From NCBI GenBank assembly GCA_006503475.1, contig RSEH01000144.1, positions 57,367 to 121,366 on the forward strand: DNA of 64,000 nt. The letters are read 5' to 3'. The notes beneath the pieces were generated by a model. It made no database searches. It saw nothing but the letters and a program-made list of their open reading frames with translations, and was not told the origin of the DNA. The first letter of the stretch is position 1. Each line of letters begins with the position of its first letter. Origin of the DNA: Stentor roeselii (lineage: Eukaryota > Ciliophora > Heterotrichea > Heterotrichida > Stentoridae). Of this stretch, positions 1-64,000 are shown piece after piece. Both the position numbers and the translations under genes were made by a program.

Positions 1-794
1 TCAACACGAACCCGTACCTCAAAACAAGCAGAAACTTTAAACAAACATCTAAAAACCTCATCATTCCCACCAAAAACATTGAGATACCCAGTAAAAATCT
101 CTGAAATCACTTCAAAAATTTCTTTATCTTTCTCAAATCCATCCCCATCAATTCTAATAAAAAGTCCAAGATCAACAACTCTCACAATTTCCTTGACCCC
201 CTCCAAAAAAGCATCTCGAGACATACGAAGAGCCAAATTTTTCCACTCATCATCCTCATTCCTTTCAAGCACCTGCAAAAGTCGAGCAAAGCAAGCCAAA
301 GCCGATTTGAAGCCACTTTCACTGCATGCAAGTCCTTGCGCCCTGAATTTTTTAATTTCTTCAATGGAAGGTTTTAGTAGTCCAGGAAATGCGGCTTTGA
401 TGATTTCTTGTGGAAGATTTTTCTTTAAAATAACAGTTTTCAAGGCATTCCAAGCGATTTTCTTAAGTCCAGATTCGTTTTTTTCAATGTTTTTAACTAG
501 AGCTGAGAGCATTACAGTGAGAATCATGGAGCTATCCTGAGAACAGTCGAATAAGTCATTGATGAAGTCAGAGTCGATTAACATCTGCAGGATTTCCAGA
601 CTTTTTTGACTGACTTCAGCTGTTTTTGCAATTGCAGAGACTCGAACGAGGATTACCCTCAGCATATTGTGAGGCAACATTGGAAAACTAGTCAAAGCTG
701 AGTGGATCAGGTCGATAGAAGACTTCAACTTTAAACCTTTTGCATCTCGGATGGTTTCAACTGACTGGCAAAGCTGGACAAACAGGTTTTCCAT
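1..794 (-). CDS. Partial helical (HEAT/ARM-like) protein, 3' end off the window
   Basis: An open frame runs on the minus strand from an ATG at 794 to the window edge, giving about 264 residues without a stop; the C-terminus lies outside the window. The start reads MENLFVQLCQSVETIRD. The product is almost wholly amphipathic helix with regularly spaced leucines and alanines, as in HEAT or armadillo solenoids, but no named family was recognised. It follows the deubiquitinase gene on the same strand; only 4 bp (795-798) separate that gene's TAA from this ATG, and the two frames differ. No GT-N11-AG 15-mer that would fuse the two genes was found at the junction. A scaffold role is a guess from the fold only. 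Confidence 0.7.
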   Translation of the reverse strand, partial: MENLFVQLCQSVETIRDAKGLKLKSSIDLIHSALTSFPMLPHNMLRVILVRVSAIAKTAEVSQKSLEILQMLIDSDFINDLFDCSQDSSMILTVMLSALVKNIEKNESGLKKIAWNALKTVILKKNLPQEIIKAAFPGLLKPSIEEIKKFRAQGLACSESGFKSALACFARLLQVLERNEDDEWKNLALRMSRDAFLEGVKEIVRVVDLGLFIRIDGDGFEKDKEIFEVISEIFTGYLNVFGGNDEVFRCLFKVSACFEVRVRV

Positions 795-798
795 TTAA

Positions 799-3441
799 TT
801 AGTTACAAGATAAGCAAATCTCGCGTGAGATGTGAATCAAGTTACGGCAAGATTTACACTTTTTATTGAAATGAATGCATTTTTCGCAGAACTTGTGGCA
901 AGTTTCGCTACTGCAGAATAAACAACGGTCACTTTTTAACTTTAACTTGCAGAACAGGCAGAAGCCGTATGATGGAAGCAAGTCTTCGCAGAGCTCGCAG
1001 GATTTTATTGAGTCTTTCACGGTTCTTGGCTTGCTTTCTTGGGTGTATGAGAGACAGTCGGAGTTTTTGCATTTTGAACCCTTTTCTAAAGGATATCCGC
1101 AAGACTTGCATTTTTCTTTTAAAGTGAAGCAGGATTTACAGATAATTAGTTTTCCGTCGCATTTTCGGCATTTGATTGAATATTCGAAACAGTTTATACA
1201 AAATTTTTCTTCTTTTGAAGAGATTTTTGAGTTGCAGTAGGTGCAGATGGTTTTAGTTGAATGGTCTAAGGTTGAGGGGTCTTTTTGTTCTTTAAGATCT
1301 TTTTGGTCTTTTAGATCTTTTTGCTCTTTTTGTAGAAGATTAAAGTTCATGTGCCTAACGTTTGGGGTTCCTGTTGAAGAGCAGCTGGAACTTTTGCATT
1401 TCTGGCCTTTTTCGATAAGACTTCCACAACTTTTGCATTCTTCTTTAGATCTTAAACAGGATTTGCAGATAGCTACTATTCCTTCACATTTCTGGCATTT
1501 TTTTTTATTATGTATACAGTTTTCGCAGTATTTATCTTCAATAGAAATAAATTTCGAGTCGCAAAAATTGCAGTTTTTTTTCAACTGGTTTGGATTTTCC
1601 TGCTTTTTTTGTTGGACGTTGAAATTCGAGTGATTTAGATTTTCATGAGAGCAATTGCTGCATCGTATTTGGTTGATTTTATTGAAATACTCACAATTAT
1701 CACATTTTTTTAAGTTTTTCCAACAAGAAGAGCAGGCACGTTTTTTTGGTTTGTTGAAGCACTTTTTGCATTGAGATGATTCGACTTCCAGTCTGCACCA
1801 GGCACAAATTCTTGATTTTTCAAAGGAAAGAGGTTGAGAACAATCAAAGCATCTATTTTCAACAAGGCACTTTTTGCATATCTTAACCATTTTCGAACCG
1901 CATTGTGGACAAATGGTGCAAACGCAAGGCTTAGATGTGCAATCACAGGGTGGTTCATTTCTTCTAATTAACTTTTCAGGAGAATTCATTTTCGAGTCAG
2001 TAGAAGTTTCATCTTTTGCTAATTTTTTCGAAAGATCATAATTATTTCCTTTAGGACTATTCATTTCTTTCTGAGGATTTTTCTTCACTTCTTGTTTCTT
2101 CGGAGTATTCAAGTTCTCTTTAACCTCGCCACAAGATATGCAAGAAGTCTCTTCAGAGTTATTATAAAAAGTGCAGATTTTGCAAACCCACCCTGAAAGT
2201 CCAGGTCGAATCAACTTGCATCGAGTACAGAAGACCCAGTTAGAATTATTACAATTCCCACATTTGCATTTCCAATCATCATCCTCTTTACTATCTTCTT
2301 GATTTTTCATAAAATTCAACAAGTCAGTCTCCAATTTGATCCATTCATTAAAAGCGACTCCAGACTCTTCCCAGTTTTCAGCCTCTTCATAAAACAACCC
2401 AACAGGAAAGAACCTATTTTTCAAGCAATCAATAACGAAGTCGATCCAGCTTCCATCTCCAACGATTTTTCCTCTTTCATCATCAATTTTAAACCATTCC
2501 TTGTTGTGGCCTGTACGAATTGCGCAGATATAATGACCCCTTCCATACAAAATGACTGATTTCAAATTATAAACAGTTTCGCAGTTCACCTCATAAATCG
2601 AGTCAAGTTTCAGTGAATAAGGAACACTAATCAACACCTGAAGTATTTGAATCAGCTTGGGGTTGAAATCCTTCCAAATCAAGTTAATTGAAAAAACCTT
2701 CGGCGGCTGAAGAAGTTTTAAAATTTTTCTACTTTTAGCAATTTTGCAGTCTTTCGGACAAGTCTTGTATTCACTTTCAGCCCATTGTATTTTGATGTAT
2801 TTTTGTAGACTATTCTCAAATCGAATAACATTCGAAAGCTCAAAAACTTCGAAGTCCTCCCTTCTTTTTTTTTTTAGCAAAGCGTATTTATCCTGTTCTG
2901 AGCCTTGTTCAAAGATAAGATTCACGTAAAAATGATGGAAAAAGGTGTTAGTGTCCCAGGTTTCCTTTTTTTGCGCTTTGCACTCACAGATCAGTGTTTC
3001 TTCAACTTGGATACGGAACAAATCATGTGCAGGGCAAGACTTGCAAGCGACGTCTTCATCATGAAAGGAAGAAAGAAGTGCTGACAAGGCTTCCATACTG
3101 TCAGCTGGCTCGTTGATTGAGAAAAGATTTCGAGATTCGAATTTTTCAGCAAGCTCTGCCCGAAGTCTTGAAATGTCAATCGCAGTTCCTCTCTCTGTTG
3201 AAGTCTTTTTAGTGTAGTCTGATAAAATCTCTTTTAAACCACAAAGAAGGCAGTAATGCTGCTTCGATGAACGGCAACTTCCGAATTTCTCGATTGATGC
3301 TCGGAATGTTTGCAGGTGGAATAAAACTTGAAGAGCTGAATTTAAAAAACAGTTCGATTCGCCGAGGTTGTTTATGAAACCTGTTATTTTTGGAGTTGTT
3401 GAGGATTGCCTTGATTTGGATATTGGGTTTTTTTGAGACAT
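799..3441 (-). CDS. USP-type ubiquitin hydrolase with RanBP2 and CxxC zinc modules
   Basis: 880 residues. The N-terminus has a USP cysteine box, GFINNLGESNCFLNSALQ, with candidate nucleophile C31. A histidine box (GRGHYICAI) lies near residue 304, followed by WFKIDD, so a cysteine-protease deubiquitinase fold is likely. Residues about 390-460 hold RanBP2-like zinc fingers (WKCKCGNCNNSNWVFCTRC, then WVCKICTFYN), which in other proteins bind ubiquitin or RNA. The C-terminal 400 residues are packed with CxxC pairs and include two copies of a block of about 65 residues containing ICKSC and CKSCG. The GEsNCFLN form resembles the divergent plant and protist USP group more than canonical GNTCYMN enzymes. 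Activity is inferred; the catalytic Cys and His are visible. Single exon, stop TAA. Confidence 0.8.
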   Translation of the reverse strand: MSQKNPISKSRQSSTTPKITGFINNLGESNCFLNSALQVLFHLQTFRASIEKFGSCRSSKQHYCLLCGLKEILSDYTKKTSTERGTAIDISRLRAELAEKFESRNLFSINEPADSMEALSALLSSFHDEDVACKSCPAHDLFRIQVEETLICECKAQKKETWDTNTFFHHFYVNLIFEQGSEQDKYALLKKKRREDFEVFELSNVIRFENSLQKYIKIQWAESEYKTCPKDCKIAKSRKILKLLQPPKVFSINLIWKDFNPKLIQILQVLISVPYSLKLDSIYEVNCETVYNLKSVILYGRGHYICAIRTGHNKEWFKIDDERGKIVGDGSWIDFVIDCLKNRFFPVGLFYEEAENWEESGVAFNEWIKLETDLLNFMKNQEDSKEDDDWKCKCGNCNNSNWVFCTRCKLIRPGLSGWVCKICTFYNNSEETSCISCGEVKENLNTPKKQEVKKNPQKEMNSPKGNNYDLSKKLAKDETSTDSKMNSPEKLIRRNEPPCDCTSKPCVCTICPQCGSKMVKICKKCLVENRCFDCSQPLSFEKSRICAWCRLEVESSQCKKCFNKPKKRACSSCWKNLKKCDNCEYFNKINQIRCSNCSHENLNHSNFNVQQKKQENPNQLKKNCNFCDSKFISIEDKYCENCIHNKKKCQKCEGIVAICKSCLRSKEECKSCGSLIEKGQKCKSSSCSSTGTPNVRHMNFNLLQKEQKDLKDQKDLKEQKDPSTLDHSTKTICTYCNSKISSKEEKFCINCFEYSIKCRKCDGKLIICKSCFTLKEKCKSCGYPLEKGSKCKNSDCLSYTQESKPRTVKDSIKSCELCEDLLPSYGFCLFCKLKLKSDRCLFCSSETCHKFCEKCIHFNKKCKSCRNLIHISREICLSCN

Positions 3442-3980
3442 TTTATTGAGAGTTGTTTGGAAGGTTGTTTGATTTAGGATTGAAATGAGTTGGAGAGAAG
3501 AGATGATCGTTTAATTTATTGATGAGAGATTTTTCGGATGGAATTTATTATTCAATGTATTTTTTCTATGAGGGTTAACACTTGATATAATAACTTGAAA
3601 TCGAATGAGATCAAATATCTAAAAAACGTGAGTTGTTATAGTTGGTGACTTTGTAAATCTTTGGAAATCATGAATTGATAAATTCTTTTAAAAAGGTTCA
3701 TGGAATCTATCAAATTGTATGCTCTTTTTAAATTTTCTTAAATATTTTAGCGAAAGAAGCATCCTTAGTGGTTAATTATTAAAACTTACGTCTAAAAACC
3801 TTAAATTTTCTGCTTCCAGAAGAGATATTTCTTTTTTTTCCACATAAAGGGTAGCCACTGACACAAAAATTTTTACTACGACATAATTAAATGATAGTAA
3901 ATATTATTCAAGGAATCTAGTTAAATTGGGTTGAAGGGCTTTACCATTTATATATTAGTGTTATAATTTTAGGATATACT
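3442..3980. other. Divergent intergenic region, 539 bp
   Basis: This AT-rich stretch separates the divergent deubiquitinase (minus) and ABCG transporter (plus) genes and presumably holds both promoters. It is much longer than most divergent gaps in this window. I saw no open frame, tRNA or strong hairpin in it. Confidence 0.6.
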
Positions 3981-5795
3981 ATGCGTTTTGAAGACCCTGA
4001 AAAGGAAAAATTGGTGAATGACAACAGCTCATTAGAATTAGACCAGGTTCAGCAAATCACGGTCAACTGGCGTAATATAAACCTTACCGTGGAAACAAAT
4101 GGACAGTCCAATGAGATACTCAAAGACATTTCAGGGTATGCGAATCCTCATGAAATGTTAGCCATTATGGGCATGTCGGGCTCGGGAAAGACCTCTTTGC
4201 TTTCAATTATCTCAAACCATATTGAGATCAAGACCTCCTATAACCTCACTGGGACTTTAAAGCTTAACAATGTTGAATATTCTGAAATAAATCCCAATCG
4301 ATTCATGAGATATATTGCTCAAGATGATGAGTTATACGATTTTCTGACCCCTCGAGAAACTTTTAAGTTCTTTGGAAAACTTCAAACCAATTTGTCAAAT
4401 GAAAAAATTAACAAAAAGGTTAACCAAATTATCCATGAATTAAAACTTGAAAGGGTGGCTGATTCGATTGTAGGAAACAACATAATCAAAGGACTTTCAG
4501 GAGGTGAAAAGAAAAGAGTTTCAATCGGATTAAATCTCGTCAGCGACCCATCAGTGATAATCTTAGATGAGCCCACTTCAGGTTTAGACAGTAGCATTGC
4601 CCTGTCTGTGATGGAGTTAATTAAAAATACATGCAACCAAGGAATCACTGTGATTCTAACAATTCATCAGCCAAGCAAATCAATTTTTGACCTATTCGAT
4701 AGACTAGCCCTAATGCATAAAGGTCAATTGGTATATCAAGGACCAGCGAAAGATTCAATGGATTACTTCAAATCAATTGATTATCCTGTTCCACATGAAA
4801 CAAACCCTTGTGATCACTTTTTAACAGTTTTAAGCCTGAAAAACATGGAATTCCCAGAAGAAGTTCTAAAAAAATTCCACGAAGCTTACAAAAAACTCGA
4901 ACCAGAAATACTGAAAAAAATTGATTCAATAGATGAAACTGTCATAGAAAATGAAGAAGCGTCTTCAGGATTTTTCAAAGCTTTGATAATCCTACTGGGA
5001 AAAGCGATGATTTCAATGAAAAGAAATCCGCTGGTACTTGCTTTCAAATTATTTCAAGCAACAGCCATCGGACTTTTCATGGCCTTGACCTTTATTGATC
5101 TAGGGTACGATGAAGACGGTATCGGAGATAGAAGTGGAGCAATTATATTCACAATAGTCAACACTATAGTCCTAAACATTATTTTTTACTCACTTGTTAT
5201 AGCGAATGAAAAGAGGTCACTAATGAAAAACTATAAAAACGGACTTTATAACTTCCACAGTCATTTTATTTCATTTTTACTTATTGAAGCGGTTTTAGCA
5301 ATTCCTTGCAGTACGTTCTTTACCCTGATCTCCTACTGGATCATAGGGTTTAATGATGATTCTGGCTCAAAAGTGATTCTTTTCATCCTGATTACTTATT
5401 GTGCATTTATTGGAGGAGCTGTTTATGGACTATTAGCTTCTTCTGTTTCTGATACTATCACTCAGGCTACTTTTGTTGGACCTACTATTGCAACTATTCA
5501 AGGAATTTGTGGAGCGGTCTTCACTCATTCTGATACTCATCCATCAGGCATGGCCTGGCTCAAGTATTGTTCTTTCATGTATTATTTAAGAACAGCTTAT
5601 TATAAGAATGAGTTTGATGATCTGGATTATGATGATGATGTCGTATTTGAACCGGATGATCGATTTGGAATTGAGAAATCTATTGCTAGGAATCTTCTCT
5701 GTGGAATGGGGATTACATTGTTTACTTACTTCGTGTGTGTGTTCATCTTTTGGTATGGCACCAAAACTATAAGACTTTCAAAGATATTTGGATAG
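3981..5795 (+). CDS. ABCG-family half transporter
   Basis: 604 residues, a normal length for an ABCG half-size transporter with the nucleotide-binding domain first. Visible motifs are Walker A GMSGSGKTS (about 64-72), signature LSGGEKKR (about 172-179), Walker B VIILDEPTSGLD (about 193-204) and the H-loop TIHQPS. About six hydrophobic segments follow from residue 350 to the C-terminus, including stretches around FKLFQATAIGLFMAL and FVCVFIFWYGTK. Half transporters work as dimers and export lipids, sterols or small molecules using ATP; the substrate cannot be told from sequence. The acidic loop before the last membrane segment (DDLDYDDDVVFEPDD) is unusual. Single exon, stop TAG. Confidence 0.95.
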   Translation: MRFEDPEKEKLVNDNSSLELDQVQQITVNWRNINLTVETNGQSNEILKDISGYANPHEMLAIMGMSGSGKTSLLSIISNHIEIKTSYNLTGTLKLNNVEYSEINPNRFMRYIAQDDELYDFLTPRETFKFFGKLQTNLSNEKINKKVNQIIHELKLERVADSIVGNNIIKGLSGGEKKRVSIGLNLVSDPSVIILDEPTSGLDSSIALSVMELIKNTCNQGITVILTIHQPSKSIFDLFDRLALMHKGQLVYQGPAKDSMDYFKSIDYPVPHETNPCDHFLTVLSLKNMEFPEEVLKKFHEAYKKLEPEILKKIDSIDETVIENEEASSGFFKALIILLGKAMISMKRNPLVLAFKLFQATAIGLFMALTFIDLGYDEDGIGDRSGAIIFTIVNTIVLNIIFYSLVIANEKRSLMKNYKNGLYNFHSHFISFLLIEAVLAIPCSTFFTLISYWIIGFNDDSGSKVILFILITYCAFIGGAVYGLLASSVSDTITQATFVGPTIATIQGICGAVFTHSDTHPSGMAWLKYCSFMYYLRTAYYKNEFDDLDYDDDVVFEPDDRFGIEKSIARNLLCGMGITLFTYFVCVFIFWYGTKTIRLSKIFG

Positions 5796-7701
5796 AATTA
5801 GGTAGTTTAAGTTATAGAATTTATGAATAAATCTTTTTGATGAGGTTTTGGTTTATTATTAAATAATTTTGTGATTTATGTTTTAGATAAATTACTTGAG
5901 TGAGGTTCTAATGGAGCTTAGATTTATTAGATAAAATCTTTTGAAGTAAAGAATTTGATGGGAATTATATTTCTTACAAATATAAGATTTTATTGTTGTT
6001 AGCATAGAATTTTATATATGGTGAACTATGATAGGAAATTATTCAATTTATCTTTATTGGGATTTTAAAGCAATAGAAATTTATTTCTTTACAAAAATCT
6101 GGTGGAAAATTAAGGATTTCTAATTAAATGTAACTTGGTAAATCAAAAATATTAGTGAATATTTATATGTTGAAGTCTAGTAATTAATCTGAGTTTGATT
6201 GTTGAAATATAAAATTAAATGAAAAAAATTAGTTAATCTTTGTTCTAATTAAAGTGACTAAATTAAGTTATTTTGAGTAAGTGCCTCACCTTGTAAATGA
6301 TGCCGAGTTTTTCATTTATACTTGCTAAATAAAAAACTTTTTTTTGGGACTAATATTATTGATATAGATTTTTTTAATATAATAATGATCAAAATCTGCT
6401 AGCAATATTAAACTATTTATATAACTTTTAGATTAAAATTAAAAATAAGTAAGGTTTGATTGATTCTACTTATTAATTAAGAATTTTTACATTTTAACAA
6501 AAAATTAAATTAAATAGCATGACCACATGGGCCTAGTGATTGTAACTATGTGGCTACCTGGTAAACTTATTCTGGCCTAGCAAGGAAATATTCCTGGAGG
6601 TAAAAATCTTTTAAAAAACATTAAAACTGTTCAAGGAAAAAGTCATTATTCATTTAATATAAATTTATGAATAATATTCTTGGCAACTCATATTAGAAAT
6701 TTTAATACAATTGAATTATATACAATTCTTGATGATTTTTTTTTTTTAAACTCAAGCAAGCTTGTGAAGAAATCGAAAATCTTATAGTAAATTCATAGTT
6801 TTCCTGTCGTAAATAAAAGCCTTGATAATATTTTACTTAATTAAAGTTCTTGACAAAAGATTAGAGTTAAACAATGGGAAAATCTTATTAATAAAAAAGT
6901 CAAGTTAGAGCTCCTACATATGGAAATTTGGAAATTTTAGACAGCGATTAGATCAATACATGAGAAAATACCTTATCACTTTTAATAATATCATTTTTTA
7001 ATATTTCTTGCTGCATATCTCTTATAGTGACCTTGAAAATCTTAATATTAAAGATAACTTCACTACTTAACTCTTAGTGGTTTTCTCCTTGTAAGTCGGC
7101 ATGTTTTTACTATAGATTGAATCTACTAAAAATTCTGCTTTTCATCAAGACTTTTTATAGAGAAATCAATATCAATGAACTTATTGATGTTCAAATAAAG
7201 AAAATTAGAAACGAAAAGTTGTATCAAAAAAACTAAAATACAAATCCTACAGTGATTTAAAAATATTAAGACTTCAGGACGTTGATACTTTACTATTTTC
7301 TTCTAAAAATTGCCTTCAATAATCATAAAGTAACCTTTAAATAAATTCAGAGGAAAAAAAATAGAAAATTCTAATAAAAAATGTAGCTTTGAGTTTCTGA
7401 ATAATAAAATTTTTATTTCAAGATAAAGAAATCTTTAACAAAAGTTCAATTATCTTTAAATTGAAAAAAAAAATTGAATAGACCAAGTAATTTTAGTAAA
7501 TAACTCAGCTGATTAAAGATAAAAATGAACAATTCATAGTATAAAAAATAACAGAATTCACATAAAAAATTCATATGAAAAAATATGGTTCATAGATACA
7601 AAATAATATGACTCAGTTCCATCAATATACTAGAACTCTCTATAACTATAAATGCTAAAATTTGAAACCCTTAAAAGAAAAATTTATCTATTAAATGTTC
7701 T
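5796..7701. other. AT-rich gap, 1.9 kb, no recognisable gene
   Basis: Stops occur in all frames at high density and I find no convincing relic. The only compositional anomaly is a short GC-richer island at about 6519-6605, listed separately. The length is odd for a window where most gaps are under 100 bp. Confidence 0.5.
6519..6605. other. Structured GC-rich island, possible ncRNA
   Basis: Inside the AT-rich gap, CCACAT (6523-6528) pairs with ATGTGG (6548-6553), the heptamer GGCCTAG occurs twice (6530-6536 and 6574-6580), and AGGAA/TTCCT forms a small hairpin at 6583-6595. It does not fit tRNA, 5S, U1, U2, U4, U5, U6, RNase P or SRP motifs that I know. Strand and function are unknown. Confidence 0.2.
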
Positions 7702-8802
7702 TTAATAATCCTTTTCATCATGATTATAAGTAAAATCTTGGTACATATAAGAGCTTGAGTCTAATCCTGAAGTCAAAGTCTCATCGTAAGCAATATTAAT
7801 TTCCTTATCTTCAAAATACTTCGAATCAAAGGGTCCTTCTAATTTCGGTTTAAAAGGAGGCTTAACCAGTTTTTTATTCATCTTTTCCCAATCAACCCCA
7901 GTAAAAAACATATGATTCCGAATTATTTCAGAGTTTTCCAGTCTTTTTTTTGGCTAAATAATACATACATCTAAGGTCAGTAAATTTTCAATAAGATCAG
8001 CAGCAGCATTAGTGAGATATCCACTTATATCAACCTCCCGATTGATAATTTTCCTATAAACCTCTTCCTTATTTTCTGCCAAAAACGGTGATACACCAGT
8101 GATCATTTCAAATAGAAGAACTCCAAGACCCCAGTAGTCCACAGCTTTATTATATCCTTGATTAAGAATGATTTCAGGAGCCAGGTAAGAAGCAGTTCCA
8201 CAAAAAGTATAAGCTAGTGAGTTCGAGTCATCAATTCCTTCAGCGCTAAGTCCGAAGTCAGTAAGTTTTACATGTCCATTCTCATCAATGAGTATATTTT
8301 CCGGTTTCAAGTCACGATAAATAACTCCAACAGAATGAAGATAATCAATAGCTAAAAAGACTTCAGCAGCATAGAACCTTGCCTTATCTTCAGTGAACTT
8401 TCCACTTTTCCTCAGCTGTGCCAGCAAGTGTCCACCTTGCACGAACTCCATAACAATGAAAAGATGTTTATTATCCTGAAAGGTATATTTCAGCTCGACG
8501 ATGAAAGGCGATCTGGACTTCATCAAGATATTTTTTTCACTTATTGTATGAAATCTTTGCTTTTTCGCTTCCAAGTCTTTCTTTTTCAAAACTTTCATTG
8601 CGAATGACTCGCCGGTATCTTGCTTTTGAACTAAATAAACTTGGCTGTACTCACCCATTCCGATTCGACGAATTGGAATGAATCTGTTGTCATTCAACTT
8701 TATTGAATTTGGACTGTCTGATGATAGGATGTCTTGTAATGATGAACGATGAGGGCCGGTACTTGTGTCTGGAGGGCAACAACAGTTGCTGAAGTTTCCC
8801 AT
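7702..8802 (-). CDS. AGC-family protein kinase, predicted N-myristoylated, one intron
   Basis: Exons 8802-7969 and 7953-7702 are joined over a 15-nt intron, giving 361 residues. The splice restores LTLDPKKRLE, the expected end of an AGC catalytic core. Visible: glycine loop GMGEYSQV (48-55), lysine K70 in AMKV, YRDLKPEN (D164), DFG (182-184), activation loop TFCGTASYLAPE with a PDK1-type threonine, and a C-terminal tail with PPFKPKL and a hydrophobic motif ending DFTY, closer to S6K/SGK than to PKA's FTEF. The start MGNFSNCCC carries a myristoylation glycine and three cysteines suited to palmitoylation, so membrane anchoring is predicted. All catalytic residues are present. The tail hydrophobic motif has Tyr in place of the first Phe. 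Exact subfamily is uncertain. Confidence 0.93.
7954..7968 (-). other. 15-nt intron (AGC kinase)
   Basis: Minus-strand sequence GTATGTATTATTTAG. It carries the in-frame TAG that would otherwise end the kinase before its AGC tail. A is at position 10. Confidence 0.93.
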
Positions 8803-9122
8803 GAAATTATTTGGAGAAATTTAATGAATGCTTAGATTTATTAGGGATATTATGGATGTGGAAGATTTTTTTGGAAATATGAAAAAAGTGGATTCAATTG
8901 TTTTAGGAAATTTATTTCATGTGAAAATTTTTGGTTTTTGTTTGGGGTGTAGGTTTAATGTGGAGGAAATTGTTGAGTTTGAATTTAGTCAAGGTTTGAT
9001 ATTCAAGAGATTTTAATGATAGCAATATAAAATACCAGCTAAATTAAAATAATTCTATTGATCATGCCTCATCTTCAATAAAACTTCATCAACCAAAATA
9101 TCCAAAATAAAATTCATCTAAA
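8803..9122. other. Intergenic, 320 bp
   Basis: This lies upstream of the AGC kinase and downstream of the C2 protein gene, both minus strand. A 62-codon plus-strand frame at 8828-9016 has no recognisable features and is not called. Nothing else is seen. Confidence 0.5.
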
Positions 9123-9800
9123 CTATAAACCTTCTTCATTCATTTCAATAAATTCCTTAATCTTCTCTATTTTCTCCTGACAAGCATTAAAAAGGTTCAA
9201 GTAAAGTTCCTTTTCATCAAAAATCTTTTGAACCTTAATTAAGATCATTCCATTTTCCTCCCCTTTCATTTTTTCCAAATTAACCCACCTGAAAAAAACC
9301 TTTTGATCAATAAGCTGTTTATCCTTCAATACAAACTCCCCAACCTTCTTCAAAGTTCTAGTCGGCCGATGGACTAAAACTTCAAAGCGAACATCTCCAG
9401 TAACCTCTCCATCAACCTCAAAAAACTGATTCCAAATCGGAAGTTCAAAATCAGTGAGATCCGTATCAAAAACCCTTTTTGAGTCTTCTAAACTAACCCT
9501 AACCAAAACCTTTTTCCTTTCCAAACAACTCGGCTTACAAAGTCCGGCCCCTTTCTGAACCTCAATAAGAGTTCTCTTGCAAGTCTCTTCAGAAGTACCT
9601 TCATAAAATTTCTTAAATTTATGCTTTTCATGCTTCAACTCTTTCACTAAAGCTTTAAGATTAGGAAGAAACTGTTTTAACATCGGAAGCTGACAGTCTT
9701 CATCAGTGAAGCAGATGAAATTTTTATCGTTTTTGTTTTTTTGTTTAGTGGAATGTCTGAGTTTGTCTCTTTCCGAGTATCGTTCTGTGCAGTTTCCCAT
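9123..9800 (-). CDS. Small C2-domain-like protein, predicted N-myristoylated
   Basis: 225 residues starting MGNCTERYS, a good N-myristoylation site with an adjacent palmitoylatable cysteine. Residues about 90-205 have the strand pattern of a C2 domain: KVLVRVSLEDSKRV, then LPIWNQFFEVDGE (the P-x-W-N-x-x-F C2 hallmark), VRFEVLVHR, and GMILIKVQKI near the end. C2 domains bind membranes or proteins, often with calcium; aspartates are present but I cannot assign a full calcium site. A basic N-terminal region (KQKNKNDK) may aid membrane binding. The start is 20 bp from the divergent PC4 gene start. Single exon, stop TAG. C2 assignment is by pattern only. Confidence 0.7.
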   Translation of the reverse strand: MGNCTERYSERDKLRHSTKQKNKNDKNFICFTDEDCQLPMLKQFLPNLKALVKELKHEKHKFKKFYEGTSEETCKRTLIEVQKGAGLCKPSCLERKKVLVRVSLEDSKRVFDTDLTDFELPIWNQFFEVDGEVTGDVRFEVLVHRPTRTLKKVGEFVLKDKQLIDQKVFFRWVNLEKMKGEENGMILIKVQKIFDEKELYLNLFNACQEKIEKIKEFIEMNEEGL

Positions 9801-9820
9801 GAGTTGGTTAAAAGTTATAA

Positions 9821-10033
9821 ATGGAAGAACGCAAAATTCAACTTTCTGAGCTAAGATTTGCTGAAGTTTCTAAGTTTAAAGGTAGAACTTTCGTGAATAT
9901 CAGAGAATTTTACAAGGATAAAGACAACCTGTTGAAGCCAAGTAAAAAAGGAATTAGTTTATCAATCGAGCAGTGGAAGTCTTTGATGGAAAACTCAGAA
10001 AAAATAAACGATTGGCTTGAATCAGGTAAATAA
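9821..10033 (+). CDS. SUB1: Transcriptional coactivator PC4/SUB1 domain protein
   Basis: 70 residues that match the PC4 (p15/Sub1) single-stranded-DNA-binding domain almost end to end: FKGRTFVNIREFYKDK, then LLKPSKKGISLSIEQWKSL. PC4 helps RNA polymerase II initiation and binds melted DNA as a dimer. The protein consists of little more than the domain; the serine-rich N-terminal extension of animal PC4 is absent. The ATG at 9821 is the only sensible start and lies 20 bp from the divergent C2 gene start. The frame ends at a TAA. A possible GTAAATAATAACTTTAG after GGT-type sequence would be 17 nt, not 15, so it is not taken as an intron. Confidence 0.92.
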   Translation: MEERKIQLSELRFAEVSKFKGRTFVNIREFYKDKDNLLKPSKKGISLSIEQWKSLMENSEKINDWLESGK

Positions 10034-10074
10034 TAACTTTAGCTAGTTTACTCTTATTAAAGACTATTCAGACT

Positions 10075-10590
10075 TTAAGCTTTTCTTAAAGTCTTAGAGT
10101 AGTTCCTCACTAATTTTATATCCGGCACTGCAAAGCTCTTCAGGTTTAAATTAAACTTTTCCTCGCCGATTGACAAGGTGCTGTCATTGCTCGGTTTCAA
10201 AGGTTTTTCTATCACTTGTTTTTTCGGGCCAATAATCTTGAGTCCTTCAGAGTCAGGAAAAGTATCAGAAGTGCTGTTGGACTTTACATGATGCTTTTCA
10301 AGACTGACGATTTTAATAGGTGTAGTGCTGTCAATTCCTAATTCACTGAGACTTTGACTGTTTTTAAGTGTTTTGTTGTCTACTTTTAATTCAATGTTTT
10401 TCAAAGGCAACTGTTTTTTTATGTCCCAGATTGTCATGTTTTCTTTAGTTTGCACTGTGTAAATCGTGTGAGTTGAATCGGAGTAAATCGATAAAGTCCC
10501 TCGGCGGTTCTTGTATCCTGACATACCCGGCACAGGCCTGATCCTTTGGGTGGTGATTTGATTATTTTCCAACGAAGTCGTAGTTCCCAT
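10075..10590 (-). CDS. Ubiquitin-like domain protein, predicted N-myristoylated
   Basis: 171 residues. It starts MGTTTSLENN, compatible with N-myristoylation. Residues about 30-97 (TLSIYSDSTHTIYTVQ, then MTIWDIKKQLPLK, SLSELGIDSTTPIKIVSL) have the beta-grasp order of ubiquitin-like domains, with the usual helix and the final LxELGI-type strand. No C-terminal diglycine is present, so it is not a conjugated modifier; it may act as a fixed adaptor. The remaining C-terminal 70 residues are polar and low complexity. Convergent with PC4 (41 bp gap) and divergent from the ELAPOR-like gene (52 bp gap). The exact family is unknown; the ubiquitin-like call is by pattern. Confidence 0.6.
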   Translation of the reverse strand: MGTTTSLENNQITTQRIRPVPGMSGYKNRRGTLSIYSDSTHTIYTVQTKENMTIWDIKKQLPLKNIELKVDNKTLKNSQSLSELGIDSTTPIKIVSLEKHHVKSNSTSDTFPDSEGLKIIGPKKQVIEKPLKPSNDSTLSIGEEKFNLNLKSFAVPDIKLVRNYSKTLRKA

Positions 10591-10642
10591 TTTATTATAG
10601 TCTTGCTTCCAGTCAACTTCATTTCAAAGAATTCTCATAAAT

Positions 10643-13237
10643 ATGCTGCTTCTTTCTTTCACTGTCCTGGTCTCTGCTTCTTGTGTAAAGAATAAGTGGT
10701 TCTCAACTTGTGACTTGAACAATAAAAGAGACCTGGTCGTCACTGCCAGTGAAAGCTGTGAAGGGCAGTACCCTGTTGTTTACTCTAATGTTGACTGTGA
10801 TTTCGAATGTCCTGCTGGGTACTTTTTAGATGTTTTGGAAAAAGGACTTACTTGCTCCCCCTGCCCTGCTGGAAGTTATTCAATTGGTGGTGGAGTGATT
10901 TATGGAAAAGAAGGAAATGCTTGGAATGAAGGGTCGGATTCAGTGATTTTTTCATGTTCCAGTAGAGAAAATACAACTTATTTCATGAACTATGCATGCA
11001 ACCCTTGGCAGGTCAAGGATGGGATGCTTGTGACTAACCAGTCAACGAAAGACATGCCTTATAAAGCGATCCTCACCTTTTTCTTTGACTTGGTAAAGCC
11101 AGGAAATATCATCATTCGGTATAAAAAAGAAACTTTTGAAGTAGGAAACAAAATAATCGGCGAGTTTTCAATCATGAAAAACATGCAGATTGTTTATATT
11201 GATTCATCTTCTTATAAAAACCACTGGAAAACTGTGAAAATTGATTTAAGTTCTGGGTTTAATGAAGTAGTTGTTGAGTATAAAAGTGAAAAAGTTAATG
11301 AAATCTGGCCTAAAGCTGCTATTTCTACTGTCGCTATCAGAGGGATGCGATTCGCTGATGAACAGTGCTTGACTTGCTCTCAGGGAGGCTCGAAAGAAGC
11401 GGCTGTGGCTTGTGAACTCTGTGATTTTAATGAGTATTGGGATCAGGGAGGGTGTATTCCTTGTCCTTTCGGGACTTTTTCTTTTCGAGGCGCTAGAAAT
11501 GTTTCTAGTTGTTTGCCTCGTGAGGCTTGTAATGCTGCTGACTATGTTACTGTCTTTAGTCCTTGTATTAATGGAACTATCACAAAGTTTTTTGACTGGA
11601 AAAAACCTAATTTTTGTGATACTTCGAAGTTTTCACTTCCAGGACCTATCAGTGGGCTAACCTGCCCTTCTTGCCATTCGGGGTATTTTAGAAATGTTTC
11701 TAGTTCTGGGGTTAGCTCTTGTGTTTCGTGTCAGGAAAAACACTTTTTTAATGAGACTACTGGAACTTGTGAATTGTGCCCTGATGGGCAGGTACCTGAT
11801 AAAATTTTGAATATTACTGAATGGAATGAACTTCCTTCTTTGTTTCAAACATCTTGCATTCGAAATGACGGGTCTCTCTGCATCCACTCATACGGTTGGG
11901 TCCCAAGCGGTGAATACATCTCCACCGGTCATCTAGTCCACAGCAACACCGAGTTAATCCTTTCACTAAACCTCGACATAACCTCCAACACCAAAGCTCG
12001 AGTTTCCACTTATCTCGAAATTCTAAACCAAAATTCCGGATCTTTAGAAATCCTAATAAACAGCCAGTCACAATCCTCACTAAAATCTGCTGAAAAACAA
12101 TGGAAAATCATCGACTTACATCCAGGTACTCAATTAATTCAATGGATTTTCAGGTCATCTGAGTCCCTATCAGAAGAAGTGCGAATCCACTCAATAATAA
12201 TCGAAGGCAGTCAATTAGGAGTCGCAATTTCTTGTTCTTTATGCAGTCCAGGTTTCGTGACAAACAATCTCGAATGTAAAGCATGCCCAGCAGGTTCAAC
12301 TTCAGACGATTTTCATAAAACTTGCCAGAAATGTGAGAAACAATTTTCTTCAACTTCTGGAAGCGAATGTTTCGACTGTCCAGGTGGAACTATTAATGAC
12401 CCTGAAGGAAAATTTTGTATTGCTGAAAATGTTTTTTATGGGAATAATAACAGTTACTTCATCGGGAACCTCACTGGTAGAAGCCCTGGTTTTCTTTGTG
12501 ACTTGCAAACTTCTCAGTTTTATTGTCTTGATACCTTTTATGGACCTTTAGCTGGAGATGATAAAGATTTTTTCATTTCGATATTGAATCCTGGCAGTCT
12601 TTATTTGGAATTCGCGGATTTTCTTCATGAGTCGGTTTCAGGATACGCTTTTGCAGTGATTTATGACTTGGAAGAGGAAGATTCTTTGAAGTCCTCTTTG
12701 AAATGTGTGAAAAATGGAAAAATCTTGAATATTGGCTCGGTTGTTTCAGGTGTTACTGATTTTGGAAAAGGGTTTTTAATTGAGTATTCAAATGGGGATG
12801 CTTGTGGAGATGGGCAGTGGAAAAGCTCTGTTAATTTAACTTGTGACAAGGAAGTCGCTATCGGATGGCCTGCCTTTCAAATGACTGAAAAATGTGAAGT
12901 TTTTTTTGTTTGGAAAAGCAGACTGGCTTGTCCTATATGTGACGTGAAAAATGTCAGAATAGTGAAAGGAAGCTGTTCTGAAGGGAAAAGAAAAGTGAAG
13001 GCCTTCGAAGCAAGTCACTGTGTATTATCTCAAGGACAAAGAGAAGAGTGGGTTGAAGACTGCGACGAGGAAAACTCTCAGATTTGGGTCGAAATCAGCA
13101 TCGGTTTAGCTGCTTTGGCACTTTTCATCGGCGTCGCAGTCATGTCCTTGATGATCTTCCGGTACAAGCAAAAATACGTAAAGTTAAAAGAAGTCGAAGT
13201 AATCCCAACAAAAGCTCTTCAAATCATGACTGACTAA
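10643..13237 (+). CDS. ELAPOR/KIAA1324-like type I membrane receptor with MRH-like region
   Basis: 864 residues. A signal peptide (MLLLSFTVLVSASC) is followed by a cysteine-rich ectodomain and one membrane segment near residues 817-841 (IGLAALALFIGVAVMSLMIF), then a short basic tail. The CPCPAGSYSIGGG block followed by a tryptophan-containing beta region, repeated TNR-like CxxCPAGS cysteine units, and a late domain with IEYSNGDAC, VNLTCDKE and CEVFFVWKSRLACP match the ELAPOR (EIG121) architecture, whose late domain is mannose-6-phosphate-receptor-like. ELAPOR proteins sit in endosomes and lysosomes. The usual M6P-binding Arg appears replaced (WKSSVN), so sugar binding is doubtful. Family call rests on domain order and motifs. 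Single exon. Confidence 0.78.
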   Translation: MLLLSFTVLVSASCVKNKWFSTCDLNNKRDLVVTASESCEGQYPVVYSNVDCDFECPAGYFLDVLEKGLTCSPCPAGSYSIGGGVIYGKEGNAWNEGSDSVIFSCSSRENTTYFMNYACNPWQVKDGMLVTNQSTKDMPYKAILTFFFDLVKPGNIIIRYKKETFEVGNKIIGEFSIMKNMQIVYIDSSSYKNHWKTVKIDLSSGFNEVVVEYKSEKVNEIWPKAAISTVAIRGMRFADEQCLTCSQGGSKEAAVACELCDFNEYWDQGGCIPCPFGTFSFRGARNVSSCLPREACNAADYVTVFSPCINGTITKFFDWKKPNFCDTSKFSLPGPISGLTCPSCHSGYFRNVSSSGVSSCVSCQEKHFFNETTGTCELCPDGQVPDKILNITEWNELPSLFQTSCIRNDGSLCIHSYGWVPSGEYISTGHLVHSNTELILSLNLDITSNTKARVSTYLEILNQNSGSLEILINSQSQSSLKSAEKQWKIIDLHPGTQLIQWIFRSSESLSEEVRIHSIIIEGSQLGVAISCSLCSPGFVTNNLECKACPAGSTSDDFHKTCQKCEKQFSSTSGSECFDCPGGTINDPEGKFCIAENVFYGNNNSYFIGNLTGRSPGFLCDLQTSQFYCLDTFYGPLAGDDKDFFISILNPGSLYLEFADFLHESVSGYAFAVIYDLEEEDSLKSSLKCVKNGKILNIGSVVSGVTDFGKGFLIEYSNGDACGDGQWKSSVNLTCDKEVAIGWPAFQMTEKCEVFFVWKSRLACPICDVKNVRIVKGSCSEGKRKVKAFEASHCVLSQGQREEWVEDCDEENSQIWVEISIGLAALALFIGVAVMSLMIFRYKQKYVKLKEVEVIPTKALQIMTD

Positions 13238-13311
13238 CCTTAATCCATTCTTGTCATCTTTAAATTCGACATCATTCTCTTATAAAATTCCTTCAAAATG
13301 AGAAATTTTCA

Positions 13312-15444
13312 TTATTCTCTAATTAAAGCCTTCCCTCCAAATGCGACACTTTTGAATTGAAGCACCGCGGAAGGAGAACTGATCTCAGCTAAGAGCTTTC
13401 CAGGTTCTTGTAACTTCAAAGTTTGCATTCTTCCAGATGAGTATTCAAATTCCCATGCGGAAATGTTGGCTTTTAATTGATTGACACAGTTTTCTTGGAT
13501 ATTCTTCGAGTCAAGCAGAGTGGAAACCAATTCAAAAAGGGGCAATGCGATGTTTTTCAAAAAGCCGATTTGGGACTTGGAAAAAATGGTTTTGTCTCGA
13601 TCACAGTACATTGAGACTGGCTTTTGACGGTCTTTTTCTATGTCTCCTTGGTGGAAGAACTCTTTGGATAAGAGCTTCGACCACTTTTTGTGGATGCGGG
13701 TTTCTTTGGCACTGTGACCGATATCTGCTGTGTGGATTATCATTTTTAGAAGGTCCAGGCGGACTTCAGGAGATTCGATGTCTTTTAGTTTTGAGGATTT
13801 GTTTCTTAGGTTTACGATCATTTCGAAGTGCTTTGCCATGTCAGTGGCCAGGATCATCTCAATCATCCACTTCCTAACTTTAACAACTTGCGCTTCTGAA
13901 AGATTCTCCAATATATTTTTATCACTTTCCTTTAAAATGCTAAAAGTAAGCGACGCATGAAAGTTTTCCAACACTGAAATATCATTATCTGTTTAAAAAT
14001 TACACCGAATAGCCAACTCATCACTGATATTAATAAGAAAACGATTATTGACTCCAGGGTGTCCGACATCATGTGTGAGATGCGAGAGAATAACAATAAG
14101 CATTTCAATATCAAGAAGATTTGAGAAGACCTCAGAGCTTTTCGTAAGGTAAAGTCCCGAAGACAGAACATCGGCAGCATGAATCGCATTGTGATACGGG
14201 TTATTTTTATACTGTTTTCCTATTTCATTGAAGAAAAAGGTGAGTTTTATCTCGTTGATATCAAGAGTTTCACATAAATTATAAAGTCTCATCGTGTACC
14301 TCCCAATGATGGTCACTGGAATGTCTCCAGACTTTTCACTGAACTCAAACATGTCGATAGTCCAGGTGTTAGACACTTGCTTTAAAATCACGACGACTTC
14401 TTGAGCTAACATCTTCTCTAAAATACTTTCAAGTGACTGTCGTTGTCGGAATTTTTTCTGTTTTGCTGGCTCGGAGATCTTATTTGGACGAATGTTTTGC
14501 ATGATGTACTCACGGTCTTCCTCGTCTAACTCGTTGTTAAGGTCGTCGAAGTCAGAGTCTTGGGAGGTCTGAATTGATTTAAGAGACGTTATCACTTTTC
14601 TCATTGTATCTTTCGAGGACTTTCCTAGTTCCAAAGATAAAGTTTGTAATATTTCAATACAGTCAGGAAGTTTCATTGATTTTTCCAGTTCCTCTAAAGA
14701 ACTTCTCCCGTTTTCATCAAATTTTGACTGAGTCGCGACGGTTTTTATGAATTTTTTTCGATCTTGCAGTTCTTGAAAGTAACTTCGAGAAACTTGATAA
14801 AGACTTACAAGGATCAACAGAAGATTTATCAAAATAACTGAACTAGAAGATGAGTAGTTTAAAGTCAAAACTGCGTGAAAAGTGCAGATCAGGACATTGA
14901 AGCTGAAAAGGACTAAAAAGTTGTAATGAAAATTTTCAGTACTGAATAGGATTAAGGCTGTTATTCCTAATGTGCTCAGGAAGGATTCGCCTTCAGTTTG
15001 AAATGTGTAGTGATGAAAGGCTTCGCTGTTGAAGATCAGGATTAAACTTGAGATGAAGTAGTTGATCTCGAATAAGTATTTTTTTTGGAGTGAATACTCG
15101 TGAATGCAAAAACGGAGAAATAGCAGACTGAAGTTAAATATGATTAGAAAACCTATCAATACTAAACGACATGCTAGACTTTTGTGGTTGGTACTCGAAT
15201 TTGAAAGTAAATAGCTTGCGAGTAAAATAAAAAATAATAGCAAATGGGAAAGGATGTATGGAAAGTGCAACTTGAATGAATTTGTTGTGGCTGTAGTTGA
15301 GAGTTGATGTAAAAGAAAATTTTCTTCTGTGATGGATGATTTAAATTTCAGACAGAAATAATTCAGGTTATAGTTTGCTCGATCGGTTGTAAGAGTTGGT
15401 ATTTGTATCACTTTCATGATTATTATAATTCTATTTTTATACAA
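13312..15444 (-). CDS. Membrane 3',5'-cyclic-nucleotide phosphodiesterase (PDE1/PDE4-like), one intron
   Basis: Exons 15444-14004 and 13988-13312 are joined over a 15-nt intron, giving 705 residues. Residues about 50-215 hold roughly six membrane segments (ILSHLLLFFILLASYLL, LVLIGFLIIFNFSLLFL and others), followed by a cytosolic linker and the PDE HD domain: HNAIHAADV (about 413), HDVGHPGVN (about 460), and after the splice KMIIHTADIGHSAKE, which resembles the PDE1 metal-ligand aspartate motif. The splice restores LAIRYNDISVLENFHA, a conserved PDE stretch. The enzyme should hydrolyse cAMP or cGMP at a membrane. No GAF, PAS or CNB domain is visible. Its location beside an AGC kinase fits cyclic-nucleotide signalling, but that link is inference. 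Stop TAA. Confidence 0.93.
13989..14003 (-). other. 15-nt intron (phosphodiesterase)
   Basis: Minus-strand sequence GTAATTTTTAAACAG with A at position 10. It interrupts the HD catalytic domain and contains the TAA that splits the frame. Confidence 0.93.
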
Positions 15445-15743
15445 TCACTTGTGAAAGCTGTTGGGGAAAATGAATTAGATAAACTTTGTTTATTAAACAT
15501 TAGGATAAAGATCTAATTAAAAGGATTCAAAATAAAGGCTGAAACTAATTCTCCTAAATCCTATCAAAAGGCCAGATAAACAACTAAAGATGCATCGACT
15601 GCTAATCATACTCTTCTACTAAAGCAATAAAATAACTAAAACTTTTCCCTAAACTAATTAAAACCAAAAATTTCTCTAAATATTCCTGATTCTTACTCAA
15701 TACCACCTTCAACATCAATCCGCCCAAAAATCTAAAATCATAA

Positions 15744-17912
15744 ATGGGTTGTGGCAAAAGTCAAAACAACACCCGAATCATAAAAGACACCCACATCCCA
15801 GACCCCTTAAACCTCAACAAGTTCGCCTACTGGTACCAAGTCTTCGACTTTTTATCCTTTGAAGACCTTCTAAAGATCTCTCCAGTATGCAAAGTCTTCC
15901 ACGATTCAACCGGAAATACAAAAATCCTAAAAAAGTTCCAAACACACATTTTCTGCGAAAATTCAATAACTGACTGCGAACCAGTCAAAAAAGAAATTTC
16001 AATCGACATTCAAAACAACTCAGATCCAGAACCCACCCCAAGCTTTCGGTCACCCGTCGAAGGTACCCAAAAACACTTTTTTTTCGCAAGTGAAAGCCGC
16101 AGGTCTTCTAACCAAGCAAGTGAAATGACGAAAAAGCATCTTTTGTTTAATTATGAAAGTCGCAGGTCTTCAGGTCACAATGTTTCTGACTCACTTGATA
16201 ACTTTTTACCTTCTAGTCAATTGAAGATGATTTTCACTCATGACCCTATCATGGAAGTCAGTGTTCGAGCTTCTGCTGAATTTAAAAAGACTTTGTTAGA
16301 CCCGATTCCTGAGACTTTCAATGGTGATCAATTTGAAAATTTTAAAGGTGCACTTTGGCAAAGTGTTCAAAGTTGTGATTCGATGAAATTACAGAAAATT
16401 CTAAGAAGTCCGGAATCTGCTGGATTTTTAAGGGAAAATGCTTTGGATTTTCAGACTGGGAATGAAAAAATTTCACTTTTGGCAGGGGCTGTTTGTACCA
16501 TGTGCTATGTTATTGTTAAACTTGTCTTGGAATATGTTTCTGTTGATGACTTGGATAGAGGCATTGTGATTGAAACTGTGGAAAATAAGGCGAAGGTTAT
16601 TAAAAAATTTACTCCTCTTCAGCTTGCTTGTGCAAGAGGAATTTTTAATATTGTTAAATCCTTGCTCAATAAAGGGTCGTCTTTGCATATTTCAGGAGTT
16701 TTTCATAATCGTCTTGGGTTGAAAGAAAATATTATTGATATGGGATCACCTGCTCTTGCTATTTGTGTCAATCCGAAAATGCAGAAAATGCATATGGGAA
16801 ATTCTAATTTTATTACTAAGTTTGAACCGGAAGATAGGGATTATTATCTTTGTGCTAAGGCTTTATTGGAGTACTCAGCAAATCCAGACATAAACACAAT
16901 GATCCCAATGTACCCAACTCCCTTATTTCTCTCAATCCAAAACTCCAAACTTTCCAAGCTGCTCCTAGAATTCGGTGCAAATCCCAACTGGCCTAACATA
17001 AGAGGTCAAACTCCCTTATTTATCCTCTCCGAAAAATCCCAAGACTTGGAATGTTTCCAAGTCCTTCTCGATTTCGGCGCATTGATCGACCCGCCTTCAT
17101 GTCGGCCAATATTTATCGCGATAAGTTCCAAAAACATAAAAGCAGTAAATTTTCTAAAAGAAAATAAAGCCGAAATAAACGGAAGCCTCGAAGTGCCGAG
17201 TGCCTTGCAAGTCGCTATTTCAGCAGATGACCCTCAAATGTGTCAACAAATCCTTACTTGGGAAGAACTGAAAATCGACTGGCAATATCGTCAAAATGGT
17301 AAAAATATGTTTCATCGAATTGCAGTGAATCAAGGCCTTGAAGTCCTGGAACTTCTTTTGAAAGACAGAACTTTCAACGAGCTAGAAGAAATTAAACAAG
17401 CTTTAAACACTCCCAGTTCTCAAGACCCTTTTCAAAACGACACAATTCCTTTATTTTTCGCTTTAAATGACTTAAAACTTAGCAAAAGATTTGTAGAACT
17501 TGGTTCAGATGTAAAAAAATTGAATTTCGTGAAGTGTTTCGTTGAGAATAATTTGGAAAAAGCCTCTTTGATTTTTCTTCTTGAAAATGGTTGTGATGTT
17601 CATTCGAAGCATAACCAAAAAAACGCGCTTTGGGTGGCGAATGAAAAAGGAAGAATAGATCTTTTGTTGTTATTCTTGAAATATGGAGCAGATATCGACT
17701 CAGGTAATTCTTTAGGACAAACTCTTCTACATGATGCTTGTTTTAAAGGAAATGAAGCCGTCGCCAAGATCTTGATTCAAGAAGGAGCAAATCCTTTAAA
17801 AGAATGCAGCAGAGGGTTAAACGCAGTCGACTACGTCCGTTCTTATTACCCAAAAAAGACTAAAACAGTACAAGACCGACTCAGCAAGTTAATAATTAAC
17901 TCAAAATCTTAA
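15744..17912 (+). CDS. F-box and ankyrin-repeat protein, predicted N-myristoylated
   Basis: 722 residues. It starts MGCGKSQNN, a strong N-myristoylation/palmitoylation site. Residues about 20-65 fit an F-box (FDFLSFEDLLKISPVCKVF), which would recruit an SCF ubiquitin ligase through Skp1. A linker holds two related segments (about 105-155) around FFASESRRSS and LFNYESRRSS. From about residue 200 to the end there are ankyrin repeats (FTPLQLACARG, TPLFLSIQN, QTPLFILSEK, NALWVANEKG, QTLLHDACFKGNEAV), the likely substrate-binding surface. A membrane-anchored E3 substrate receptor is the best inference. The next gene starts 2 bp after its TAA. Single exon. Confidence 0.85.
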   Translation: MGCGKSQNNTRIIKDTHIPDPLNLNKFAYWYQVFDFLSFEDLLKISPVCKVFHDSTGNTKILKKFQTHIFCENSITDCEPVKKEISIDIQNNSDPEPTPSFRSPVEGTQKHFFFASESRRSSNQASEMTKKHLLFNYESRRSSGHNVSDSLDNFLPSSQLKMIFTHDPIMEVSVRASAEFKKTLLDPIPETFNGDQFENFKGALWQSVQSCDSMKLQKILRSPESAGFLRENALDFQTGNEKISLLAGAVCTMCYVIVKLVLEYVSVDDLDRGIVIETVENKAKVIKKFTPLQLACARGIFNIVKSLLNKGSSLHISGVFHNRLGLKENIIDMGSPALAICVNPKMQKMHMGNSNFITKFEPEDRDYYLCAKALLEYSANPDINTMIPMYPTPLFLSIQNSKLSKLLLEFGANPNWPNIRGQTPLFILSEKSQDLECFQVLLDFGALIDPPSCRPIFIAISSKNIKAVNFLKENKAEINGSLEVPSALQVAISADDPQMCQQILTWEELKIDWQYRQNGKNMFHRIAVNQGLEVLELLLKDRTFNELEEIKQALNTPSSQDPFQNDTIPLFFALNDLKLSKRFVELGSDVKKLNFVKCFVENNLEKASLIFLLENGCDVHSKHNQKNALWVANEKGRIDLLLLFLKYGADIDSGNSLGQTLLHDACFKGNEAVAKILIQEGANPLKECSRGLNAVDYVRSYYPKKTKTVQDRLSKLIINSKS

Positions 17913-17914
17913 AA

Positions 17915-18970
17915 ATGTCAGGAAAGAACTTCAAAGACCTTCTCGAAAACGCGAATAAAACGACCTGGTCACATAAAATCCTGAGTTTTTACAAAGAAAG
18001 TAAAAAGTTCCAATTTATATTCGCTGCTTTTATTGGAGGATTTTGCACTGTCACTTTTTTAAATACTTATCCTGGAAAAGCACTTCCAATGCAAAGTTTT
18101 TTCAAGTCAGTCGCGGCGAAGACTTTCTTTGAACTTCATTATTTAAGTACTTGAAATTCAGAAGCACTCGCATTGGACACTACCTCAAGTTGGACAAAAG
18201 TGATGAGGACTGCTGAAGGATATGCACTTAAATTGGGCAGAGATGTGAGGTTTATACAGAGAATTGAATATTGGGAGTTTTATTTGCAGTGCTTTGGACT
18301 AGTTGAAAAAACTTTAGATAGATCAAAAGATGACAAAAGTTTCTTTTTCTTTAGTCTTAGAAGTCTCGGAGTTTTTCTTGACCAGTTGTTAGAAATCGCT
18401 CCTGGATTTTCAAAAAATCAAGAAATTCGACTGGTTTTGATGAGAGTTTTAAGTAAAATCAAGGAACACTCGCAGTTTAAAGACAGGTTAAAAGAAACTT
18501 TCAGTATTTTTGAATGGAACAGTTTTTTTAACCTTTTTCTGATTGTCTGTCGTTTTGGAAATGAAGAGAAGATTGAAGGTTATAAGTGTTTAAAGCAAGT
18601 TGTTGTTAAACATCAGGGCTTGCTTGATGTCTTCTGTGAGGACCTGGTAAAAGAAAGGCTTTTTAGAGATTGTGTTGATTTGGATAAGGATGTCAGGACT
18701 TTAGCACTTGATATGATCTTAGTCGCTTGTGAAAGTGAGAGATGTAGAGAATGTTTTGTTAAAAGTCGACTTGTGTTCAATTTGTACACAAGAGTTTTGA
18801 TGATGGACTCTGGGAATCATAAGGTTGTTACTGAGATTGTTCAGAAGTTGACTTCAGATCGCAATGTCTGGCAGATGCCTGATGTTGCTGAGGAAAAGGA
18901 AAGAGTGGTTTTGTTAGCACTTCAGTCGGATGATCAGGATTTGAAGAAACTGGTGGAACTTATTAGGTAA
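17915..18970 (+). CDS. TM-anchored helical (ARM-like) protein, one intron
   Basis: Exons 17915-18146 and 18162-18970 are joined over a 15-nt intron, giving 346 residues. Without the splice the locus looks like a 79-residue peptide plus a frame lacking an upstream start. One membrane segment lies at about residues 33-50 (FIFAAFIGGFCTVTFL); the rest is helical with ARM/HEAT-like leucine spacing (LVLMRVLSKI, LALDMILVACESERC, VVTEIVQKL). An N-terminal anchor with ARM-like helices recalls ARMC10 and ARMCX proteins of the mitochondrial outer membrane, but that is a structural analogy only. The ATG lies 2 bp after the preceding stop codon, so a shared transcript is possible. Confidence 0.75.
18147..18161 (+). 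other. 15-nt intron (TM/helical protein)
   Basis: Sequence GTACTTGAAATTCAG with A at position 10. Its internal TGA ends the unspliced frame. Splicing keeps the phase into the 18162-18970 exon. Confidence 0.85.
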
Positions 18971-19002
18971 AGAATAGATTAACTAGGATTAAGTATTGAG
19001 TT

Positions 19003-19310
19003 CTTCATTCAAAATATAGAGTATACCTCTGCTTAATATGAAAATTCATCTTAATTCTCTATATAATCTACTAAAACTCAATATTTAAATACATCTGAAT
19101 CATTACTTCATTCAAAATATAGAGTATACCTCTGCCTAATATGAAAATTGATCTTAATTCCCTATATCATCTACTAAAACTCAATATTTAAATACATCTG
19201 AATCATTACTTCATTCAAAATATAGAGTATACCTCTGCCTAAATGAAAATTGATCTTAATTCCCTATATAATCTACTAAAACTCAATATTTAAATACATC
19301 TTAATCAGTA
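19003..19310. repeat. Three tandem copies of a 103-bp AT-rich unit
   Basis: Units begin with CTTCATTC at 19003, 19106 and 19209, so the period is 103 bp. Units 1 and 2 differ at about four positions, and unit 3 has a 1-bp deletion. The last copy runs into the stop codon and final codons of the MORN gene (minus strand), and the ends of units 1 and 2 resemble that gene's end with the stop altered. This suggests local duplication of the gene's 3' flank. It fills nearly all of the convergent gap 18971-19300. Confidence 0.9.
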
Positions 19311-20557
19311 ATTCTTCCTAAGTTCCACACATTCCTCATCATCCTGCCATCAGGTTCAACAGTGATTCCAAGTCCATGTTTTTTTCCATTTTTCCAGCTA
19401 CCTTCAAAGACCCTTCCATTCTTCCAAACAAATTTCCCAAGTCCTTCCATATTTCCATTTTTCCATTCTCCCAAATACTCTCTTCCATCACGATACAAAT
19501 ACGTTCCAACTCCATTCATAGTATCTTCAGACCATTCCCCAAGATATTTATTTCCATTGCTCCAGACATACTCCCCGACGCCTTCCTTCAAATACTGTTT
19601 ATAAAAGCCAATAAACTGAGAGCCATCAGGCCATCTGCTGACTCCATATCCATGAGGATGATCGCCGAGCCACTGCCCAGCATAAGTGTTTCCGTTAGGC
19701 CAGGCCATTTTTCCACTTCCCTGACGAGTCTTCGCCAAAAGATCCCCTTGATACCTGCCTCCTTCCTTTACCACCTCTTCCTTAAACCTAAGCAAATTTT
19801 CAAGTCTTGACAAGTTTTCCTTAGTTTGTTTTAAAATTTTTCCTGACAGTTGAATTGACTTTTCGATGTACTCAAATGACTGAGGTTTTGACAAGGTTTT
19901 AGCTTCTGTTGTTTCTTGCTTGAAGTGAAGCCAGGCTGAATGACTTTTACCGAAGCCGTCTATGAAGAGACTTGAAGCGTCGAAGGATTTTGTGCTTGAG
20001 GTCAGACTGTCGTTGCACTGTGGGAAAGGATTGACCCACTTGCCTTCGAAGTGCTCGTTGTCGTGGTAAAGGAACTTGCCGTAGCCTTCTGGAAAGCCGA
20101 AGGACCAGTTGCCTTCATAAGAGCACCCGTCAGGCCAGAGCATTTTTCCGTAGCCGTCTCTGAAGCCTCCTTTGCATTCACCGTCAAATGTCTGCCCGTT
20201 CGGGTACTGGATTGTTCGCTTTTTCCTGCAGTTTATATAAAGTTTCTTGGATAAGGTAAAGGTGATGTCGTGGATTGGAAAGTACTTACTTGGAATTCGG
20301 GTTTCTCGAAGGACTTTTAAAGACTTTCTGCATTGGAAAAGCCTCCAGTTTCTTTGGATTAAAGAAATGTTTTCTAGTTTCAAGGATAAACCTTTTAAGT
20401 TCAACTCGCTGGTTCTTGCTAAAGAGTCCAGGTCTGAGTCTTGAAGTTTCTGATATGCGTTTAAAATGGCCTGAGTTTTGGTTACTTCTGATTCGAGGTT
20501 TGTTTCGATTCGGCCTTCGAAGTCTTCCATGCACCTTGAACAGCTTAGGTTTCCCAT
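19301..20557 (-). CDS. MORN-repeat protein with IQ-like motif, predicted N-myristoylated
   Basis: 418 residues starting MGNLSCSRC, a myristoylation site with two nearby cysteines. An IQ-like helix (ISLIQRNWRLFQCRKSL, about residues 62-78) may bind calmodulin. About three MORN repeats follow at 117-175 (YPNGQTFDGECKGG, GYGKMLWPDG, YEGNW), then a helical linker, then about six more from residue 270 to the end (MAWPNGNTYAGQW, YVWSNGNKYLGEW, YLYRDGREYLGEW, FVWKNGRVFEGSW). MORN repeats bind phospholipids or organise membrane-cortex junctions. Paired MORN blocks around a helical linker are visible. Its 3' flank is tandemly repeated (19003-19310). Single exon, stop TAA. Confidence 0.93.
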   Translation of the reverse strand: MGNLSCSRCMEDFEGRIETNLESEVTKTQAILNAYQKLQDSDLDSLARTSELNLKGLSLKLENISLIQRNWRLFQCRKSLKVLRETRIPSKYFPIHDITFTLSKKLYINCRKKRTIQYPNGQTFDGECKGGFRDGYGKMLWPDGCSYEGNWSFGFPEGYGKFLYHDNEHFEGKWVNPFPQCNDSLTSSTKSFDASSLFIDGFGKSHSAWLHFKQETTEAKTLSKPQSFEYIEKSIQLSGKILKQTKENLSRLENLLRFKEEVVKEGGRYQGDLLAKTRQGSGKMAWPNGNTYAGQWLGDHPHGYGVSRWPDGSQFIGFYKQYLKEGVGEYVWSNGNKYLGEWSEDTMNGVGTYLYRDGREYLGEWKNGNMEGLGKFVWKNGRVFEGSWKNGKKHGLGITVEPDGRMMRNVWNLGRITD

Positions 20558-21236
20558 TAGATGATTATTTCGAGATTATGTGTCTTAGTGGACTTTATGT
20601 GATTATTCGAAAATTGGATAAATTAACTGAAATCTTTTAGAAGAGTAGTTAGAAGATTTCTGTTTGTTACTTGAGTTTTGGTTGATTTTCTAGAGTTTTT
20701 GGAAAATTTCAGAGGAAAAGGAAGAGAATTACTTTAGTTAAATATTTTGTTTGGTTAAAGGATCACTAATCTCAAAGGAAGTAGATAAAAACCTTAGAAA
20801 AATCGAAAATTAGATAGTTAAAGCCTATATATCCCCTAATTGAATTTCTGCCATAATAAATTCACCATAAATGGCAAGGTGTCCAATAGAACAAGGCATC
20901 CAGTCGCGATAAACATGAGAACTTGTCCCTAATCAATCATAATTATAATCCTAAACAAATCCAGCCCAAAGTCTCTAAGTTAAAGAAGCGAATGGCCCTG
21001 AAAAAAAAATTGAATTTTTTTGCTCCCCTGGCAAACCTTTTTCGATAAATGGCTAAACATTCCTAAACACATTGAATGACAGTGATTTTCATACATATTT
21101 CGAAAAAGCAATTCGAAATATGATAAACTTATCGGTCCATCATTACCCCCGAGTTTAGTTCAGGTTAAATCATCAAATGTTTAATTTCCATTAGTTTCTT
21201 ACAATTAGCTTCTAAATATTCTGGCTAATAATAAAT
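20558..21236. other. Divergent intergenic region, 679 bp
   Basis: This lies between the divergent MORN and GPI-protein genes. It holds a short stretch of higher GC around 20870-21060 and a perfect hairpin at 21094-21122, listed separately. No open frame is seen. Confidence 0.5.
21094..21122. other. Perfect 11-bp inverted repeat with 7-nt loop
   Basis: CATATTTCGAA (21094-21104) and TTCGAAATATG (21112-21122) are exact reverse complements around AAAGCAA. It lies about 115 bp upstream of the GPI-protein ATG. It could be a protein-binding palindrome, a transcript hairpin or part of an ncRNA. No T-run typical of a polymerase III end follows closely. Confidence 0.6.
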
Positions 21237-22322
21237 ATGTCGGGAGAGAAAATGATTTTGGTCTTATTCTTGGCCTTGGCAGTGACTTCTCAAAATTGTC
21301 CTAGTCAGTCGTGCAAAACCAACCCCCAAGGTTTCTGCTATACATACAACTCTATAGAAAATGCTGGGCAATCATCTAAATGTGGTGATGAATTTTATTG
21401 TGATTTCGGTAATAACGTTACAGCGCCAGCTTTTTGCAAACAGAAAATTGAGTATGACTTGTTGCCTGGACAAAAGTGCTCATACTCTGAAGAATGCGTA
21501 GAAGGCATTGAATGTGTAAAAAATTATTGTGAAGGAATTGCCGCCACGATGACTTGCACGAGTACCAATCAATGCGCTCCAAATTTATACTGCAAAATAC
21601 TCGGTGGTGCTAAAAATGGAACATGCTCTGCATTAGCTGCTCCAGGTGGAAGTTGTGCTGTAGATACTTGCACATATGGCTATGTTTGCTCTAATGAAAT
21701 TTGTGTTAAGCAGTATTCTATAGCAGTTGGTAATTCAGTCGATCCTAATTATTGCTACCCATATGGTATTCAAACCGGAGTATTATTACTTGGGCATAGT
21801 GTTTTATGTGAATCAGGAAGTTGTCTTGAGAACGTCACCAACCCAACGGACAAAACTGCAATTTGTATCAAGGCTATAACCCAGAAAGAAAAATATGAAA
21901 GTTGCGTAACTTGCACTGGAGTATCAGGCAGTTATAGCGTTTCCGTTCCTTGTTTATGCGGTCTTTCAGGAAAAGCTTATTGTCCAGGTTTCCCAGGAGA
22001 TGAGTACAATTTGAAAGCTGTGAAGCTCGATAAGGAATACATGACTTCATCTGATATCAAGAAATGCAATATTTTTGCTAGTATCAGTTGCATTAAAGAC
22101 CACGGAGACAGAGATGATTATTATGAATATATGTATTATAACTACCTTGCTAGTGACAGATACATGGTCCATGATGCAGCAACCTGTGCTCAAGAAGCAT
22201 TAACAAAATATTACGAATATAAGAATGAAATTGAAAGCAGCAGTAGCAGTAGCAGCAGTAGCAGTAGCTCTTTCGGACAATTATTCGCTGTTTCAGCTTT
22301 GATTTACGGCGTGATTGCTTAG
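21237..22322 (+). CDS. Secreted cysteine-rich protein, predicted GPI-anchored (paralog of 34589-35620)
   Basis: 361 residues. A signal peptide (MILVLFLALAVTSQ, from the second Met at 21252) is preceded by MSGEK if the first ATG is used; the second start makes a more typical signal. The ectodomain is cysteine-rich with CSYSEECVEGIECVKNYC and CAPNLYCKI units, then PCLCGLSGKAYCPGFPGDE. A serine run and a hydrophobic tail (FGQLFAVSALIYGVIA) ending at the stop fit GPI-anchor addition. The same order occurs in the 343-residue protein at 34589-35620, including the CLCG-to-YC region. These look like ciliate surface proteins; the function is unknown. Single exon, stop TAG. Confidence 0.82.
   Translation: MSGEKMILVLFLALAVTSQNCPSQSCKTNPQGFCYTYNSIENAGQSSKCGDEFYCDFGNNVTAPAFCKQKIEYDLLPGQKCSYSEECVEGIECVKNYCEGIAATMTCTSTNQCAPNLYCKILGGAKNGTCSALAAPGGSCAVDTCTYGYVCSNEICVKQYSIAVGNSVDPNYCYPYGIQTGVLLLGHSVLCESGSCLENVTNPTDKTAICIKAITQKEKYESCVTCTGVSGSYSVSVPCLCGLSGKAYCPGFPGDEYNLKAVKLDKEYMTSSDIKKCNIFASISCIKDHGDRDDYYEYMYYNYLASDRYMVHDAATCAQEALTKYYEYKNEIESSSSSSSSSSSSFGQLFAVSALIYGVIA
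22234..22271 (+). repeat. AGC/AGT trinucleotide run (polyserine)
   Basis: A run of AGC and AGT codons encodes about 12 serines just before the GPI-signal tail. It may be length-variable. Confidence 0.8.
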
Positions 22323-22490
22323 ATTTAGATTAATAGTTTTTTCTTATTTGTTTTATTTCAATATTGTTAGAGTTAAATTATATAAATAAGCAAACCATCC
22401 TAAAATATCTTTATCATCACTTACAAAACAATTTCCTAATCTAATATAATCCTAGTTCTTTAAAAATTTGAAGCCTAATAAATTACAATT

Positions 22491-24245
22491 TCAACCCTTC
22501 TGCTTATTAGCATAGACAAGTTCCAGCAGTTCACTTGAAAGTCCTTCAATATTCTCTGAGTATAAGTTGATTTTTTTAATCTTCAGCTTGATGACCTTAA
22601 TAAAATTTTCAGGATTTTTTTCTTCAGTGATATCCTTATAAAGAGAAGTACATTTGATAACCGAGCCATTCACACTTTTCCTGGCATTACTCTTAACTTC
22701 ATCCAAATCAATATTTTTCCCAGCAGGGATACTTGTGATGGGTTTAACAGCAAATCTTTCATCAATTAAAGTAGCAGCTTCCATCATTTTACTATTGATC
22801 CTGTTAAGTCTTTTCCGAGCATTGATGCAGATTTCGATGGCTTCATCTTCAAAAAAACTAAGCATTTCTTCAAAGTCTTCTCTATTCAAAGTGAGCAATT
22901 CGCTATTTTTTTCAGCTTTTACAGTATTCATGTGATTTTTATTATTGGAAAAAAGTAGGTCGATTTCACCAAAATAGTAATTTTCTTCAATGAACACAAA
23001 TGGGTAAAGCATTCCCATTCTTTTGAGGTTGAAGCTGAGTTTTCCTTTTAAAATAAAATACATTTCATTGGCAAACTCATTTTCTTTATAAACGAATTCG
23101 TTTTGATGTATCAGGACAGGTCTTAACTTGGGTGCGACCCAAGCGACAAAAGCCAGAGATTTTCCTTTAAAAAAAGAGTTTTTACATACTTTTTCCTCAT
23201 AAATAATTTGCAGTAGTTCATGTTTGATACCAACAGGAAGTTCCATCAAGATACTTTCAAGTTCTTTATCATGATTCCGATGTTCATACTCAAGAGCATA
23301 GCAAAGTTTCGTGTAAAACGAATGACTTAACTTATGTGTTCTAGAAATCATATTCAAGGTGTTAAGTTTTTTAGTCAACAAGGCTTTTCTACTGTCAAGT
23401 GAAGCGATAATATTACTGATAGAGCTGATTGTATAAGAATAAGTCATGATTCCTGTGATCATTATGACGAAACAATAAATCCTTTCAACTGTATTCGTTG
23501 GGTAAATGTCTCCGTAACCGACAGTGACAAGAGTAGTAACCGACCAATATATAGCGACGATATATTGATTCACGTTTGAAAGGTCTTCAAATCCAAAAGT
23601 CGTTATCCAATTTTCTGTGTACTCATCTATGTTCCCGATAAACAGCCACACACAAGCGATAAGATGAATCAAAAACGCAATGAGTAATAAAAAGTAAATA
23701 AGCCTCTCGAGTTGAATTGATAGTCTCAATGCCAGATGAATGTTTTTTCTTTGATCATTCTTGAAAATTTTAATAAATCTGAAAAGTTTCGCGATTCTCG
23801 CTAGTCTCCAAAGACGTTTAAATCTGGCTGCGCGAAGAAGTGACCCGTAATTCATACCTTGTTCCATTAGAAGTTGAACGGGAAAACAAGCCACCAGGTC
23901 AAAGAGAAACCAGCCTTTTAAGTACCTTAGCCAGATTTTCTTTAGGTTGCACTCGACGATGAACTTTTCATCGTAATATCCAGTAAAAAATGAGATTATT
24001 ATGTCCACGAAGAACAGACAGTCAATCACTATTTCCATCATCAAGAGTTCGTAGAGCTCGGTGTTCGAGAAAGCAATCTGGTAAGGAGCCATCACTATTG
24101 AATATAGACTGCATAGTAAGATTACAATGTTCCAGTATAATTTGAACTTGCTGTCAGGATGAAGCACGTATTTGGAATCAATCGAAAAAGTAAGATCTTG
24201 CAGTAATGAACTTCCTCTTGACCCTTTCGAAGTAGTTTTAATCAT
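22491..24245 (-). CDS. Voltage-gated K+ channel with cyclic-nucleotide-binding-like domain
   Basis: 584 residues. Six membrane segments are visible; S4 carries repeated arginines (AARFKRLWRLARIAKLFRFIK), and the pore loop has the potassium filter VTVGYGD near residues 236-242. A C-linker and cyclic-nucleotide-binding fold follow at about 365-490 (YFILKGKLSF, YYFGEIDLLF). The phosphate-binding cassette lacks the usual RTA after FGEIDLLF (it reads NHMNTVKAE), so nucleotide binding is doubtful, as in EAG-type channels. It would conduct K+ across the plasma or ciliary membrane. The stop codon is TGA, which supports the standard code. Single exon. Confidence 0.94.
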   Translation of the reverse strand: MIKTTSKGSRGSSLLQDLTFSIDSKYVLHPDSKFKLYWNIVILLCSLYSIVMAPYQIAFSNTELYELLMMEIVIDCLFFVDIIISFFTGYYDEKFIVECNLKKIWLRYLKGWFLFDLVACFPVQLLMEQGMNYGSLLRAARFKRLWRLARIAKLFRFIKIFKNDQRKNIHLALRLSIQLERLIYFLLLIAFLIHLIACVWLFIGNIDEYTENWITTFGFEDLSNVNQYIVAIYWSVTTLVTVGYGDIYPTNTVERIYCFVIMITGIMTYSYTISSISNIIASLDSRKALLTKKLNTLNMISRTHKLSHSFYTKLCYALEYEHRNHDKELESILMELPVGIKHELLQIIYEEKVCKNSFFKGKSLAFVAWVAPKLRPVLIHQNEFVYKENEFANEMYFILKGKLSFNLKRMGMLYPFVFIEENYYFGEIDLLFSNNKNHMNTVKAEKNSELLTLNREDFEEMLSFFEDEAIEICINARKRLNRINSKMMEAATLIDERFAVKPITSIPAGKNIDLDEVKSNARKSVNGSVIKCTSLYKDITEEKNPENFIKVIKLKIKKINLYSENIEGLSSELLELVYANKQKG

Positions 24246-24295
24246 GAGTATAAGAAATATGAAAAAATTTACTAATCTTTTACATCAATACAGCT

Positions 24296-27200
24296 TTACA
24301 ATTTTTTCTTTAAAAAGTTGCTAGTCGACGTCGCTTTCCCTAATTTTTTCTTGACCAGGTCTTTTAAAATTTCATTCTTTTTCTTTAAAGTTTTAAGATC
24401 TTCAGTATAGGGAGTGATAACCGAGTTGAAATTATGAGTTGAAATAGCTCTATTCATTACTCTAATGCTTTCCCCTGCCTGATACCTGACATCAACATTA
24501 ACTTCTTTTTTCACCCTGAACTTGCACCCTTGTCCATTGAAGTTTTTAATGAATCCAGTGCTTCCCATGGCAGCAATCGGCCTTCTGACATGAATTGACT
24601 TATCCTGTGAAAACTGTGTTTTATTCCCAGTCTTATTAAAAGTACTTTCCTCTCGTTTCCTTATTTTTACACTTCCAATATTAGGTAGTCGATTATAAGA
24701 ATCTTTATTCCCTTTTCCAGCATTGACAGCCTTCGACCCTTTAACGACTTCTACTTTTTTCGACTCGCCTTCAAAGCGATTTCTAGACTTGGAGTGTTTT
24801 TTACTAAGCTCGAAATGATCCTCTTGGTACTCAGCCCTTCTCAACTCATCAAATTCATCAAGTTGTCTCTGCAAGTCAGAGACACTTGCATAGGTCTTCT
24901 TAAGTACGACCTGGGGCTTTTCAGGAGGATCTTCTTCATCATCAAAGCTTTCAAATTCAAACTGTTGCGGGTTGATTTTTACTTTTGGAGCAGAAGTTGG
25001 AGTTTTTTCTTGTTTTGGTTCAGGTTTCAGCTTTGGCTTCTTTTTTGAGGACTTGTGTACTGCCGGGAGGTACTTCAAAGAGAGGTCTGGAGAGTCTTCA
25101 ATCATTGAAAGAACTTTTGTGACTTTTTGAATGTCTGCCTGCCTTTTGCCTTCCCAGTCGAAGGGAAAGTGCCATTTTTTCGGAAGTTCCGGAGTGGTCA
25201 AGTCGATGGATCCCCAGAGGTCCCCTGTTCTGCTCCAGATTTTCACGAATTTATCAGAAGAACAAGAAATAAGCGCTGGGGGGTCTTGAATCGATCTGAG
25301 ACTGTTAATGGTTTCTTGGTGACCTTGCCATTCTTTCACTAGGACCATGTCTTCTACTTGTGAAAAAGAAGGAAGTTCTTCAGTTTCTGAGTCTTTTCGC
25401 CAGTACTTCACGTCGGATTCAGCGTTTTTTATGTCTTTTCGACGAGGGTTGTAGTTTGATTTGTCTTTTTCTAGAACTTTACGCTTTTTTATCTTGTTTT
25501 CTTTAAGAACTGCCCGCAAGTCCCAGATTTTTAAAAAGCCTTTCGAATCGGCAAGGTAAAGATAAGTCCTTTTTTTTAGTTTTTCCCTGAAATCGACTTC
25601 AAAAGGTTCTGTTTCATCTTCAGAGATCCATTCAAAGCTGCTTTCTCCATCTTTCTCTTCTTCTCCTTCTTTAGTCTTGAAAAAATCTTGAGTTTTTCCT
25701 GAGGATTTGTTTTTTGCTTTTTTTTGACGAAAGTGACGCTTTCGGCTTTGTCTTGGAATTGGTCGAGAGTCGAAAGTGAGAGTTAAAGACGCACTTATTG
25801 ATGTGCTTTCATCTGATGAACCATTCCAAGTCATGTTGCGGAAACGTGCGATGCATCTCAAGGGCGTTTTTCCTCCTTGGCTCCGGAATGTCCAGAGACA
25901 AATGATACCGTCAAGAGAAAATGTCGCTAATACTGGAAATGGGTCTAAAAAGGAAACAGATGAAATTTCTCGCTTGTGGCCGAAACACGCTGCTTGAAGC
26001 TTTCCGAGCTGAAAGTCCCATACTGATACTATTCCGTTGCTAGAACCTGAAGCAATCATTGATAGATATGGAGAGAAGGTTATGCAAGTTATGTCTGAAC
26101 CTTGATGACCACCTTTCATAATCCTCAACAAATTCGCATCTTCCAAATCACTCAAGTCATAAACCATAATAGTCGAGTCCCAGCTAGATGCAATTAAAAT
26201 TTTATCATCATTACAAAAATAAAGTGCAGATATTTCAGCATTTAAATCCTCATCTTTCTTAAACTCATCTTCATCTTCACTTTCCACATCATGAAAAATC
26301 TTATCCTTCATTTCCGAGTTAATCTTGGCAAGAAGTCCTCCATTAGCGCAGTTATAAGCCCGAATAGATCCAGAATTATCTCCAACAAAAAAAATTCTAT
26401 TTCTAAAATCCAAGACCATAGCACTAAGTTCACTTTCAGTGCGAGTATCTTGAATATCAGTAAAAATTTTCCGTAGTCTTCCATTAGTACAATCAAACAC
26501 CCTCAGGTCATTTTTAGTCAACACATAAAACTGCATGAAATACGTGTTAAAGTGCACAACGAGGGGATTGACATCTTTATATCCATCTTTGTTCATCGAG
26601 TCTTTCATCAACTCGTACCAAATAAGTCTTCGCCCAGCGATGATGAACTTGTCCTGCTTATGAACAGTGACAAGTCGACTTACCTCGACCTTGCCTCGGT
26701 CATGAGGGATTATCTGAAGACAGGCCTGATAACGGATGTCCCAAATGCGAACGTTGCCTTTTTCATCAACGCTTACGCACACAGGCCTGCCTCGGAAAAA
26801 CTTGCAGGAAACGACTGGCGCGTTGTGGCCTTCGAGTTTGCCTGCGTGACACTTGGAAAGAGTCACTTCAGGACTCCACACGTGAATGTCTCTTTCGTAA
26901 CCAACACTTAATATGTTACCTCCTGATTCTGATGTGTAGTCAATTCCACGAACTCCACGAGAATGACGCCCGCTTAGACAACCCAGAGTTTTTAGCTCGT
27001 GCACGTCCCATACTATTATGTTTCCGTCTAGAGATGCTGTCGCCACTGACCTAGGGTTCCTAATTTCAACAGCATCTAAAATCGCTTGGTCATGTCCTTT
27101 AAATGCAAAAAGTTCCTCTCCAGTCCTAACATTCCAAACACGCAAAACATGATCATCACAAGCAGAAGCCCATACACAATTCGCTTCAAAAAACCACAAA

Positions 27201-27952
27201 ATAAGACTAATATGCGAGGTTTGAACTGATCCAGAAGCGCGGAACGCGCTTCCTTCCTTATCAAAAAGGTAAAATCTCCTATCACTACAAGAAAGAGTAA
27301 GCAGGTGTTCTTTTTCAGCGAAAGCCAAACTAAGTACAAACCCATTTGAGCGATACTTGGGTGTGACGACTTGCTTTACTTCAGACTGTGTGCTGTAGAA
27401 CTTGACACAATCAGAGCCCATTTCAATCACACTCACCTGGTCAATAGAACTATGATAAGCGACATGTCTCATAAAATTATCATGAAAGTTACGGTCAATT
27501 GCCTTCGACAAATGATAACGTCTTGACTTATGCGCGAGGGCCATTTCCATGATTTCCGAGGGCGACATGTCCTTATCTTCAACTTTTTCCTTGCCTTGGC
27601 CTCCCATGACGGCATCGATGATATATTGAGTGAACTCGCTCCATTCCATATGTTCATCGCCGTTGATGTCGATATCTTGAAAAAGATGATAAAGTCCAAG
27701 CACCAGGTCCGCTTTTTCTTCAGGTTCGACGACCATGGCGCACTTCATAAGCCAAATAAAATTATGAAGCTCGATGCCGTCTGGGTGCTCGTTAAACTCT
27801 TCTTCTAAAGCTTCTAGTCTTTCCTTGTCAAGCATCATCATAAGCTTCTCAGCTGAGTATTTTCCTTTGTACTGAAGAAGCCGGTCTTCATTCGATTCGA
27901 CTGAAGACTCGGACTCAGAAGAGTCCTCTTTGTGATTTGAAGAATCTTCCAT
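24296..27952 (-). CDS. EF-hand and WD40-repeat protein, WDR49-like
   Basis: 1218 residues from the ATG at 27952 (starting MEDSSNHKEDSSESE). The frame is open upstream to an ATG at 28054, but those 34 codons are antisense to the neighbouring gene's signal peptide, so the inner start is chosen. Near residue 90 lies an EF-hand loop, DINGDEHMEWSE. About a dozen WD40 blades follow (IIVWDVHEL, VRIWDIRYQ, VSVWDFQLG, IICLWTFRSQ), ending near residue 960 with FVKIWSRTG. The C-terminal 250 residues are basic and likely disordered. EF-hand plus WD40 is the WDR49/WDR64-type arrangement, often linked to cilia. Single exon, stop TAA. Confidence 0.87.
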   Translation of the reverse strand: MEDSSNHKEDSSESESSVESNEDRLLQYKGKYSAEKLMMMLDKERLEALEEEFNEHPDGIELHNFIWLMKCAMVVEPEEKADLVLGLYHLFQDIDINGDEHMEWSEFTQYIIDAVMGGQGKEKVEDKDMSPSEIMEMALAHKSRRYHLSKAIDRNFHDNFMRHVAYHSSIDQVSVIEMGSDCVKFYSTQSEVKQVVTPKYRSNGFVLSLAFAEKEHLLTLSCSDRRFYLFDKEGSAFRASGSVQTSHISLILWFFEANCVWASACDDHVLRVWNVRTGEELFAFKGHDQAILDAVEIRNPRSVATASLDGNIIVWDVHELKTLGCLSGRHSRGVRGIDYTSESGGNILSVGYERDIHVWSPEVTLSKCHAGKLEGHNAPVVSCKFFRGRPVCVSVDEKGNVRIWDIRYQACLQIIPHDRGKVEVSRLVTVHKQDKFIIAGRRLIWYELMKDSMNKDGYKDVNPLVVHFNTYFMQFYVLTKNDLRVFDCTNGRLRKIFTDIQDTRTESELSAMVLDFRNRIFFVGDNSGSIRAYNCANGGLLAKINSEMKDKIFHDVESEDEDEFKKDEDLNAEISALYFCNDDKILIASSWDSTIMVYDLSDLEDANLLRIMKGGHQGSDITCITFSPYLSMIASGSSNGIVSVWDFQLGKLQAACFGHKREISSVSFLDPFPVLATFSLDGIICLWTFRSQGGKTPLRCIARFRNMTWNGSSDESTSISASLTLTFDSRPIPRQSRKRHFRQKKAKNKSSGKTQDFFKTKEGEEEKDGESSFEWISEDETEPFEVDFREKLKKRTYLYLADSKGFLKIWDLRAVLKENKIKKRKVLEKDKSNYNPRRKDIKNAESDVKYWRKDSETEELPSFSQVEDMVLVKEWQGHQETINSLRSIQDPPALISCSSDKFVKIWSRTGDLWGSIDLTTPELPKKWHFPFDWEGKRQADIQKVTKVLSMIEDSPDLSLKYLPAVHKSSKKKPKLKPEPKQEKTPTSAPKVKINPQQFEFESFDDEEDPPEKPQVVLKKTYASVSDLQRQLDEFDELRRAEYQEDHFELSKKHSKSRNRFEGESKKVEVVKGSKAVNAGKGNKDSYNRLPNIGSVKIRKREESTFNKTGNKTQFSQDKSIHVRRPIAAMGSTGFIKNFNGQGCKFRVKKEVNVDVRYQAGESIRVMNRAISTHNFNSVITPYTEDLKTLKKKNEILKDLVKKKLGKATSTSNFLKKKL

Positions 27953-27959
27953 AATAAAT

Positions 27960-30900
27960 ATGAACTTGTTGGTTATCACCCTTCTTGCCTGCGTATCAGC
28001 GACTTGCTGTCTGAACTGCGGAAGTCTCAGCATGGGGGAATGCATGACATGCAATTCAGGTTACTACAAATACAACAATTTAATCTGTGTGAAGCCCTGC
28101 CCTTCAACCTTCTCAGTGTCTTCCTCATCATGTTTAAGTTCTGACAGTACAAACGAGCTGTTCAATTTGGACTTTTTCGAGCTCAGCAACATCAATGCCA
28201 GGTCTTTCTCTGGATTCAGTAGCAACTTTCGATTTAGATTTAACAACTTCAAGGGAAATTCACTTATTCCTACTGTCGACAGAGGCTTTTTGTCGACTAG
28301 TGTCTCTGTCATGGTCGGTGATACTTCTTGGGTACCCGCGCCGGATTTTAATTTGAAGTTTTGGGTCTTGCCGACTAATGCTGGGACTATTTTCGAGGTG
28401 CTTGGCTCGAGTTTCACTGTTTTGTCAGTTGGAGTCAATTTGAACTATACTTTGGGATTGAGGACTGTCAAGCAAGTTGATGGATCTGCTGTTTTTGAGA
28501 ACTTTTTAACGGGAAAAACGGATTTAAATGCATGGGATTATGTTTCGGTGGGGTTTTGTCAGAGTGATAAGGATTTGGTTAATGTTGTGGTCGCTTTGAA
28601 TGGATTTGAAATTATTTACTCGATTAGTGATCGAGAGGCGAAGTTTAGTGAATCGAATACTTGGTCTTTTGGGTCACTTGCTAATGGAAATGCTTTTAAA
28701 GGGTTTTTGTATAAGTTTAGGGGTAGGAATCAGGCTGCCAGTGATGAATTGGAAAAATTTGAGATAGTTAGTTGCAGTGCTAGTTACTTTTTTGATGGGG
28801 CTGGCTGCAAACTTTGTACTTCTGGATGTGACTGGGGGTATTGTCAGAGTGGGTCATGTTCAATATGTAAAAGTTGCAAGTACTGTGAAGGATATCGCGA
28901 AAGCGACTGCAGCTGCGGAGGTTCATCATGCTGCCAAAGAGGCTGCTTAAAATGTTCCGATTTTTATACATGCGTAGAATGCCTTTCTAGTTACACTTTA
29001 ATATCAGGCGATTGTGTAGCCAACAGTCCAACAATAAACCAAAAGTTCTCCGGAACCTTCTCAGGATACTACGGAAAATTCAAGACAGGATTATACGGTA
29101 CCAGGTTTTACTTTAAAAGTAACCCAGAAGTGATAGACCCGATTCCAGCTCAAAATCGAGGTCTTTATTTCACAGGAGGAAAATATTTAATATACGATGA
29201 AACTTTTTCATTAAATTCTGACTTTTCACTAGCTCTGTGGATGAAGTCTTCAAGTGGAAGCATATTTAACAAAGGAAGTATTCTTCAGATGGACTCATAC
29301 AGATTGCTTTTCATTTACAAATACACCCTAAACAACTGTTACTACCAGCTAAGTTCCAATAACCTTCTTTTCAGTGACATTTGGACCCACCTGTCAATAA
29401 GTTTCAATACAGAATCCAATTCCTTTACTTATAATATTTATTTTGACAATGTCTTGACAGAGACTTACTCAAGTTTTTACCTTGCCTTTGAAGACCCTTA
29501 CACTGATAGTCTGGTTCTAGGAAAATCAACAAGCAACAACTACGAAGGCTTCATTTATTCAATAAAACTTTGGCAAGTCTACATCCAAGACTTCGCTTAT
29601 GAGTACCTCGACGAGATCTGTGGAAAAAGTCTCAGCTCGGCTTGTCTCTCTGAATGTCCGATGAACTATTACCTGGCCAGCACCTGCAAACCCTGCGCGT
29701 CTTCTTGTGAGACAGGATGTGTTGATAGCAGAACGACTTGCACAATATGCAGTAGTTATTTATGTGATTATTGTGATAGTTTTGATACTTCAGCTTGTGT
29801 TCAGTGCATCGTTGGAGCCTCTGGGGCTCCCTGTAAGTGCAGTGATGGTTTTTTTGAATTAAACTATAAATGTAATGCGTGTTATTCCAGGTGTAAAACT
29901 TGCAGTAATGGTGGAAATGGCTGTTTGAGTTGTCTTGATACTTTTGTTTTCTGTGAAAGTTTGTGTATTCCTGAATGTCCAACTGGGTACTCTTTGAGTT
30001 CTGGGATTTGTAGTAAGATTCAAGTTGAAGTTATTTTTATTGACTTGCGGTATACTTTTGAATTAGGCTCAATTGGCTCTTTTGTTGTAGGACTGAACCA
30101 GTCAAATGTGTATCCAACGTTCGATGAAAACGACCCGAAACCAGCAGTAAGCCGAGGGTTTTACTTTGATATTGGAAAGTTCATTTCAGGGTCACATATC
30201 TTCTCACCAACCCTAAGCCTGAGCATCTGGGTGAAGTTGATTTCCTCAGGTTCGATTTTAAAAAAAACAGGACTTTTCAGTTTAAATGCTCTTTCAAGCA
30301 GCCTGGTAGAAATGAGGGTAACTTTAATGAACAGCAATCAAATAATTCAAACAACAACAGCAACAGGTTGGGTGTTCCTGACTTATTCCATGACTGTATA
30401 CAATAACTACCAATACACAAAAATGACGACTTCAGTAAACAACGTTTTTTCATCAACAAAAGACGTCCTTGGTTTCATTTCAGATAAAAGTGGACAGTCC
30501 TTGATCATAGGTTCTTCAACAAGTTTCACTGGCTTCATCGCAACTCTTCATGTTTTTACTGATTCCTCGCGAAATACGACAGGTTTTTCATTTGCTTGCG
30601 TTACCTGCACGCCAAGTTGCCCTTACTGTCTAAGCCCCTGCGGGTTCAACCAGGACCCAGGCGACAACTGCAAGTCTTGTCCTTCAAGTTGCAGTCAAGG
30701 GTGTCTGTCGGGGACTTGCAATCTTTGCACTGATCACCTTTGCTTTAGTTGTGATGATCGTAAAACACTTGAATGTGTTACTTGTGCGCCACATTCAAGT
30801 GGAAAGCCCTGCATTTGTAATGAGTTTTATTTCAGTCAAGCTGGGCAGTGCTCGGATTGTTATCAACATTGTAAAAGTTGTCTATCGAAGGACTTTTTAT

Positions 30901-33900
30901 GTGAAGTTTGTAATGATCGGATGGTCATGATGAATTATTTTTGCTTGAAGGAATGTCCTACAGGTTATTTGGAGGAAGATGGAAAATGCTTGAGGGATTT
31001 TTCTGTTGTTTTTGAAGTGGATCTTAGTGATTTGATTGAATTGGGAAGGATTGGTGGATTTTTGGTTGGGAATGAATCGAATAACTCGTTTCCTGAATAT
31101 GATTTGAATGACCCTTGGCCTAGTTATCAGAGAGGGTATTACTTTCATGATAATGCTTTTATGGATGCATATTGTGGACTTTCTCCTAACTTCACTTTGA
31201 ACATGTGGATTTTAACCACTGGTGACGGGGTAGTTGTTCAGAAACTATCAGAAAATAGCACTTTTTATATCTCCACATCGAATTCATCGATATTCGCTAA
31301 CTTATCACTTCAAGGTTTCGAGTCAGTCCTAAGTTTTTCTTATAATTCCTCAATCTGGAGTTTATTTTCCTTATCACTTTTTACAAATTTAAATAAAACA
31401 ACAGTAACTTTTTACGAAAACAAGAAAATAATAAAACAAGTAGAGATACTTTCATACTTTTTAGACAACAACTCGACATTTTCGCTTACTCCTCGAAGTC
31501 CTTCAAACAACTTCACCGGTTTTATCTGGAAACTTTTCCTGATTCAAGAGGCTTCTGCCTTTCCAGTGGATTCAACAATTCCAGTATCGACCTGTTCTAT
31601 CCTTGAATACCCTGAGAGTTCTTCAGAGGACTGTCAAAGTTGTCCGAAATCCTGTCTTTATTTTTGTGGAAACAACTCATGCAACATCTGCCCCGATAAA
31701 CTCTGCTTGTCATGCTCATCATTTTCAGGTTCATGCGACGTATGCAAGAACAACAGCAGCCTAGTCAATGAGACTTGCGACTGTGACATCGGGTTTTACT
31801 CTGAATATGAAACTTGTCACACTTGTTACAAGCACTGTAAAGACTGTAGCTTTAAATTCATGCATTCTTGCACATTATGCCCTGAGAACCTGTCGTTGTT
31901 ATTTGAAGGAATATGTGGAAGATGTGGGCTGGGTTTCATTAATTCTAGTACTTGTGAATTGGAAACTTCTGTGATTTTCAACCTGGAGTTTAATAATACT
32001 ATCAAAGGAGTCGTCTTTGACTCTGTCAACGGGTTCGAAGTGGTTACAGGGAAAAGTTCGAAATTTTACCCGGAATATGAAGACTTCGATCCTTACGTCG
32101 CGTTTTTAAGAGGTTTTTACTTTAACGGGAAAAGTTCTTTCATGTCAGTGAACAACGAGTTGTTTATCCTTCCACATTCATTTGAAATCAGCTTCTGGAT
32201 CAACCCAATTTCCTCATCAGGAGCGATTTTCAAGAAAGGTGACTTGTCAGTTTATATAAACTCCTCAATTATGAACACTTGTATAAACCTCACAGATGGT
32301 TTTTTATGTTTAGCTTCTTCAGAAACTCTTCTTTTAAAATCTTGGAGCAAAATAATCCTATCCTTCGAGTTCTCCTCACAATTAACAACTTTAAAAATCT
32401 CAGAGTCCTCCATCACAGGCGAAGGGTACTTAATAGACAACTCGACCTTCGCATCTTTCGGGAAGGGTTCAGATCTTGACTACCTGGAAGGTTTTTTATT
32501 TACTTTCAGCATCGCTTCAGGTGTAGTCTCATCCAGAAGTCTTTTAACGTGTCTTGAAGCCTGCTCTGAATGTCTGGACTCCGGGTACTGCATCCCGACT
32601 TGCCTCATCAGCGAGTTTTGGACTGGCCCTGCCTTTGATGACTGTAAAGCCTGCAAAAGTGAATGTGGAACTGGTTGTCGGTCGTTGGAGACCTGCTCTT
32701 TGTGTGCTGATGAAAAGTGCAAGTCCTGTGACAGTCTAGAAACTGATACTCAATGCACTGACTGCTTTTTGAATAGCTACTCGAATGGGACTTGTGAATG
32801 TCAAGATGGGTACAACTGGAACCCTGTTGCTTTGAAGTGCTTTTCTTGTGAGTCTTATCAATTTGTTAAGAAATTTGAATGTGAGGACTGCCCCGAGATT
32901 TGCTTGACTTGCAGTGATCAGCTTAATTGTTTGACTTGTATTTCAAATGCTGTTGTTGAGGGGAGTATGTGTTATTGCAAGGTTGGGTTTATTCAAGATT
33001 TGAATACTACTGATAAATGTGTTAGACATGTTTTGAATGTTTCTTTGGTGGTTGACTCTGATAATCAAGGAAGTCTTATGTTTAATGAGTCTCTTAAGTT
33101 TGAACTTAATGTTGAGGATTTTATGTTTGAGGTTTCTGGAGATGTTTCTATTGAGAAATACTCGAATCGGTTTTATAAGATTAAAGTTGATTATCAGGAT
33201 TCTGTTAAAGAAGGAGATACTATGGTAGTGACTTTACTGTCAAATAACTTCGTATCCATAACAAACGCAACTCCGGAAGTTCAAACTTACAAAGCCACCC
33301 TTTCCAAGTCTCCATCCCAACAAAACGCAGCATTAGAAGCTGCAAAGCAATTAGCCCAAACAGTAACAACCGCAGTGACATCAGCAGTAACAGCGACTTC
33401 AATGATGAACCCTAACCCAGCATGTCTTTGGAGTTTCATCAACACAGTCCAAATGATAGTCTTTATAATCCTTGCAAACGTGTCGATCCCTTCGAAGTCA
33501 AAAGGTCTGATAATCGGTTTAAAAAACTACAACTTTTTTCCAAACACGTTCGAATATTTCATGCCACAAGGAGAGCCTCACAACTTTCAAAACGCTTACG
33601 ACTTGGGGTACAAGTCGGACTCAGTAATGATCAACATTGGAAGAGCTGTTACGGCTTTTATGGCTTTTATTGTCTTGTGGGTCGTTTTGCTGATGTTTGG
33701 CTGGATGATTAAAAAAGGATGGTGCAAGAAGAAGTTTTTTGTTGATAATGTGAAAGAGTTCCTTGCTGATTATAAATACGGGTTTTTTATTAGGTATGGA
33801 ATCACGAATTATATTGAATTTGAAATCGCTGCACTTATTGGAATCATTAATTTTGATCAGCTTGGGACTTTTTCTGTGATTAATACTGTGATTTCTTCAG

Positions 33901-34592
33901 TTATTCTTGTGATTTTAGCTGGTACTCCTGTTCTTTGCTTCTTGATGGTCGCTAGAAGACGAGTGAAGAAAAAGGAAGACCAGGAAGAGTTTGATACGAT
34001 GTATGGGACTTTGTTTTACGAGTTTAACAATGATAAGGGAGTTATGACTTCTAACTTTTACGTGTTTTTCTTCTTGAAACGAGCAGCTTATGGAATTATT
34101 TTAATGCTTTTAAGAGGATATGGAGTGGTACAGATGACCTTGATACTAATTCTTTCCTTTTCCTTCATGATGTACTTGATTATTTTTAAGCCTTTCGGTG
34201 AAAAGATGTTAAATTTTTCTAATATTTTCTCAGAAGTAGCAACTTTACTGATATTTGTGTTAATCACATGGCTGTTATTTGACCTCTCTGAAGAGTCACT
34301 TGGTCGTTTAGACAACGTCATTTACTACCTAGTCTATACAATCATGGGAATCCAAATGTGTGCAAGTATCGGTTTAATCTTAAAAACAATAAAATCTAAA
34401 ATAGCAGCAAAGTACAGCAAGTCCAAATCCTCTCCAGTAATTCCAATATCAAGTGACGAGCCCGAAGCAAACAACTTAAACGCTTTTAGCAACAGCAACG
34501 AAGTATCAAGACTCGAGCACATCGACGAGGTGCGATCAAAGAAAACAGCTTCAGGTCTAAGTAAATACGGGAAGTTCTTTGAAGATAGCTAG
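27960..34592 (+). CDS. Giant cysteine-rich multi-pass membrane protein with repeated LamG-like modules
   Basis: 2210 residues, one exon. A clear signal peptide (MNLLVITLLACVSATCC) starts the protein. The ectodomain alternates furin-like CxxC blocks (CKTCSNGGNGCLSC and similar) with five modules of about 200 residues that look like LamG/concanavalin folds; several share a P-x-Y, DP, RGFYF motif and a late GFIY or GFIW strand. A beta-rich region and an alanine-rich helix (LEAAKQLAQTVTTAVTSA) precede about eight or nine membrane segments from residue 1822 (FINTVQMIVFIILANVS) to about 2150. The tail is cytosolic. Such proteins are common in ciliates, but no defined function is known. The stop TAG overlaps the stop of the opposite gene. 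Confidence 0.88.
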   Translation: MNLLVITLLACVSATCCLNCGSLSMGECMTCNSGYYKYNNLICVKPCPSTFSVSSSSCLSSDSTNELFNLDFFELSNINARSFSGFSSNFRFRFNNFKGNSLIPTVDRGFLSTSVSVMVGDTSWVPAPDFNLKFWVLPTNAGTIFEVLGSSFTVLSVGVNLNYTLGLRTVKQVDGSAVFENFLTGKTDLNAWDYVSVGFCQSDKDLVNVVVALNGFEIIYSISDREAKFSESNTWSFGSLANGNAFKGFLYKFRGRNQAASDELEKFEIVSCSASYFFDGAGCKLCTSGCDWGYCQSGSCSICKSCKYCEGYRESDCSCGGSSCCQRGCLKCSDFYTCVECLSSYTLISGDCVANSPTINQKFSGTFSGYYGKFKTGLYGTRFYFKSNPEVIDPIPAQNRGLYFTGGKYLIYDETFSLNSDFSLALWMKSSSGSIFNKGSILQMDSYRLLFIYKYTLNNCYYQLSSNNLLFSDIWTHLSISFNTESNSFTYNIYFDNVLTETYSSFYLAFEDPYTDSLVLGKSTSNNYEGFIYSIKLWQVYIQDFAYEYLDEICGKSLSSACLSECPMNYYLASTCKPCASSCETGCVDSRTTCTICSSYLCDYCDSFDTSACVQCIVGASGAPCKCSDGFFELNYKCNACYSRCKTCSNGGNGCLSCLDTFVFCESLCIPECPTGYSLSSGICSKIQVEVIFIDLRYTFELGSIGSFVVGLNQSNVYPTFDENDPKPAVSRGFYFDIGKFISGSHIFSPTLSLSIWVKLISSGSILKKTGLFSLNALSSSLVEMRVTLMNSNQIIQTTTATGWVFLTYSMTVYNNYQYTKMTTSVNNVFSSTKDVLGFISDKSGQSLIIGSSTSFTGFIATLHVFTDSSRNTTGFSFACVTCTPSCPYCLSPCGFNQDPGDNCKSCPSSCSQGCLSGTCNLCTDHLCFSCDDRKTLECVTCAPHSSGKPCICNEFYFSQAGQCSDCYQHCKSCLSKDFLCEVCNDRMVMMNYFCLKECPTGYLEEDGKCLRDFSVVFEVDLSDLIELGRIGGFLVGNESNNSFPEYDLNDPWPSYQRGYYFHDNAFMDAYCGLSPNFTLNMWILTTGDGVVVQKLSENSTFYISTSNSSIFANLSLQGFESVLSFSYNSSIWSLFSLSLFTNLNKTTVTFYENKKIIKQVEILSYFLDNNSTFSLTPRSPSNNFTGFIWKLFLIQEASAFPVDSTIPVSTCSILEYPESSSEDCQSCPKSCLYFCGNNSCNICPDKLCLSCSSFSGSCDVCKNNSSLVNETCDCDIGFYSEYETCHTCYKHCKDCSFKFMHSCTLCPENLSLLFEGICGRCGLGFINSSTCELETSVIFNLEFNNTIKGVVFDSVNGFEVVTGKSSKFYPEYEDFDPYVAFLRGFYFNGKSSFMSVNNELFILPHSFEISFWINPISSSGAIFKKGDLSVYINSSIMNTCINLTDGFLCLASSETLLLKSWSKIILSFEFSSQLTTLKISESSITGEGYLIDNSTFASFGKGSDLDYLEGFLFTFSIASGVVSSRSLLTCLEACSECLDSGYCIPTCLISEFWTGPAFDDCKACKSECGTGCRSLETCSLCADEKCKSCDSLETDTQCTDCFLNSYSNGTCECQDGYNWNPVALKCFSCESYQFVKKFECEDCPEICLTCSDQLNCLTCISNAVVEGSMCYCKVGFIQDLNTTDKCVRHVLNVSLVVDSDNQGSLMFNESLKFELNVEDFMFEVSGDVSIEKYSNRFYKIKVDYQDSVKEGDTMVVTLLSNNFVSITNATPEVQTYKATLSKSPSQQNAALEAAKQLAQTVTTAVTSAVTATSMMNPNPACLWSFINTVQMIVFIILANVSIPSKSKGLIIGLKNYNFFPNTFEYFMPQGEPHNFQNAYDLGYKSDSVMINIGRAVTAFMAFIVLWVVLLMFGWMIKKGWCKKKFFVDNVKEFLADYKYGFFIRYGITNYIEFEIAALIGIINFDQLGTFSVINTVISSVILVILAGTPVLCFLMVARRRVKKKEDQEEFDTMYGTLFYEFNNDKGVMTSNFYVFFFLKRAAYGIILMLLRGYGVVQMTLILILSFSFMMYLIIFKPFGEKMLNFSNIFSEVATLLIFVLITWLLFDLSEESLGRLDNVIYYLVYTIMGIQMCASIGLILKTIKSKIAAKYSKSKSSPVIPISSDEPEANNLNAFSNSNEVSRLEHIDEVRSKKTASGLSKYGKFFEDS

Positions 34593-35620
34593 TTAATAAT
34601 TGCAATTACTAAAGAACTCGCTAAAAACCTTGCAAAGCTGAAGTACTCTGAAGTCTGGTACCACGGGTCGAATATTCCTTGAGGCCGTGCGCAGTGGTCG
34701 AGGACTGTCGACTTGTAAAGGTTGAAGTACTTGAATCGGTCCAGCATGTGTTTGTTGTAGTCCCGTTGCTTTGAAGAGATCGACGCGCAAGAGTAAAGAA
34801 TGTCGGGGTCGTCTGTGTGAGAAAGGTTTCCGGTGCACTTTGAAGAGTCGAAGATTATTGCCTCGTAGTACTTTGAGATCTGGGTTGACTTGTCAGCGTG
34901 GATCCCGCAGTAACCTGTCGAGGATCTGGAATCTCCTCCACATAAACAGCTTCCTTCGTCGTAAAGGACTTTTTCGTTGTAGGTGTAGTAGGTGCATGTT
35001 GAACCGATTTCACAGATTAAATCGTCGCCCAGGTTTTTGTTGGATGAATAACCGACTATCGCGTCGCATTTTTCGTTGTAGACAAAGCCGGTCTTGCAGA
35101 AGATTCCTCGGTCAGCTGATGTTCCAAGACTAAGAGTATGATACTGAATGCATTCCCCATCAAGACATCCATATCCAGACTTGCACATATTATCTCTTTC
35201 ACATCCAGAATTCACATGATTCTTGCACTCGCCATCACAGTAATGATCCGGCAAACATTCTTCATCAGTATCACAGTCGTCACCAATATCTTCCCCTTCA
35301 CATCGATCATTAGTGCATTGTTCAGACACACAATTCGAACTAACACAACAAACCTGCCCAGTGTAAAGTTCTTTATTATAATCTTCACAAAGGTCTTTTT
35401 CCAGTTCATCATTTACACAATAAACAGTTTCCCAGGTGTCAGTTTCAGTGTTTAAAATCGAATTTTGACACTTGAGCCCATCAACACAAGGCGAGATCAA
35501 AACAGAGTCTCCTCTATCCAGAATGCATTCTTTCCTAGTAGGTCCATTCGAGCATGACAGTTGTTTGCAAGTCTGACTATCTAAAGCAAAAGTCTGAAAA
35601 ATGAGTAAATAAAAAATCAT
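34589..35620 (-). CDS. Secreted cysteine-rich protein, predicted GPI-anchored
   Basis: 343 residues. A signal peptide (MIFYLLIFQTFALDS) and a C-terminal hydrophobic tail (FLASSLVIAIIN) ending at the stop predict a GPI anchor. The mature part is rich in cysteines (CDTDEECLPDHYCDGEC, CERDNMCKSGYGCLDGEC), a Dickkopf-like spacing, followed by CLCGGDSRSSTGYCG. It is a paralog of the 21237-22322 protein by order and motifs. It is wedged between neighbours: its stop shares bases with the plus-strand stop at 34590-34592, and its ATG is 4 bp from the ZSWIM7 ATG. Single exon, stop TAG. Confidence 0.83.
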   Translation of the reverse strand: MIFYLLIFQTFALDSQTCKQLSCSNGPTRKECILDRGDSVLISPCVDGLKCQNSILNTETDTWETVYCVNDELEKDLCEDYNKELYTGQVCCVSSNCVSEQCTNDRCEGEDIGDDCDTDEECLPDHYCDGECKNHVNSGCERDNMCKSGYGCLDGECIQYHTLSLGTSADRGIFCKTGFVYNEKCDAIVGYSSNKNLGDDLICEIGSTCTYYTYNEKVLYDEGSCLCGGDSRSSTGYCGIHADKSTQISKYYEAIIFDSSKCTGNLSHTDDPDILYSCASISSKQRDYNKHMLDRFKYFNLYKSTVLDHCARPQGIFDPWYQTSEYFSFARFLASSLVIAIIN

Positions 35621-35624
35621 TTAT

Positions 35625-36071
35625 ATGGAAGTTAAACAACTTTTCCAGTCCTCTCTCTCCCAGCTAAGCAAAACCAAATCAAGTACTTTCCAAACAGTTG
35701 ACGAGGAAGTCCTTTTGATGTAAACCTCAATCAGTCTAAACTCCTTATTCGGCGGTAGTCTGGTGATGAAATCTTTGGCCTTACTAGAAAACCAAAAAGT
35801 TGTAGAAATCAAAACCTTATCAGGCCGAAGTTTTTTCAAGGTAAAAGGAACCTACCACGAAGAATACATCATTCTTTGGCCAGGTCTAGTCTGTCAATGT
35901 GAGTCCTTCATCCAAAGCCTGGGAAAACCTGACATGTTTTTAGTAAGACCCAATCAGTGCAAGCATCTTCTCTCAGTTCATCTCGGAAAAGCCTTAGACT
36001 GCATTCTGACCTTGATGATCCCTGACATAGCCTTCGGAGAACTAGTGAAAATTTCTACAAGTAATAAATAA
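35625..36071 (+). CDS. ZSWIM7: ZSWIM7/SWS1-like SWIM zinc-finger protein, one intron
   Basis: Exons 35625-35719 and 35735-36071 are joined over a 15-nt intron, giving 143 residues. The second exon holds the SWIM signature CQC (about 91-93) followed by CKH (about 115-117). The splice restores [20 protein letters not shown], the conserved segment before the SWIM domain in ZSWIM7. The length is normal for the family (about 140). SWS1 works with a Rad51 paralog in the Shu complex, promoting homologous recombination, including in meiosis. The ATG lies 4 bp from the divergent GPI-protein ATG, and its stop is 2 bp before the casein kinase start. All four zinc ligands (CxC, CxH) are present. Confidence 0.9.
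35720..35734 (+). other. 15-nt intron (ZSWIM7-like)
   Basis: Sequence GTAAACCTCAATCAG with A at position 10. It contains the TAA that separates the two frames. Confidence 0.92.
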
Positions 36072-36073
36072 TA

Positions 36074-37102
36074 ATGATAACTCCCAGTGTAAACATCGGC
36101 GGAGTCATTGGAAACAAGTACCAAGTCGGACGAAAACTTGGAAGCGGGTCCTTCGGGCAGATCCACCTCGGAGTAAATTCTCAAACAAACGAAGAAATTG
36201 CAATAAAATTCGAAACTGTGAGATCTCGCCACCCTCAGCTGCTTTACGAGTCAAGAGTTTACCAAAGTCTCGCCGGAGGACTGGGCATCCCCAACTGTCA
36301 CTGGTTCGGAGTTGAAGGCGAGTTCAACGTCATGGTCATTGACTTGATGGGTCCTTCATTAGAAGACCTTTTCACACAATGTGGAAGAAAGTTTTCATTA
36401 AAAACTGTTTTAATGCTCGCTGATCAGATGATTAGTCGAGTCGAGTTTATTCATGCTAAAAATTATCTTCATCGAGATATCAAACCTGATAATTTCTTGA
36501 TTGGAATTGGAAGAAGGGCGAACCAAATCTTCGTGATTGACTTTGGACTGGCGAAGAAGTACCGTGATCCAAGGACACAGCAGCATATTCCTTATAGGGA
36601 AGGGAAAAACTTAACTGGCACTGCCCGATATGCGAGTTTGAATACGCATCTCGGAATTGAACAGTCTAGAAGAGATGATTTGGAAGGACTTGGATATGTT
36701 TTGCTTTATTTTTTAAGAGGAAGTCTGCCTTGGCAAGGACTGAGAGCTCAGAACAGAAAGGAAAAGTACGAAAGGATCATGCAATGTAAACTTGATACTA
36801 CAACTAGTGCCTTGTGTCAAGGGTTTTCGGGAGAAATTGCAACTTATATGAATTATTGTAAGAATCTCAGGTTTGAGGAAAGACCTGATTATAGCTATTT
36901 GAAGAGAATGTTGAAGGATTTGTTTTTTCGAGAAAACTATCAGTATGATTATATTTTTGATTGGACTATTTTGAACTTGGTATGGTTTAGATAGACTGGA
37001 AACAGCAGGAATGAAGTCAGGGAAGATGGATCTAGAAAGGAAAGTGAAGAGGTTAAAAAAAAGACGAGGGATGATGGCAAAAGAAATTTTGTTAATGTTT
37101 AG
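36074..37102 (+). CDS. Casein kinase 1 family protein kinase, one intron
   Basis: Exons 36074-36979 and 36995-37102 are joined over a 15-nt intron, giving 337 residues. Motifs: glycine loop [35 protein letters not shown], and [14 protein letters not shown] with [11 protein letters not shown], which are diagnostic of CK1. Without the splice the frame stops six residues into the intron, right after NLVWFR; with it the core ends DWTILN and a basic, charged tail of 36 residues follows, as in CK1 delta/epsilon-like enzymes. CK1 phosphorylates acidic or primed serines and acts in many pathways. All catalytic residues are present. It starts 2 bp after the ZSWIM7 stop. Confidence 0.95.
36980..36994 (+). 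other. 15-nt intron (casein kinase 1)
   Basis: Sequence GTATGGTTTAGATAG with A at position 10. It places the true CK1 tail at 36995-37102. The unspliced frame ends at the TAG within it. Confidence 0.82.
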
Positions 37103-37607
37103 GTTTATTGAATGGGGGAATTATGAGATTTTTTAGGGTTTTTTTTAGGTGGATTGATATGGTTTGGATAATTTTAGGCTTTGCCGTGATGTTAGGGAGT
37201 TGGTTTAAGGTCTAAGATAGTTGTAATCTGAATAACCTTAAATTTTTTCAATTTTTAATAGTTCAGTATTAAATTGATAAAATATTTCAACAGCTGCTAT
37301 ATTTTGGTAAATCCTAAACTCTAGTGAAGATCTATGATACTAATTCTTAGCAGGTGTAAATTCGGTTTAAAATTTAAATTAACTAGAATTATCACATTTG
37401 AAGCGTAGATCAATTCAGGATTTCCAAGTTTAAATAATAACTTAAACTTTCAAGAACCTCTAAAGCCCTCGACCCCAAAATAACCATACTAAAAACACTT
37501 ATAAACCAAACCCTATATTACATTCCATTCTCTCTAAATTTTCATTAAAAATATATCTCCAACAAAACAGTAAAATCTCAAAAGTCTCTGAAACATCCTC
37601 AAATAAA
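37103..37607. other. Intergenic, 505 bp
   Basis: The first 110 bp are T- and G-rich and include a 30-codon frame (37123-37215) encoding one hydrophobic segment; it is too short and lacks support, so no gene is called. The rest is AT-rich upstream sequence of the copper ATPase. Confidence 0.5.
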
Positions 37608-40253
37608 ATGGAGCAGAAAGAGTTTTCAATCCGAGGCATGACCTGCACAAACTGTTCAAACACGATTTCGAAGTAACCCTCACTCAGTGGTCTAAGCAAA
37701 AGAAAAGATCTAAAAGAAGTCTCAGTATGTCTAATCTCCGAGAAGTTGATAGTAAAAGGAGAAAACCTCGATTCTGATTCAATAATCGAGTTAATCGAAA
37801 TGTTAGGTTTTGAGGTAAAATCCAATCAGGCTTCAGAAATAAAGCATTCAAAAATAACATCTGAAGTCCGATTACGACTCAGCAGAACTCTCAACTCAGG
37901 ACTGCCTGTCTTGGCGATTGCAGGTCTTTTGACTGTGAATGTGGAAGAACCGGACCTGCTGTACTTGAAGTTTGACCCAGAGCAGGTCTCGGCAAGGCTG
38001 TTGGCTTATATGGTTGAGGATCGACTGAAGTGCACCGTCAAACTCCATCAAGACTGTCCTTCTGACTCTGATTTGGTGGCGAAGCAGAAAGTTCATATGG
38101 ATGAATGGGTTAAAGAGTTTGGACTTAGTCTCTTGTTTACATTGCCTATCTTTATACTTACTATGATTGTCACGGCTTTTGTTAGCTCTCAAACTCTGGC
38201 TAGTCAAACTTGTGCTGGAAGGCTCCCTTGGTTTAACCTTGCTGTTTGGATCTTAGCGGTTCCGGTCCAGTTTTACTTTGGAAAGAGGTTTTATAGAGGG
38301 GCTTATAAAGCATTGAAGAACTGGTCAACCAACATGGACGTTCTAATCGTTTTAGGCACATCCTCAGCCTTCGCATACGGTACAATAATGAACCTAATGC
38401 TTCTCTTAAGCCTTGTAGGTTCCGATGACAACTCAATGTCTCTAATCGAGCCGAGTCACAGTTTCGAGACTTCCTCTCTTTTAATATCCATAGTTCTTCT
38501 CGGAAAGTACCTTGAAGCGAAATCAAAGCACCGAACAACCGACGCGATAACAAATCTTGCAAAGTTAAAAATATCCGACGCGATTTGCCTCGAAAGCGGC
38601 ATCGAAAGAAAGACGGACATCGACTTGCTCCACCCAGGGTGCATAGTAAAAGTTTACCCAGGCTCCTCCATCCCGGCAGACGGCGTCGTCATCGACGGAG
38701 AAGGCTGGGTGAACGAGTCCATGATGACCGGCGAGGGCAACCTGGTGAAAAAGTCCCAAGACGCCTTCGTCTTCGGAGGAACCATTTGCAACAAGGGCTC
38801 AATTCACGTGAAAATCACAAAAACCGGAGAAAACACGGCATTGAGCCAAATAATCAAATTAGTTGAAAATGCGCAGTCAACAAAACCACCTATTCAAGCT
38901 TACGCTGATAAAATCTCAGGAGTTTTCGTGCCTTTTGTCTTGATCTTCGCATGTGTCACGTGGATTGTTTGGTTTTCGCTGATTTACTCTGATAATGAAT
39001 GGATCCTTGAGATTATTGAGGCAAGGAAAGAGTCGAAGTTTATTTTTGGGTTTAACTTTGGAATCAGTGTACTTGTCATCGCTTGCCCCTGCGCTTTGGG
39101 CCTTGCAACACCCACGGCTGTTATGGTTGCCACTGGCGTCGCTGCACGATTCGGGATTTTAGTGAAAGGTGGAGAGGTGCTTGAGTCAGCTTCTAATATC
39201 AAGACTATTGTTTTTGATAAAACTGGAACACTTACACAGGGAAAGCTCAGAGTGAAGAACTTGGTTTGTTTCACTGATCATTTCACTGAAGAAGAAATTA
39301 AGTCTTTTATTGTGTCTGTTGAAAGCCAAAGTGAACATCTTATTGCCAAAGCGATTTCTTCTTTCATCTCTGAACCGCCATGCGCTTGTCTTAAGTTTGA
39401 AAACCTCGAAGGTCAGGGGGTTTCTGGAATTATTCGCTGGAAGGGGAAAGACTTAAGTGTCTTAATCGGAAATCAAACTCTTTTACTCAACCAGAAAGTC
39501 CAAATCAGCCCTTCAGATCTGGAAAAGTACAAAAGTTTCGAAAATGAAGGAAAAACCACTGTTTTCGTCGCGGTTCAGAAAAAAGTCTCTGCAATTCTCG
39601 CTGTCAGTGAAAGTGAACTTGCGAAACCAGAAGCTCCTTGGGTGATCGACACCCTTCAGAAAAAGGGTTACAGTGTTTGGATCATCACTGGGGACAACAG
39701 GTCTTCCGCTGTGAAAATCGCGAATTATTTAAAAATTCCTGAAGACCAGGTTATAGCGAATTGTTATCCAGGAGATAAAAGAGCGAAAGTAGAGTCTTTA
39801 CAAGGCAAGAATAAAGGAGTGTCTTTTGTCAACTCAAGTCTTAACTCGACTGAAGCCACTGTCTTAGTCGCCAGTGGATCTTCTGGAGGCGTCATGTTTG
39901 TAGGAGATGGAATTAACGACTCCCCTTCTCTGGCGCAGGCTGATATTGGAATCGCTATTGGAGGAACTGATATTGCAAATGATGCTGCTGGAGTCGTTTT
40001 GTTGAAGAATAACTTGAAAGATGTTTTAACTACTTTGGACTTGTCGAAGAAAACTTTGAAGAAAATCAAGTGGAACTTCTTTTGGGCTTTTGTTTATAAT
40101 GTTTGTGGAATACCTCTCGCTGCTGGAGCGCTTTATCCTTGGATGAGTGTTAATATTACCACTGAAATGGCAGCCGCTGCCATGGCTTGCAGCTCGACTG
40201 CTGTTGTCTTGTCGTCTTTACTGCTTAATCGATATAGAGAGCCGAGTAGTTAG
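37608..40253 (+). CDS. P1B-type copper-transporting ATPase, one intron
   Basis: Exons 37608-37672 and 37688-40253 are joined over a 15-nt intron, giving 876 residues. The short first exon supplies the metal-binding GMTCTNCSNTIS of an N-terminal HMA domain; a second HMA-like region lacks the CxxC. Membrane and catalytic motifs: TGEG, CPCALGLATP (about 487), DKTGTLTQG (phosphorylated Asp about 532), TGDNRSS and GDGINDSP (about 761). The CPC transport site indicates Cu+ export into the secretory pathway or out of the cell, as in ATP7/CopA. The nucleotide-binding SEHP motif reads SEHL, keeping His but losing Pro. The stop TAG overlaps the stop of the next, opposite gene. Confidence 0.95.
37673..37687 (+). 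other. 15-nt intron (copper ATPase)
   Basis: Sequence GTAACCCTCACTCAG with A at position 10. It splits the first HMA domain just after the CxxC motif and contains the TAA. Confidence 0.94.
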
Positions 40254-41089
40254 TTACTATTAAATTGTCTAAACAAATTTTGATATTTTACCATCGAGTT
40301 GCTGTTTGGCACGAACTTTGAACCTGAAGTATTGCCCATTTTGTATTTAGAAGTCAAATTAAGAGCTTTAAACTTCTGAATCTCATGAATTTCAAAATTT
40401 TTCCTATTAACCCCCAGCACACCCAATTCAAACTTAGTAGGTTTAAACCTTCCAAATCCATCAGTGATTTTTTTCAAAGACTTAATCGAGTCAAGTTGTT
40501 TTTTGAACAATTTCTGAGTACTGACCGATTTTCTATTTATTTTTTACTCAAGTTCATTCGAAATCGAGTTTTGCAACTTGATAAAAATATTTTCTGAGTG
40601 ACTTCGAAGCATCGATCGTCTTTTTTCCGATACGATTTCCTTCATTTTATCAATAATAACAGAATTAAAAGAAACTGGAGGAAATTCTGAAAGATTTTGA
40701 TTTGTCTTCTTAATAATCGACTTCTTCGATAAAAACTTTTCAATGTAAGGAGCAAGGAGTTGACTTGAACGAGATTCAGCTTTCAAAAGACCTGATGGAA
40801 CTCGAAGGTCAGGAGGGTCTGATAAATGTTCAGGAGAGTCTAAAGGTAAAGTTGATTCAAATGAAGGAAGGTCCACTGCTGACTTGCCCAAAGCGATTTG
40901 ACTTGGAAGAAGAGTTTTTTTGCGAATGTTTCGGTCTTTTAAGTAATATTCGCAACTTTTTATTTTTATTTTTGATGGAGTTTTAAACGATGCTCGGTGG
41001 ATCATCCGGATTCTTTGGATTCCTCTGGCAAGGATAAATGTCGGGTTTTGGACCATTGAACGAATGTGTGAATCAGAGGTGGAGTTCAT
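40250..41089 (-). CDS. Hypothetical basic protein, one intron
   Basis: Exons 41089-40548 and 40532-40250 are joined over a 15-nt intron, giving 274 residues. I do not recognise it. It is rich in Ser, Lys and Pro, with a polar first half (LLPSQIALGKSAVDLP), a helical middle (VSFNSVIIDKMKEIVSEKRR) and a helical region across the splice (FIKLQNSISNELEKSVS, then KLFKKQLDSIKSLKK). No signal peptide or membrane segment is seen. Its final TAA shares bases with the TAG of the convergent copper ATPase. The second exon has no ATG of its own (the only upstream candidate is TTG), which supports the splice. Confidence 0.72.
40533..40547 (-). other. 15-nt intron (hypothetical protein)
   Basis: Minus-strand sequence GTAAAAAATAAATAG with A at position 10. 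It contains the TAA ending the upstream frame. Confidence 0.82.
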
Positions 41090-41339
41090 GGATTATATTA
41101 TAAATATTTTGAGTTATTTTCAGTGATTACTGTAGAGTTTCTTATGTCAATAAAACAATTCATGGATTAAATAGAAAGACTAAACGAGAATAATTGATTA
41201 GGTGAAGAACTTAAACCTGAGAGTAATTCGAACTTATCTCGAATAAGGGAATATTCAAGAATACTTTTGTATCAAATTAATATCACAATATTTGTAATCA
41301 CATGCACTTAACACTTTATACTTAACTTATATAAAATAA

Positions 41340-42338
41340 ATGAAGGAGGAAATCGAAAAACATTCAGTTAAAGTTCTTATTGAAAAATATGCTTTAAACT
41401 CAATCAAACACCAAGAACTCGATAAAGACTCAAGGTTCACCTTTCTAAGAGATCAGCTTTTGATTCAATACAGAAAACTTTATCTTTCAACTGAAAATAC
41501 TTCAGATAATCTGAAATCAACTATTAACAAAAATCTTATCTGTTCTTTACAAGAGCTTCTTCTTGAGACTGTTTTCACTCCGAAGCTTGAGGACCAACTC
41601 ATGATGCTTGATAAAGTTTATAAATGGTTCACATCTAAAACAAACCAATTCCCTGTCAGACCCATTCAGCCTCTTGCGCAGATTCAAGAACTGCCGAGAT
41701 TAGAACTGAGAAGCAGAAATAAGTCACTTCCATTTGTTGTTACTTCTAAATCACCACAAATAAGGAACATTCCTCTCACGTTTCCTAAAAGATCAAAGAA
41801 AAAATCGAAGGATGATATAATTGCTGGAATTGAATCTAGGTACTTTTCGATGCTTAATAATGAAAAAATCGAGTTAAGAACAACTGAAAATAGAAGAAGT
41901 AATGCTCCAATAAGACCGAAAACTCCTATGTTACTTGAAGAACCCATTGAAGATACTAACCAGTTCTCCAAAAAGCCAAGTAAAACACCTGACTTAGAAA
42001 AATTTTCAGAAGAAAACATGAGAACTCCAAGTATAGATTTTCGTACCTTCAACCTTAAGTTCCGAAATATGTCTGGAATCGACAAGACTAAAATTTTTAA
42101 CGGCCCATCTATAAAAGATTTACAACAGGTCCAAAGCATGAAAGGGAAACTTGCAAAAATGAAAGTAAAAGCAAACGTTAAAGAAATCGAAAGTGCTGAA
42201 GTTTTTCAAAGAACCATTCAAGACGATGAAGTCTTTTTAAAAAATTTGCCGATTGGAGGAGAAATGCTTCTCAGAAAGCCTAAAAAGAAGAAAAAATCGT
42301 CGATGAAAAGTACTAAAATGAGTGGATTTTTTAACTGA
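41340..42338 (+). CDS. Hypothetical protein, paralog A of a tail-to-tail pair
   Basis: 332 residues, function unknown. The N-terminal 100 residues are helical (FLRDQLLIQYRKLYL, then LICSLQELLLETV and KVYKWFTSK), the middle is polar and likely disordered, and the C-terminal 60 residues hold KGKLAKMKVKANVKEIE, LPIGGEMLLRKP and a lysine-rich end. The same order of helical head, disordered middle, (L)P-x-GGE-x-LL motif and basic tail appears in the protein encoded convergently at 42369-43550, so the two are paralogs facing each other with a 30-bp gap. A microtubule- or nucleic-acid-binding tail is possible but unproven. Single exon, stop TGA. Confidence 0.75.
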   Translation: MKEEIEKHSVKVLIEKYALNSIKHQELDKDSRFTFLRDQLLIQYRKLYLSTENTSDNLKSTINKNLICSLQELLLETVFTPKLEDQLMMLDKVYKWFTSKTNQFPVRPIQPLAQIQELPRLELRSRNKSLPFVVTSKSPQIRNIPLTFPKRSKKKSKDDIIAGIESRYFSMLNNEKIELRTTENRRSNAPIRPKTPMLLEEPIEDTNQFSKKPSKTPDLEKFSEENMRTPSIDFRTFNLKFRNMSGIDKTKIFNGPSIKDLQQVQSMKGKLAKMKVKANVKEIESAEVFQRTIQDDEVFLKNLPIGGEMLLRKPKKKKKSSMKSTKMSGFFN

Positions 42339-42368
42339 TCAGAAAAACTTACTTGTTTAATAATTACA

Positions 42369-43550
42369 TTAACCTTTTTTAGATTTCTTCTTTTTGGATT
42401 TTTTCTTTGATTTTGACTTCACTTGAACAAATGGATTTATCAATAATGACTCACCACCTGATGGAAGGAATTTTGATAGTTCTTGAACTTTTGTTTGAGC
42501 ATCGATTATTCCTAGCTCGAGTTCTCTTAAGTCACTTTTGATCCCTTTTCGTGCTAGTTTGCTCTTGATTGAAAATAATTCATTCATTTTTTCTCTACCC
42601 ATTCCTGGACTAGTTGAAGGACTAACAAAATCTGGTAAATCATCAAGTCCTTCTTTCCTCTTCTTCGGAATCTGTTCAATATCAATAACTTTTTGCCTAA
42701 TCTTCCTCAAAACTCCCGGCCTCGAAAACATTCCATACTTTTCCTCACTTTCCTCAGAATCAAAACTTTTTTCCGCTTTATTCGATTTGGAAAAATCAAC
42801 AAGAGTAGAATTAAGTTGATCATGAGTATCACTAGCAAAAGAAAACGACGCAATTTCCCTTCGAATATTCAAATTTTCCATTCTTTGACTTTTAAATTCA
42901 CTCCACTCTTGAATCCTTCCTACTTAAACATTACTTTCTCTGTACTTCCCAAGATTTAATCGTTGTGCCTGCCGTTCTTGAAGAGCTTGAAAGTATTTAT
43001 CAAGGCGAGCTTCGATTTCAGGGTCGACAGGAGGAATCGGGTTGACATAAGCTTGATAAGTCGTTTTAAGTCCAACGTTCAGAGTTCTCGGTTGAGGGGT
43101 GCTTGTCTTGCTTTTGTTGAAAGAATCTGCAGCTGTAGACCGCATGGAAAGCGTCACTGCTCGTGATTTTTGAATCGGCTCTGTTGACGTCGCTTTTGCA
43201 GGATAAAGACTTGTTGGCTTCGCAGGGGTTATTTTGCTGTAAAACCACTTCGAAATCTTTGATAAAAGTTTCAACTGAAGACCTTTGTCTGTTGTGTAAA
43301 CGGCCTCGGATAGAAGAGAGTAAAGGGAAGAGTAAAGAACTTCTTTCCACTTTGTTGCTTGAAGACCTTCGCATTTCTCTTGGTAAAAATGCTCTAGGTG
43401 CCCACGGAGATCGATAAAACTTGCTTGGGTCTCGAGGAAGGGATTTCGCAATGTTTCTAGGGTTTCTAGAGATTTTATTGAAGTTTGAGGCTTTTCTAGG
43501 GTTTTTAGTTGCTGGATTGCAAGACTTTGACCTAGCAGGTGATAATCCAT
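42369..43550 (-). CDS. Hypothetical protein, paralog B of a tail-to-tail pair, one intron
   Basis: Exons 43550-42935 and 42919-42369 are joined over a 15-nt intron, giving 388 residues. The N-terminal helical region (SLYSLLSEAVYTTDKG, KLLSKISKWFYSKI) matches the head of paralog A (DKVYKWFTSK), and the C-terminus (KSKLARKGIKSDLREL, then LPSGGESLL and a lysine-rich tail) matches its end. The splice runs from KYRES to RRIQEWSEF in frame. The second half contains acidic and serine-rich linkers. Function is unknown. Paralog A has no intron at the equivalent place, so an intron was gained or lost since duplication, if the alignment holds. Confidence 0.78.
42920..42934 (-). other. 15-nt intron (paralog B)
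   Basis: Minus-strand sequence GTAATGTTTAAGTAG with A at position 10. Its TAA ends the unspliced first frame. Confidence 0.88.
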
Positions 43551-43843
43551 TTATTTAAATTATTTCAAAGTGAAAATTGTGGATTTTGTGAATATTTCTT
43601 ATTATTTAGATAAGTGAAGAGAATAGAGATTATTACTTCAGAATATGTTTTAAGATGGGTCTGATCTGTGATAGAGATTTAACTCTTTAAATTTTTTCAT
43701 TATAGGTATAGTTATATAGCAATTTTATCCTTGATAGAAATAATCACAAATTTTTAATTTCTCATATATTTAAGTATGGAGATTCATTACAGAAGATGAT
43801 AATATGAATAAGTAACACTAATTCCAAACATTATCTCTAATAT

Positions 43844-44935
43844 ATGGAAGAACTTCAACAATTCGACTCAATATCATCAGAGCTGCTAAACCTGGATATC
43901 GAAATCGACGCAAAGCAACTCGAATACCAAAGAGCCCTCGAAGTTCTCTACCAGACCCTATCAGTCCAAGTTCAAGAAGCGCTTCTATCTCTTCCCTGTC
44001 AAACCGATTCAACTTTATTATCTTCCATAGAAGAAACCCAGAAGTTCTTATCAGCGCATCACACATATTCAGACCCAGAGATGATCCAATACCTTGGCTC
44101 AGGCCTGACCAAGAGCTTTCAAGAGTTCCACTGGAAAGACTACTTAAAACAAAAGTAACCTTTACCTAGTCTTCAAAAGCGATGGTCTTCTCTAGTTTCC
44201 GACTTATCAACACAAAAAGCTTCTTCTTACTTCTCAAAAATCGACGAATTAATCAGCTCGACTTATCTTTCACTTCAAAAACTTCTTCAGACTCTTCATG
44301 ATTTATTCCAAACAACTCCAATAAAATACAATATTTTCCCTCAAGTTACTATTTTCGACAGTTTTTTCAATGAAAAAAATCTAGAGTTTCGACAAAAGAC
44401 GAAAAAACTTAAACTTCAATTAAAGTTCTGCCCTGGAGTTGAGCCCCCGACAATAAAAAGAGTTCAATACGAGACTTTCACCGTTGTAAAGAAGAACTTT
44501 ACAGAGTGGAACACGTTTACTGAAGAGGAGTTGATAGAAGTAGAAAAAGCTCCAGCTTGCACTATGGTTCCTTTGGTTCATCGCTTTTTCAGCATGTTCA
44601 CTGATAGGTACCTGGCTGTCGCTTCTTATTACGCCCCTGTCGGCTGGGAGGTCACTCGTGTTGATGCTTTTGTGATCGACGGGTTTTTTAAAGAGTGCAA
44701 TGTGAAAAGAACGGTTTGTAGAGAAAATAAGGCCTTGGTTGAAATTGAAGTCGTTTATCCCAGAGTTGTTAGGGAAAATATTTGGTGTCGGGTTAAGTTG
44801 GAAGGAGTTATTTCTAGGAAAAGGATTCTTGATGTTCGTGTACCTCATATCAAGGATGTACTGGTTGTTGTTGATGAAAACGGAGAACATGAATTACCTG
44901 ATGGAGTGATTGACTTTGATGATATTGAGATTTAA
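43844..44935 (+). CDS. Hypothetical protein with helical N-half and beta-rich C-half, one intron
   Basis: Exons 43844-44154 and 44170-44935 are joined over a 15-nt intron, giving 358 residues. The frame is open across the splice for 255 further codons, much longer than the ATG-started piece beginning at 44531. Residues 1-220 are helical and Ser/Gln/Leu-rich (EALLSLPCQTDSTLL, ISSTYLSLQKLLQTL); residues 230-358 are beta-rich with an acidic end (VIDFDDIEI). No known domain, signal peptide or membrane segment was recognised. Confidence 0.75.
44155..44169 (+). other. 15-nt intron (hypothetical protein)
   Basis: Sequence GTAACCTTTACCTAG with A at position 10. It contains the TAA after YLKQK and joins to a 255-codon open frame. 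Confidence 0.88.
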
Positions 44936-45112
44936 ACAAGAATATTGATATGGGTAAAGGATTTTTAATGAATATGTTAAATTACTCACCATTATTAAAG
45001 TCATTCTAAATATCAGAGATTTTGGCTTCTTTTAGAGCTATAAGTAGTCTTTATAGCATCCATTAATCCTAGCAAAGAATTTTAGATCTAAGGAAATCCA
45101 ATCAGTTATCTA

Positions 45113-45412
45113 CTAACCCCTTCTCTGTACTTCTCGATATTCCTGGCAAGCAGCGCACGGTCCACAGCACCACCAAATAAGACAGTCAGTAACAAAGCTT
45201 CCTTCAATTCCGAATCTATCTCTAATCTTTCCCCTGTTAATAGCTGCTCCAATGCATGCAAGACAACAGCTGAGCAAAGCAGGGACAACAGCTCCAGTTC
45301 CAGTGGCTTTATCGACAGCAACAGCCTGAACACAACAAGCGCAGCACCATCCAGCAATGCAAACCTTTATGTCAGTCAAGCATCCGAAAAGGTCTTCATT
45401 AAAGTTAGACAT
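45113..45412 (-). CDS. PLAC8-family cysteine-rich small membrane protein
   Basis: 99 residues, matching the PLAC8 (Cornifelin/PCR/FWL) family: a double-cysteine motif (WCCACCVQ), a middle CCLACIG, the conserved RGKIRDRFGIEGS, and WWCCGPCAACQEYREV at the end. The length is typical. Members lie at the plasma membrane and affect cadmium or zinc resistance and cell size in plants; animal members differ. Two short hydrophobic stretches coincide with the cysteine clusters. Single exon, stop TAG. No neighbour suggests a specific partner. Confidence 0.92.
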   Translation of the reverse strand: MSNFNEDLFGCLTDIKVCIAGWCCACCVQAVAVDKATGTGAVVPALLSCCLACIGAAINRGKIRDRFGIEGSFVTDCLIWWCCGPCAACQEYREVQRRG

Positions 45413-45485
45413 TATTTATTCGCCCATAATTTTCACGACTTTTCAAACTACCAAAGGAATTTGAGTTGCTTAATTAATTATTATA

Positions 45486-46397
45486 ATGATACCTCGATAT
45501 GCCACACCTACTAAATCAAGCAAACTTTACACTTATACCAATAATGACCAAGACCTTGTCAAACTGGCTTTTCGAGGGGGAAACTTCACGTTTTTGAAGA
45601 AATTCCCTGCGAAAATCAAGCCTTTTGCATTAACTGCAAGTTTGAATGAGCTAAGCAAGAGAAATCTCCTAAAAACTCCTCGGTCAGTTTCAGTGAAAAC
45701 CCCTAAAAACTACCCGTGGATGCCAGATTCCTTCGAAAACAAGTTCAAAGTGACCAGCCAGATGCGAGCTGAAAGTATCAGGAAGAGAAACATGATCAGC
45801 AAAAGAGACTTCGTGTGCAGCGGTACTCCAACTCACGGCCGTTCCAACCAACGAGGTTTCATTTCAATCAACTCTTCATACTCATCAGCATCTGAGCATT
45901 CAGAGAGGCTCAAGTGGATAAAAGACTCTAAAGTCAAGCATGGAAATTTCAGAATAGGAAAACCTGAGATAGGCCCCAAGTCTCCTCTTTCCGCGCAGGA
46001 AATCATCACCAGGATCAGAGTTCGACTCACTGAAGATTGGAAATCTTCCAGTTTTGACATCGGCATGAATGACTTGAAATGCATCGAAATCAGGTTTTTC
46101 TTGAAATCTGTTGAAAACTGTGAAACGATGAACTTTTATATGAATACTCTTGTCAATAAAAATCAGGAGTTTTTGAAGTATTGCTTGAAAAAAGTACCTC
46201 ATCAGTGGGGGTTGAGAAATGGAAAGTTTTTAGTTTTTGTTTTGGCACCTGCTTGGGTCACTCTTCCGAAGATATCTGGGATTGTTAGCAAAGGTTTGAA
46301 GAATAGTGTTGCGAGGAGATTAGCTTTGATTAGCACGAGAAATAGCAGTATGTCTATTCGTAATTGTAAGTAAGTTCAAGTTAGAGAGATGGTTTGA
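45486..46397 (+). CDS. Hypothetical basic protein; possible short terminal exon
   Basis: The unspliced frame is 45486-46373 (295 residues, TAA). A candidate 15-nt intron at 46370-46384 (GTAAGTTCAAGTTAG, A at position 10) would change the end to NCKEMV and the stop to TGA at 46395-46397. Both forms are possible; RNA reads would decide. The protein is rich in Lys, Arg and Ser with repeated SP/TP sites (MIPRYATPTKSSK, LLKTPRSVSVKTPKNYPW), and a more ordered C-terminal half (EIITRIRVRLTEDWK, LKCIEIRFFLKSVEN). I do not recognise a family. Confidence 0.65.
46370..46384 (+). other. Candidate 15-nt intron
   Basis: Sequence GTAAGTTCAAGTTAG fits the window consensus, including A at position 10, but removal only changes the last few residues of the hypothetical protein, so coding evidence is weak. 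Confidence 0.45.
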
Positions 46398-46477
46398 TGT
46401 TAACAGTAGTAATCTATGTCTAAATATTTTTAATTAATTTTTGAGAGTAAGGCTAGAACACTACCTAAACTAATTAT

Positions 46478-47269
46478 CTATCCAGAAAACTTCAAAGGTG
46501 CATACCTTAGGCGATTAACGATATCAGCTCCTGGTACTTCTCCATACAAAGTCTGAATGATGTTAAAGACCATGAAATCAATTCCCTTAGACTGATACTG
46601 TGTTCCATAATTAGGAATAACAATATCAGTATAAACTTTCCCCTAAATAAATTTCACAGGTTCAACAAATCGTTCATGAGCGATTTTGGTATACTTCAAA
46701 TAATACTCAATGACAAACTCCATAGGCATTCCAATTTCCTTCGTAAACTTCCTAACACGGTGTCCAAGTCTCACATCATCAGGACACTCCACAAATAATT
46801 TATAGTCAAAGCATCTTCTTATCTCTTCCTTGTAAAACACGAAGAGTCCTTCAACAATAATGACAGGAGTAGGAAAGACTTTGATACTTTTTTTCAGTTT
46901 ATGGTTAAGCATGTCATATTGAGGACACTCGAAAGTCTTTTTATTGTTCAAAGAGTCCAGACAGTTCTTGAACAACGCCCAGTCAATACAGTCAGGGTTG
47001 TCGAAATTGTCCTCTGACGTCATGTCTGGGAAGTAAAAGTCGAACTCGTTGATGACAGTTGCGGAAAAGTCAAGACTCACTTTCAGCTTTTCTGTGATTT
47101 GGGATTTTCCGGAACAGCTCCCTCCACAAATCCCGATAATGAATGGCTGCTTGCTCAGAGTTCGAACTGATTGCAAGGAAAATCCAGATGTCAGGCCGAG
47201 TGATAAGGGCATGTTCGGAGTGATGCTTGGAGAGTAAAAAGCGTGATTGACTGGACTGAACTGTTCCAT
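46478..47269 (-). CDS. Uridine kinase, one intron
   Basis: Exons 47269-46658 and 46642-46478 are joined over a 15-nt intron, giving 258 residues. The P-loop GICGGSCSGKS lies at about residues 46-56. The acidic NEFDFYFPD replaces the more usual DSFY-type catalytic loop; IIVEGLFVFY and GHRVRKF follow as in uridine-cytidine kinases. The second exon supplies KVYTDIVIPNYG, the conserved C-terminal ADIVIP region, which supports the splice. The enzyme phosphorylates uridine or cytidine with ATP or GTP in pyrimidine salvage. A 40-residue N-terminal extension has no recognised domain. Stop TAG. Confidence 0.9.
46643..46657 (-). other. 15-nt intron (uridine kinase)
   Basis: Minus-strand sequence GTGAAATTTATTTAG, the only one starting GTG rather than GTA. 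A is at position 10. Phase 0, between GAA CCT and GGG AAA. Confidence 0.92.
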
Positions 47270-47351
47270 TATTATTGGATTTTTATGGGCTTGGATTGGG
47301 AAGAGAAAGTTTAAATTTTGATTTGAAAGATTTGGAAATTTAGGGATAATA

Positions 47352-50300
47352 ATGGTTTTTTACCTTGTTGCATTAAAACTGGCTCTTGTTGTAGGACAGA
47401 CTTGCTCTCCTGAAGTGATTACTTTTTCTCAAAGTGTCGATTCAGAGGACTTTGAAAGTCCTTTTAGAGATTTTAACTGTCCTAGGACTAATCTACAGCT
47501 GGTTGAAGGGAATTTTAAGTTAAAAAATTCAGTTTTTTTGAATATGAACCTTGTGGCCAGCGAAAAACTTGTGATTGAAGGGATTTTATGTCAGGGTGGA
47601 GTGACTGCGAACTGCTACCCAGCTGGAACAAGGCCGATTATTCTTCTTCAAAATGTTGAAGTGCAACTTTCGATGACAGCTCCGACAGTATTCAGAAATG
47701 TCAAGTTTAGTCATCAGTTTCCATTCAAGTTAGGATGTGAATCATGCACTTACTGCCCTTCGGTCACTCAAAGTGGCTTAGATGTGATTAATGATCGTGG
47801 CGAAGTTTTGGTAAGTTCTCAGTATCTTAATTCTTCTTACTGTGAACCTTTTAATAGAATCAACTTTTTAACGAGTCGAGTTTCGATTGAACTTGAAAAT
47901 GTTTCTTTTTCTGACTTTAGGATGGGATTTAAGAGCATTCTTTTCATTGAAACAGGAAAAGCTGTTATGAAAAAAGTTGAATTTTCGAATATTATTGTAA
48001 AAGTTTCTGCTATTCTTTCAGGAACTCACTTCATTGATTCTGTTGTCTATGAAGGAGGATTTGTAGAATTACTGAATAATGGATTTGAAATCGATACAAA
48101 TTTGGTATTAGGGAATTTCTTGACTCTTGATAAAGTCACGGATTTTAGGATGAAAGGCTTGGAAATGAAAAACAATATTTATTCAGGCAACTCAAACTTG
48201 ATTCAATTAAATAATATAAAAAATTTGATGATTGGAGACTGCAAATTTTCTCTTAATATTGTGAATGGAAATTTGATAAAAGCTTCTCAGGAGGGTCTCA
48301 AATTGGTTGATCATGATCATAATTCAAGTTTTGTTATCAGAAATTTAAGTTTTTCTGAAAGTATGGCTAATAACTTTATAGAAATCAAGTATGATACCAG
48401 TTTTCAGACTGTACTTATTGATAACTGCAGCTTTACAAACAGTGTTTTGAATGCAGCAGCTATATCGACTAGCTCAAATTTATATGACTTTTCTCTAGAT
48501 CCTCATAATATCCTTGATTTCAACCTCTCAAACTTGCTTTGTCGAGAAAATTACAGTCCTTTTCAAATAAGTATTTCACAGTTGAAGAAAGTTAGCTTGT
48601 TTGGGTTGAAAATAGAGGAAAATTACATAAAAAATGATTTAGGCATCAAGATAGCAAATGAAATGATGAAAGATGAAAGAGTTTATTTTAAAAAAGTGTA
48701 CAATCCAATTTTACCTTCATCTTCATTGACTTCAATTATTTTACTGTATTTTAGGAAAATAGATTTATTTTATATTGAAAACTTAAACATCGTAAATAAT
48801 TACGGATCAGTTTTATTTGCTGATATGATTTCAATTATTTATATAAAAAACTTAATCAGTTTATCAAATATTGCATCAAACTATCATTTGTTTTACTTTT
48901 ACTTACTATATCAAAGTTCACTAGATGATATAAACCTGCTAAACAATAGTATAACTGATACAAAGTACTCTTTAATGTCAATAAAAACTCATACAAGTTT
49001 ACTGCAAATGAATATAACCAACTCATTTTTGCATAATTCTAATGGTTCTATTCTTGTTGAATCATGCAAGTCAATTAATATTGATAATTTTACTGTTTTC
49101 AACTCATCCACTCCAACAAACTCCTACTTAAAATTGAAGTTTGTTGATGATTCCTCGTTTTCTCTAAAAAATTCAATATTTTTAAATAACTCGGATGATG
49201 TTTTGAGTCTTGGGTCATCCATATCAACTATAAAAGTTGATATTTTGATTGAAAATATTACAATAAAGAACTCAAAAGGATCACTAGGAATGATACAATT
49301 TGAAAATTCATTATTTTTATATGATGATCGAAACAGTTTCATAAGAAATTCAAGATTTGAAAAACTTTCAGGAATTATTATATCGATTCTATCTTATAAA
49401 GGAAATGTTCAAATAATAAATTGCAACTTTTCAGAGAATACAGGAAGTTCAGTTAATATTTTTATTGCATCATCCTCAAATATAACAATAAATGCCTCTA
49501 AATTCATTAATTCTCTTACTTCATCAATTTCTTTCCAGAAAGCATCTGATTATAACACTTTAACAACAAATAACTGTTTGTTTTCAAATATTTCGAATAC
49601 AATGATCTCAATCTCTTTAAGTAATTACACTGATTATGCATCAACTTTTGAGTCTAACCAAGGTCTTTTAATATCTGGAAGTGCTGGGTCAGGTTTGAAA
49701 TTCATCTCATCAAAAATTATTCGAAATATTAACCTTTCCTCTCTTTTCTACTGCATCTTTTATTCCCACCTGATATTACTTGATGTGATTTTTGACTCAA
49801 ATGAATCTCTTCATAAGTCAATAATTTTTATAGAAAACGAATCCTATTTGCAAATGAACAATACTCTTTTCATCAACAATACAGGGTACAGAGGTTCAGT
49901 GCTTTTCATTCAGCACTCACCTAGTTATTTGAGCAGCATTAACTCCTCCACATTCAAACTCAACCACGCGATTCTAACAAATACAATTTTTTTGTTAGAA
50001 TCAAACCTGAGTATCGATCACAGTGATTTCATCGAAAACTACTCGAATGACTCAGCAGGAGTTCATTTGACTTATGAGTCCTTTTTCAAACTCAGCAACT
50101 CGAGGTTCATTGGACATGTCGGGGAATATTCTTGCATCAGAGCAGAAGACAGCAGTAGTGTTGAGGTTTATTACAGTGAATTTTTGAATAGTTCTGAAGA
50201 CTCTTCAGGAACTTTAATTAAAACAAGTGAAAGTTACTTTAAATGTCTTGGATGCAAGTTTTCAAGGATTACTTTAGACAGTGGAAATTTAATTTATTCT

Positions 50301-52874
50301 TGGGACTCGTAAGAAATAAACAGGTTTTTAGAATTTTTTCACATGGATCTTGTGGATGTGAAAGTTGATAAGTCTTTTGGATTGATTTACTTGAGTTTTG
50401 CTTCGATGTGCTTTGGTCATCGAGTTTTTGTGCAGAATTTCACTGGTACAGCTTTTTATAATGATCTTTACTCGACACTTGTGCTCAATGACTCAATTAT
50501 TCGATGTATGGAGTAAGTAGATGGAATTTCTGAAGCTGGAACTGGAATTATCTGTAAGATTTGCTTGAAGATTAGTTTGAATCTTGTTAATTTTGATTCA
50601 CTTACAGCTGAAACTGATGGGGGATGCTTGTATTCGTATCAGGATAGGTATGGACTAATCAATTATGTTAATTCATCGAGTTTCAATTCGTGTGTCGGTC
50701 AGAATGGAGGATCTTTGATGCTATTAGACTCCTCCTACAATATCGATAACTCAACCTTTACTTCAAACCATGCCATTTCAGTAAACAGTCAAGGAGGATC
50801 AATATTCCAATCAAATATCGAAATTACCTCATCACTGACCATCTCCTCATCAACCTTCAAAAACAACTCAGCAGTTCAAAGTGGAGGAGCGATTCAATGG
50901 TATTCCTCGAAACCTGACTTAAAATCGCTAAATTTTTCATCAAACAAAGCTTTTTACGGTCCGGACCTAGGATCATTCACAGAATCTCTTCATCTTCAAG
51001 GTTCATCTCGTTCCCTTTCAAGCCAAATCTTTCCTCCAGGGGAGCCAAGCCCATCTCCATTAAAAGTTGACCTGAAAGACCACTACAACCAGACAGTTCT
51101 AACAGACAACTCAACAAAACTAATTCTTTATTCAAAAAACCCATCCTTCCAAATACAAGGCCAGTTCATCTCTCAAGCCTCGGAAGGTTCAGTCGAATTT
51201 TCCGATATCAAGATTTTCGGAACTCCAAAAAGCGAATCTCAAATTTTGATAACCACTGAATCAAACAACAATCATTTCACTTCAGAACTGGAAATTGAGT
51301 TCGTGCTTAGAGAATGTGTTGCTGGTGAACAACTCGTTCAAGGGATTCATTGTGAAAAGTGTAAAAATGACTCTTATAGTTTAAAACCTGGGAAGAAATG
51401 TTTGAGTTGTCCTGAGGGGGGTGTGTGTTTTGGAGCTGATTTTATTTTTGCTAATCCTGGATTTTGGAGAAGAAATAACAGGACTGATAAGATTTTTAAG
51501 TGTTTTAATGAAAAGGCTTGCCTTGGAGACTATAACTCGTCTAAGTGTGAAAAAGGGTATAAAGGGAACCTCTGTCAAGTTTGCAGTCAGGGCTTTTCTA
51601 CTTCTCAGGGAAATGAATGTAATGAGTGTCTTGACAAGGATTTAAATATCGGCAGAATAATCACAATTTTAATTCTTGTTGCAGGATTTTTAGCTTTTCA
51701 AAGCTACTCTACTATTCAAGCAGTTTATAAAGAAAGGTCAGTCACTTCGGTTTATTTGAAGATCCTCGTTAATTACCTGCAACTTGTTTCGCTTACGATA
51801 GGATTCGAGTTGGATTGGCCGAGACTGGTTAAGAAGTTATTCGCAGTGCAAGAAAAAGCATCTTCTAGTTCAGACCAGTTCATTTCATTTGACTGTTTCT
51901 TATCACATTATTACAACCCTTTCTTTTCAAAGGTGTTAATCATTTCGTTGACTCCTGTGATCTGTTTGACCTGCAGCATGATTTTTTGGCTTCTGTGGAA
52001 AAAAGTTAAACATTCAGAGAAGGTCATGGAAAAGTTTATTGGGACTGTCATTGTTCAGTTGTTTTTCTTTTACCCTTCACTTATCAGACTTGACTTTCTC
52101 ACGTTTTTTTGCACTGAACTGGAAAAGGATAATTTTTATTTGACTAGTTATATGAATATCCACTGCTGGAAGTCAACTCATTTGATTTTTACTTTAACCG
52201 TTGCACTTCCAAGTATTGTTACTTTTTGTATCAGTTTTCCTTTGGTTCTTCTGGTTTCTTTAAGGAAAAACAGTGAAAATCTGCAGGATGAAAGTCAAAA
52301 GTTGAAATATGGGTTTCTTTATAATGGCTTTTCAGATAAGTTTTATTATTGGGAGTTTTTGGTTATTTTGAGGAAATTGCTAATTATTATATTTTTTGTG
52401 TTTTTTTCAAGGATTTCTGTTCCTATTCAAGCTTTGTGCACTTTTGTTGTTATTCTGATCAGCTTCTTACTGCAGCTTAGATTCCAGCCTTATATCAACA
52501 GCCAGTTGAATACTCTTGAATTGATGTCTATACTGGTGACTGCTGTTACCATCTACTCAGGAATCTTTTTTCTCACTGGAGATCTTTCAGAAGAAGCGAA
52601 AATTATTGTTTTCGTTCTGATGGTTCTAAGTAATTTTATATTTTTAGCATTTTGGATATATCTCACTTTTGCATTCTTTTTTTCTAAGCTCTACTTGAAG
52701 ACTAGAATCTGCAGGAGAGTCTTTAAGGGAAGGTTTGACCGCTGGGCAACTAAAATTCATCCTGTAACTCAGATGGATGAGAAAAAAAACAAATCATCTG
52801 TCATTTTCTATGAGAATAAATCTTGTTTCAAAGAGCCCACTCTAGTTGATGTTTCTCCCGAAAGGATTAATTAA
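47352..52874 (+). CDS. Beta-helix ectodomain multi-pass membrane protein, two introns
   Basis: Exons 47352-50308, 50324-50505 and 50521-52874 are joined over two 15-nt introns, giving 1830 residues. A signal peptide (MVFYLVALKLALVVGQ) leads into about 1200 residues of short Asn/Ser/Ile-rich strands with many N-x-S/T sites, the pattern of right-handed parallel beta-helices (pectin-lyase-like). A cysteine-rich segment at about 1310-1420 (CEKCKNDSYSL, CLSCPEGGVCFG, GFWRRNN, GYKGNLCQVC) precedes about eight membrane segments from 1424 to 1780. This architecture is known in ciliates and oomycetes as large surface proteins of unknown function. Without the splices the locus looks like two genes, and the middle exon is otherwise invisible. 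Confidence 0.88.
50309..50323 (+). other. 15-nt intron 1 (beta-helix protein)
   Basis: Sequence GTAAGAAATAAACAG with A at position 10. It contains the TAA that would end the first exon. Confidence 0.9.
50506..50520 (+). other. 15-nt intron 2 (beta-helix protein)
   Basis: Sequence GTATGGAGTAAGTAG with A at position 10. It joins a 182-bp exon in frame to the 2354-bp last exon. Confidence 0.88.
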
Positions 52875-53292
52875 TAGATAGAATTTGAATTAATTTGTGA
52901 AAATTTATCATTAATTATTCAATACTTTACAATTTTATGGTTATAATTTTCCGATAAAACTTATCTATTTGGATTGATGATTATAAGATTTATATAAAAA
53001 ATTATCAACAATAAAATTTTGAATATTTTCATTAGTTCAAAAGGAGATAATAAATTTAGGTTGTTTTGCATCATTAATAATTTATCTGGTTATTTGTATT
53101 TCAAAAAAAGAATATAGTTTAAATTTAATGCTAAATTCTTTACTCATAGAAAATGCGGAAACGACTGAAAATTATAAATTTGATGGCATTCAAAGAAAAC
53201 GTTCCACCTTATCTTTCATAGCCATGCCAAAAATGTTTTTCATAAATATTGCTGCTAAGTAGCTACTTGATATCGATGCTGTTAGAGAATAT
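52875..53292. other. AT-rich gap, 418 bp
   Basis: Downstream of the beta-helix gene. No frame, repeat or hairpin of note is visible. Confidence 0.5.
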
Positions 53293-53834
53293 TTAAGCTG
53301 ATTTAATTACAAAGGCAACTGATCTTGAAAGCTTTGAAGTTGAATCATATTTGGCGGCTCCAGTTTTAACATTGAAGTATTTTCGGTACTTTGATTCCCG
53401 AGAGGAATCGCTTGATTTCAGCGATTCCTGAGCAATCAGCAATTTTAGGTATCCAGAGGCATTAAAGACTTGCGAGAAGGTAGAAAATGATTTAAAAAAA
53501 TATCCAGAGCCAACCCATAGATGGAATCTCCAGTGTTCGCAAGGCACATCCTGAAGAACTGCATGTGCTGAATGATTAAGTCGAGAATAAAGCCGAAAAC
53601 CGCTGTCAAAAGACCTAAATGCTCAGAGCTATCAAAATAAAAGGGTTTAACACATGGATACTTATCTTGAATTACTTTAGTTTTGGCATCCTTGCACCAG
53701 AACCTGTGAAGGCTAATGAGGTCAACTGGTTCATGTTGTTGAAATGGTCAGTTATCAGATGGTTTGTGTTTAGGACTCGTTCGGGTTGATATTAAACATT
53801 GCCTCTCAATATGGGCCTCGATTTCTTCAGCCAT
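53293..53834 (-). pseudogene. Broken gene of unknown family (in-frame TGA and a frameshift)
   Basis: An ATG at 53834 begins a protein-like frame (MAEEIEAHIERQCLI) that meets one TGA after about 28 codons, continues (RFWCKDAKTKVIQDKYP, a hydrophobic LTAVFGFILDLIIQHMQ), and then stops. A second frame from about 53547 to 53293 continues the same character (FSTFSQVFNASGYLKLL, ending VAFVIKSA). The frames could join at a run of seven A on the plus strand (T on the coding strand). No 15-nt GT-AG intron explains either break. GC content is above the flanks. It is a decayed gene or one with assembly errors; the family is unknown. Confidence 0.6.
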
Positions 53835-54575
53835 TAGTTCAATTCAGTTTTTGAATGAGTTTTAATGAATTTTAAAGGATTTTTAGTATGAGTGAAGAAT
53901 TGGATTAGATTTTTAGGTTTTATATTTCAAGGAATGTAAAAGAGTAAAGGATTTGATAAGATTATAGTCAAGGTATTTATTGAGAATAGTTTATTAAAGA
54001 TATGTTATAAAATTAACTAATATTAAGCATATATCTGTAGTGATATTTATCAAGGCTCAAGGAGACTTCAAATACTTTTTATCGGTGAACTTTCATCGAT
54101 TTCGGAAATTATTAACGACGAAAGAGTTATTGCTAAACAAATCTCACAACAGAATAAAATGCTTTAATCTCTATTTATTTAACAGCCAGCTGTAAGTTAT
54201 TAATTCTATCGTGTGATTAATGAAGCTCACTTGAAATGCACTGATTTACTCAGAATTTTTTTTGGTAAACTTGCAATTCTAAGAAAAAATTTACTTCTTG
54301 AGTTTTGATTTTATGAAGAGCCTAACTAATCATTATTTTAAATAAGCCTCGCTGCATTTATATTAAAATTTACATTTTATTCTTGTATTATGTTTTTAGT
54401 ACAAATTTTTTAATTTCAAGTATATTCTTACAATAGTTAGTAATAAATGAATTCTATCAATTACTCAGCATGCTTTCGATCAAATTGATAAATGCTTCAA
54501 ATCATTCTGAATTCCTCTTGTATTATAATTTTCCGTCATTTTTATCTAAAGATCGTTCTAATGATATTCTAATAA
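53835..54575. other. AT-rich gap, 741 bp
   Basis: No supported gene. A roughly 60-codon open stretch without an ATG near 54010-54195 (plus strand, IKAQGDFKYFL) might be another relic but is too short to call. Confidence 0.4.
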
Positions 54576-56366
54576 ATGTATCCTGAGCTCAAAAAAAATC
54601 TTAAAAGCCTGATTACAACAATCCAAATTTCAGAAAGCGATTTACAACAGATCGATAGTATCTTATCACTCGGAGATAAGCAAATCCTTGAATACCTGGA
54701 TAATGATTACTTAAGATATCAATCTCAGCTTTCCATCAAGGCACTACTTTCTAAAAAGTTTGAAAATCTTAATTCAAAGCACATAACAATAAAGTTTAGA
54801 TGTTTGAAAAACCTGAAAAATCTTATCAATCATGAACTATATGAACAAGAAATTAATGAAACATTGAAGATGTTAGAAAATATTATTTTCGATTCGGATT
54901 CCCAGGCCTATAATTTGCATAAAATCTTTAAGGTTTGTTCTGATATTATTTTAAATTTTGGCTTATTCACTATTAAAGAAACTCGGACTAGTTTTAGTGA
55001 GAGGTTAGTGCATCTATCAGAACTTCGAGAAGCAAGAGATAGGATACTGAAGATGATCAGCCAAGGAGAAAACAATGAAAAAATAATTGATGAGAATTTA
55101 TTTAAATTCAAAGAAAATTTTGAAATGATTGAAAGACTCTTATCCTTTTTGCAGAAATCAGGTAATGAAAAAATTTCTGAAGAAATTTTTGGATATGCTA
55201 ATCGACTAAAACACAAATGTTCTATTCAAATTTCAAAAGAGGAATCAAGTCAACCTAATAATGATTTTCAAGAAGTGCAGAAAGATGAAAAATTTCAAAT
55301 TTCCTTAAATATTGCTAAACGTTTAGACAAAATTATTCTTGATATATTAAAAAAAGAAACATTTAATATCTTCACTGTAAAGCTTCCTGATGGTATTGTT
55401 GTAACTTTTCCTTGTTATGAAAGAAGCGATTTTGATTTTATTGAAGAAGATAATTACTTAAAAAATTGCACTTCAACATATTTGAATTGCAGAACAAGGA
55501 AATTCATTGAATTCAATATCATGTTTGCATGCATGATAAGTGAATTTTTAATTCTCTTAAAAGATGAGTTTTTTTTTGCGTTGTTTCATAATGAAGTTCG
55601 ATCAAGAATCGATCAATTTTTTCAAAAATTATTGAAAACTTTAAAAACATTTCCTGATTTCGCAAGGTCTACGATTGTTGAGATTTCTTTCAGTTTAAAC
55701 AATCCTGATAAATCACGAAACTTTTTGAGTTTTCTTAGTAAAATAGTATTGCACCGTGATCCTCTTACATATTATATTGATTCTAAGCCTTTAGATTTTA
55801 AAATTGTTACAAAATTCAAGTTTTTAATAAAAAATAACCTCATTCAAATGGTTCTTCAAAAATTCAACACTTCTAACATAGACGTTTGCAGTGATGAAGA
55901 TGATACTCTTGAAAATGTGAGAATCATGAAATTACCTAAGGGAATTTCAGGAATCACTTTAAAAACATTGACAATTGTTATATCGAAATATAAATCAACT
56001 TTTGAAAACCTGATAAATGGGGCTCGATTTGTTGTAATTTTACATGAACTAGCTCATTATTTACAAAGAGCGAGCTGCATTAAAGTGGAAGAGTCGATGA
56101 GACAGCTTAGTCCGAATATTCCAAACAATACAAAAGAAGGTGGGTTTATACTTGAAGAAGAACTGTTCGGTAAAAGACTTTCTTTTATTACTTTGAAGCA
56201 GGCTGACTTTTTAATGGAAGGCAATTATCCAGCAACCCTAAAAGAATTTAAAAGAAAATTTGAAGAAGGAAGTAAAGATGAGGAAAATAATCCTTCATTA
56301 AGTCTGAATCGAAGTTCTTTTGGAATATCTTTAGGAAGATGCGGAAGTTATTTTGGGTTACGATAG
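54576..56366 (+). CDS. Unknown protein with HExxH zinc-metalloprotease motif
   Basis: 596 residues, one exon, stop TAG. The first 200 residues are helical and charged (LKSLITTIQISESDLQQ, LKMLENIIFDSDS). The second half is less helical and includes VVILHELAHYLQR at about residues 486-498, an HExxH zinc motif set in a hydrophobic helix as in true zincins. About 35 residues on lies EEELFGKRL, whose glutamates could supply the third ligand in the gluzincin manner. No signal peptide or membrane segment is seen. I do not recognise a peptidase family. The motif could occur by chance, but its setting (bulky hydrophobics before, LxH after) is typical. Flanks are AT-rich with gene relics. Confidence 0.72.
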   Translation: MYPELKKNLKSLITTIQISESDLQQIDSILSLGDKQILEYLDNDYLRYQSQLSIKALLSKKFENLNSKHITIKFRCLKNLKNLINHELYEQEINETLKMLENIIFDSDSQAYNLHKIFKVCSDIILNFGLFTIKETRTSFSERLVHLSELREARDRILKMISQGENNEKIIDENLFKFKENFEMIERLLSFLQKSGNEKISEEIFGYANRLKHKCSIQISKEESSQPNNDFQEVQKDEKFQISLNIAKRLDKIILDILKKETFNIFTVKLPDGIVVTFPCYERSDFDFIEEDNYLKNCTSTYLNCRTRKFIEFNIMFACMISEFLILLKDEFFFALFHNEVRSRIDQFFQKLLKTLKTFPDFARSTIVEISFSLNNPDKSRNFLSFLSKIVLHRDPLTYYIDSKPLDFKIVTKFKFLIKNNLIQMVLQKFNTSNIDVCSDEDDTLENVRIMKLPKGISGITLKTLTIVISKYKSTFENLINGARFVVILHELAHYLQRASCIKVEESMRQLSPNIPNNTKEGGFILEEELFGKRLSFITLKQADFLMEGNYPATLKEFKRKFEEGSKDEENNPSLSLNRSSFGISLGRCGSYFGLR

Positions 56367-56631
56367 ATTAGTTAATAGACTTTTAATATTAAAAATCACG
56401 AATTGAATAAGATTAAAAACAATAATGAAAAATATTTTATAATATTAAATACTTTCAGATAATAATAGCTTAGTTGATCTTTTTACAGTTTTTTCATTTT
56501 AAGTCTATTTGAGATTTTCAAAAAAACTCTTGGATATTGAACTTATTTGAGTCAAACAGAACTGAAAATTTATCTTCAAGCTTGATGTCGAGTTTCATGG
56601 TTACGAAAGAATATTTTCTCTATCTGTTCTT

Positions 56632-57757
56632 TTAAAATTGATCTTGAGATTTTATGTCTCGCATTGAAGAACTTCGCCAGTGCCATGTCGGAGTTTGTAC
56701 TGACATGCAGCCAGGCTTATTTCTTTGATTAAGCCGATGAGTTTGTAAATTGACACCAGCTGAAGTTCTTACTTTCCTCCATTTCTTCTGTTTTTCTAAG
56801 GAGTCTTCCCGACATGATGCTTTTTGGGGACTTTCAGTAAAGAGTTCGAAGGTTTTCAATTTCTTGTATTAGAGCTTTTACACAGCTGTGAACTGTTCTT
56901 TTATTTTTAACCTTACAGTACTTTTTCTTAAATCATCAAAATTTGCTGTTTCCTTTCAGAATTTCATCCAACTTTTAATTAACTCTAATGAAAACTTGGA
57001 TTTTTTAGATAAACTTAAATTTTTCACTTTAGTTTCCCTATATAAAGGTCTAAGGCTTTCTTATAATTCACTAAAATATGACTTAGTGACTGAAAATTTC
57101 CTCACTTTCTTCAGTAATTTCTTTTATTTGAAAATTTTTGTTTGTTGAAACTTTACAAAGCAACTTATACTTTTTGGTATATTTAATCACTTGCTTTTGA
57201 TCGTCTTGTATGCACTTTAAAGCTTATAGATCTGATAGTTTAGCACTCTTAGTATTTTTCTTCGAGGTAAAATCCAGGACAGTGACCATTCTTTAAATTC
57301 CTCCAAGTTTCATTACTTTTCATTGATATGCTTGGCAAGTCCTTGTTTTGAATAATCCTTATTGAATTCTGTTTCAATTTTCGAGTGTTCATTTTCCAAA
57401 TCTATAATTTCACGTTGTAATTCTTAGAATTTTATTATCAGATTGTTGAATTCAGTGAGTCCTTCCTTGTTTTTACATAAAATTATCCTAATTCATTTTC
57501 TTTATATTCTTCCTTCGTCTTTTAATTTCCTGAGCAATCCATTATTGTCCTCATGAACCATTTCGAGTTCTTCTCAAGAGTTTGAGTTTCATTTAAAATC
57601 TTTGCTTATTTCTTCAATATTTCTTTTTCTCTCTTCAATTTCAGTTTTTTCTATCGAGATTTCCTTTATTCCTCATCGGCAACAAAATCAAAGATTATTT
57701 TTGCGCCAAATTGAGTTCTTCAATGTCAGGTTTTAGTGACTGAAGCTCGGTCATCAT
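56632..57757 (-). pseudogene. Decayed coiled-coil protein gene
   Basis: From an ATG pair at 57757 the minus strand shows coiled-coil-like segments broken by stops and frame changes: MTELQSLKPDIEEL, then IEKTEIEERKRNIEEI, EELEMVHEDNNGLLRKL, ELQREIIDLENEHSKIE and, at 56859-56632, KTFELFTESPQKAS. The breaks are TAA, TAG, TGA and at least two single-base shifts, for example around 57580. The heptad-like composition over more than 1 kb is unlikely by chance. No intact version is present in this window. Confidence 0.55.
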
Positions 57758-58148
57758 TACAAAAGCTACATGTTCCAGTAGTGAACCTTATTTTGCTTAT
57801 GTTCTCCAGGTATATATCAAAATAACTAAAAAACTGGAAAATCAAAAAGATAAAATGAACACCGTATTCATGAGCATGGAAAACTAGACTTTAGCATCAG
57901 AAAAGAGATGCAAAGATCAAGCATCGTTCTTAATTTCTCATCAATTTTTCGAATACTTGTGGAAATGCCAATCTGAGGAAACTAGTCAATACTTAGATGA
58001 TAATGGTGATAACGCAGAAAGAATCTTGAAATATTAAATCCTCTAGTAGATTAAAGAATACTATATAACTGATAATTTAGACATTGAGGTTTATTGTGGG
58101 GATTTGAACGAAGATTAAACTCAAGTCACTTCATAAATCAATATTTGA
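57744..58148 (+). pseudogene. Protein-like frame interrupted only by TAA/TAG
   Basis: A 134-codon plus-strand frame between TGA codons (57741 and 58146) reads like protein (ASEKRCKDQASFLISHQFF, YLDDNGDNAERILKY, YYITDNLDIEVYCGDLNED) but has six in-frame stops, all TAA or TAG, at 57885, 58035, 58044, 58047, 58116 and 58134. Decay by C-to-T change at Gln codons would give this pattern. It overlaps the 5' end of the minus-strand relic by a few bases. Confidence 0.4.
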
Positions 58149-58344
58149 TTTAAAAGATAAAATGAGTTAATTAGTTAATTTTTGAATTTTTTGACTACCT
58201 TTGGAACAATCTTGAAGTAATATTTATTGAATTTAGCAGAGTAATTAACTACTAAACAACAACAGATAGATAATTATAACTTTTAATAAGATTTCAGTAT
58301 AAACTATTCAAGGTATATTTTAGCTTGAAAATCTAAGTGTATAA

Positions 58345-61300
58345 ATGGAGTCATCTGGTTCACAGAAAGTAGCGAGAGAAGAAAAACTCGAAATTCCTGG
58401 AGATAATGATGACCCTAAAGGAGCTGAGCTCCAAAAGAAGATACATAAGTACTATGCAAGGTATTCGGGATATAAAGGAGCAACATATTCATGGCCGAAG
58501 GTAACCTTTGAAAAAGGAGGACATTCAGCTTTGGTGTATTGCTGTTCTTACTCTCCTGATGGAAATTATCTGGCAGCTGGATCACTAGACAAAGTTGTTA
58601 AAATCTGGAATATAAAAGAGAAAAGAGAAGAGTTTACTCTTAATGGACATTCATCTTTAACAATTTGCTGTTGTTACTCTCCTGACGGAAAATATCTGGC
58701 AACTGGATCATACGACAAAACTGCTAAAATCTGGAATATTAAAGAGCGAAGAGAAGAGTTCACTCTGAAAGGGCATTCAGATTGTGTGCATTGCTGTTCT
58801 TACTCTCCTGATGGAAATTATCTGGCAACTGGATCATTCGACAACACTGTTAAAATCTGGAATATAAATAAACAAAAAGAAGAGTTGACTCTAAAGGGAC
58901 ATTTAGATTGGGTGCGTTACTGTTGTTACTCTCCTGATGGAAATCATCTGGCAACTGGATCAACAGACAACACGATTAAAATCTGGAATATAAAAAAGAA
59001 AAGAGAAGAGTTCACTCTGAAGGGAAATTCAAATTTTATAGCTTTCTGTTGTTACTCTCCTGATGGAAATTATCTGGCTGCTGGATCATACAATAAAAAG
59101 GTTAAAATCTGGAATATAAAAAAGAAAAGAGAAGAGTTCACTCTGAAGGGACATGAAGCTTCGGTAGTTTGCTGTTCTTACTCTCCTGATGGAAATTATC
59201 TGGCAACTGGATCAGACGACAACACGGTTAAAATCTGGAATATTAAAGAGAAAAGAGAAGAATTCAGTCTTAATGCGCATTCAAGTCGGATGCATTGCTG
59301 TTCTTACTCTCCTGATGGAAATTATGTGGCAACTGCATCAGCAGATGGCACACTTAAAATCTGGAATATTAAAGAGAAAAGAAAAGAGTTTATTCTGGAT
59401 GGACATTCAACTTTCATACATTGCTGTTCTTACTCACCTGATGGAAATTATCTGGCAGCTGGATCAGACGACAACACGGCTAAAATCTGGAATATTAAAG
59501 AGCAAAGAGAAGAGTTTACTATTGATGGACATTCATCTTTGGTAACTTGCTGTTCTTACTCTCCTGATGGAATTTATCTGGCAACTGGTTCAGGAGACGA
59601 TACTGTTAAAATCTGGAATATAAAAGAGAAAAGAGAAGAGTTTACTCTTAATGGACATTCATTTTTAGCAATTTGCTGCACTTACTCTCCTGATGGAAAA
59701 TATCTGGCGATTGGATCATATGACAATACTGTTAAAATCTGTAATATTAAAGAAAAAAGAGAAGATTTCACTCTTAATGGACATTCAGCTTTTGTATATT
59801 GCTGCTCTTACTCTCCTGATGGAAATTATCTGGCAACTGGATCAGGTGATAGCAAAGTTAAAATCTGGAATATTAAAGAGCAAATAGAAGAGTTTACTCT
59901 GAATGGGCATTCAACTCAGGTATTTTGCTGTTGTTACTCTCCTGATGGAAAATATCTGGCGACTGGATCAGGAGACAAGACAGTTAAAATCTGGAATATA
60001 AAAGAACAAAGAGAAGAGTTAACTATTAATAAACATTCAAGTTCGTTATCTTGCTGTTCTTACTCTCCTGATGGAAAATATCTGGCAACTGGATCAGGAG
60101 ACAACACTGTTAAAATCTGGAATATTAAAGAGCATAGAGAAGAGTACACTCTTATTGGACATTCAGCTTTGGTAACTTGCTGTTCTTACTCTCCTGATGG
60201 AAATTATCTGGCAACTGCATCATACGACACAACGGTGAAAATCTGGGATATAAAAGAGCATAGAGAAGAGGCCACCCTAAAACGATTTTCACCTTTGGTA
60301 TCTTGCTTTTCTAACACTCCTGATGGAGATTATCTGGAAAATGAATCAGAAGACAAAACAGTTAAAATTTGGAATATAAAAGAGCTAAGAGAAGTTGAAA
60401 ATTTTAAAATCTATCCTGAAGAAAGATTTGATAAGCATATTATAAGTTGGATAAATTCTTTAAAAAGTAATATATTATCAACTAATAACGATATGACTAT
60501 ATGTTCCAATGACGGATTATTTACCATCCAAATTAAAGATACTAGCAACACTATAAGTTGTAGTAGCACTAATGTTAAAGAAGATTTTAGTTTGAGATAT
60601 GAAAACTCTAAATTTATAACTATGCTTTTAATTGATAATGAAAAGTATCTATTGGCTGTACACGAGAGCAGTATTATTAAGATATGTTTTAGGAACAAAT
60701 TGTTATATATATTAAATGAAAATCTATCAAGATGCATAATTAAAAGAAAAGATCTTAAATTACTATTAAATGATGCAAAAGTAGCTGTATTTATCTATGA
60801 GTACTATAAGGAATATTATCATAGTAAAATTAAAATTGAGGAGCAACTACCAATTATTGTTAGTGAATATCTTGAGCAATTCAATACCAATAAAATAACT
60901 GAAAATGCACTAAATTTATCTAAATATCTTGCTAAATTTGCAAAATTGAATTATAAGCTGCGATATCTTAATGATGATGCAAGCATAATCCTTACAGAGC
61001 ATTTTTCTAAAAGCAGAAACAAAGGAGATAGTTTAGAAGGAAACTATTATAACCAGATTTTGATGTTTTTGTATGATTCGATAAGTGAATTTGATGCAAA
61101 GCTAAAGATAAGGATTTTATTGGACCAGCTAAATAAAACAAGAAAATTTGAAAATATGAGCATTAAGAACAATAACCCTTGGAGATTCTTAGAAATGAAA
61201 AAATTTATTAATATCGAAAAACTCTCAGAAAATTGCTTATATAAAACAATAAATCATAAACATTTTAGAATCGAGTTATTCTGCTCAATTTATTCTAATA

Positions 61301-62043
61301 GAAAGGTTCTTGTCAAGAAATATATTTTTAATGAAAATATTAATAAAAAGCTAGCAAAAGCAGTTGAGTTTGAGTTTGAAAAAGAAGCAAAGTGCTATGA
61401 GCTTTTAGATAAATATAGAAATAATGAAAACTCATTTTGTGAATACTTTGGCTCAATTAAGTCAGAAAATAGTTTTTCAATTGTTACCAACAACTATGGT
61501 ATGAAGCTCTTTGATTTGATAAATAAATTGAAAAATTTTAACTCAGTAGGTGAATATAATCTTTCAGTAGCCCAACTAACAATCATTGTTAAATCTTTAG
61601 TTGAATCATATGCATTTTTAGCAAGTCATAGCATTCTCCACCGTTCTATTAGTTCAAAATCATTACTAGTTAACGAAAATTTTTATTTTGCAATAACTGA
61701 TTTTACTTTTGCGGCAATCAAAATTGATGATGTTTGGTACGAATCTAAAACCAATTTATTGAAATACTATAAATATCCTCCTGAAGAAGAAATTGAAAAT
61801 TCAATAAACGATCTCGAAAAATGCGATGTTTTCTCTTTGGGTTTAGTTATTCTTCAGTTAGTTCACTTAGAAAATATCTCAGAAATAAAGAAAAATTTAG
61901 ATTTTTTTATTCAAAAACTGGAAAAAATGAACTTGCAATGGCTGCAAAATTTACTTCGAAAAATGTTATGCAAACCTGAAGAGCGGTTCCATTTTTATGA
62001 ACTCAGAAAATTATTAGATAGTGACATCACTGAACGATTTTAA
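58345..62043 (+). CDS. WD40-repeat protein fused to a degenerate protein kinase domain
   Basis: 1232 residues, one exon, stop TAA. After a 50-residue polar start come 15 tandem WD40 units of exactly 42 residues (126 bp), with YSPDGNYLATGS and VKIWNIKE nearly unchanged in each; the last is eroded. After a helical linker, residues about 1000-1220 follow a kinase fold: KVLVKKY (lysine), then HRSISSKSLLVN where HRD would be and ITDFTFAAIK where DFG would be. The catalytic Asp is Ser and the DFG Gly is Thr, and no glycine loop is visible, so this is a predicted pseudokinase. The 15 units would make two propellers plus one extra blade. A scaffold or sensing role is inferred. Confidence 0.85.
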   Translation: MESSGSQKVAREEKLEIPGDNDDPKGAELQKKIHKYYARYSGYKGATYSWPKVTFEKGGHSALVYCCSYSPDGNYLAAGSLDKVVKIWNIKEKREEFTLNGHSSLTICCCYSPDGKYLATGSYDKTAKIWNIKERREEFTLKGHSDCVHCCSYSPDGNYLATGSFDNTVKIWNINKQKEELTLKGHLDWVRYCCYSPDGNHLATGSTDNTIKIWNIKKKREEFTLKGNSNFIAFCCYSPDGNYLAAGSYNKKVKIWNIKKKREEFTLKGHEASVVCCSYSPDGNYLATGSDDNTVKIWNIKEKREEFSLNAHSSRMHCCSYSPDGNYVATASADGTLKIWNIKEKRKEFILDGHSTFIHCCSYSPDGNYLAAGSDDNTAKIWNIKEQREEFTIDGHSSLVTCCSYSPDGIYLATGSGDDTVKIWNIKEKREEFTLNGHSFLAICCTYSPDGKYLAIGSYDNTVKICNIKEKREDFTLNGHSAFVYCCSYSPDGNYLATGSGDSKVKIWNIKEQIEEFTLNGHSTQVFCCCYSPDGKYLATGSGDKTVKIWNIKEQREELTINKHSSSLSCCSYSPDGKYLATGSGDNTVKIWNIKEHREEYTLIGHSALVTCCSYSPDGNYLATASYDTTVKIWDIKEHREEATLKRFSPLVSCFSNTPDGDYLENESEDKTVKIWNIKELREVENFKIYPEERFDKHIISWINSLKSNILSTNNDMTICSNDGLFTIQIKDTSNTISCSSTNVKEDFSLRYENSKFITMLLIDNEKYLLAVHESSIIKICFRNKLLYILNENLSRCIIKRKDLKLLLNDAKVAVFIYEYYKEYYHSKIKIEEQLPIIVSEYLEQFNTNKITENALNLSKYLAKFAKLNYKLRYLNDDASIILTEHFSKSRNKGDSLEGNYYNQILMFLYDSISEFDAKLKIRILLDQLNKTRKFENMSIKNNNPWRFLEMKKFINIEKLSENCLYKTINHKHFRIELFCSIYSNRKVLVKKYIFNENINKKLAKAVEFEFEKEAKCYELLDKYRNNENSFCEYFGSIKSENSFSIVTNNYGMKLFDLINKLKNFNSVGEYNLSVAQLTIIVKSLVESYAFLASHSILHRSISSKSLLVNENFYFAITDFTFAAIKIDDVWYESKTNLLKYYKYPPEEEIENSINDLEKCDVFSLGLVILQLVHLENISEIKKNLDFFIQKLEKMNLQWLQNLLRKMLCKPEERFHFYELRKLLDSDITERF
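58513..60402 (+). repeat. 15 tandem 126-bp WD40-coding units
   Basis: Each unit encodes 42 residues and repeats at DNA level, with stretches such as TCTCCTGATGGAAATTATCT shared between units. DNA-level similarity well above what protein constraint needs suggests recent duplication or gene conversion. This is a likely hotspot for assembly collapse or copy-number change. Confidence 0.9.
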
Positions 62044-62419
62044 GTTCAGCTATAGCTTTAGTAATAAATAAGATTAGAAATCTGAAAAATTATTAAGAAT
62101 TATTGTACATATTTATTAAAGAATGAATAAATTAATCTCCAAACAATGGCTTTTTCTTATTATTTGAATACACTTAAACTTTAAAACTCTTTTGATTTTA
62201 CTAATTCTAGCACTCTTACAACTATTTTTTCACTAATTCACAATTATTATTTTAATCATTACTTTGTATAAATTAAAACTTATTAAATACATTTGAAAGG
62301 GATTCATATTTTAATATTATATGATATCTTCAATATCCTCAGAGGAACTTCGAGAGTTTGAAACTTGAAACACTATAAATTATTAAAAAAGTAGCAAGAT
62401 AGGTATAAACTATCTAAGA
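62044..62419. other. AT-rich gap, 376 bp
   Basis: Nothing recognisable between the WD40-pseudokinase gene and the zinc-finger relic. Confidence 0.5.
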
Positions 62420-62715
62420 TTACAAGATCATAATATGAAAAAGGTTTAAAATAAGAGTGATCTTACTGACAAGTGAAAGGACTTGAGTTTTTAAAGAGTT
62501 TTCAGAGGCTGAAAGACTTTGAAGACTTGCTATGAGCTTTCGCTTGTCTTTGATATCGATATATTTTAAGGCTTTATGGCTGAATGAACCTGGCTTTGAT
62601 TTTCAGAGGCGTGAGTTGCGTAGTGTTTATAACAATAACAGATTAAGGAACCTCTAGAGTCGCAAGCTAATTCAGAAATCTCACTACATCCTTCTAAAAA
62701 GCACGAAATATCCAT
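62420..62715 (-). pseudogene. B-box-like zinc-finger/coiled-coil gene remnant
   Basis: An ATG at 62715 opens a 49-residue frame (MDISCFLEGCSEISELAC, then CYCYKHYATH) whose Cys/His order resembles a B-box-type zinc finger. It stops at 62566, but the +1 frame continues a coiled coil (KYIDIKDKRKLIASLQSLS, then ENSLKTQVLSLVSKI) to 62420. A one-base shift around 62585 would join them; no 15-nt intron fits. It looks like the truncated front of a longer zinc-finger/coiled-coil protein. Too short for routine gene finding. Confidence 0.5.
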
Positions 62716-63570
62716 TTATAACTTTGACTACTGCTCAGAATATTCAATATGTAAAGCGATTGGAGTAAAGAAGGAGAAAATGATTAGAAAGAATATTTGG
62801 AATCAATTTTACTATTAACAACCAAAACAATTTTAGTAAACATTAAGATATAATCAATCTTCTAAAAAAATACTGTTGCTCATATTGTTCTATAAAATGA
62901 TAAACTACTTTCTGTCTAAAATATCAATAAATAGAATTTGGACTTCAAATAAAGAACTTATTTTTTAACACCCTCAAGAAATTGTAAGTATTCACTAATG
63001 AGGCAAGAAAAATTAGATATATATCTAGAATTTAAAGATAACCATTCAAAACATCATTAGTAAGTAAATCAAACAATGAATGGAATCTAAAAGATAGACT
63101 TTATTTCTTGGATCAACTATACCTAAATAGATAAAATTTTTCAGTGTCTAATTTGTGAGAAATAATTAATGTATATAAATTATTTTAACTTTGAGTTTAT
63201 TTATGGACACTATGATTTCAGTGCTATGAATAAGTTAGTTTTTTGGGAAAAATATATTATTGATAAAGAATTAGTATTATTTCTGGACTATTATATGATT
63301 ATTTTCAAATATAAATGAAGATGATTTGGCTAGATCGATGCTAAAAATATTAATTATTTTTCTAATTACTATCAATCCTACTATTAAAATTACCAATAAC
63401 TCATTTGAATAACAGTAAATATTAAAAATCTGTAAATTACTTTATTAATTGGAAGATATGAGATATTCATGATAATCACAATTTTCCAATTTCAGGATAG
63501 AAGTTATTTTCTATCACTATTCACATATCTTTGATCTAATCAGAAATTCAATGAATTAACTCTCCAGTAG
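62716..63570. other. AT-rich gap, 855 bp
   Basis: Stops in all frames; no gene, repeat or RNA element recognised. Confidence 0.5.
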
Positions 63571-64000
63571 CTAACATTCATAGATTTCGAAAAGTAATTG
63601 AAGTATTTTCATAAAGATGACCATTAAGCAAACATTTAGCACTTTCATATCAATATTAGCAGTCCAAATATCATTATTATACCTAAAGATCATCAAATGA
63701 TTATTTACTAATGTTTTAACATAAAGACATTTAACTTTAAGATCTATTTTCTTGAAACAACTTCTTGTCTGGAGGTCCCATATAATCAAGTAATGATCTT
63801 GGCCTTCTGAAATAATTTTCGAAGCACTTGAGATGAATGCAAGAGTTTACATTTGAGATTCATTAGGTTTAAAATTAAAGAAATTTATACCTGCAAAATC
63901 TTTAGAGGTACTGTGAAAATAAGCTGGTAAAGCCATGCAGTTGTTGATTCACACGCTCTAAGAATTGAATTCGTTAATCAATTTCATAAGAAAAAGGATT
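63571..64000 (-). pseudogene. WD40-repeat gene remnant, runs off the window
   Basis: The minus-strand frame reads KDFAGINFFNFKPNESQM, a TAA, then TLAFISSASKIISEGQDH and LIIWDLQTRSCFKKI, a WD40 blade ending. Further upstream are an in-frame TAG and TGA. Downstream the +1 frame gives KCLLNGHLYENTS, the GH start of a next blade, so there is also a frameshift. It is a decayed WD40 gene whose 5' part may extend past the window end. Confidence 0.55.

What the first reader, a model, noticed from the sequence alone, without database searches (positions are those of the whole stretch)
7954..50520. All introns are 15 nt with an invariant A at position 10
Twelve firm introns and one candidate (13 of 13) are exactly 15 nt, start GT, end YAG, and carry A at position 10, leaving 5 nt to the 3' splice site. 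Position 9 is mostly a pyrimidine. Fifteen-nt introns are known in heterotrichs; seen directly here is the fixed A10, the likely branch point. Its distance from both ends would force an unusually tight spliceosome. Three introns end phase-0 or mid-codon and nearly all contain an in-frame stop, so retained introns would truncate.
Basis: partly seen in the sequence, partly recalled or inferred. Interest (0 to 1): 0.7.

Follow-up and report, generated by a model that had tools for sequence, protein, structure and literature searches.

The report
Fixed branch adenosine in 15-nt introns
The protein genes in this ciliate-like genome are interrupted by introns of 15 letters with an adenine at letter 10, the known minimal-intron design of Stentor-type ciliates; the less expected part is that a protein thought to measure the distance to the intron end appears here without its measuring loop.

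Summary
A gene decoder told nothing about position 10 called 48 introns of 15 nt in 353,552 bases of this genome; 48 of 48 carry A10, including 22 of 22 in phase 0, where A10 cannot belong to an in-frame stop. With length free (9-60 nt), 22 of 58 GT-AG calls were 15 nt, against 0-2 for seven decoy border pairs. Genome-wide, GTA..A..YAG occurs 10,648 times at 15-nt spacing and 5,484-6,958 times at 13, 16 and 18 nt. This is known in kind: Stentor coeruleus has A10 in 8,005 of 8,173 15-nt introns (PMC9505925). The in-frame-stop remark is largely ascertainment: 15 is a multiple of 3, so stopless introns are invisible to an ORF reader. New here: Slu7 and a Prp18-like protein, listed N/A in S. coeruleus, are both present. 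The Prp18-like protein keeps its SFM motif and the segments flanking the conserved loop but lacks the loop, which in yeast lies near the 3' splice site; yeast Prp18 is proposed to set a minimum branch-to-3'SS distance. A10 leaves 5 nt, below yeast's natural 10. U2 pairing around A10 is no better than shuffled, so spacing, not sequence, seems to place the branch.

The parts
7954..7968 (-). 15-nt intron, phase 0, in-frame stop, protein kinase gene 7702-8802
   Evidence: Pfam Pkinase 230.8 bits for the form stopped in the intron, 243.2 spliced; profile end 247 to 261
13989..14003 (-). 15-nt intron, phase 1, in-frame stop, cyclic nucleotide phosphodiesterase gene 13312-15417
   Evidence: PDEase_I 59.5 bits cut at the junction, 252.4 spliced; profile end 64 to 233
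18147..18161 (+). 15-nt intron, phase 1, in-frame stop
35720..35734 (+). 15-nt intron, phase 2, in-frame stop, small CxC..CKH (SWIM-like by eye) protein gene 35625-36071
   Evidence: found only with the permissive masked-PWM and the full-PWM decodes
36980..36994 (+). 15-nt intron, phase 0, in-frame stop, casein-kinase-1-like gene 36074-37102 (name by eye)
37673..37687 (+). 15-nt intron, phase 2, in-frame stop, inside the heavy-metal-associated domain of a P-type ATPase gene 37608-40253 (ATPase by eye)
   Evidence: the spliced HMA domain matches profile 2-62 across the junction (unspliced form not scored). The uniform-length decode called a 30-nt intron from the same 5' end
42920..42934 (-). 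15-nt intron, phase 1, in-frame stop
   Evidence: the uniform-length decode called a 12-nt intron from the same 5' end
44155..44169 (+). 15-nt intron, phase 2, in-frame stop
46370..46384 (+). 15-nt intron, phase 2, in-frame stop, adds a short last exon; weakest of the twelve
   Evidence: splicing gain only 1.7 log units; permissive PWM decodes only
46643..46657 (-). 15-nt intron, phase 0, in-frame stop, uridine-kinase-family gene 46478-47269
   Evidence: PRK 71.0 bits cut at the junction, 83.7 spliced; profile end 178 to 193
50309..50323 (+). 15-nt intron, phase 2, in-frame stop, gene 47352-52874
50506..50520 (+). 15-nt intron, phase 1, in-frame stop, gene 47352-52874
   Evidence: the uniform-length decode called a 12-nt intron from the same 5' end
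18245..18259 (+). candidate 15-nt intron without in-frame stop
   Evidence: both masked and the full PWM decodes
19936..19950 (-). candidate 15-nt intron without in-frame stop, MORN-repeat-like gene 19301-20557 (name by eye)
   Evidence: permissive masked and full PWM decodes
20471..20485 (-). candidate 15-nt intron without in-frame stop, same gene
   Evidence: permissive masked and full PWM decodes
35683..35697 (+). candidate 15-nt intron without in-frame stop, SWIM-like gene
   Evidence: permissive masked and full PWM decodes
35943..35957 (+). candidate 15-nt intron without in-frame stop, between CxC and CKH of the SWIM-like protein
   Evidence: Pfam finds no domain in either form, so homology does not decide
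37815..37829 (+). candidate 15-nt intron without in-frame stop, at the end of the HMA domain
   Evidence: HMA 37.7 bits spliced, 37.6 retained, not informative
41655..41669 (+). candidate 15-nt intron without in-frame stop
   Evidence: permissive masked and full PWM decodes
49899..49913 (+). candidate 15-nt intron without in-frame stop
   Evidence: permissive masked and full PWM decodes

Best explanation
These are U2-type spliceosomal introns at the minimal size known from heterotrich ciliates. Letters 1-4 (mostly GTAA) are the 5' splice site, A10 is the branch adenosine and 13-15 (YAG) the 3' splice site, so the lariat is a 10-nt ring with a 5-nt tail. The branch is placed by fixed distance, mainly to the 3' end, and not by base-pairing with U2: A10 is practically without exception, the letters around it pair with U2 no better than shuffled letters, and in S. 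coeruleus the A moves to 11 in most 16-nt introns. Shown here: length, A10, U1, U2 and U6 genes with intact recognition sequences, Slu7 present, a Prp18-like protein without its conserved loop. Inferred: that A10 is the branch, that geometry selects it, that the spliceosome is adapted to it.
For: 48 of 48 A10 in introns called without using position 10; phase 0 alone 22 of 22. Length spike at 15 only, decoys flat. Genome-wide 10,648 matches at 15 nt against 5,533 at the same-frame 18-nt spacing. Three of the 12 firm window introns, chosen because they lie in a Pfam domain, were compared as spliced and as stopped at the intron; in all three the downstream exon continues the domain. U2, U6 and U1, one match each above the Rfam cut-off, with intact GUAGUA, ACAGAGA and ACUUACCUG. 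All three stop codons end long ORFs, TGA in 12 of 107. U2 pairing at A10: 133 pairs against 136.7 +/- 7.5 in shuffles. S. coeruleus: A10 in 8,005 of 8,173 15-nt and A11 in 442 of 633 16-nt introns (PMC9505925).
Against: No RNA reads and no lariat evidence. A10 could serve another 3' splice site step. With lengths 12-21 competing, 1 of 46 15-nt calls lacks A10; at the most permissive masked decode 5 of 66. The tool's own control for the pattern counts, the pattern read backwards, is as frequent as the 15-nt pattern (10,180 against 10,648); it contains ATG and exceeds the forward count at 13, 16 and 18 nt, so I used the other spacings as background instead. Y9 (41 of 48) is unexplained. Introns without in-frame stops are under-sampled, so a stopless class without A10 could be missed.
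Confidence: 0.88

Rival explanations
1. A10 is real but is not the branch: it is an A at -6 needed for 3' splice site recognition, and branching uses another A.
For: U2 complementarity is not centred on A10; a branch at 7 or 11 would allow more pairs on average (3.96 and 3.54 of 6 against 2.77), though for 7 this counts letters of the fixed 5' splice site.
Against: No other position from 6 to 13 has an invariant A: the next highest is A11 with 20 of 48. A branch is obligatory (established knowledge) and only A10 is practically always available.
Confidence: 0.08
2. A10 is a side effect of how introns were found or of selection for in-frame stops.
For: All 37 introns of the first set have an in-frame stop, since a 3n intron is seen only if it breaks the frame; in phases 1 and 2 A10 can be part of a stop.
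Against: In phase 0, A10 is the first letter of a codon, and stops start with T; A10 is still 22 of 22. The decoder used no information on position 10.
Confidence: 0.02
3. The 15-nt insertions are not introns but residual DNA elements or assembly errors.
For: Ciliates do remove DNA segments during development (established knowledge).
Against: GT..AG borders at 15 nt with decoy borders flat, A10 in all 48, snRNA genes present, thousands of excess matches genome-wide.
Confidence: 0.02

Closest known systems
Stentor coeruleus 15-nt introns (Slabodnick 2017, known here only through citations; PMC9505925)
   Same: 15 nt, GT..AG, A10, AT-rich; conserved U1, U2 and U6 recognition sequences
   Different: No 16-nt class detected here (7.2% in S. 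coeruleus); Slu7 and a Prp18-like protein found here with profile searches, listed N/A there with BLAST
Blepharisma stoltei 15/16-nt introns (PMC9942806, passages)
   Same: Tiny, predominantly 15 and 16 bp introns, compact AT-rich genome of 41 Mbp
   Different: B. stoltei reads UGA as tryptophan; here UGA behaves as a stop
Yeast Prp18 and its loop-deletion allele (PMC10711555, passages; PDB 1dvk, 5mps)
   Same: The L037 protein keeps an SFM-type motif and the segments flanking the conserved loop
   Different: The loop is naturally missing here; yeast Prp18 has it, and the shortest natural yeast branch-to-3'SS distance is 10 nt against 5 here
Loxodes magnus introns (PMC11441545, passages)
   Same: Very short ciliate introns
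   Different: Mode 17 bp with a spread; below 16 bp negligible

Membership tests
U2-type spliceosomal introns | GT..AG borders | tested here: met
   Length spike at 15 nt only with GT..AG, not with decoys
U2-type spliceosomal introns | U1, U2 and U6 snRNA genes with intact recognition sequences | tested here: met
   U4, U5 and the minor-spliceosome snRNAs not searched
U2-type spliceosomal introns | Removed from RNA through a lariat | not testable with these tools
   No RNA data
U2-type spliceosomal introns | Branch region complementary to U2 (typical, not defining) | tested here: not met
   133 pairs against 136.7 +/- 7.5 in shuffles; 1,406 of 2,000 shuffles as high. S. coeruleus branch regions also lack a strong consensus (PMC9505925)
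Heterotrich (S. coeruleus type) tiny introns | 15 nt with A10 | tested here: met
   48 of 48; 45 of 46 with lengths 12-21 competing
Heterotrich (S. coeruleus type) tiny introns | Minor class of 16 nt with A11 | tested here: inconclusive
   8 calls at 16 nt against decoys 4-12; no pattern excess; about 4 expected
Heterotrich (S. coeruleus type) tiny introns | Organism is a heterotrich | not tested
Prp18 (protein at L037) | N-terminal SFM motif | tested here: met
   PF08799 35.7 bits, cut-off 25; PDB 2dk4, Pre-mRNA-splicing factor 18, weak, E 0.015
Prp18 (protein at L037) | Prp18 helical domain | tested here: inconclusive
   PF02840 24.2 bits, E 3.9e-5, cut-off 32.5, profile 29-85 of 143 only; 35.7 bits with neighbours in the genome search; the domain part alone finds no Prp18 in PDB
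Prp18 (protein at L037) | Conserved-region loop, IGNxxWPIGVTxVGIHAR | tested here: not met
   20 alignment columns missing between aligned flanks; motif not in other frames of the locus. Hence called Prp18-like, not a full Prp18

The most novel reading that the evidence does not exclude
The minimal intron and the spliceosome evolved together: loss of the Prp18 conserved loop removed the device that forbids a 3' splice site close to the branch, which let every intron settle at a 5-nt branch-to-3'SS distance and freed branch choice from U2 pairing. This genome would then carry, as its normal state, the counterpart of the yeast Prp18 loop-deletion allele.
Probability: 0.3. Interest if true: 0.75.

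Novelty: new member of a known kind. Interest (0 to 1): 0.45.

Why it matters
How a spliceosome can branch and ligate inside 15 nucleotides is an open mechanical question. That turns a vague steric problem into a test that can be done in yeast and by comparing ciliate genomes.

Tried and rejected
Loss of Slu7 and Prp18 as the explanation: expected from the N/A entries in Table 1 of PMC9505925, rejected because Slu7 is clear (120.9 bits) and a Prp18-like gene exists. Published divergence of the Isy1 N-terminus: here residues from 11 on align with residue 6 on of PDB isy-1 (8ro0) and, by the table, of ISY1 in 5lj3 and 5gmk, so about 5 residues are extra; with 6ff7 the match starts only at 33. 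Partly agreeing with print. Cwc25 plug: a Cir_N match of 49.2 bits exists but its letters could not be read. U2 pairing as what fixes A10: rejected. Avoidance of the motif in exons: not seen. Homology test of stopless introns: uninformative for the two tried of eight. The first strict decoder settings found only 2 introns in the window, one of them 15 nt, and were replaced by a lower intron penalty. Seeming 21-nt introns: 6 of 7 coincide with or overlap 15-nt calls. The motif at 34325-34339 (-) with a large score change is an overlap artefact of two neighbouring genes. Papers looked at and not used: PMC7859197, PMC9942856 and PMC11651659 (passages).
Full report
Setting. TAA, TAG and TGA end 59, 36 and 12 of 107 ORFs of at least 250 aa, and the coding signal per codon is lower after each than before, most clearly after TGA, so the standard code is used. 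Blepharisma stoltei, with 41 Mbp and 66% AT, reads UGA as tryptophan (PMC9942806, passages), so this is not that species. I did not identify the organism; that it is a heterotrich is inferred from its introns.

Observation. I wrote a gene decoder with a codon model trained on 107 long ORFs of the sample. With intron length free between 9 and 60 nt, a uniform length prior and no sequence model except GT..AG, it called 58 introns in 286,456 bases, 22 of them 15 nt; no other length exceeded 4. With seven decoy border pairs it called 40-58 'introns', 0-2 of them at 15 nt. One length at a time, 15 nt gave 37 calls against 2, 2 and 2 for three decoys, and on the enlarged set of 41 sequences, 353,552 bases, 48 calls against 2-3 for five decoys. 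Lengths 12-14 and 16-20 stayed within the decoy range; 21 nt gave 7 against 2-5, but 4 of the 7 share their 3' end with a 15-nt call, 2 overlap one and 1 is independent. All 48 carry A at position 10, 45 end YAG, 44 begin GTA; 47 of the 48 are distinct. Exceptions appear only when the search is loosened: with lengths 12-21 competing freely, 46 calls are 15 nt and 45 have A10; with a position-weight matrix masked at position 10, 46 of 46 calls have A10 at the stricter setting and 61 of 66 at the looser.

Not a by-product of stop selection. A 15-nt intron does not shift the frame, so an ORF-based search sees only those with a stop; all 37 of the first set have one. In phases 1 and 2, A10 can be part of a stop; in phase 0 it cannot, because it is the first letter of a codon. 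Phase 0 gives 22 of 22.

Window introns. For three of the twelve that lie in a Pfam domain, the spliced protein was compared with the protein stopped in the intron (kinase) or cut at the junction (phosphodiesterase, uridine kinase): 243.2 against 230.8 bits, 252.4 against 59.5, 83.7 against 71.0, the matches running on across the junction. For the two stopless candidates tested by splicing against retention the result was uninformative (HMA 37.7 and 37.6; the SWIM-like protein had no match in either form).

Genome scale. The pattern GTA-A-NN-YAG occurs 10,648 times with 15-nt spacing, 5,533 times at 18 nt, which has the same relation to the reading frame, 5,484 at 16 nt and 6,958 at 13 nt. Depending on which spacing is taken as background, 3,700 to 5,200 are in excess at 15 nt, a rough guide to the number of introns. 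No excess at 16 nt is visible. The tool's own control, the pattern read backwards, gives 10,180 for 15 nt and 11,027, 13,723 and 13,514 for 18, 16 and 13 nt; it contains ATG and so is a poor background, but the ratio forward to backward is 1.05 at 15 nt and 0.40-0.52 at the others. In 160 ORFs of at least 200 aa, GTAA..A..YAG occurs 10 times at 15 nt and on average 4.0 times at six other multiples of three from 12 to 30; with GTA it is 15 against 10.5, with GT alone 72 against 65.6 over the five such multiples listed. So some stopless introns may be hidden inside ORFs, but the sign is weak.

Prior knowledge. PMC9505925 (abstract, Results and Discussion in full, first part of the figures and tables) reports for Stentor coeruleus 8,806 introns, 8,173 of 15 nt and 633 of 16 nt, A10 in 8,005 and A11 in 442, a lariat of 10-11 nt with a 5-nt tail, conserved snRNAs, and altered Cwc25 and Isy1 N-termini as a possible way round a steric clash. 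PMC10946202 (passages) credits Slabodnick 2017 with the branch-point suggestion; that paper is not held. The finding is therefore known in kind.

What places the branch. U1, U2 and U6 give one match each, above the Rfam cut-off and with intact recognition sequences. Around A10 the introns form 133 of 288 possible pairs with the U2 branch-recognition sequence; shuffling letters 5-9, 11 and 12 within introns gives 136.7 +/- 7.5, and 1,406 of 2,000 shuffles do as well. Position 9 is a pyrimidine in 41 of 48, which disfavours U2 pairing there. So the branch seems to be chosen by spacing. That in S. coeruleus the A is at 11 in most 16-nt introns suggests that the distance to the 3' end is the one held fixed.

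Step-two factors. Table 1 of PMC9505925 lists Slu7 and Prp18 as N/A by BLASTP and TBLASTN. In this genome Slu7 is plain: PF11708 120.9 bits, SLU7 in PDB 5xjc at E 2.7e-37. A single Prp18-like gene is at L037 754-1803: SFM-type motif (PF08799, 35.7 bits) and part of the Prp18 domain (PF02840, 24.2 bits by hmmscan, below the cut-off of 32.5; 35.7 with neighbours in the genome search), matched at profile positions 29-85 of 143 only. Its domain part alone finds no Prp18 chain in PDB, so the kinship rests on the motif, the partial domain and the order of the two. Two other weak hits of the genome search look like a Sec31-type protein and a coiled coil, by eye. Aligned with PRP18 of PDB 1dvk (yeast, by recall; letters), a Prp18 chain of 9if7 and a typed human-like fragment, the segments before and after the loop match, while 20 columns are missing: IGNVAWPIGVT and ARSAHSKIQ of 1dvk, with SLTSFH standing against SVGIH. 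No other frame of the locus encodes the motif; a loose motif search over all held loci gave five hits, none in L037 and all chance-like by eye. The yeast loop-deletion allele described in PMC10711555 removes S187-I211, which by the numbering is this same loop.

Why that could matter. [quoted passage not shown] By its counting rule A10 gives 5 nt. PMC8022279 (passages) states that the loop stabilises the docked 3' splice site. A Prp18-like protein without the loop is what a spliceosome with a 5-nt distance might need. This is a coincidence in one genome: no other ciliate could be examined here, and since Prp18 is dispensable at short distances the loop may simply have decayed afterwards, or be missing in all ciliates. 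One search for papers naming Prp18 with ciliates listed 15 of 937 papers; in that listing Prp18 is counted only in PMC9505925 and PMC12862383, and in the latter only in the reference list. I did not see the other 922.

Verdict. Observation confirmed; interpretation mostly right but already published for Stentor; the stop-codon remark is largely ascertainment; the loop-less Prp18-like protein is the part worth following.

Noticed in passing
L037 754-1803 (+): The Prp18-like protein carries a long run of near-identical NNTLExK repeats before its SFM-type motif.
   Followed up: no
window 41340-42338 (+) and 42369-43550 (-): Two neighbouring genes on opposite strands share a similar C-terminal part (SKLA..LP.GGE.LL..P), which looks like a local duplication; judged by eye from the translations.
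   Followed up: no
window 35625-36071 (+): A 133-aa protein with a CxC..CKH pattern (SWIM-like by eye) would hold three 15-nt introns; Pfam has no match.
   Followed up: partly
window 27960-34592 (+) and 34589-35620 (-): Two convergent ORFs overlap by 4 bases at their stop codons.
   Followed up: no
window 7900-8900: The stretch holding the protein kinase gene has 34 further partial DNA matches in the genome, 65-90% identical (a lower bound by the tool's note), so the family is large.
   Followed up: no
L040 1417-2079 (-): Isy1 has about 5 extra residues at its N-terminus compared with PDB isy-1 of 8ro0 and ISY1 of 5lj3, in line with the divergence published for S. coeruleus.
   Followed up: partly
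48 introns of the sample: Position 9 is a pyrimidine in 41 of 48, more than the intron interior would give (p = 0.0002); no explanation.
   Followed up: partly
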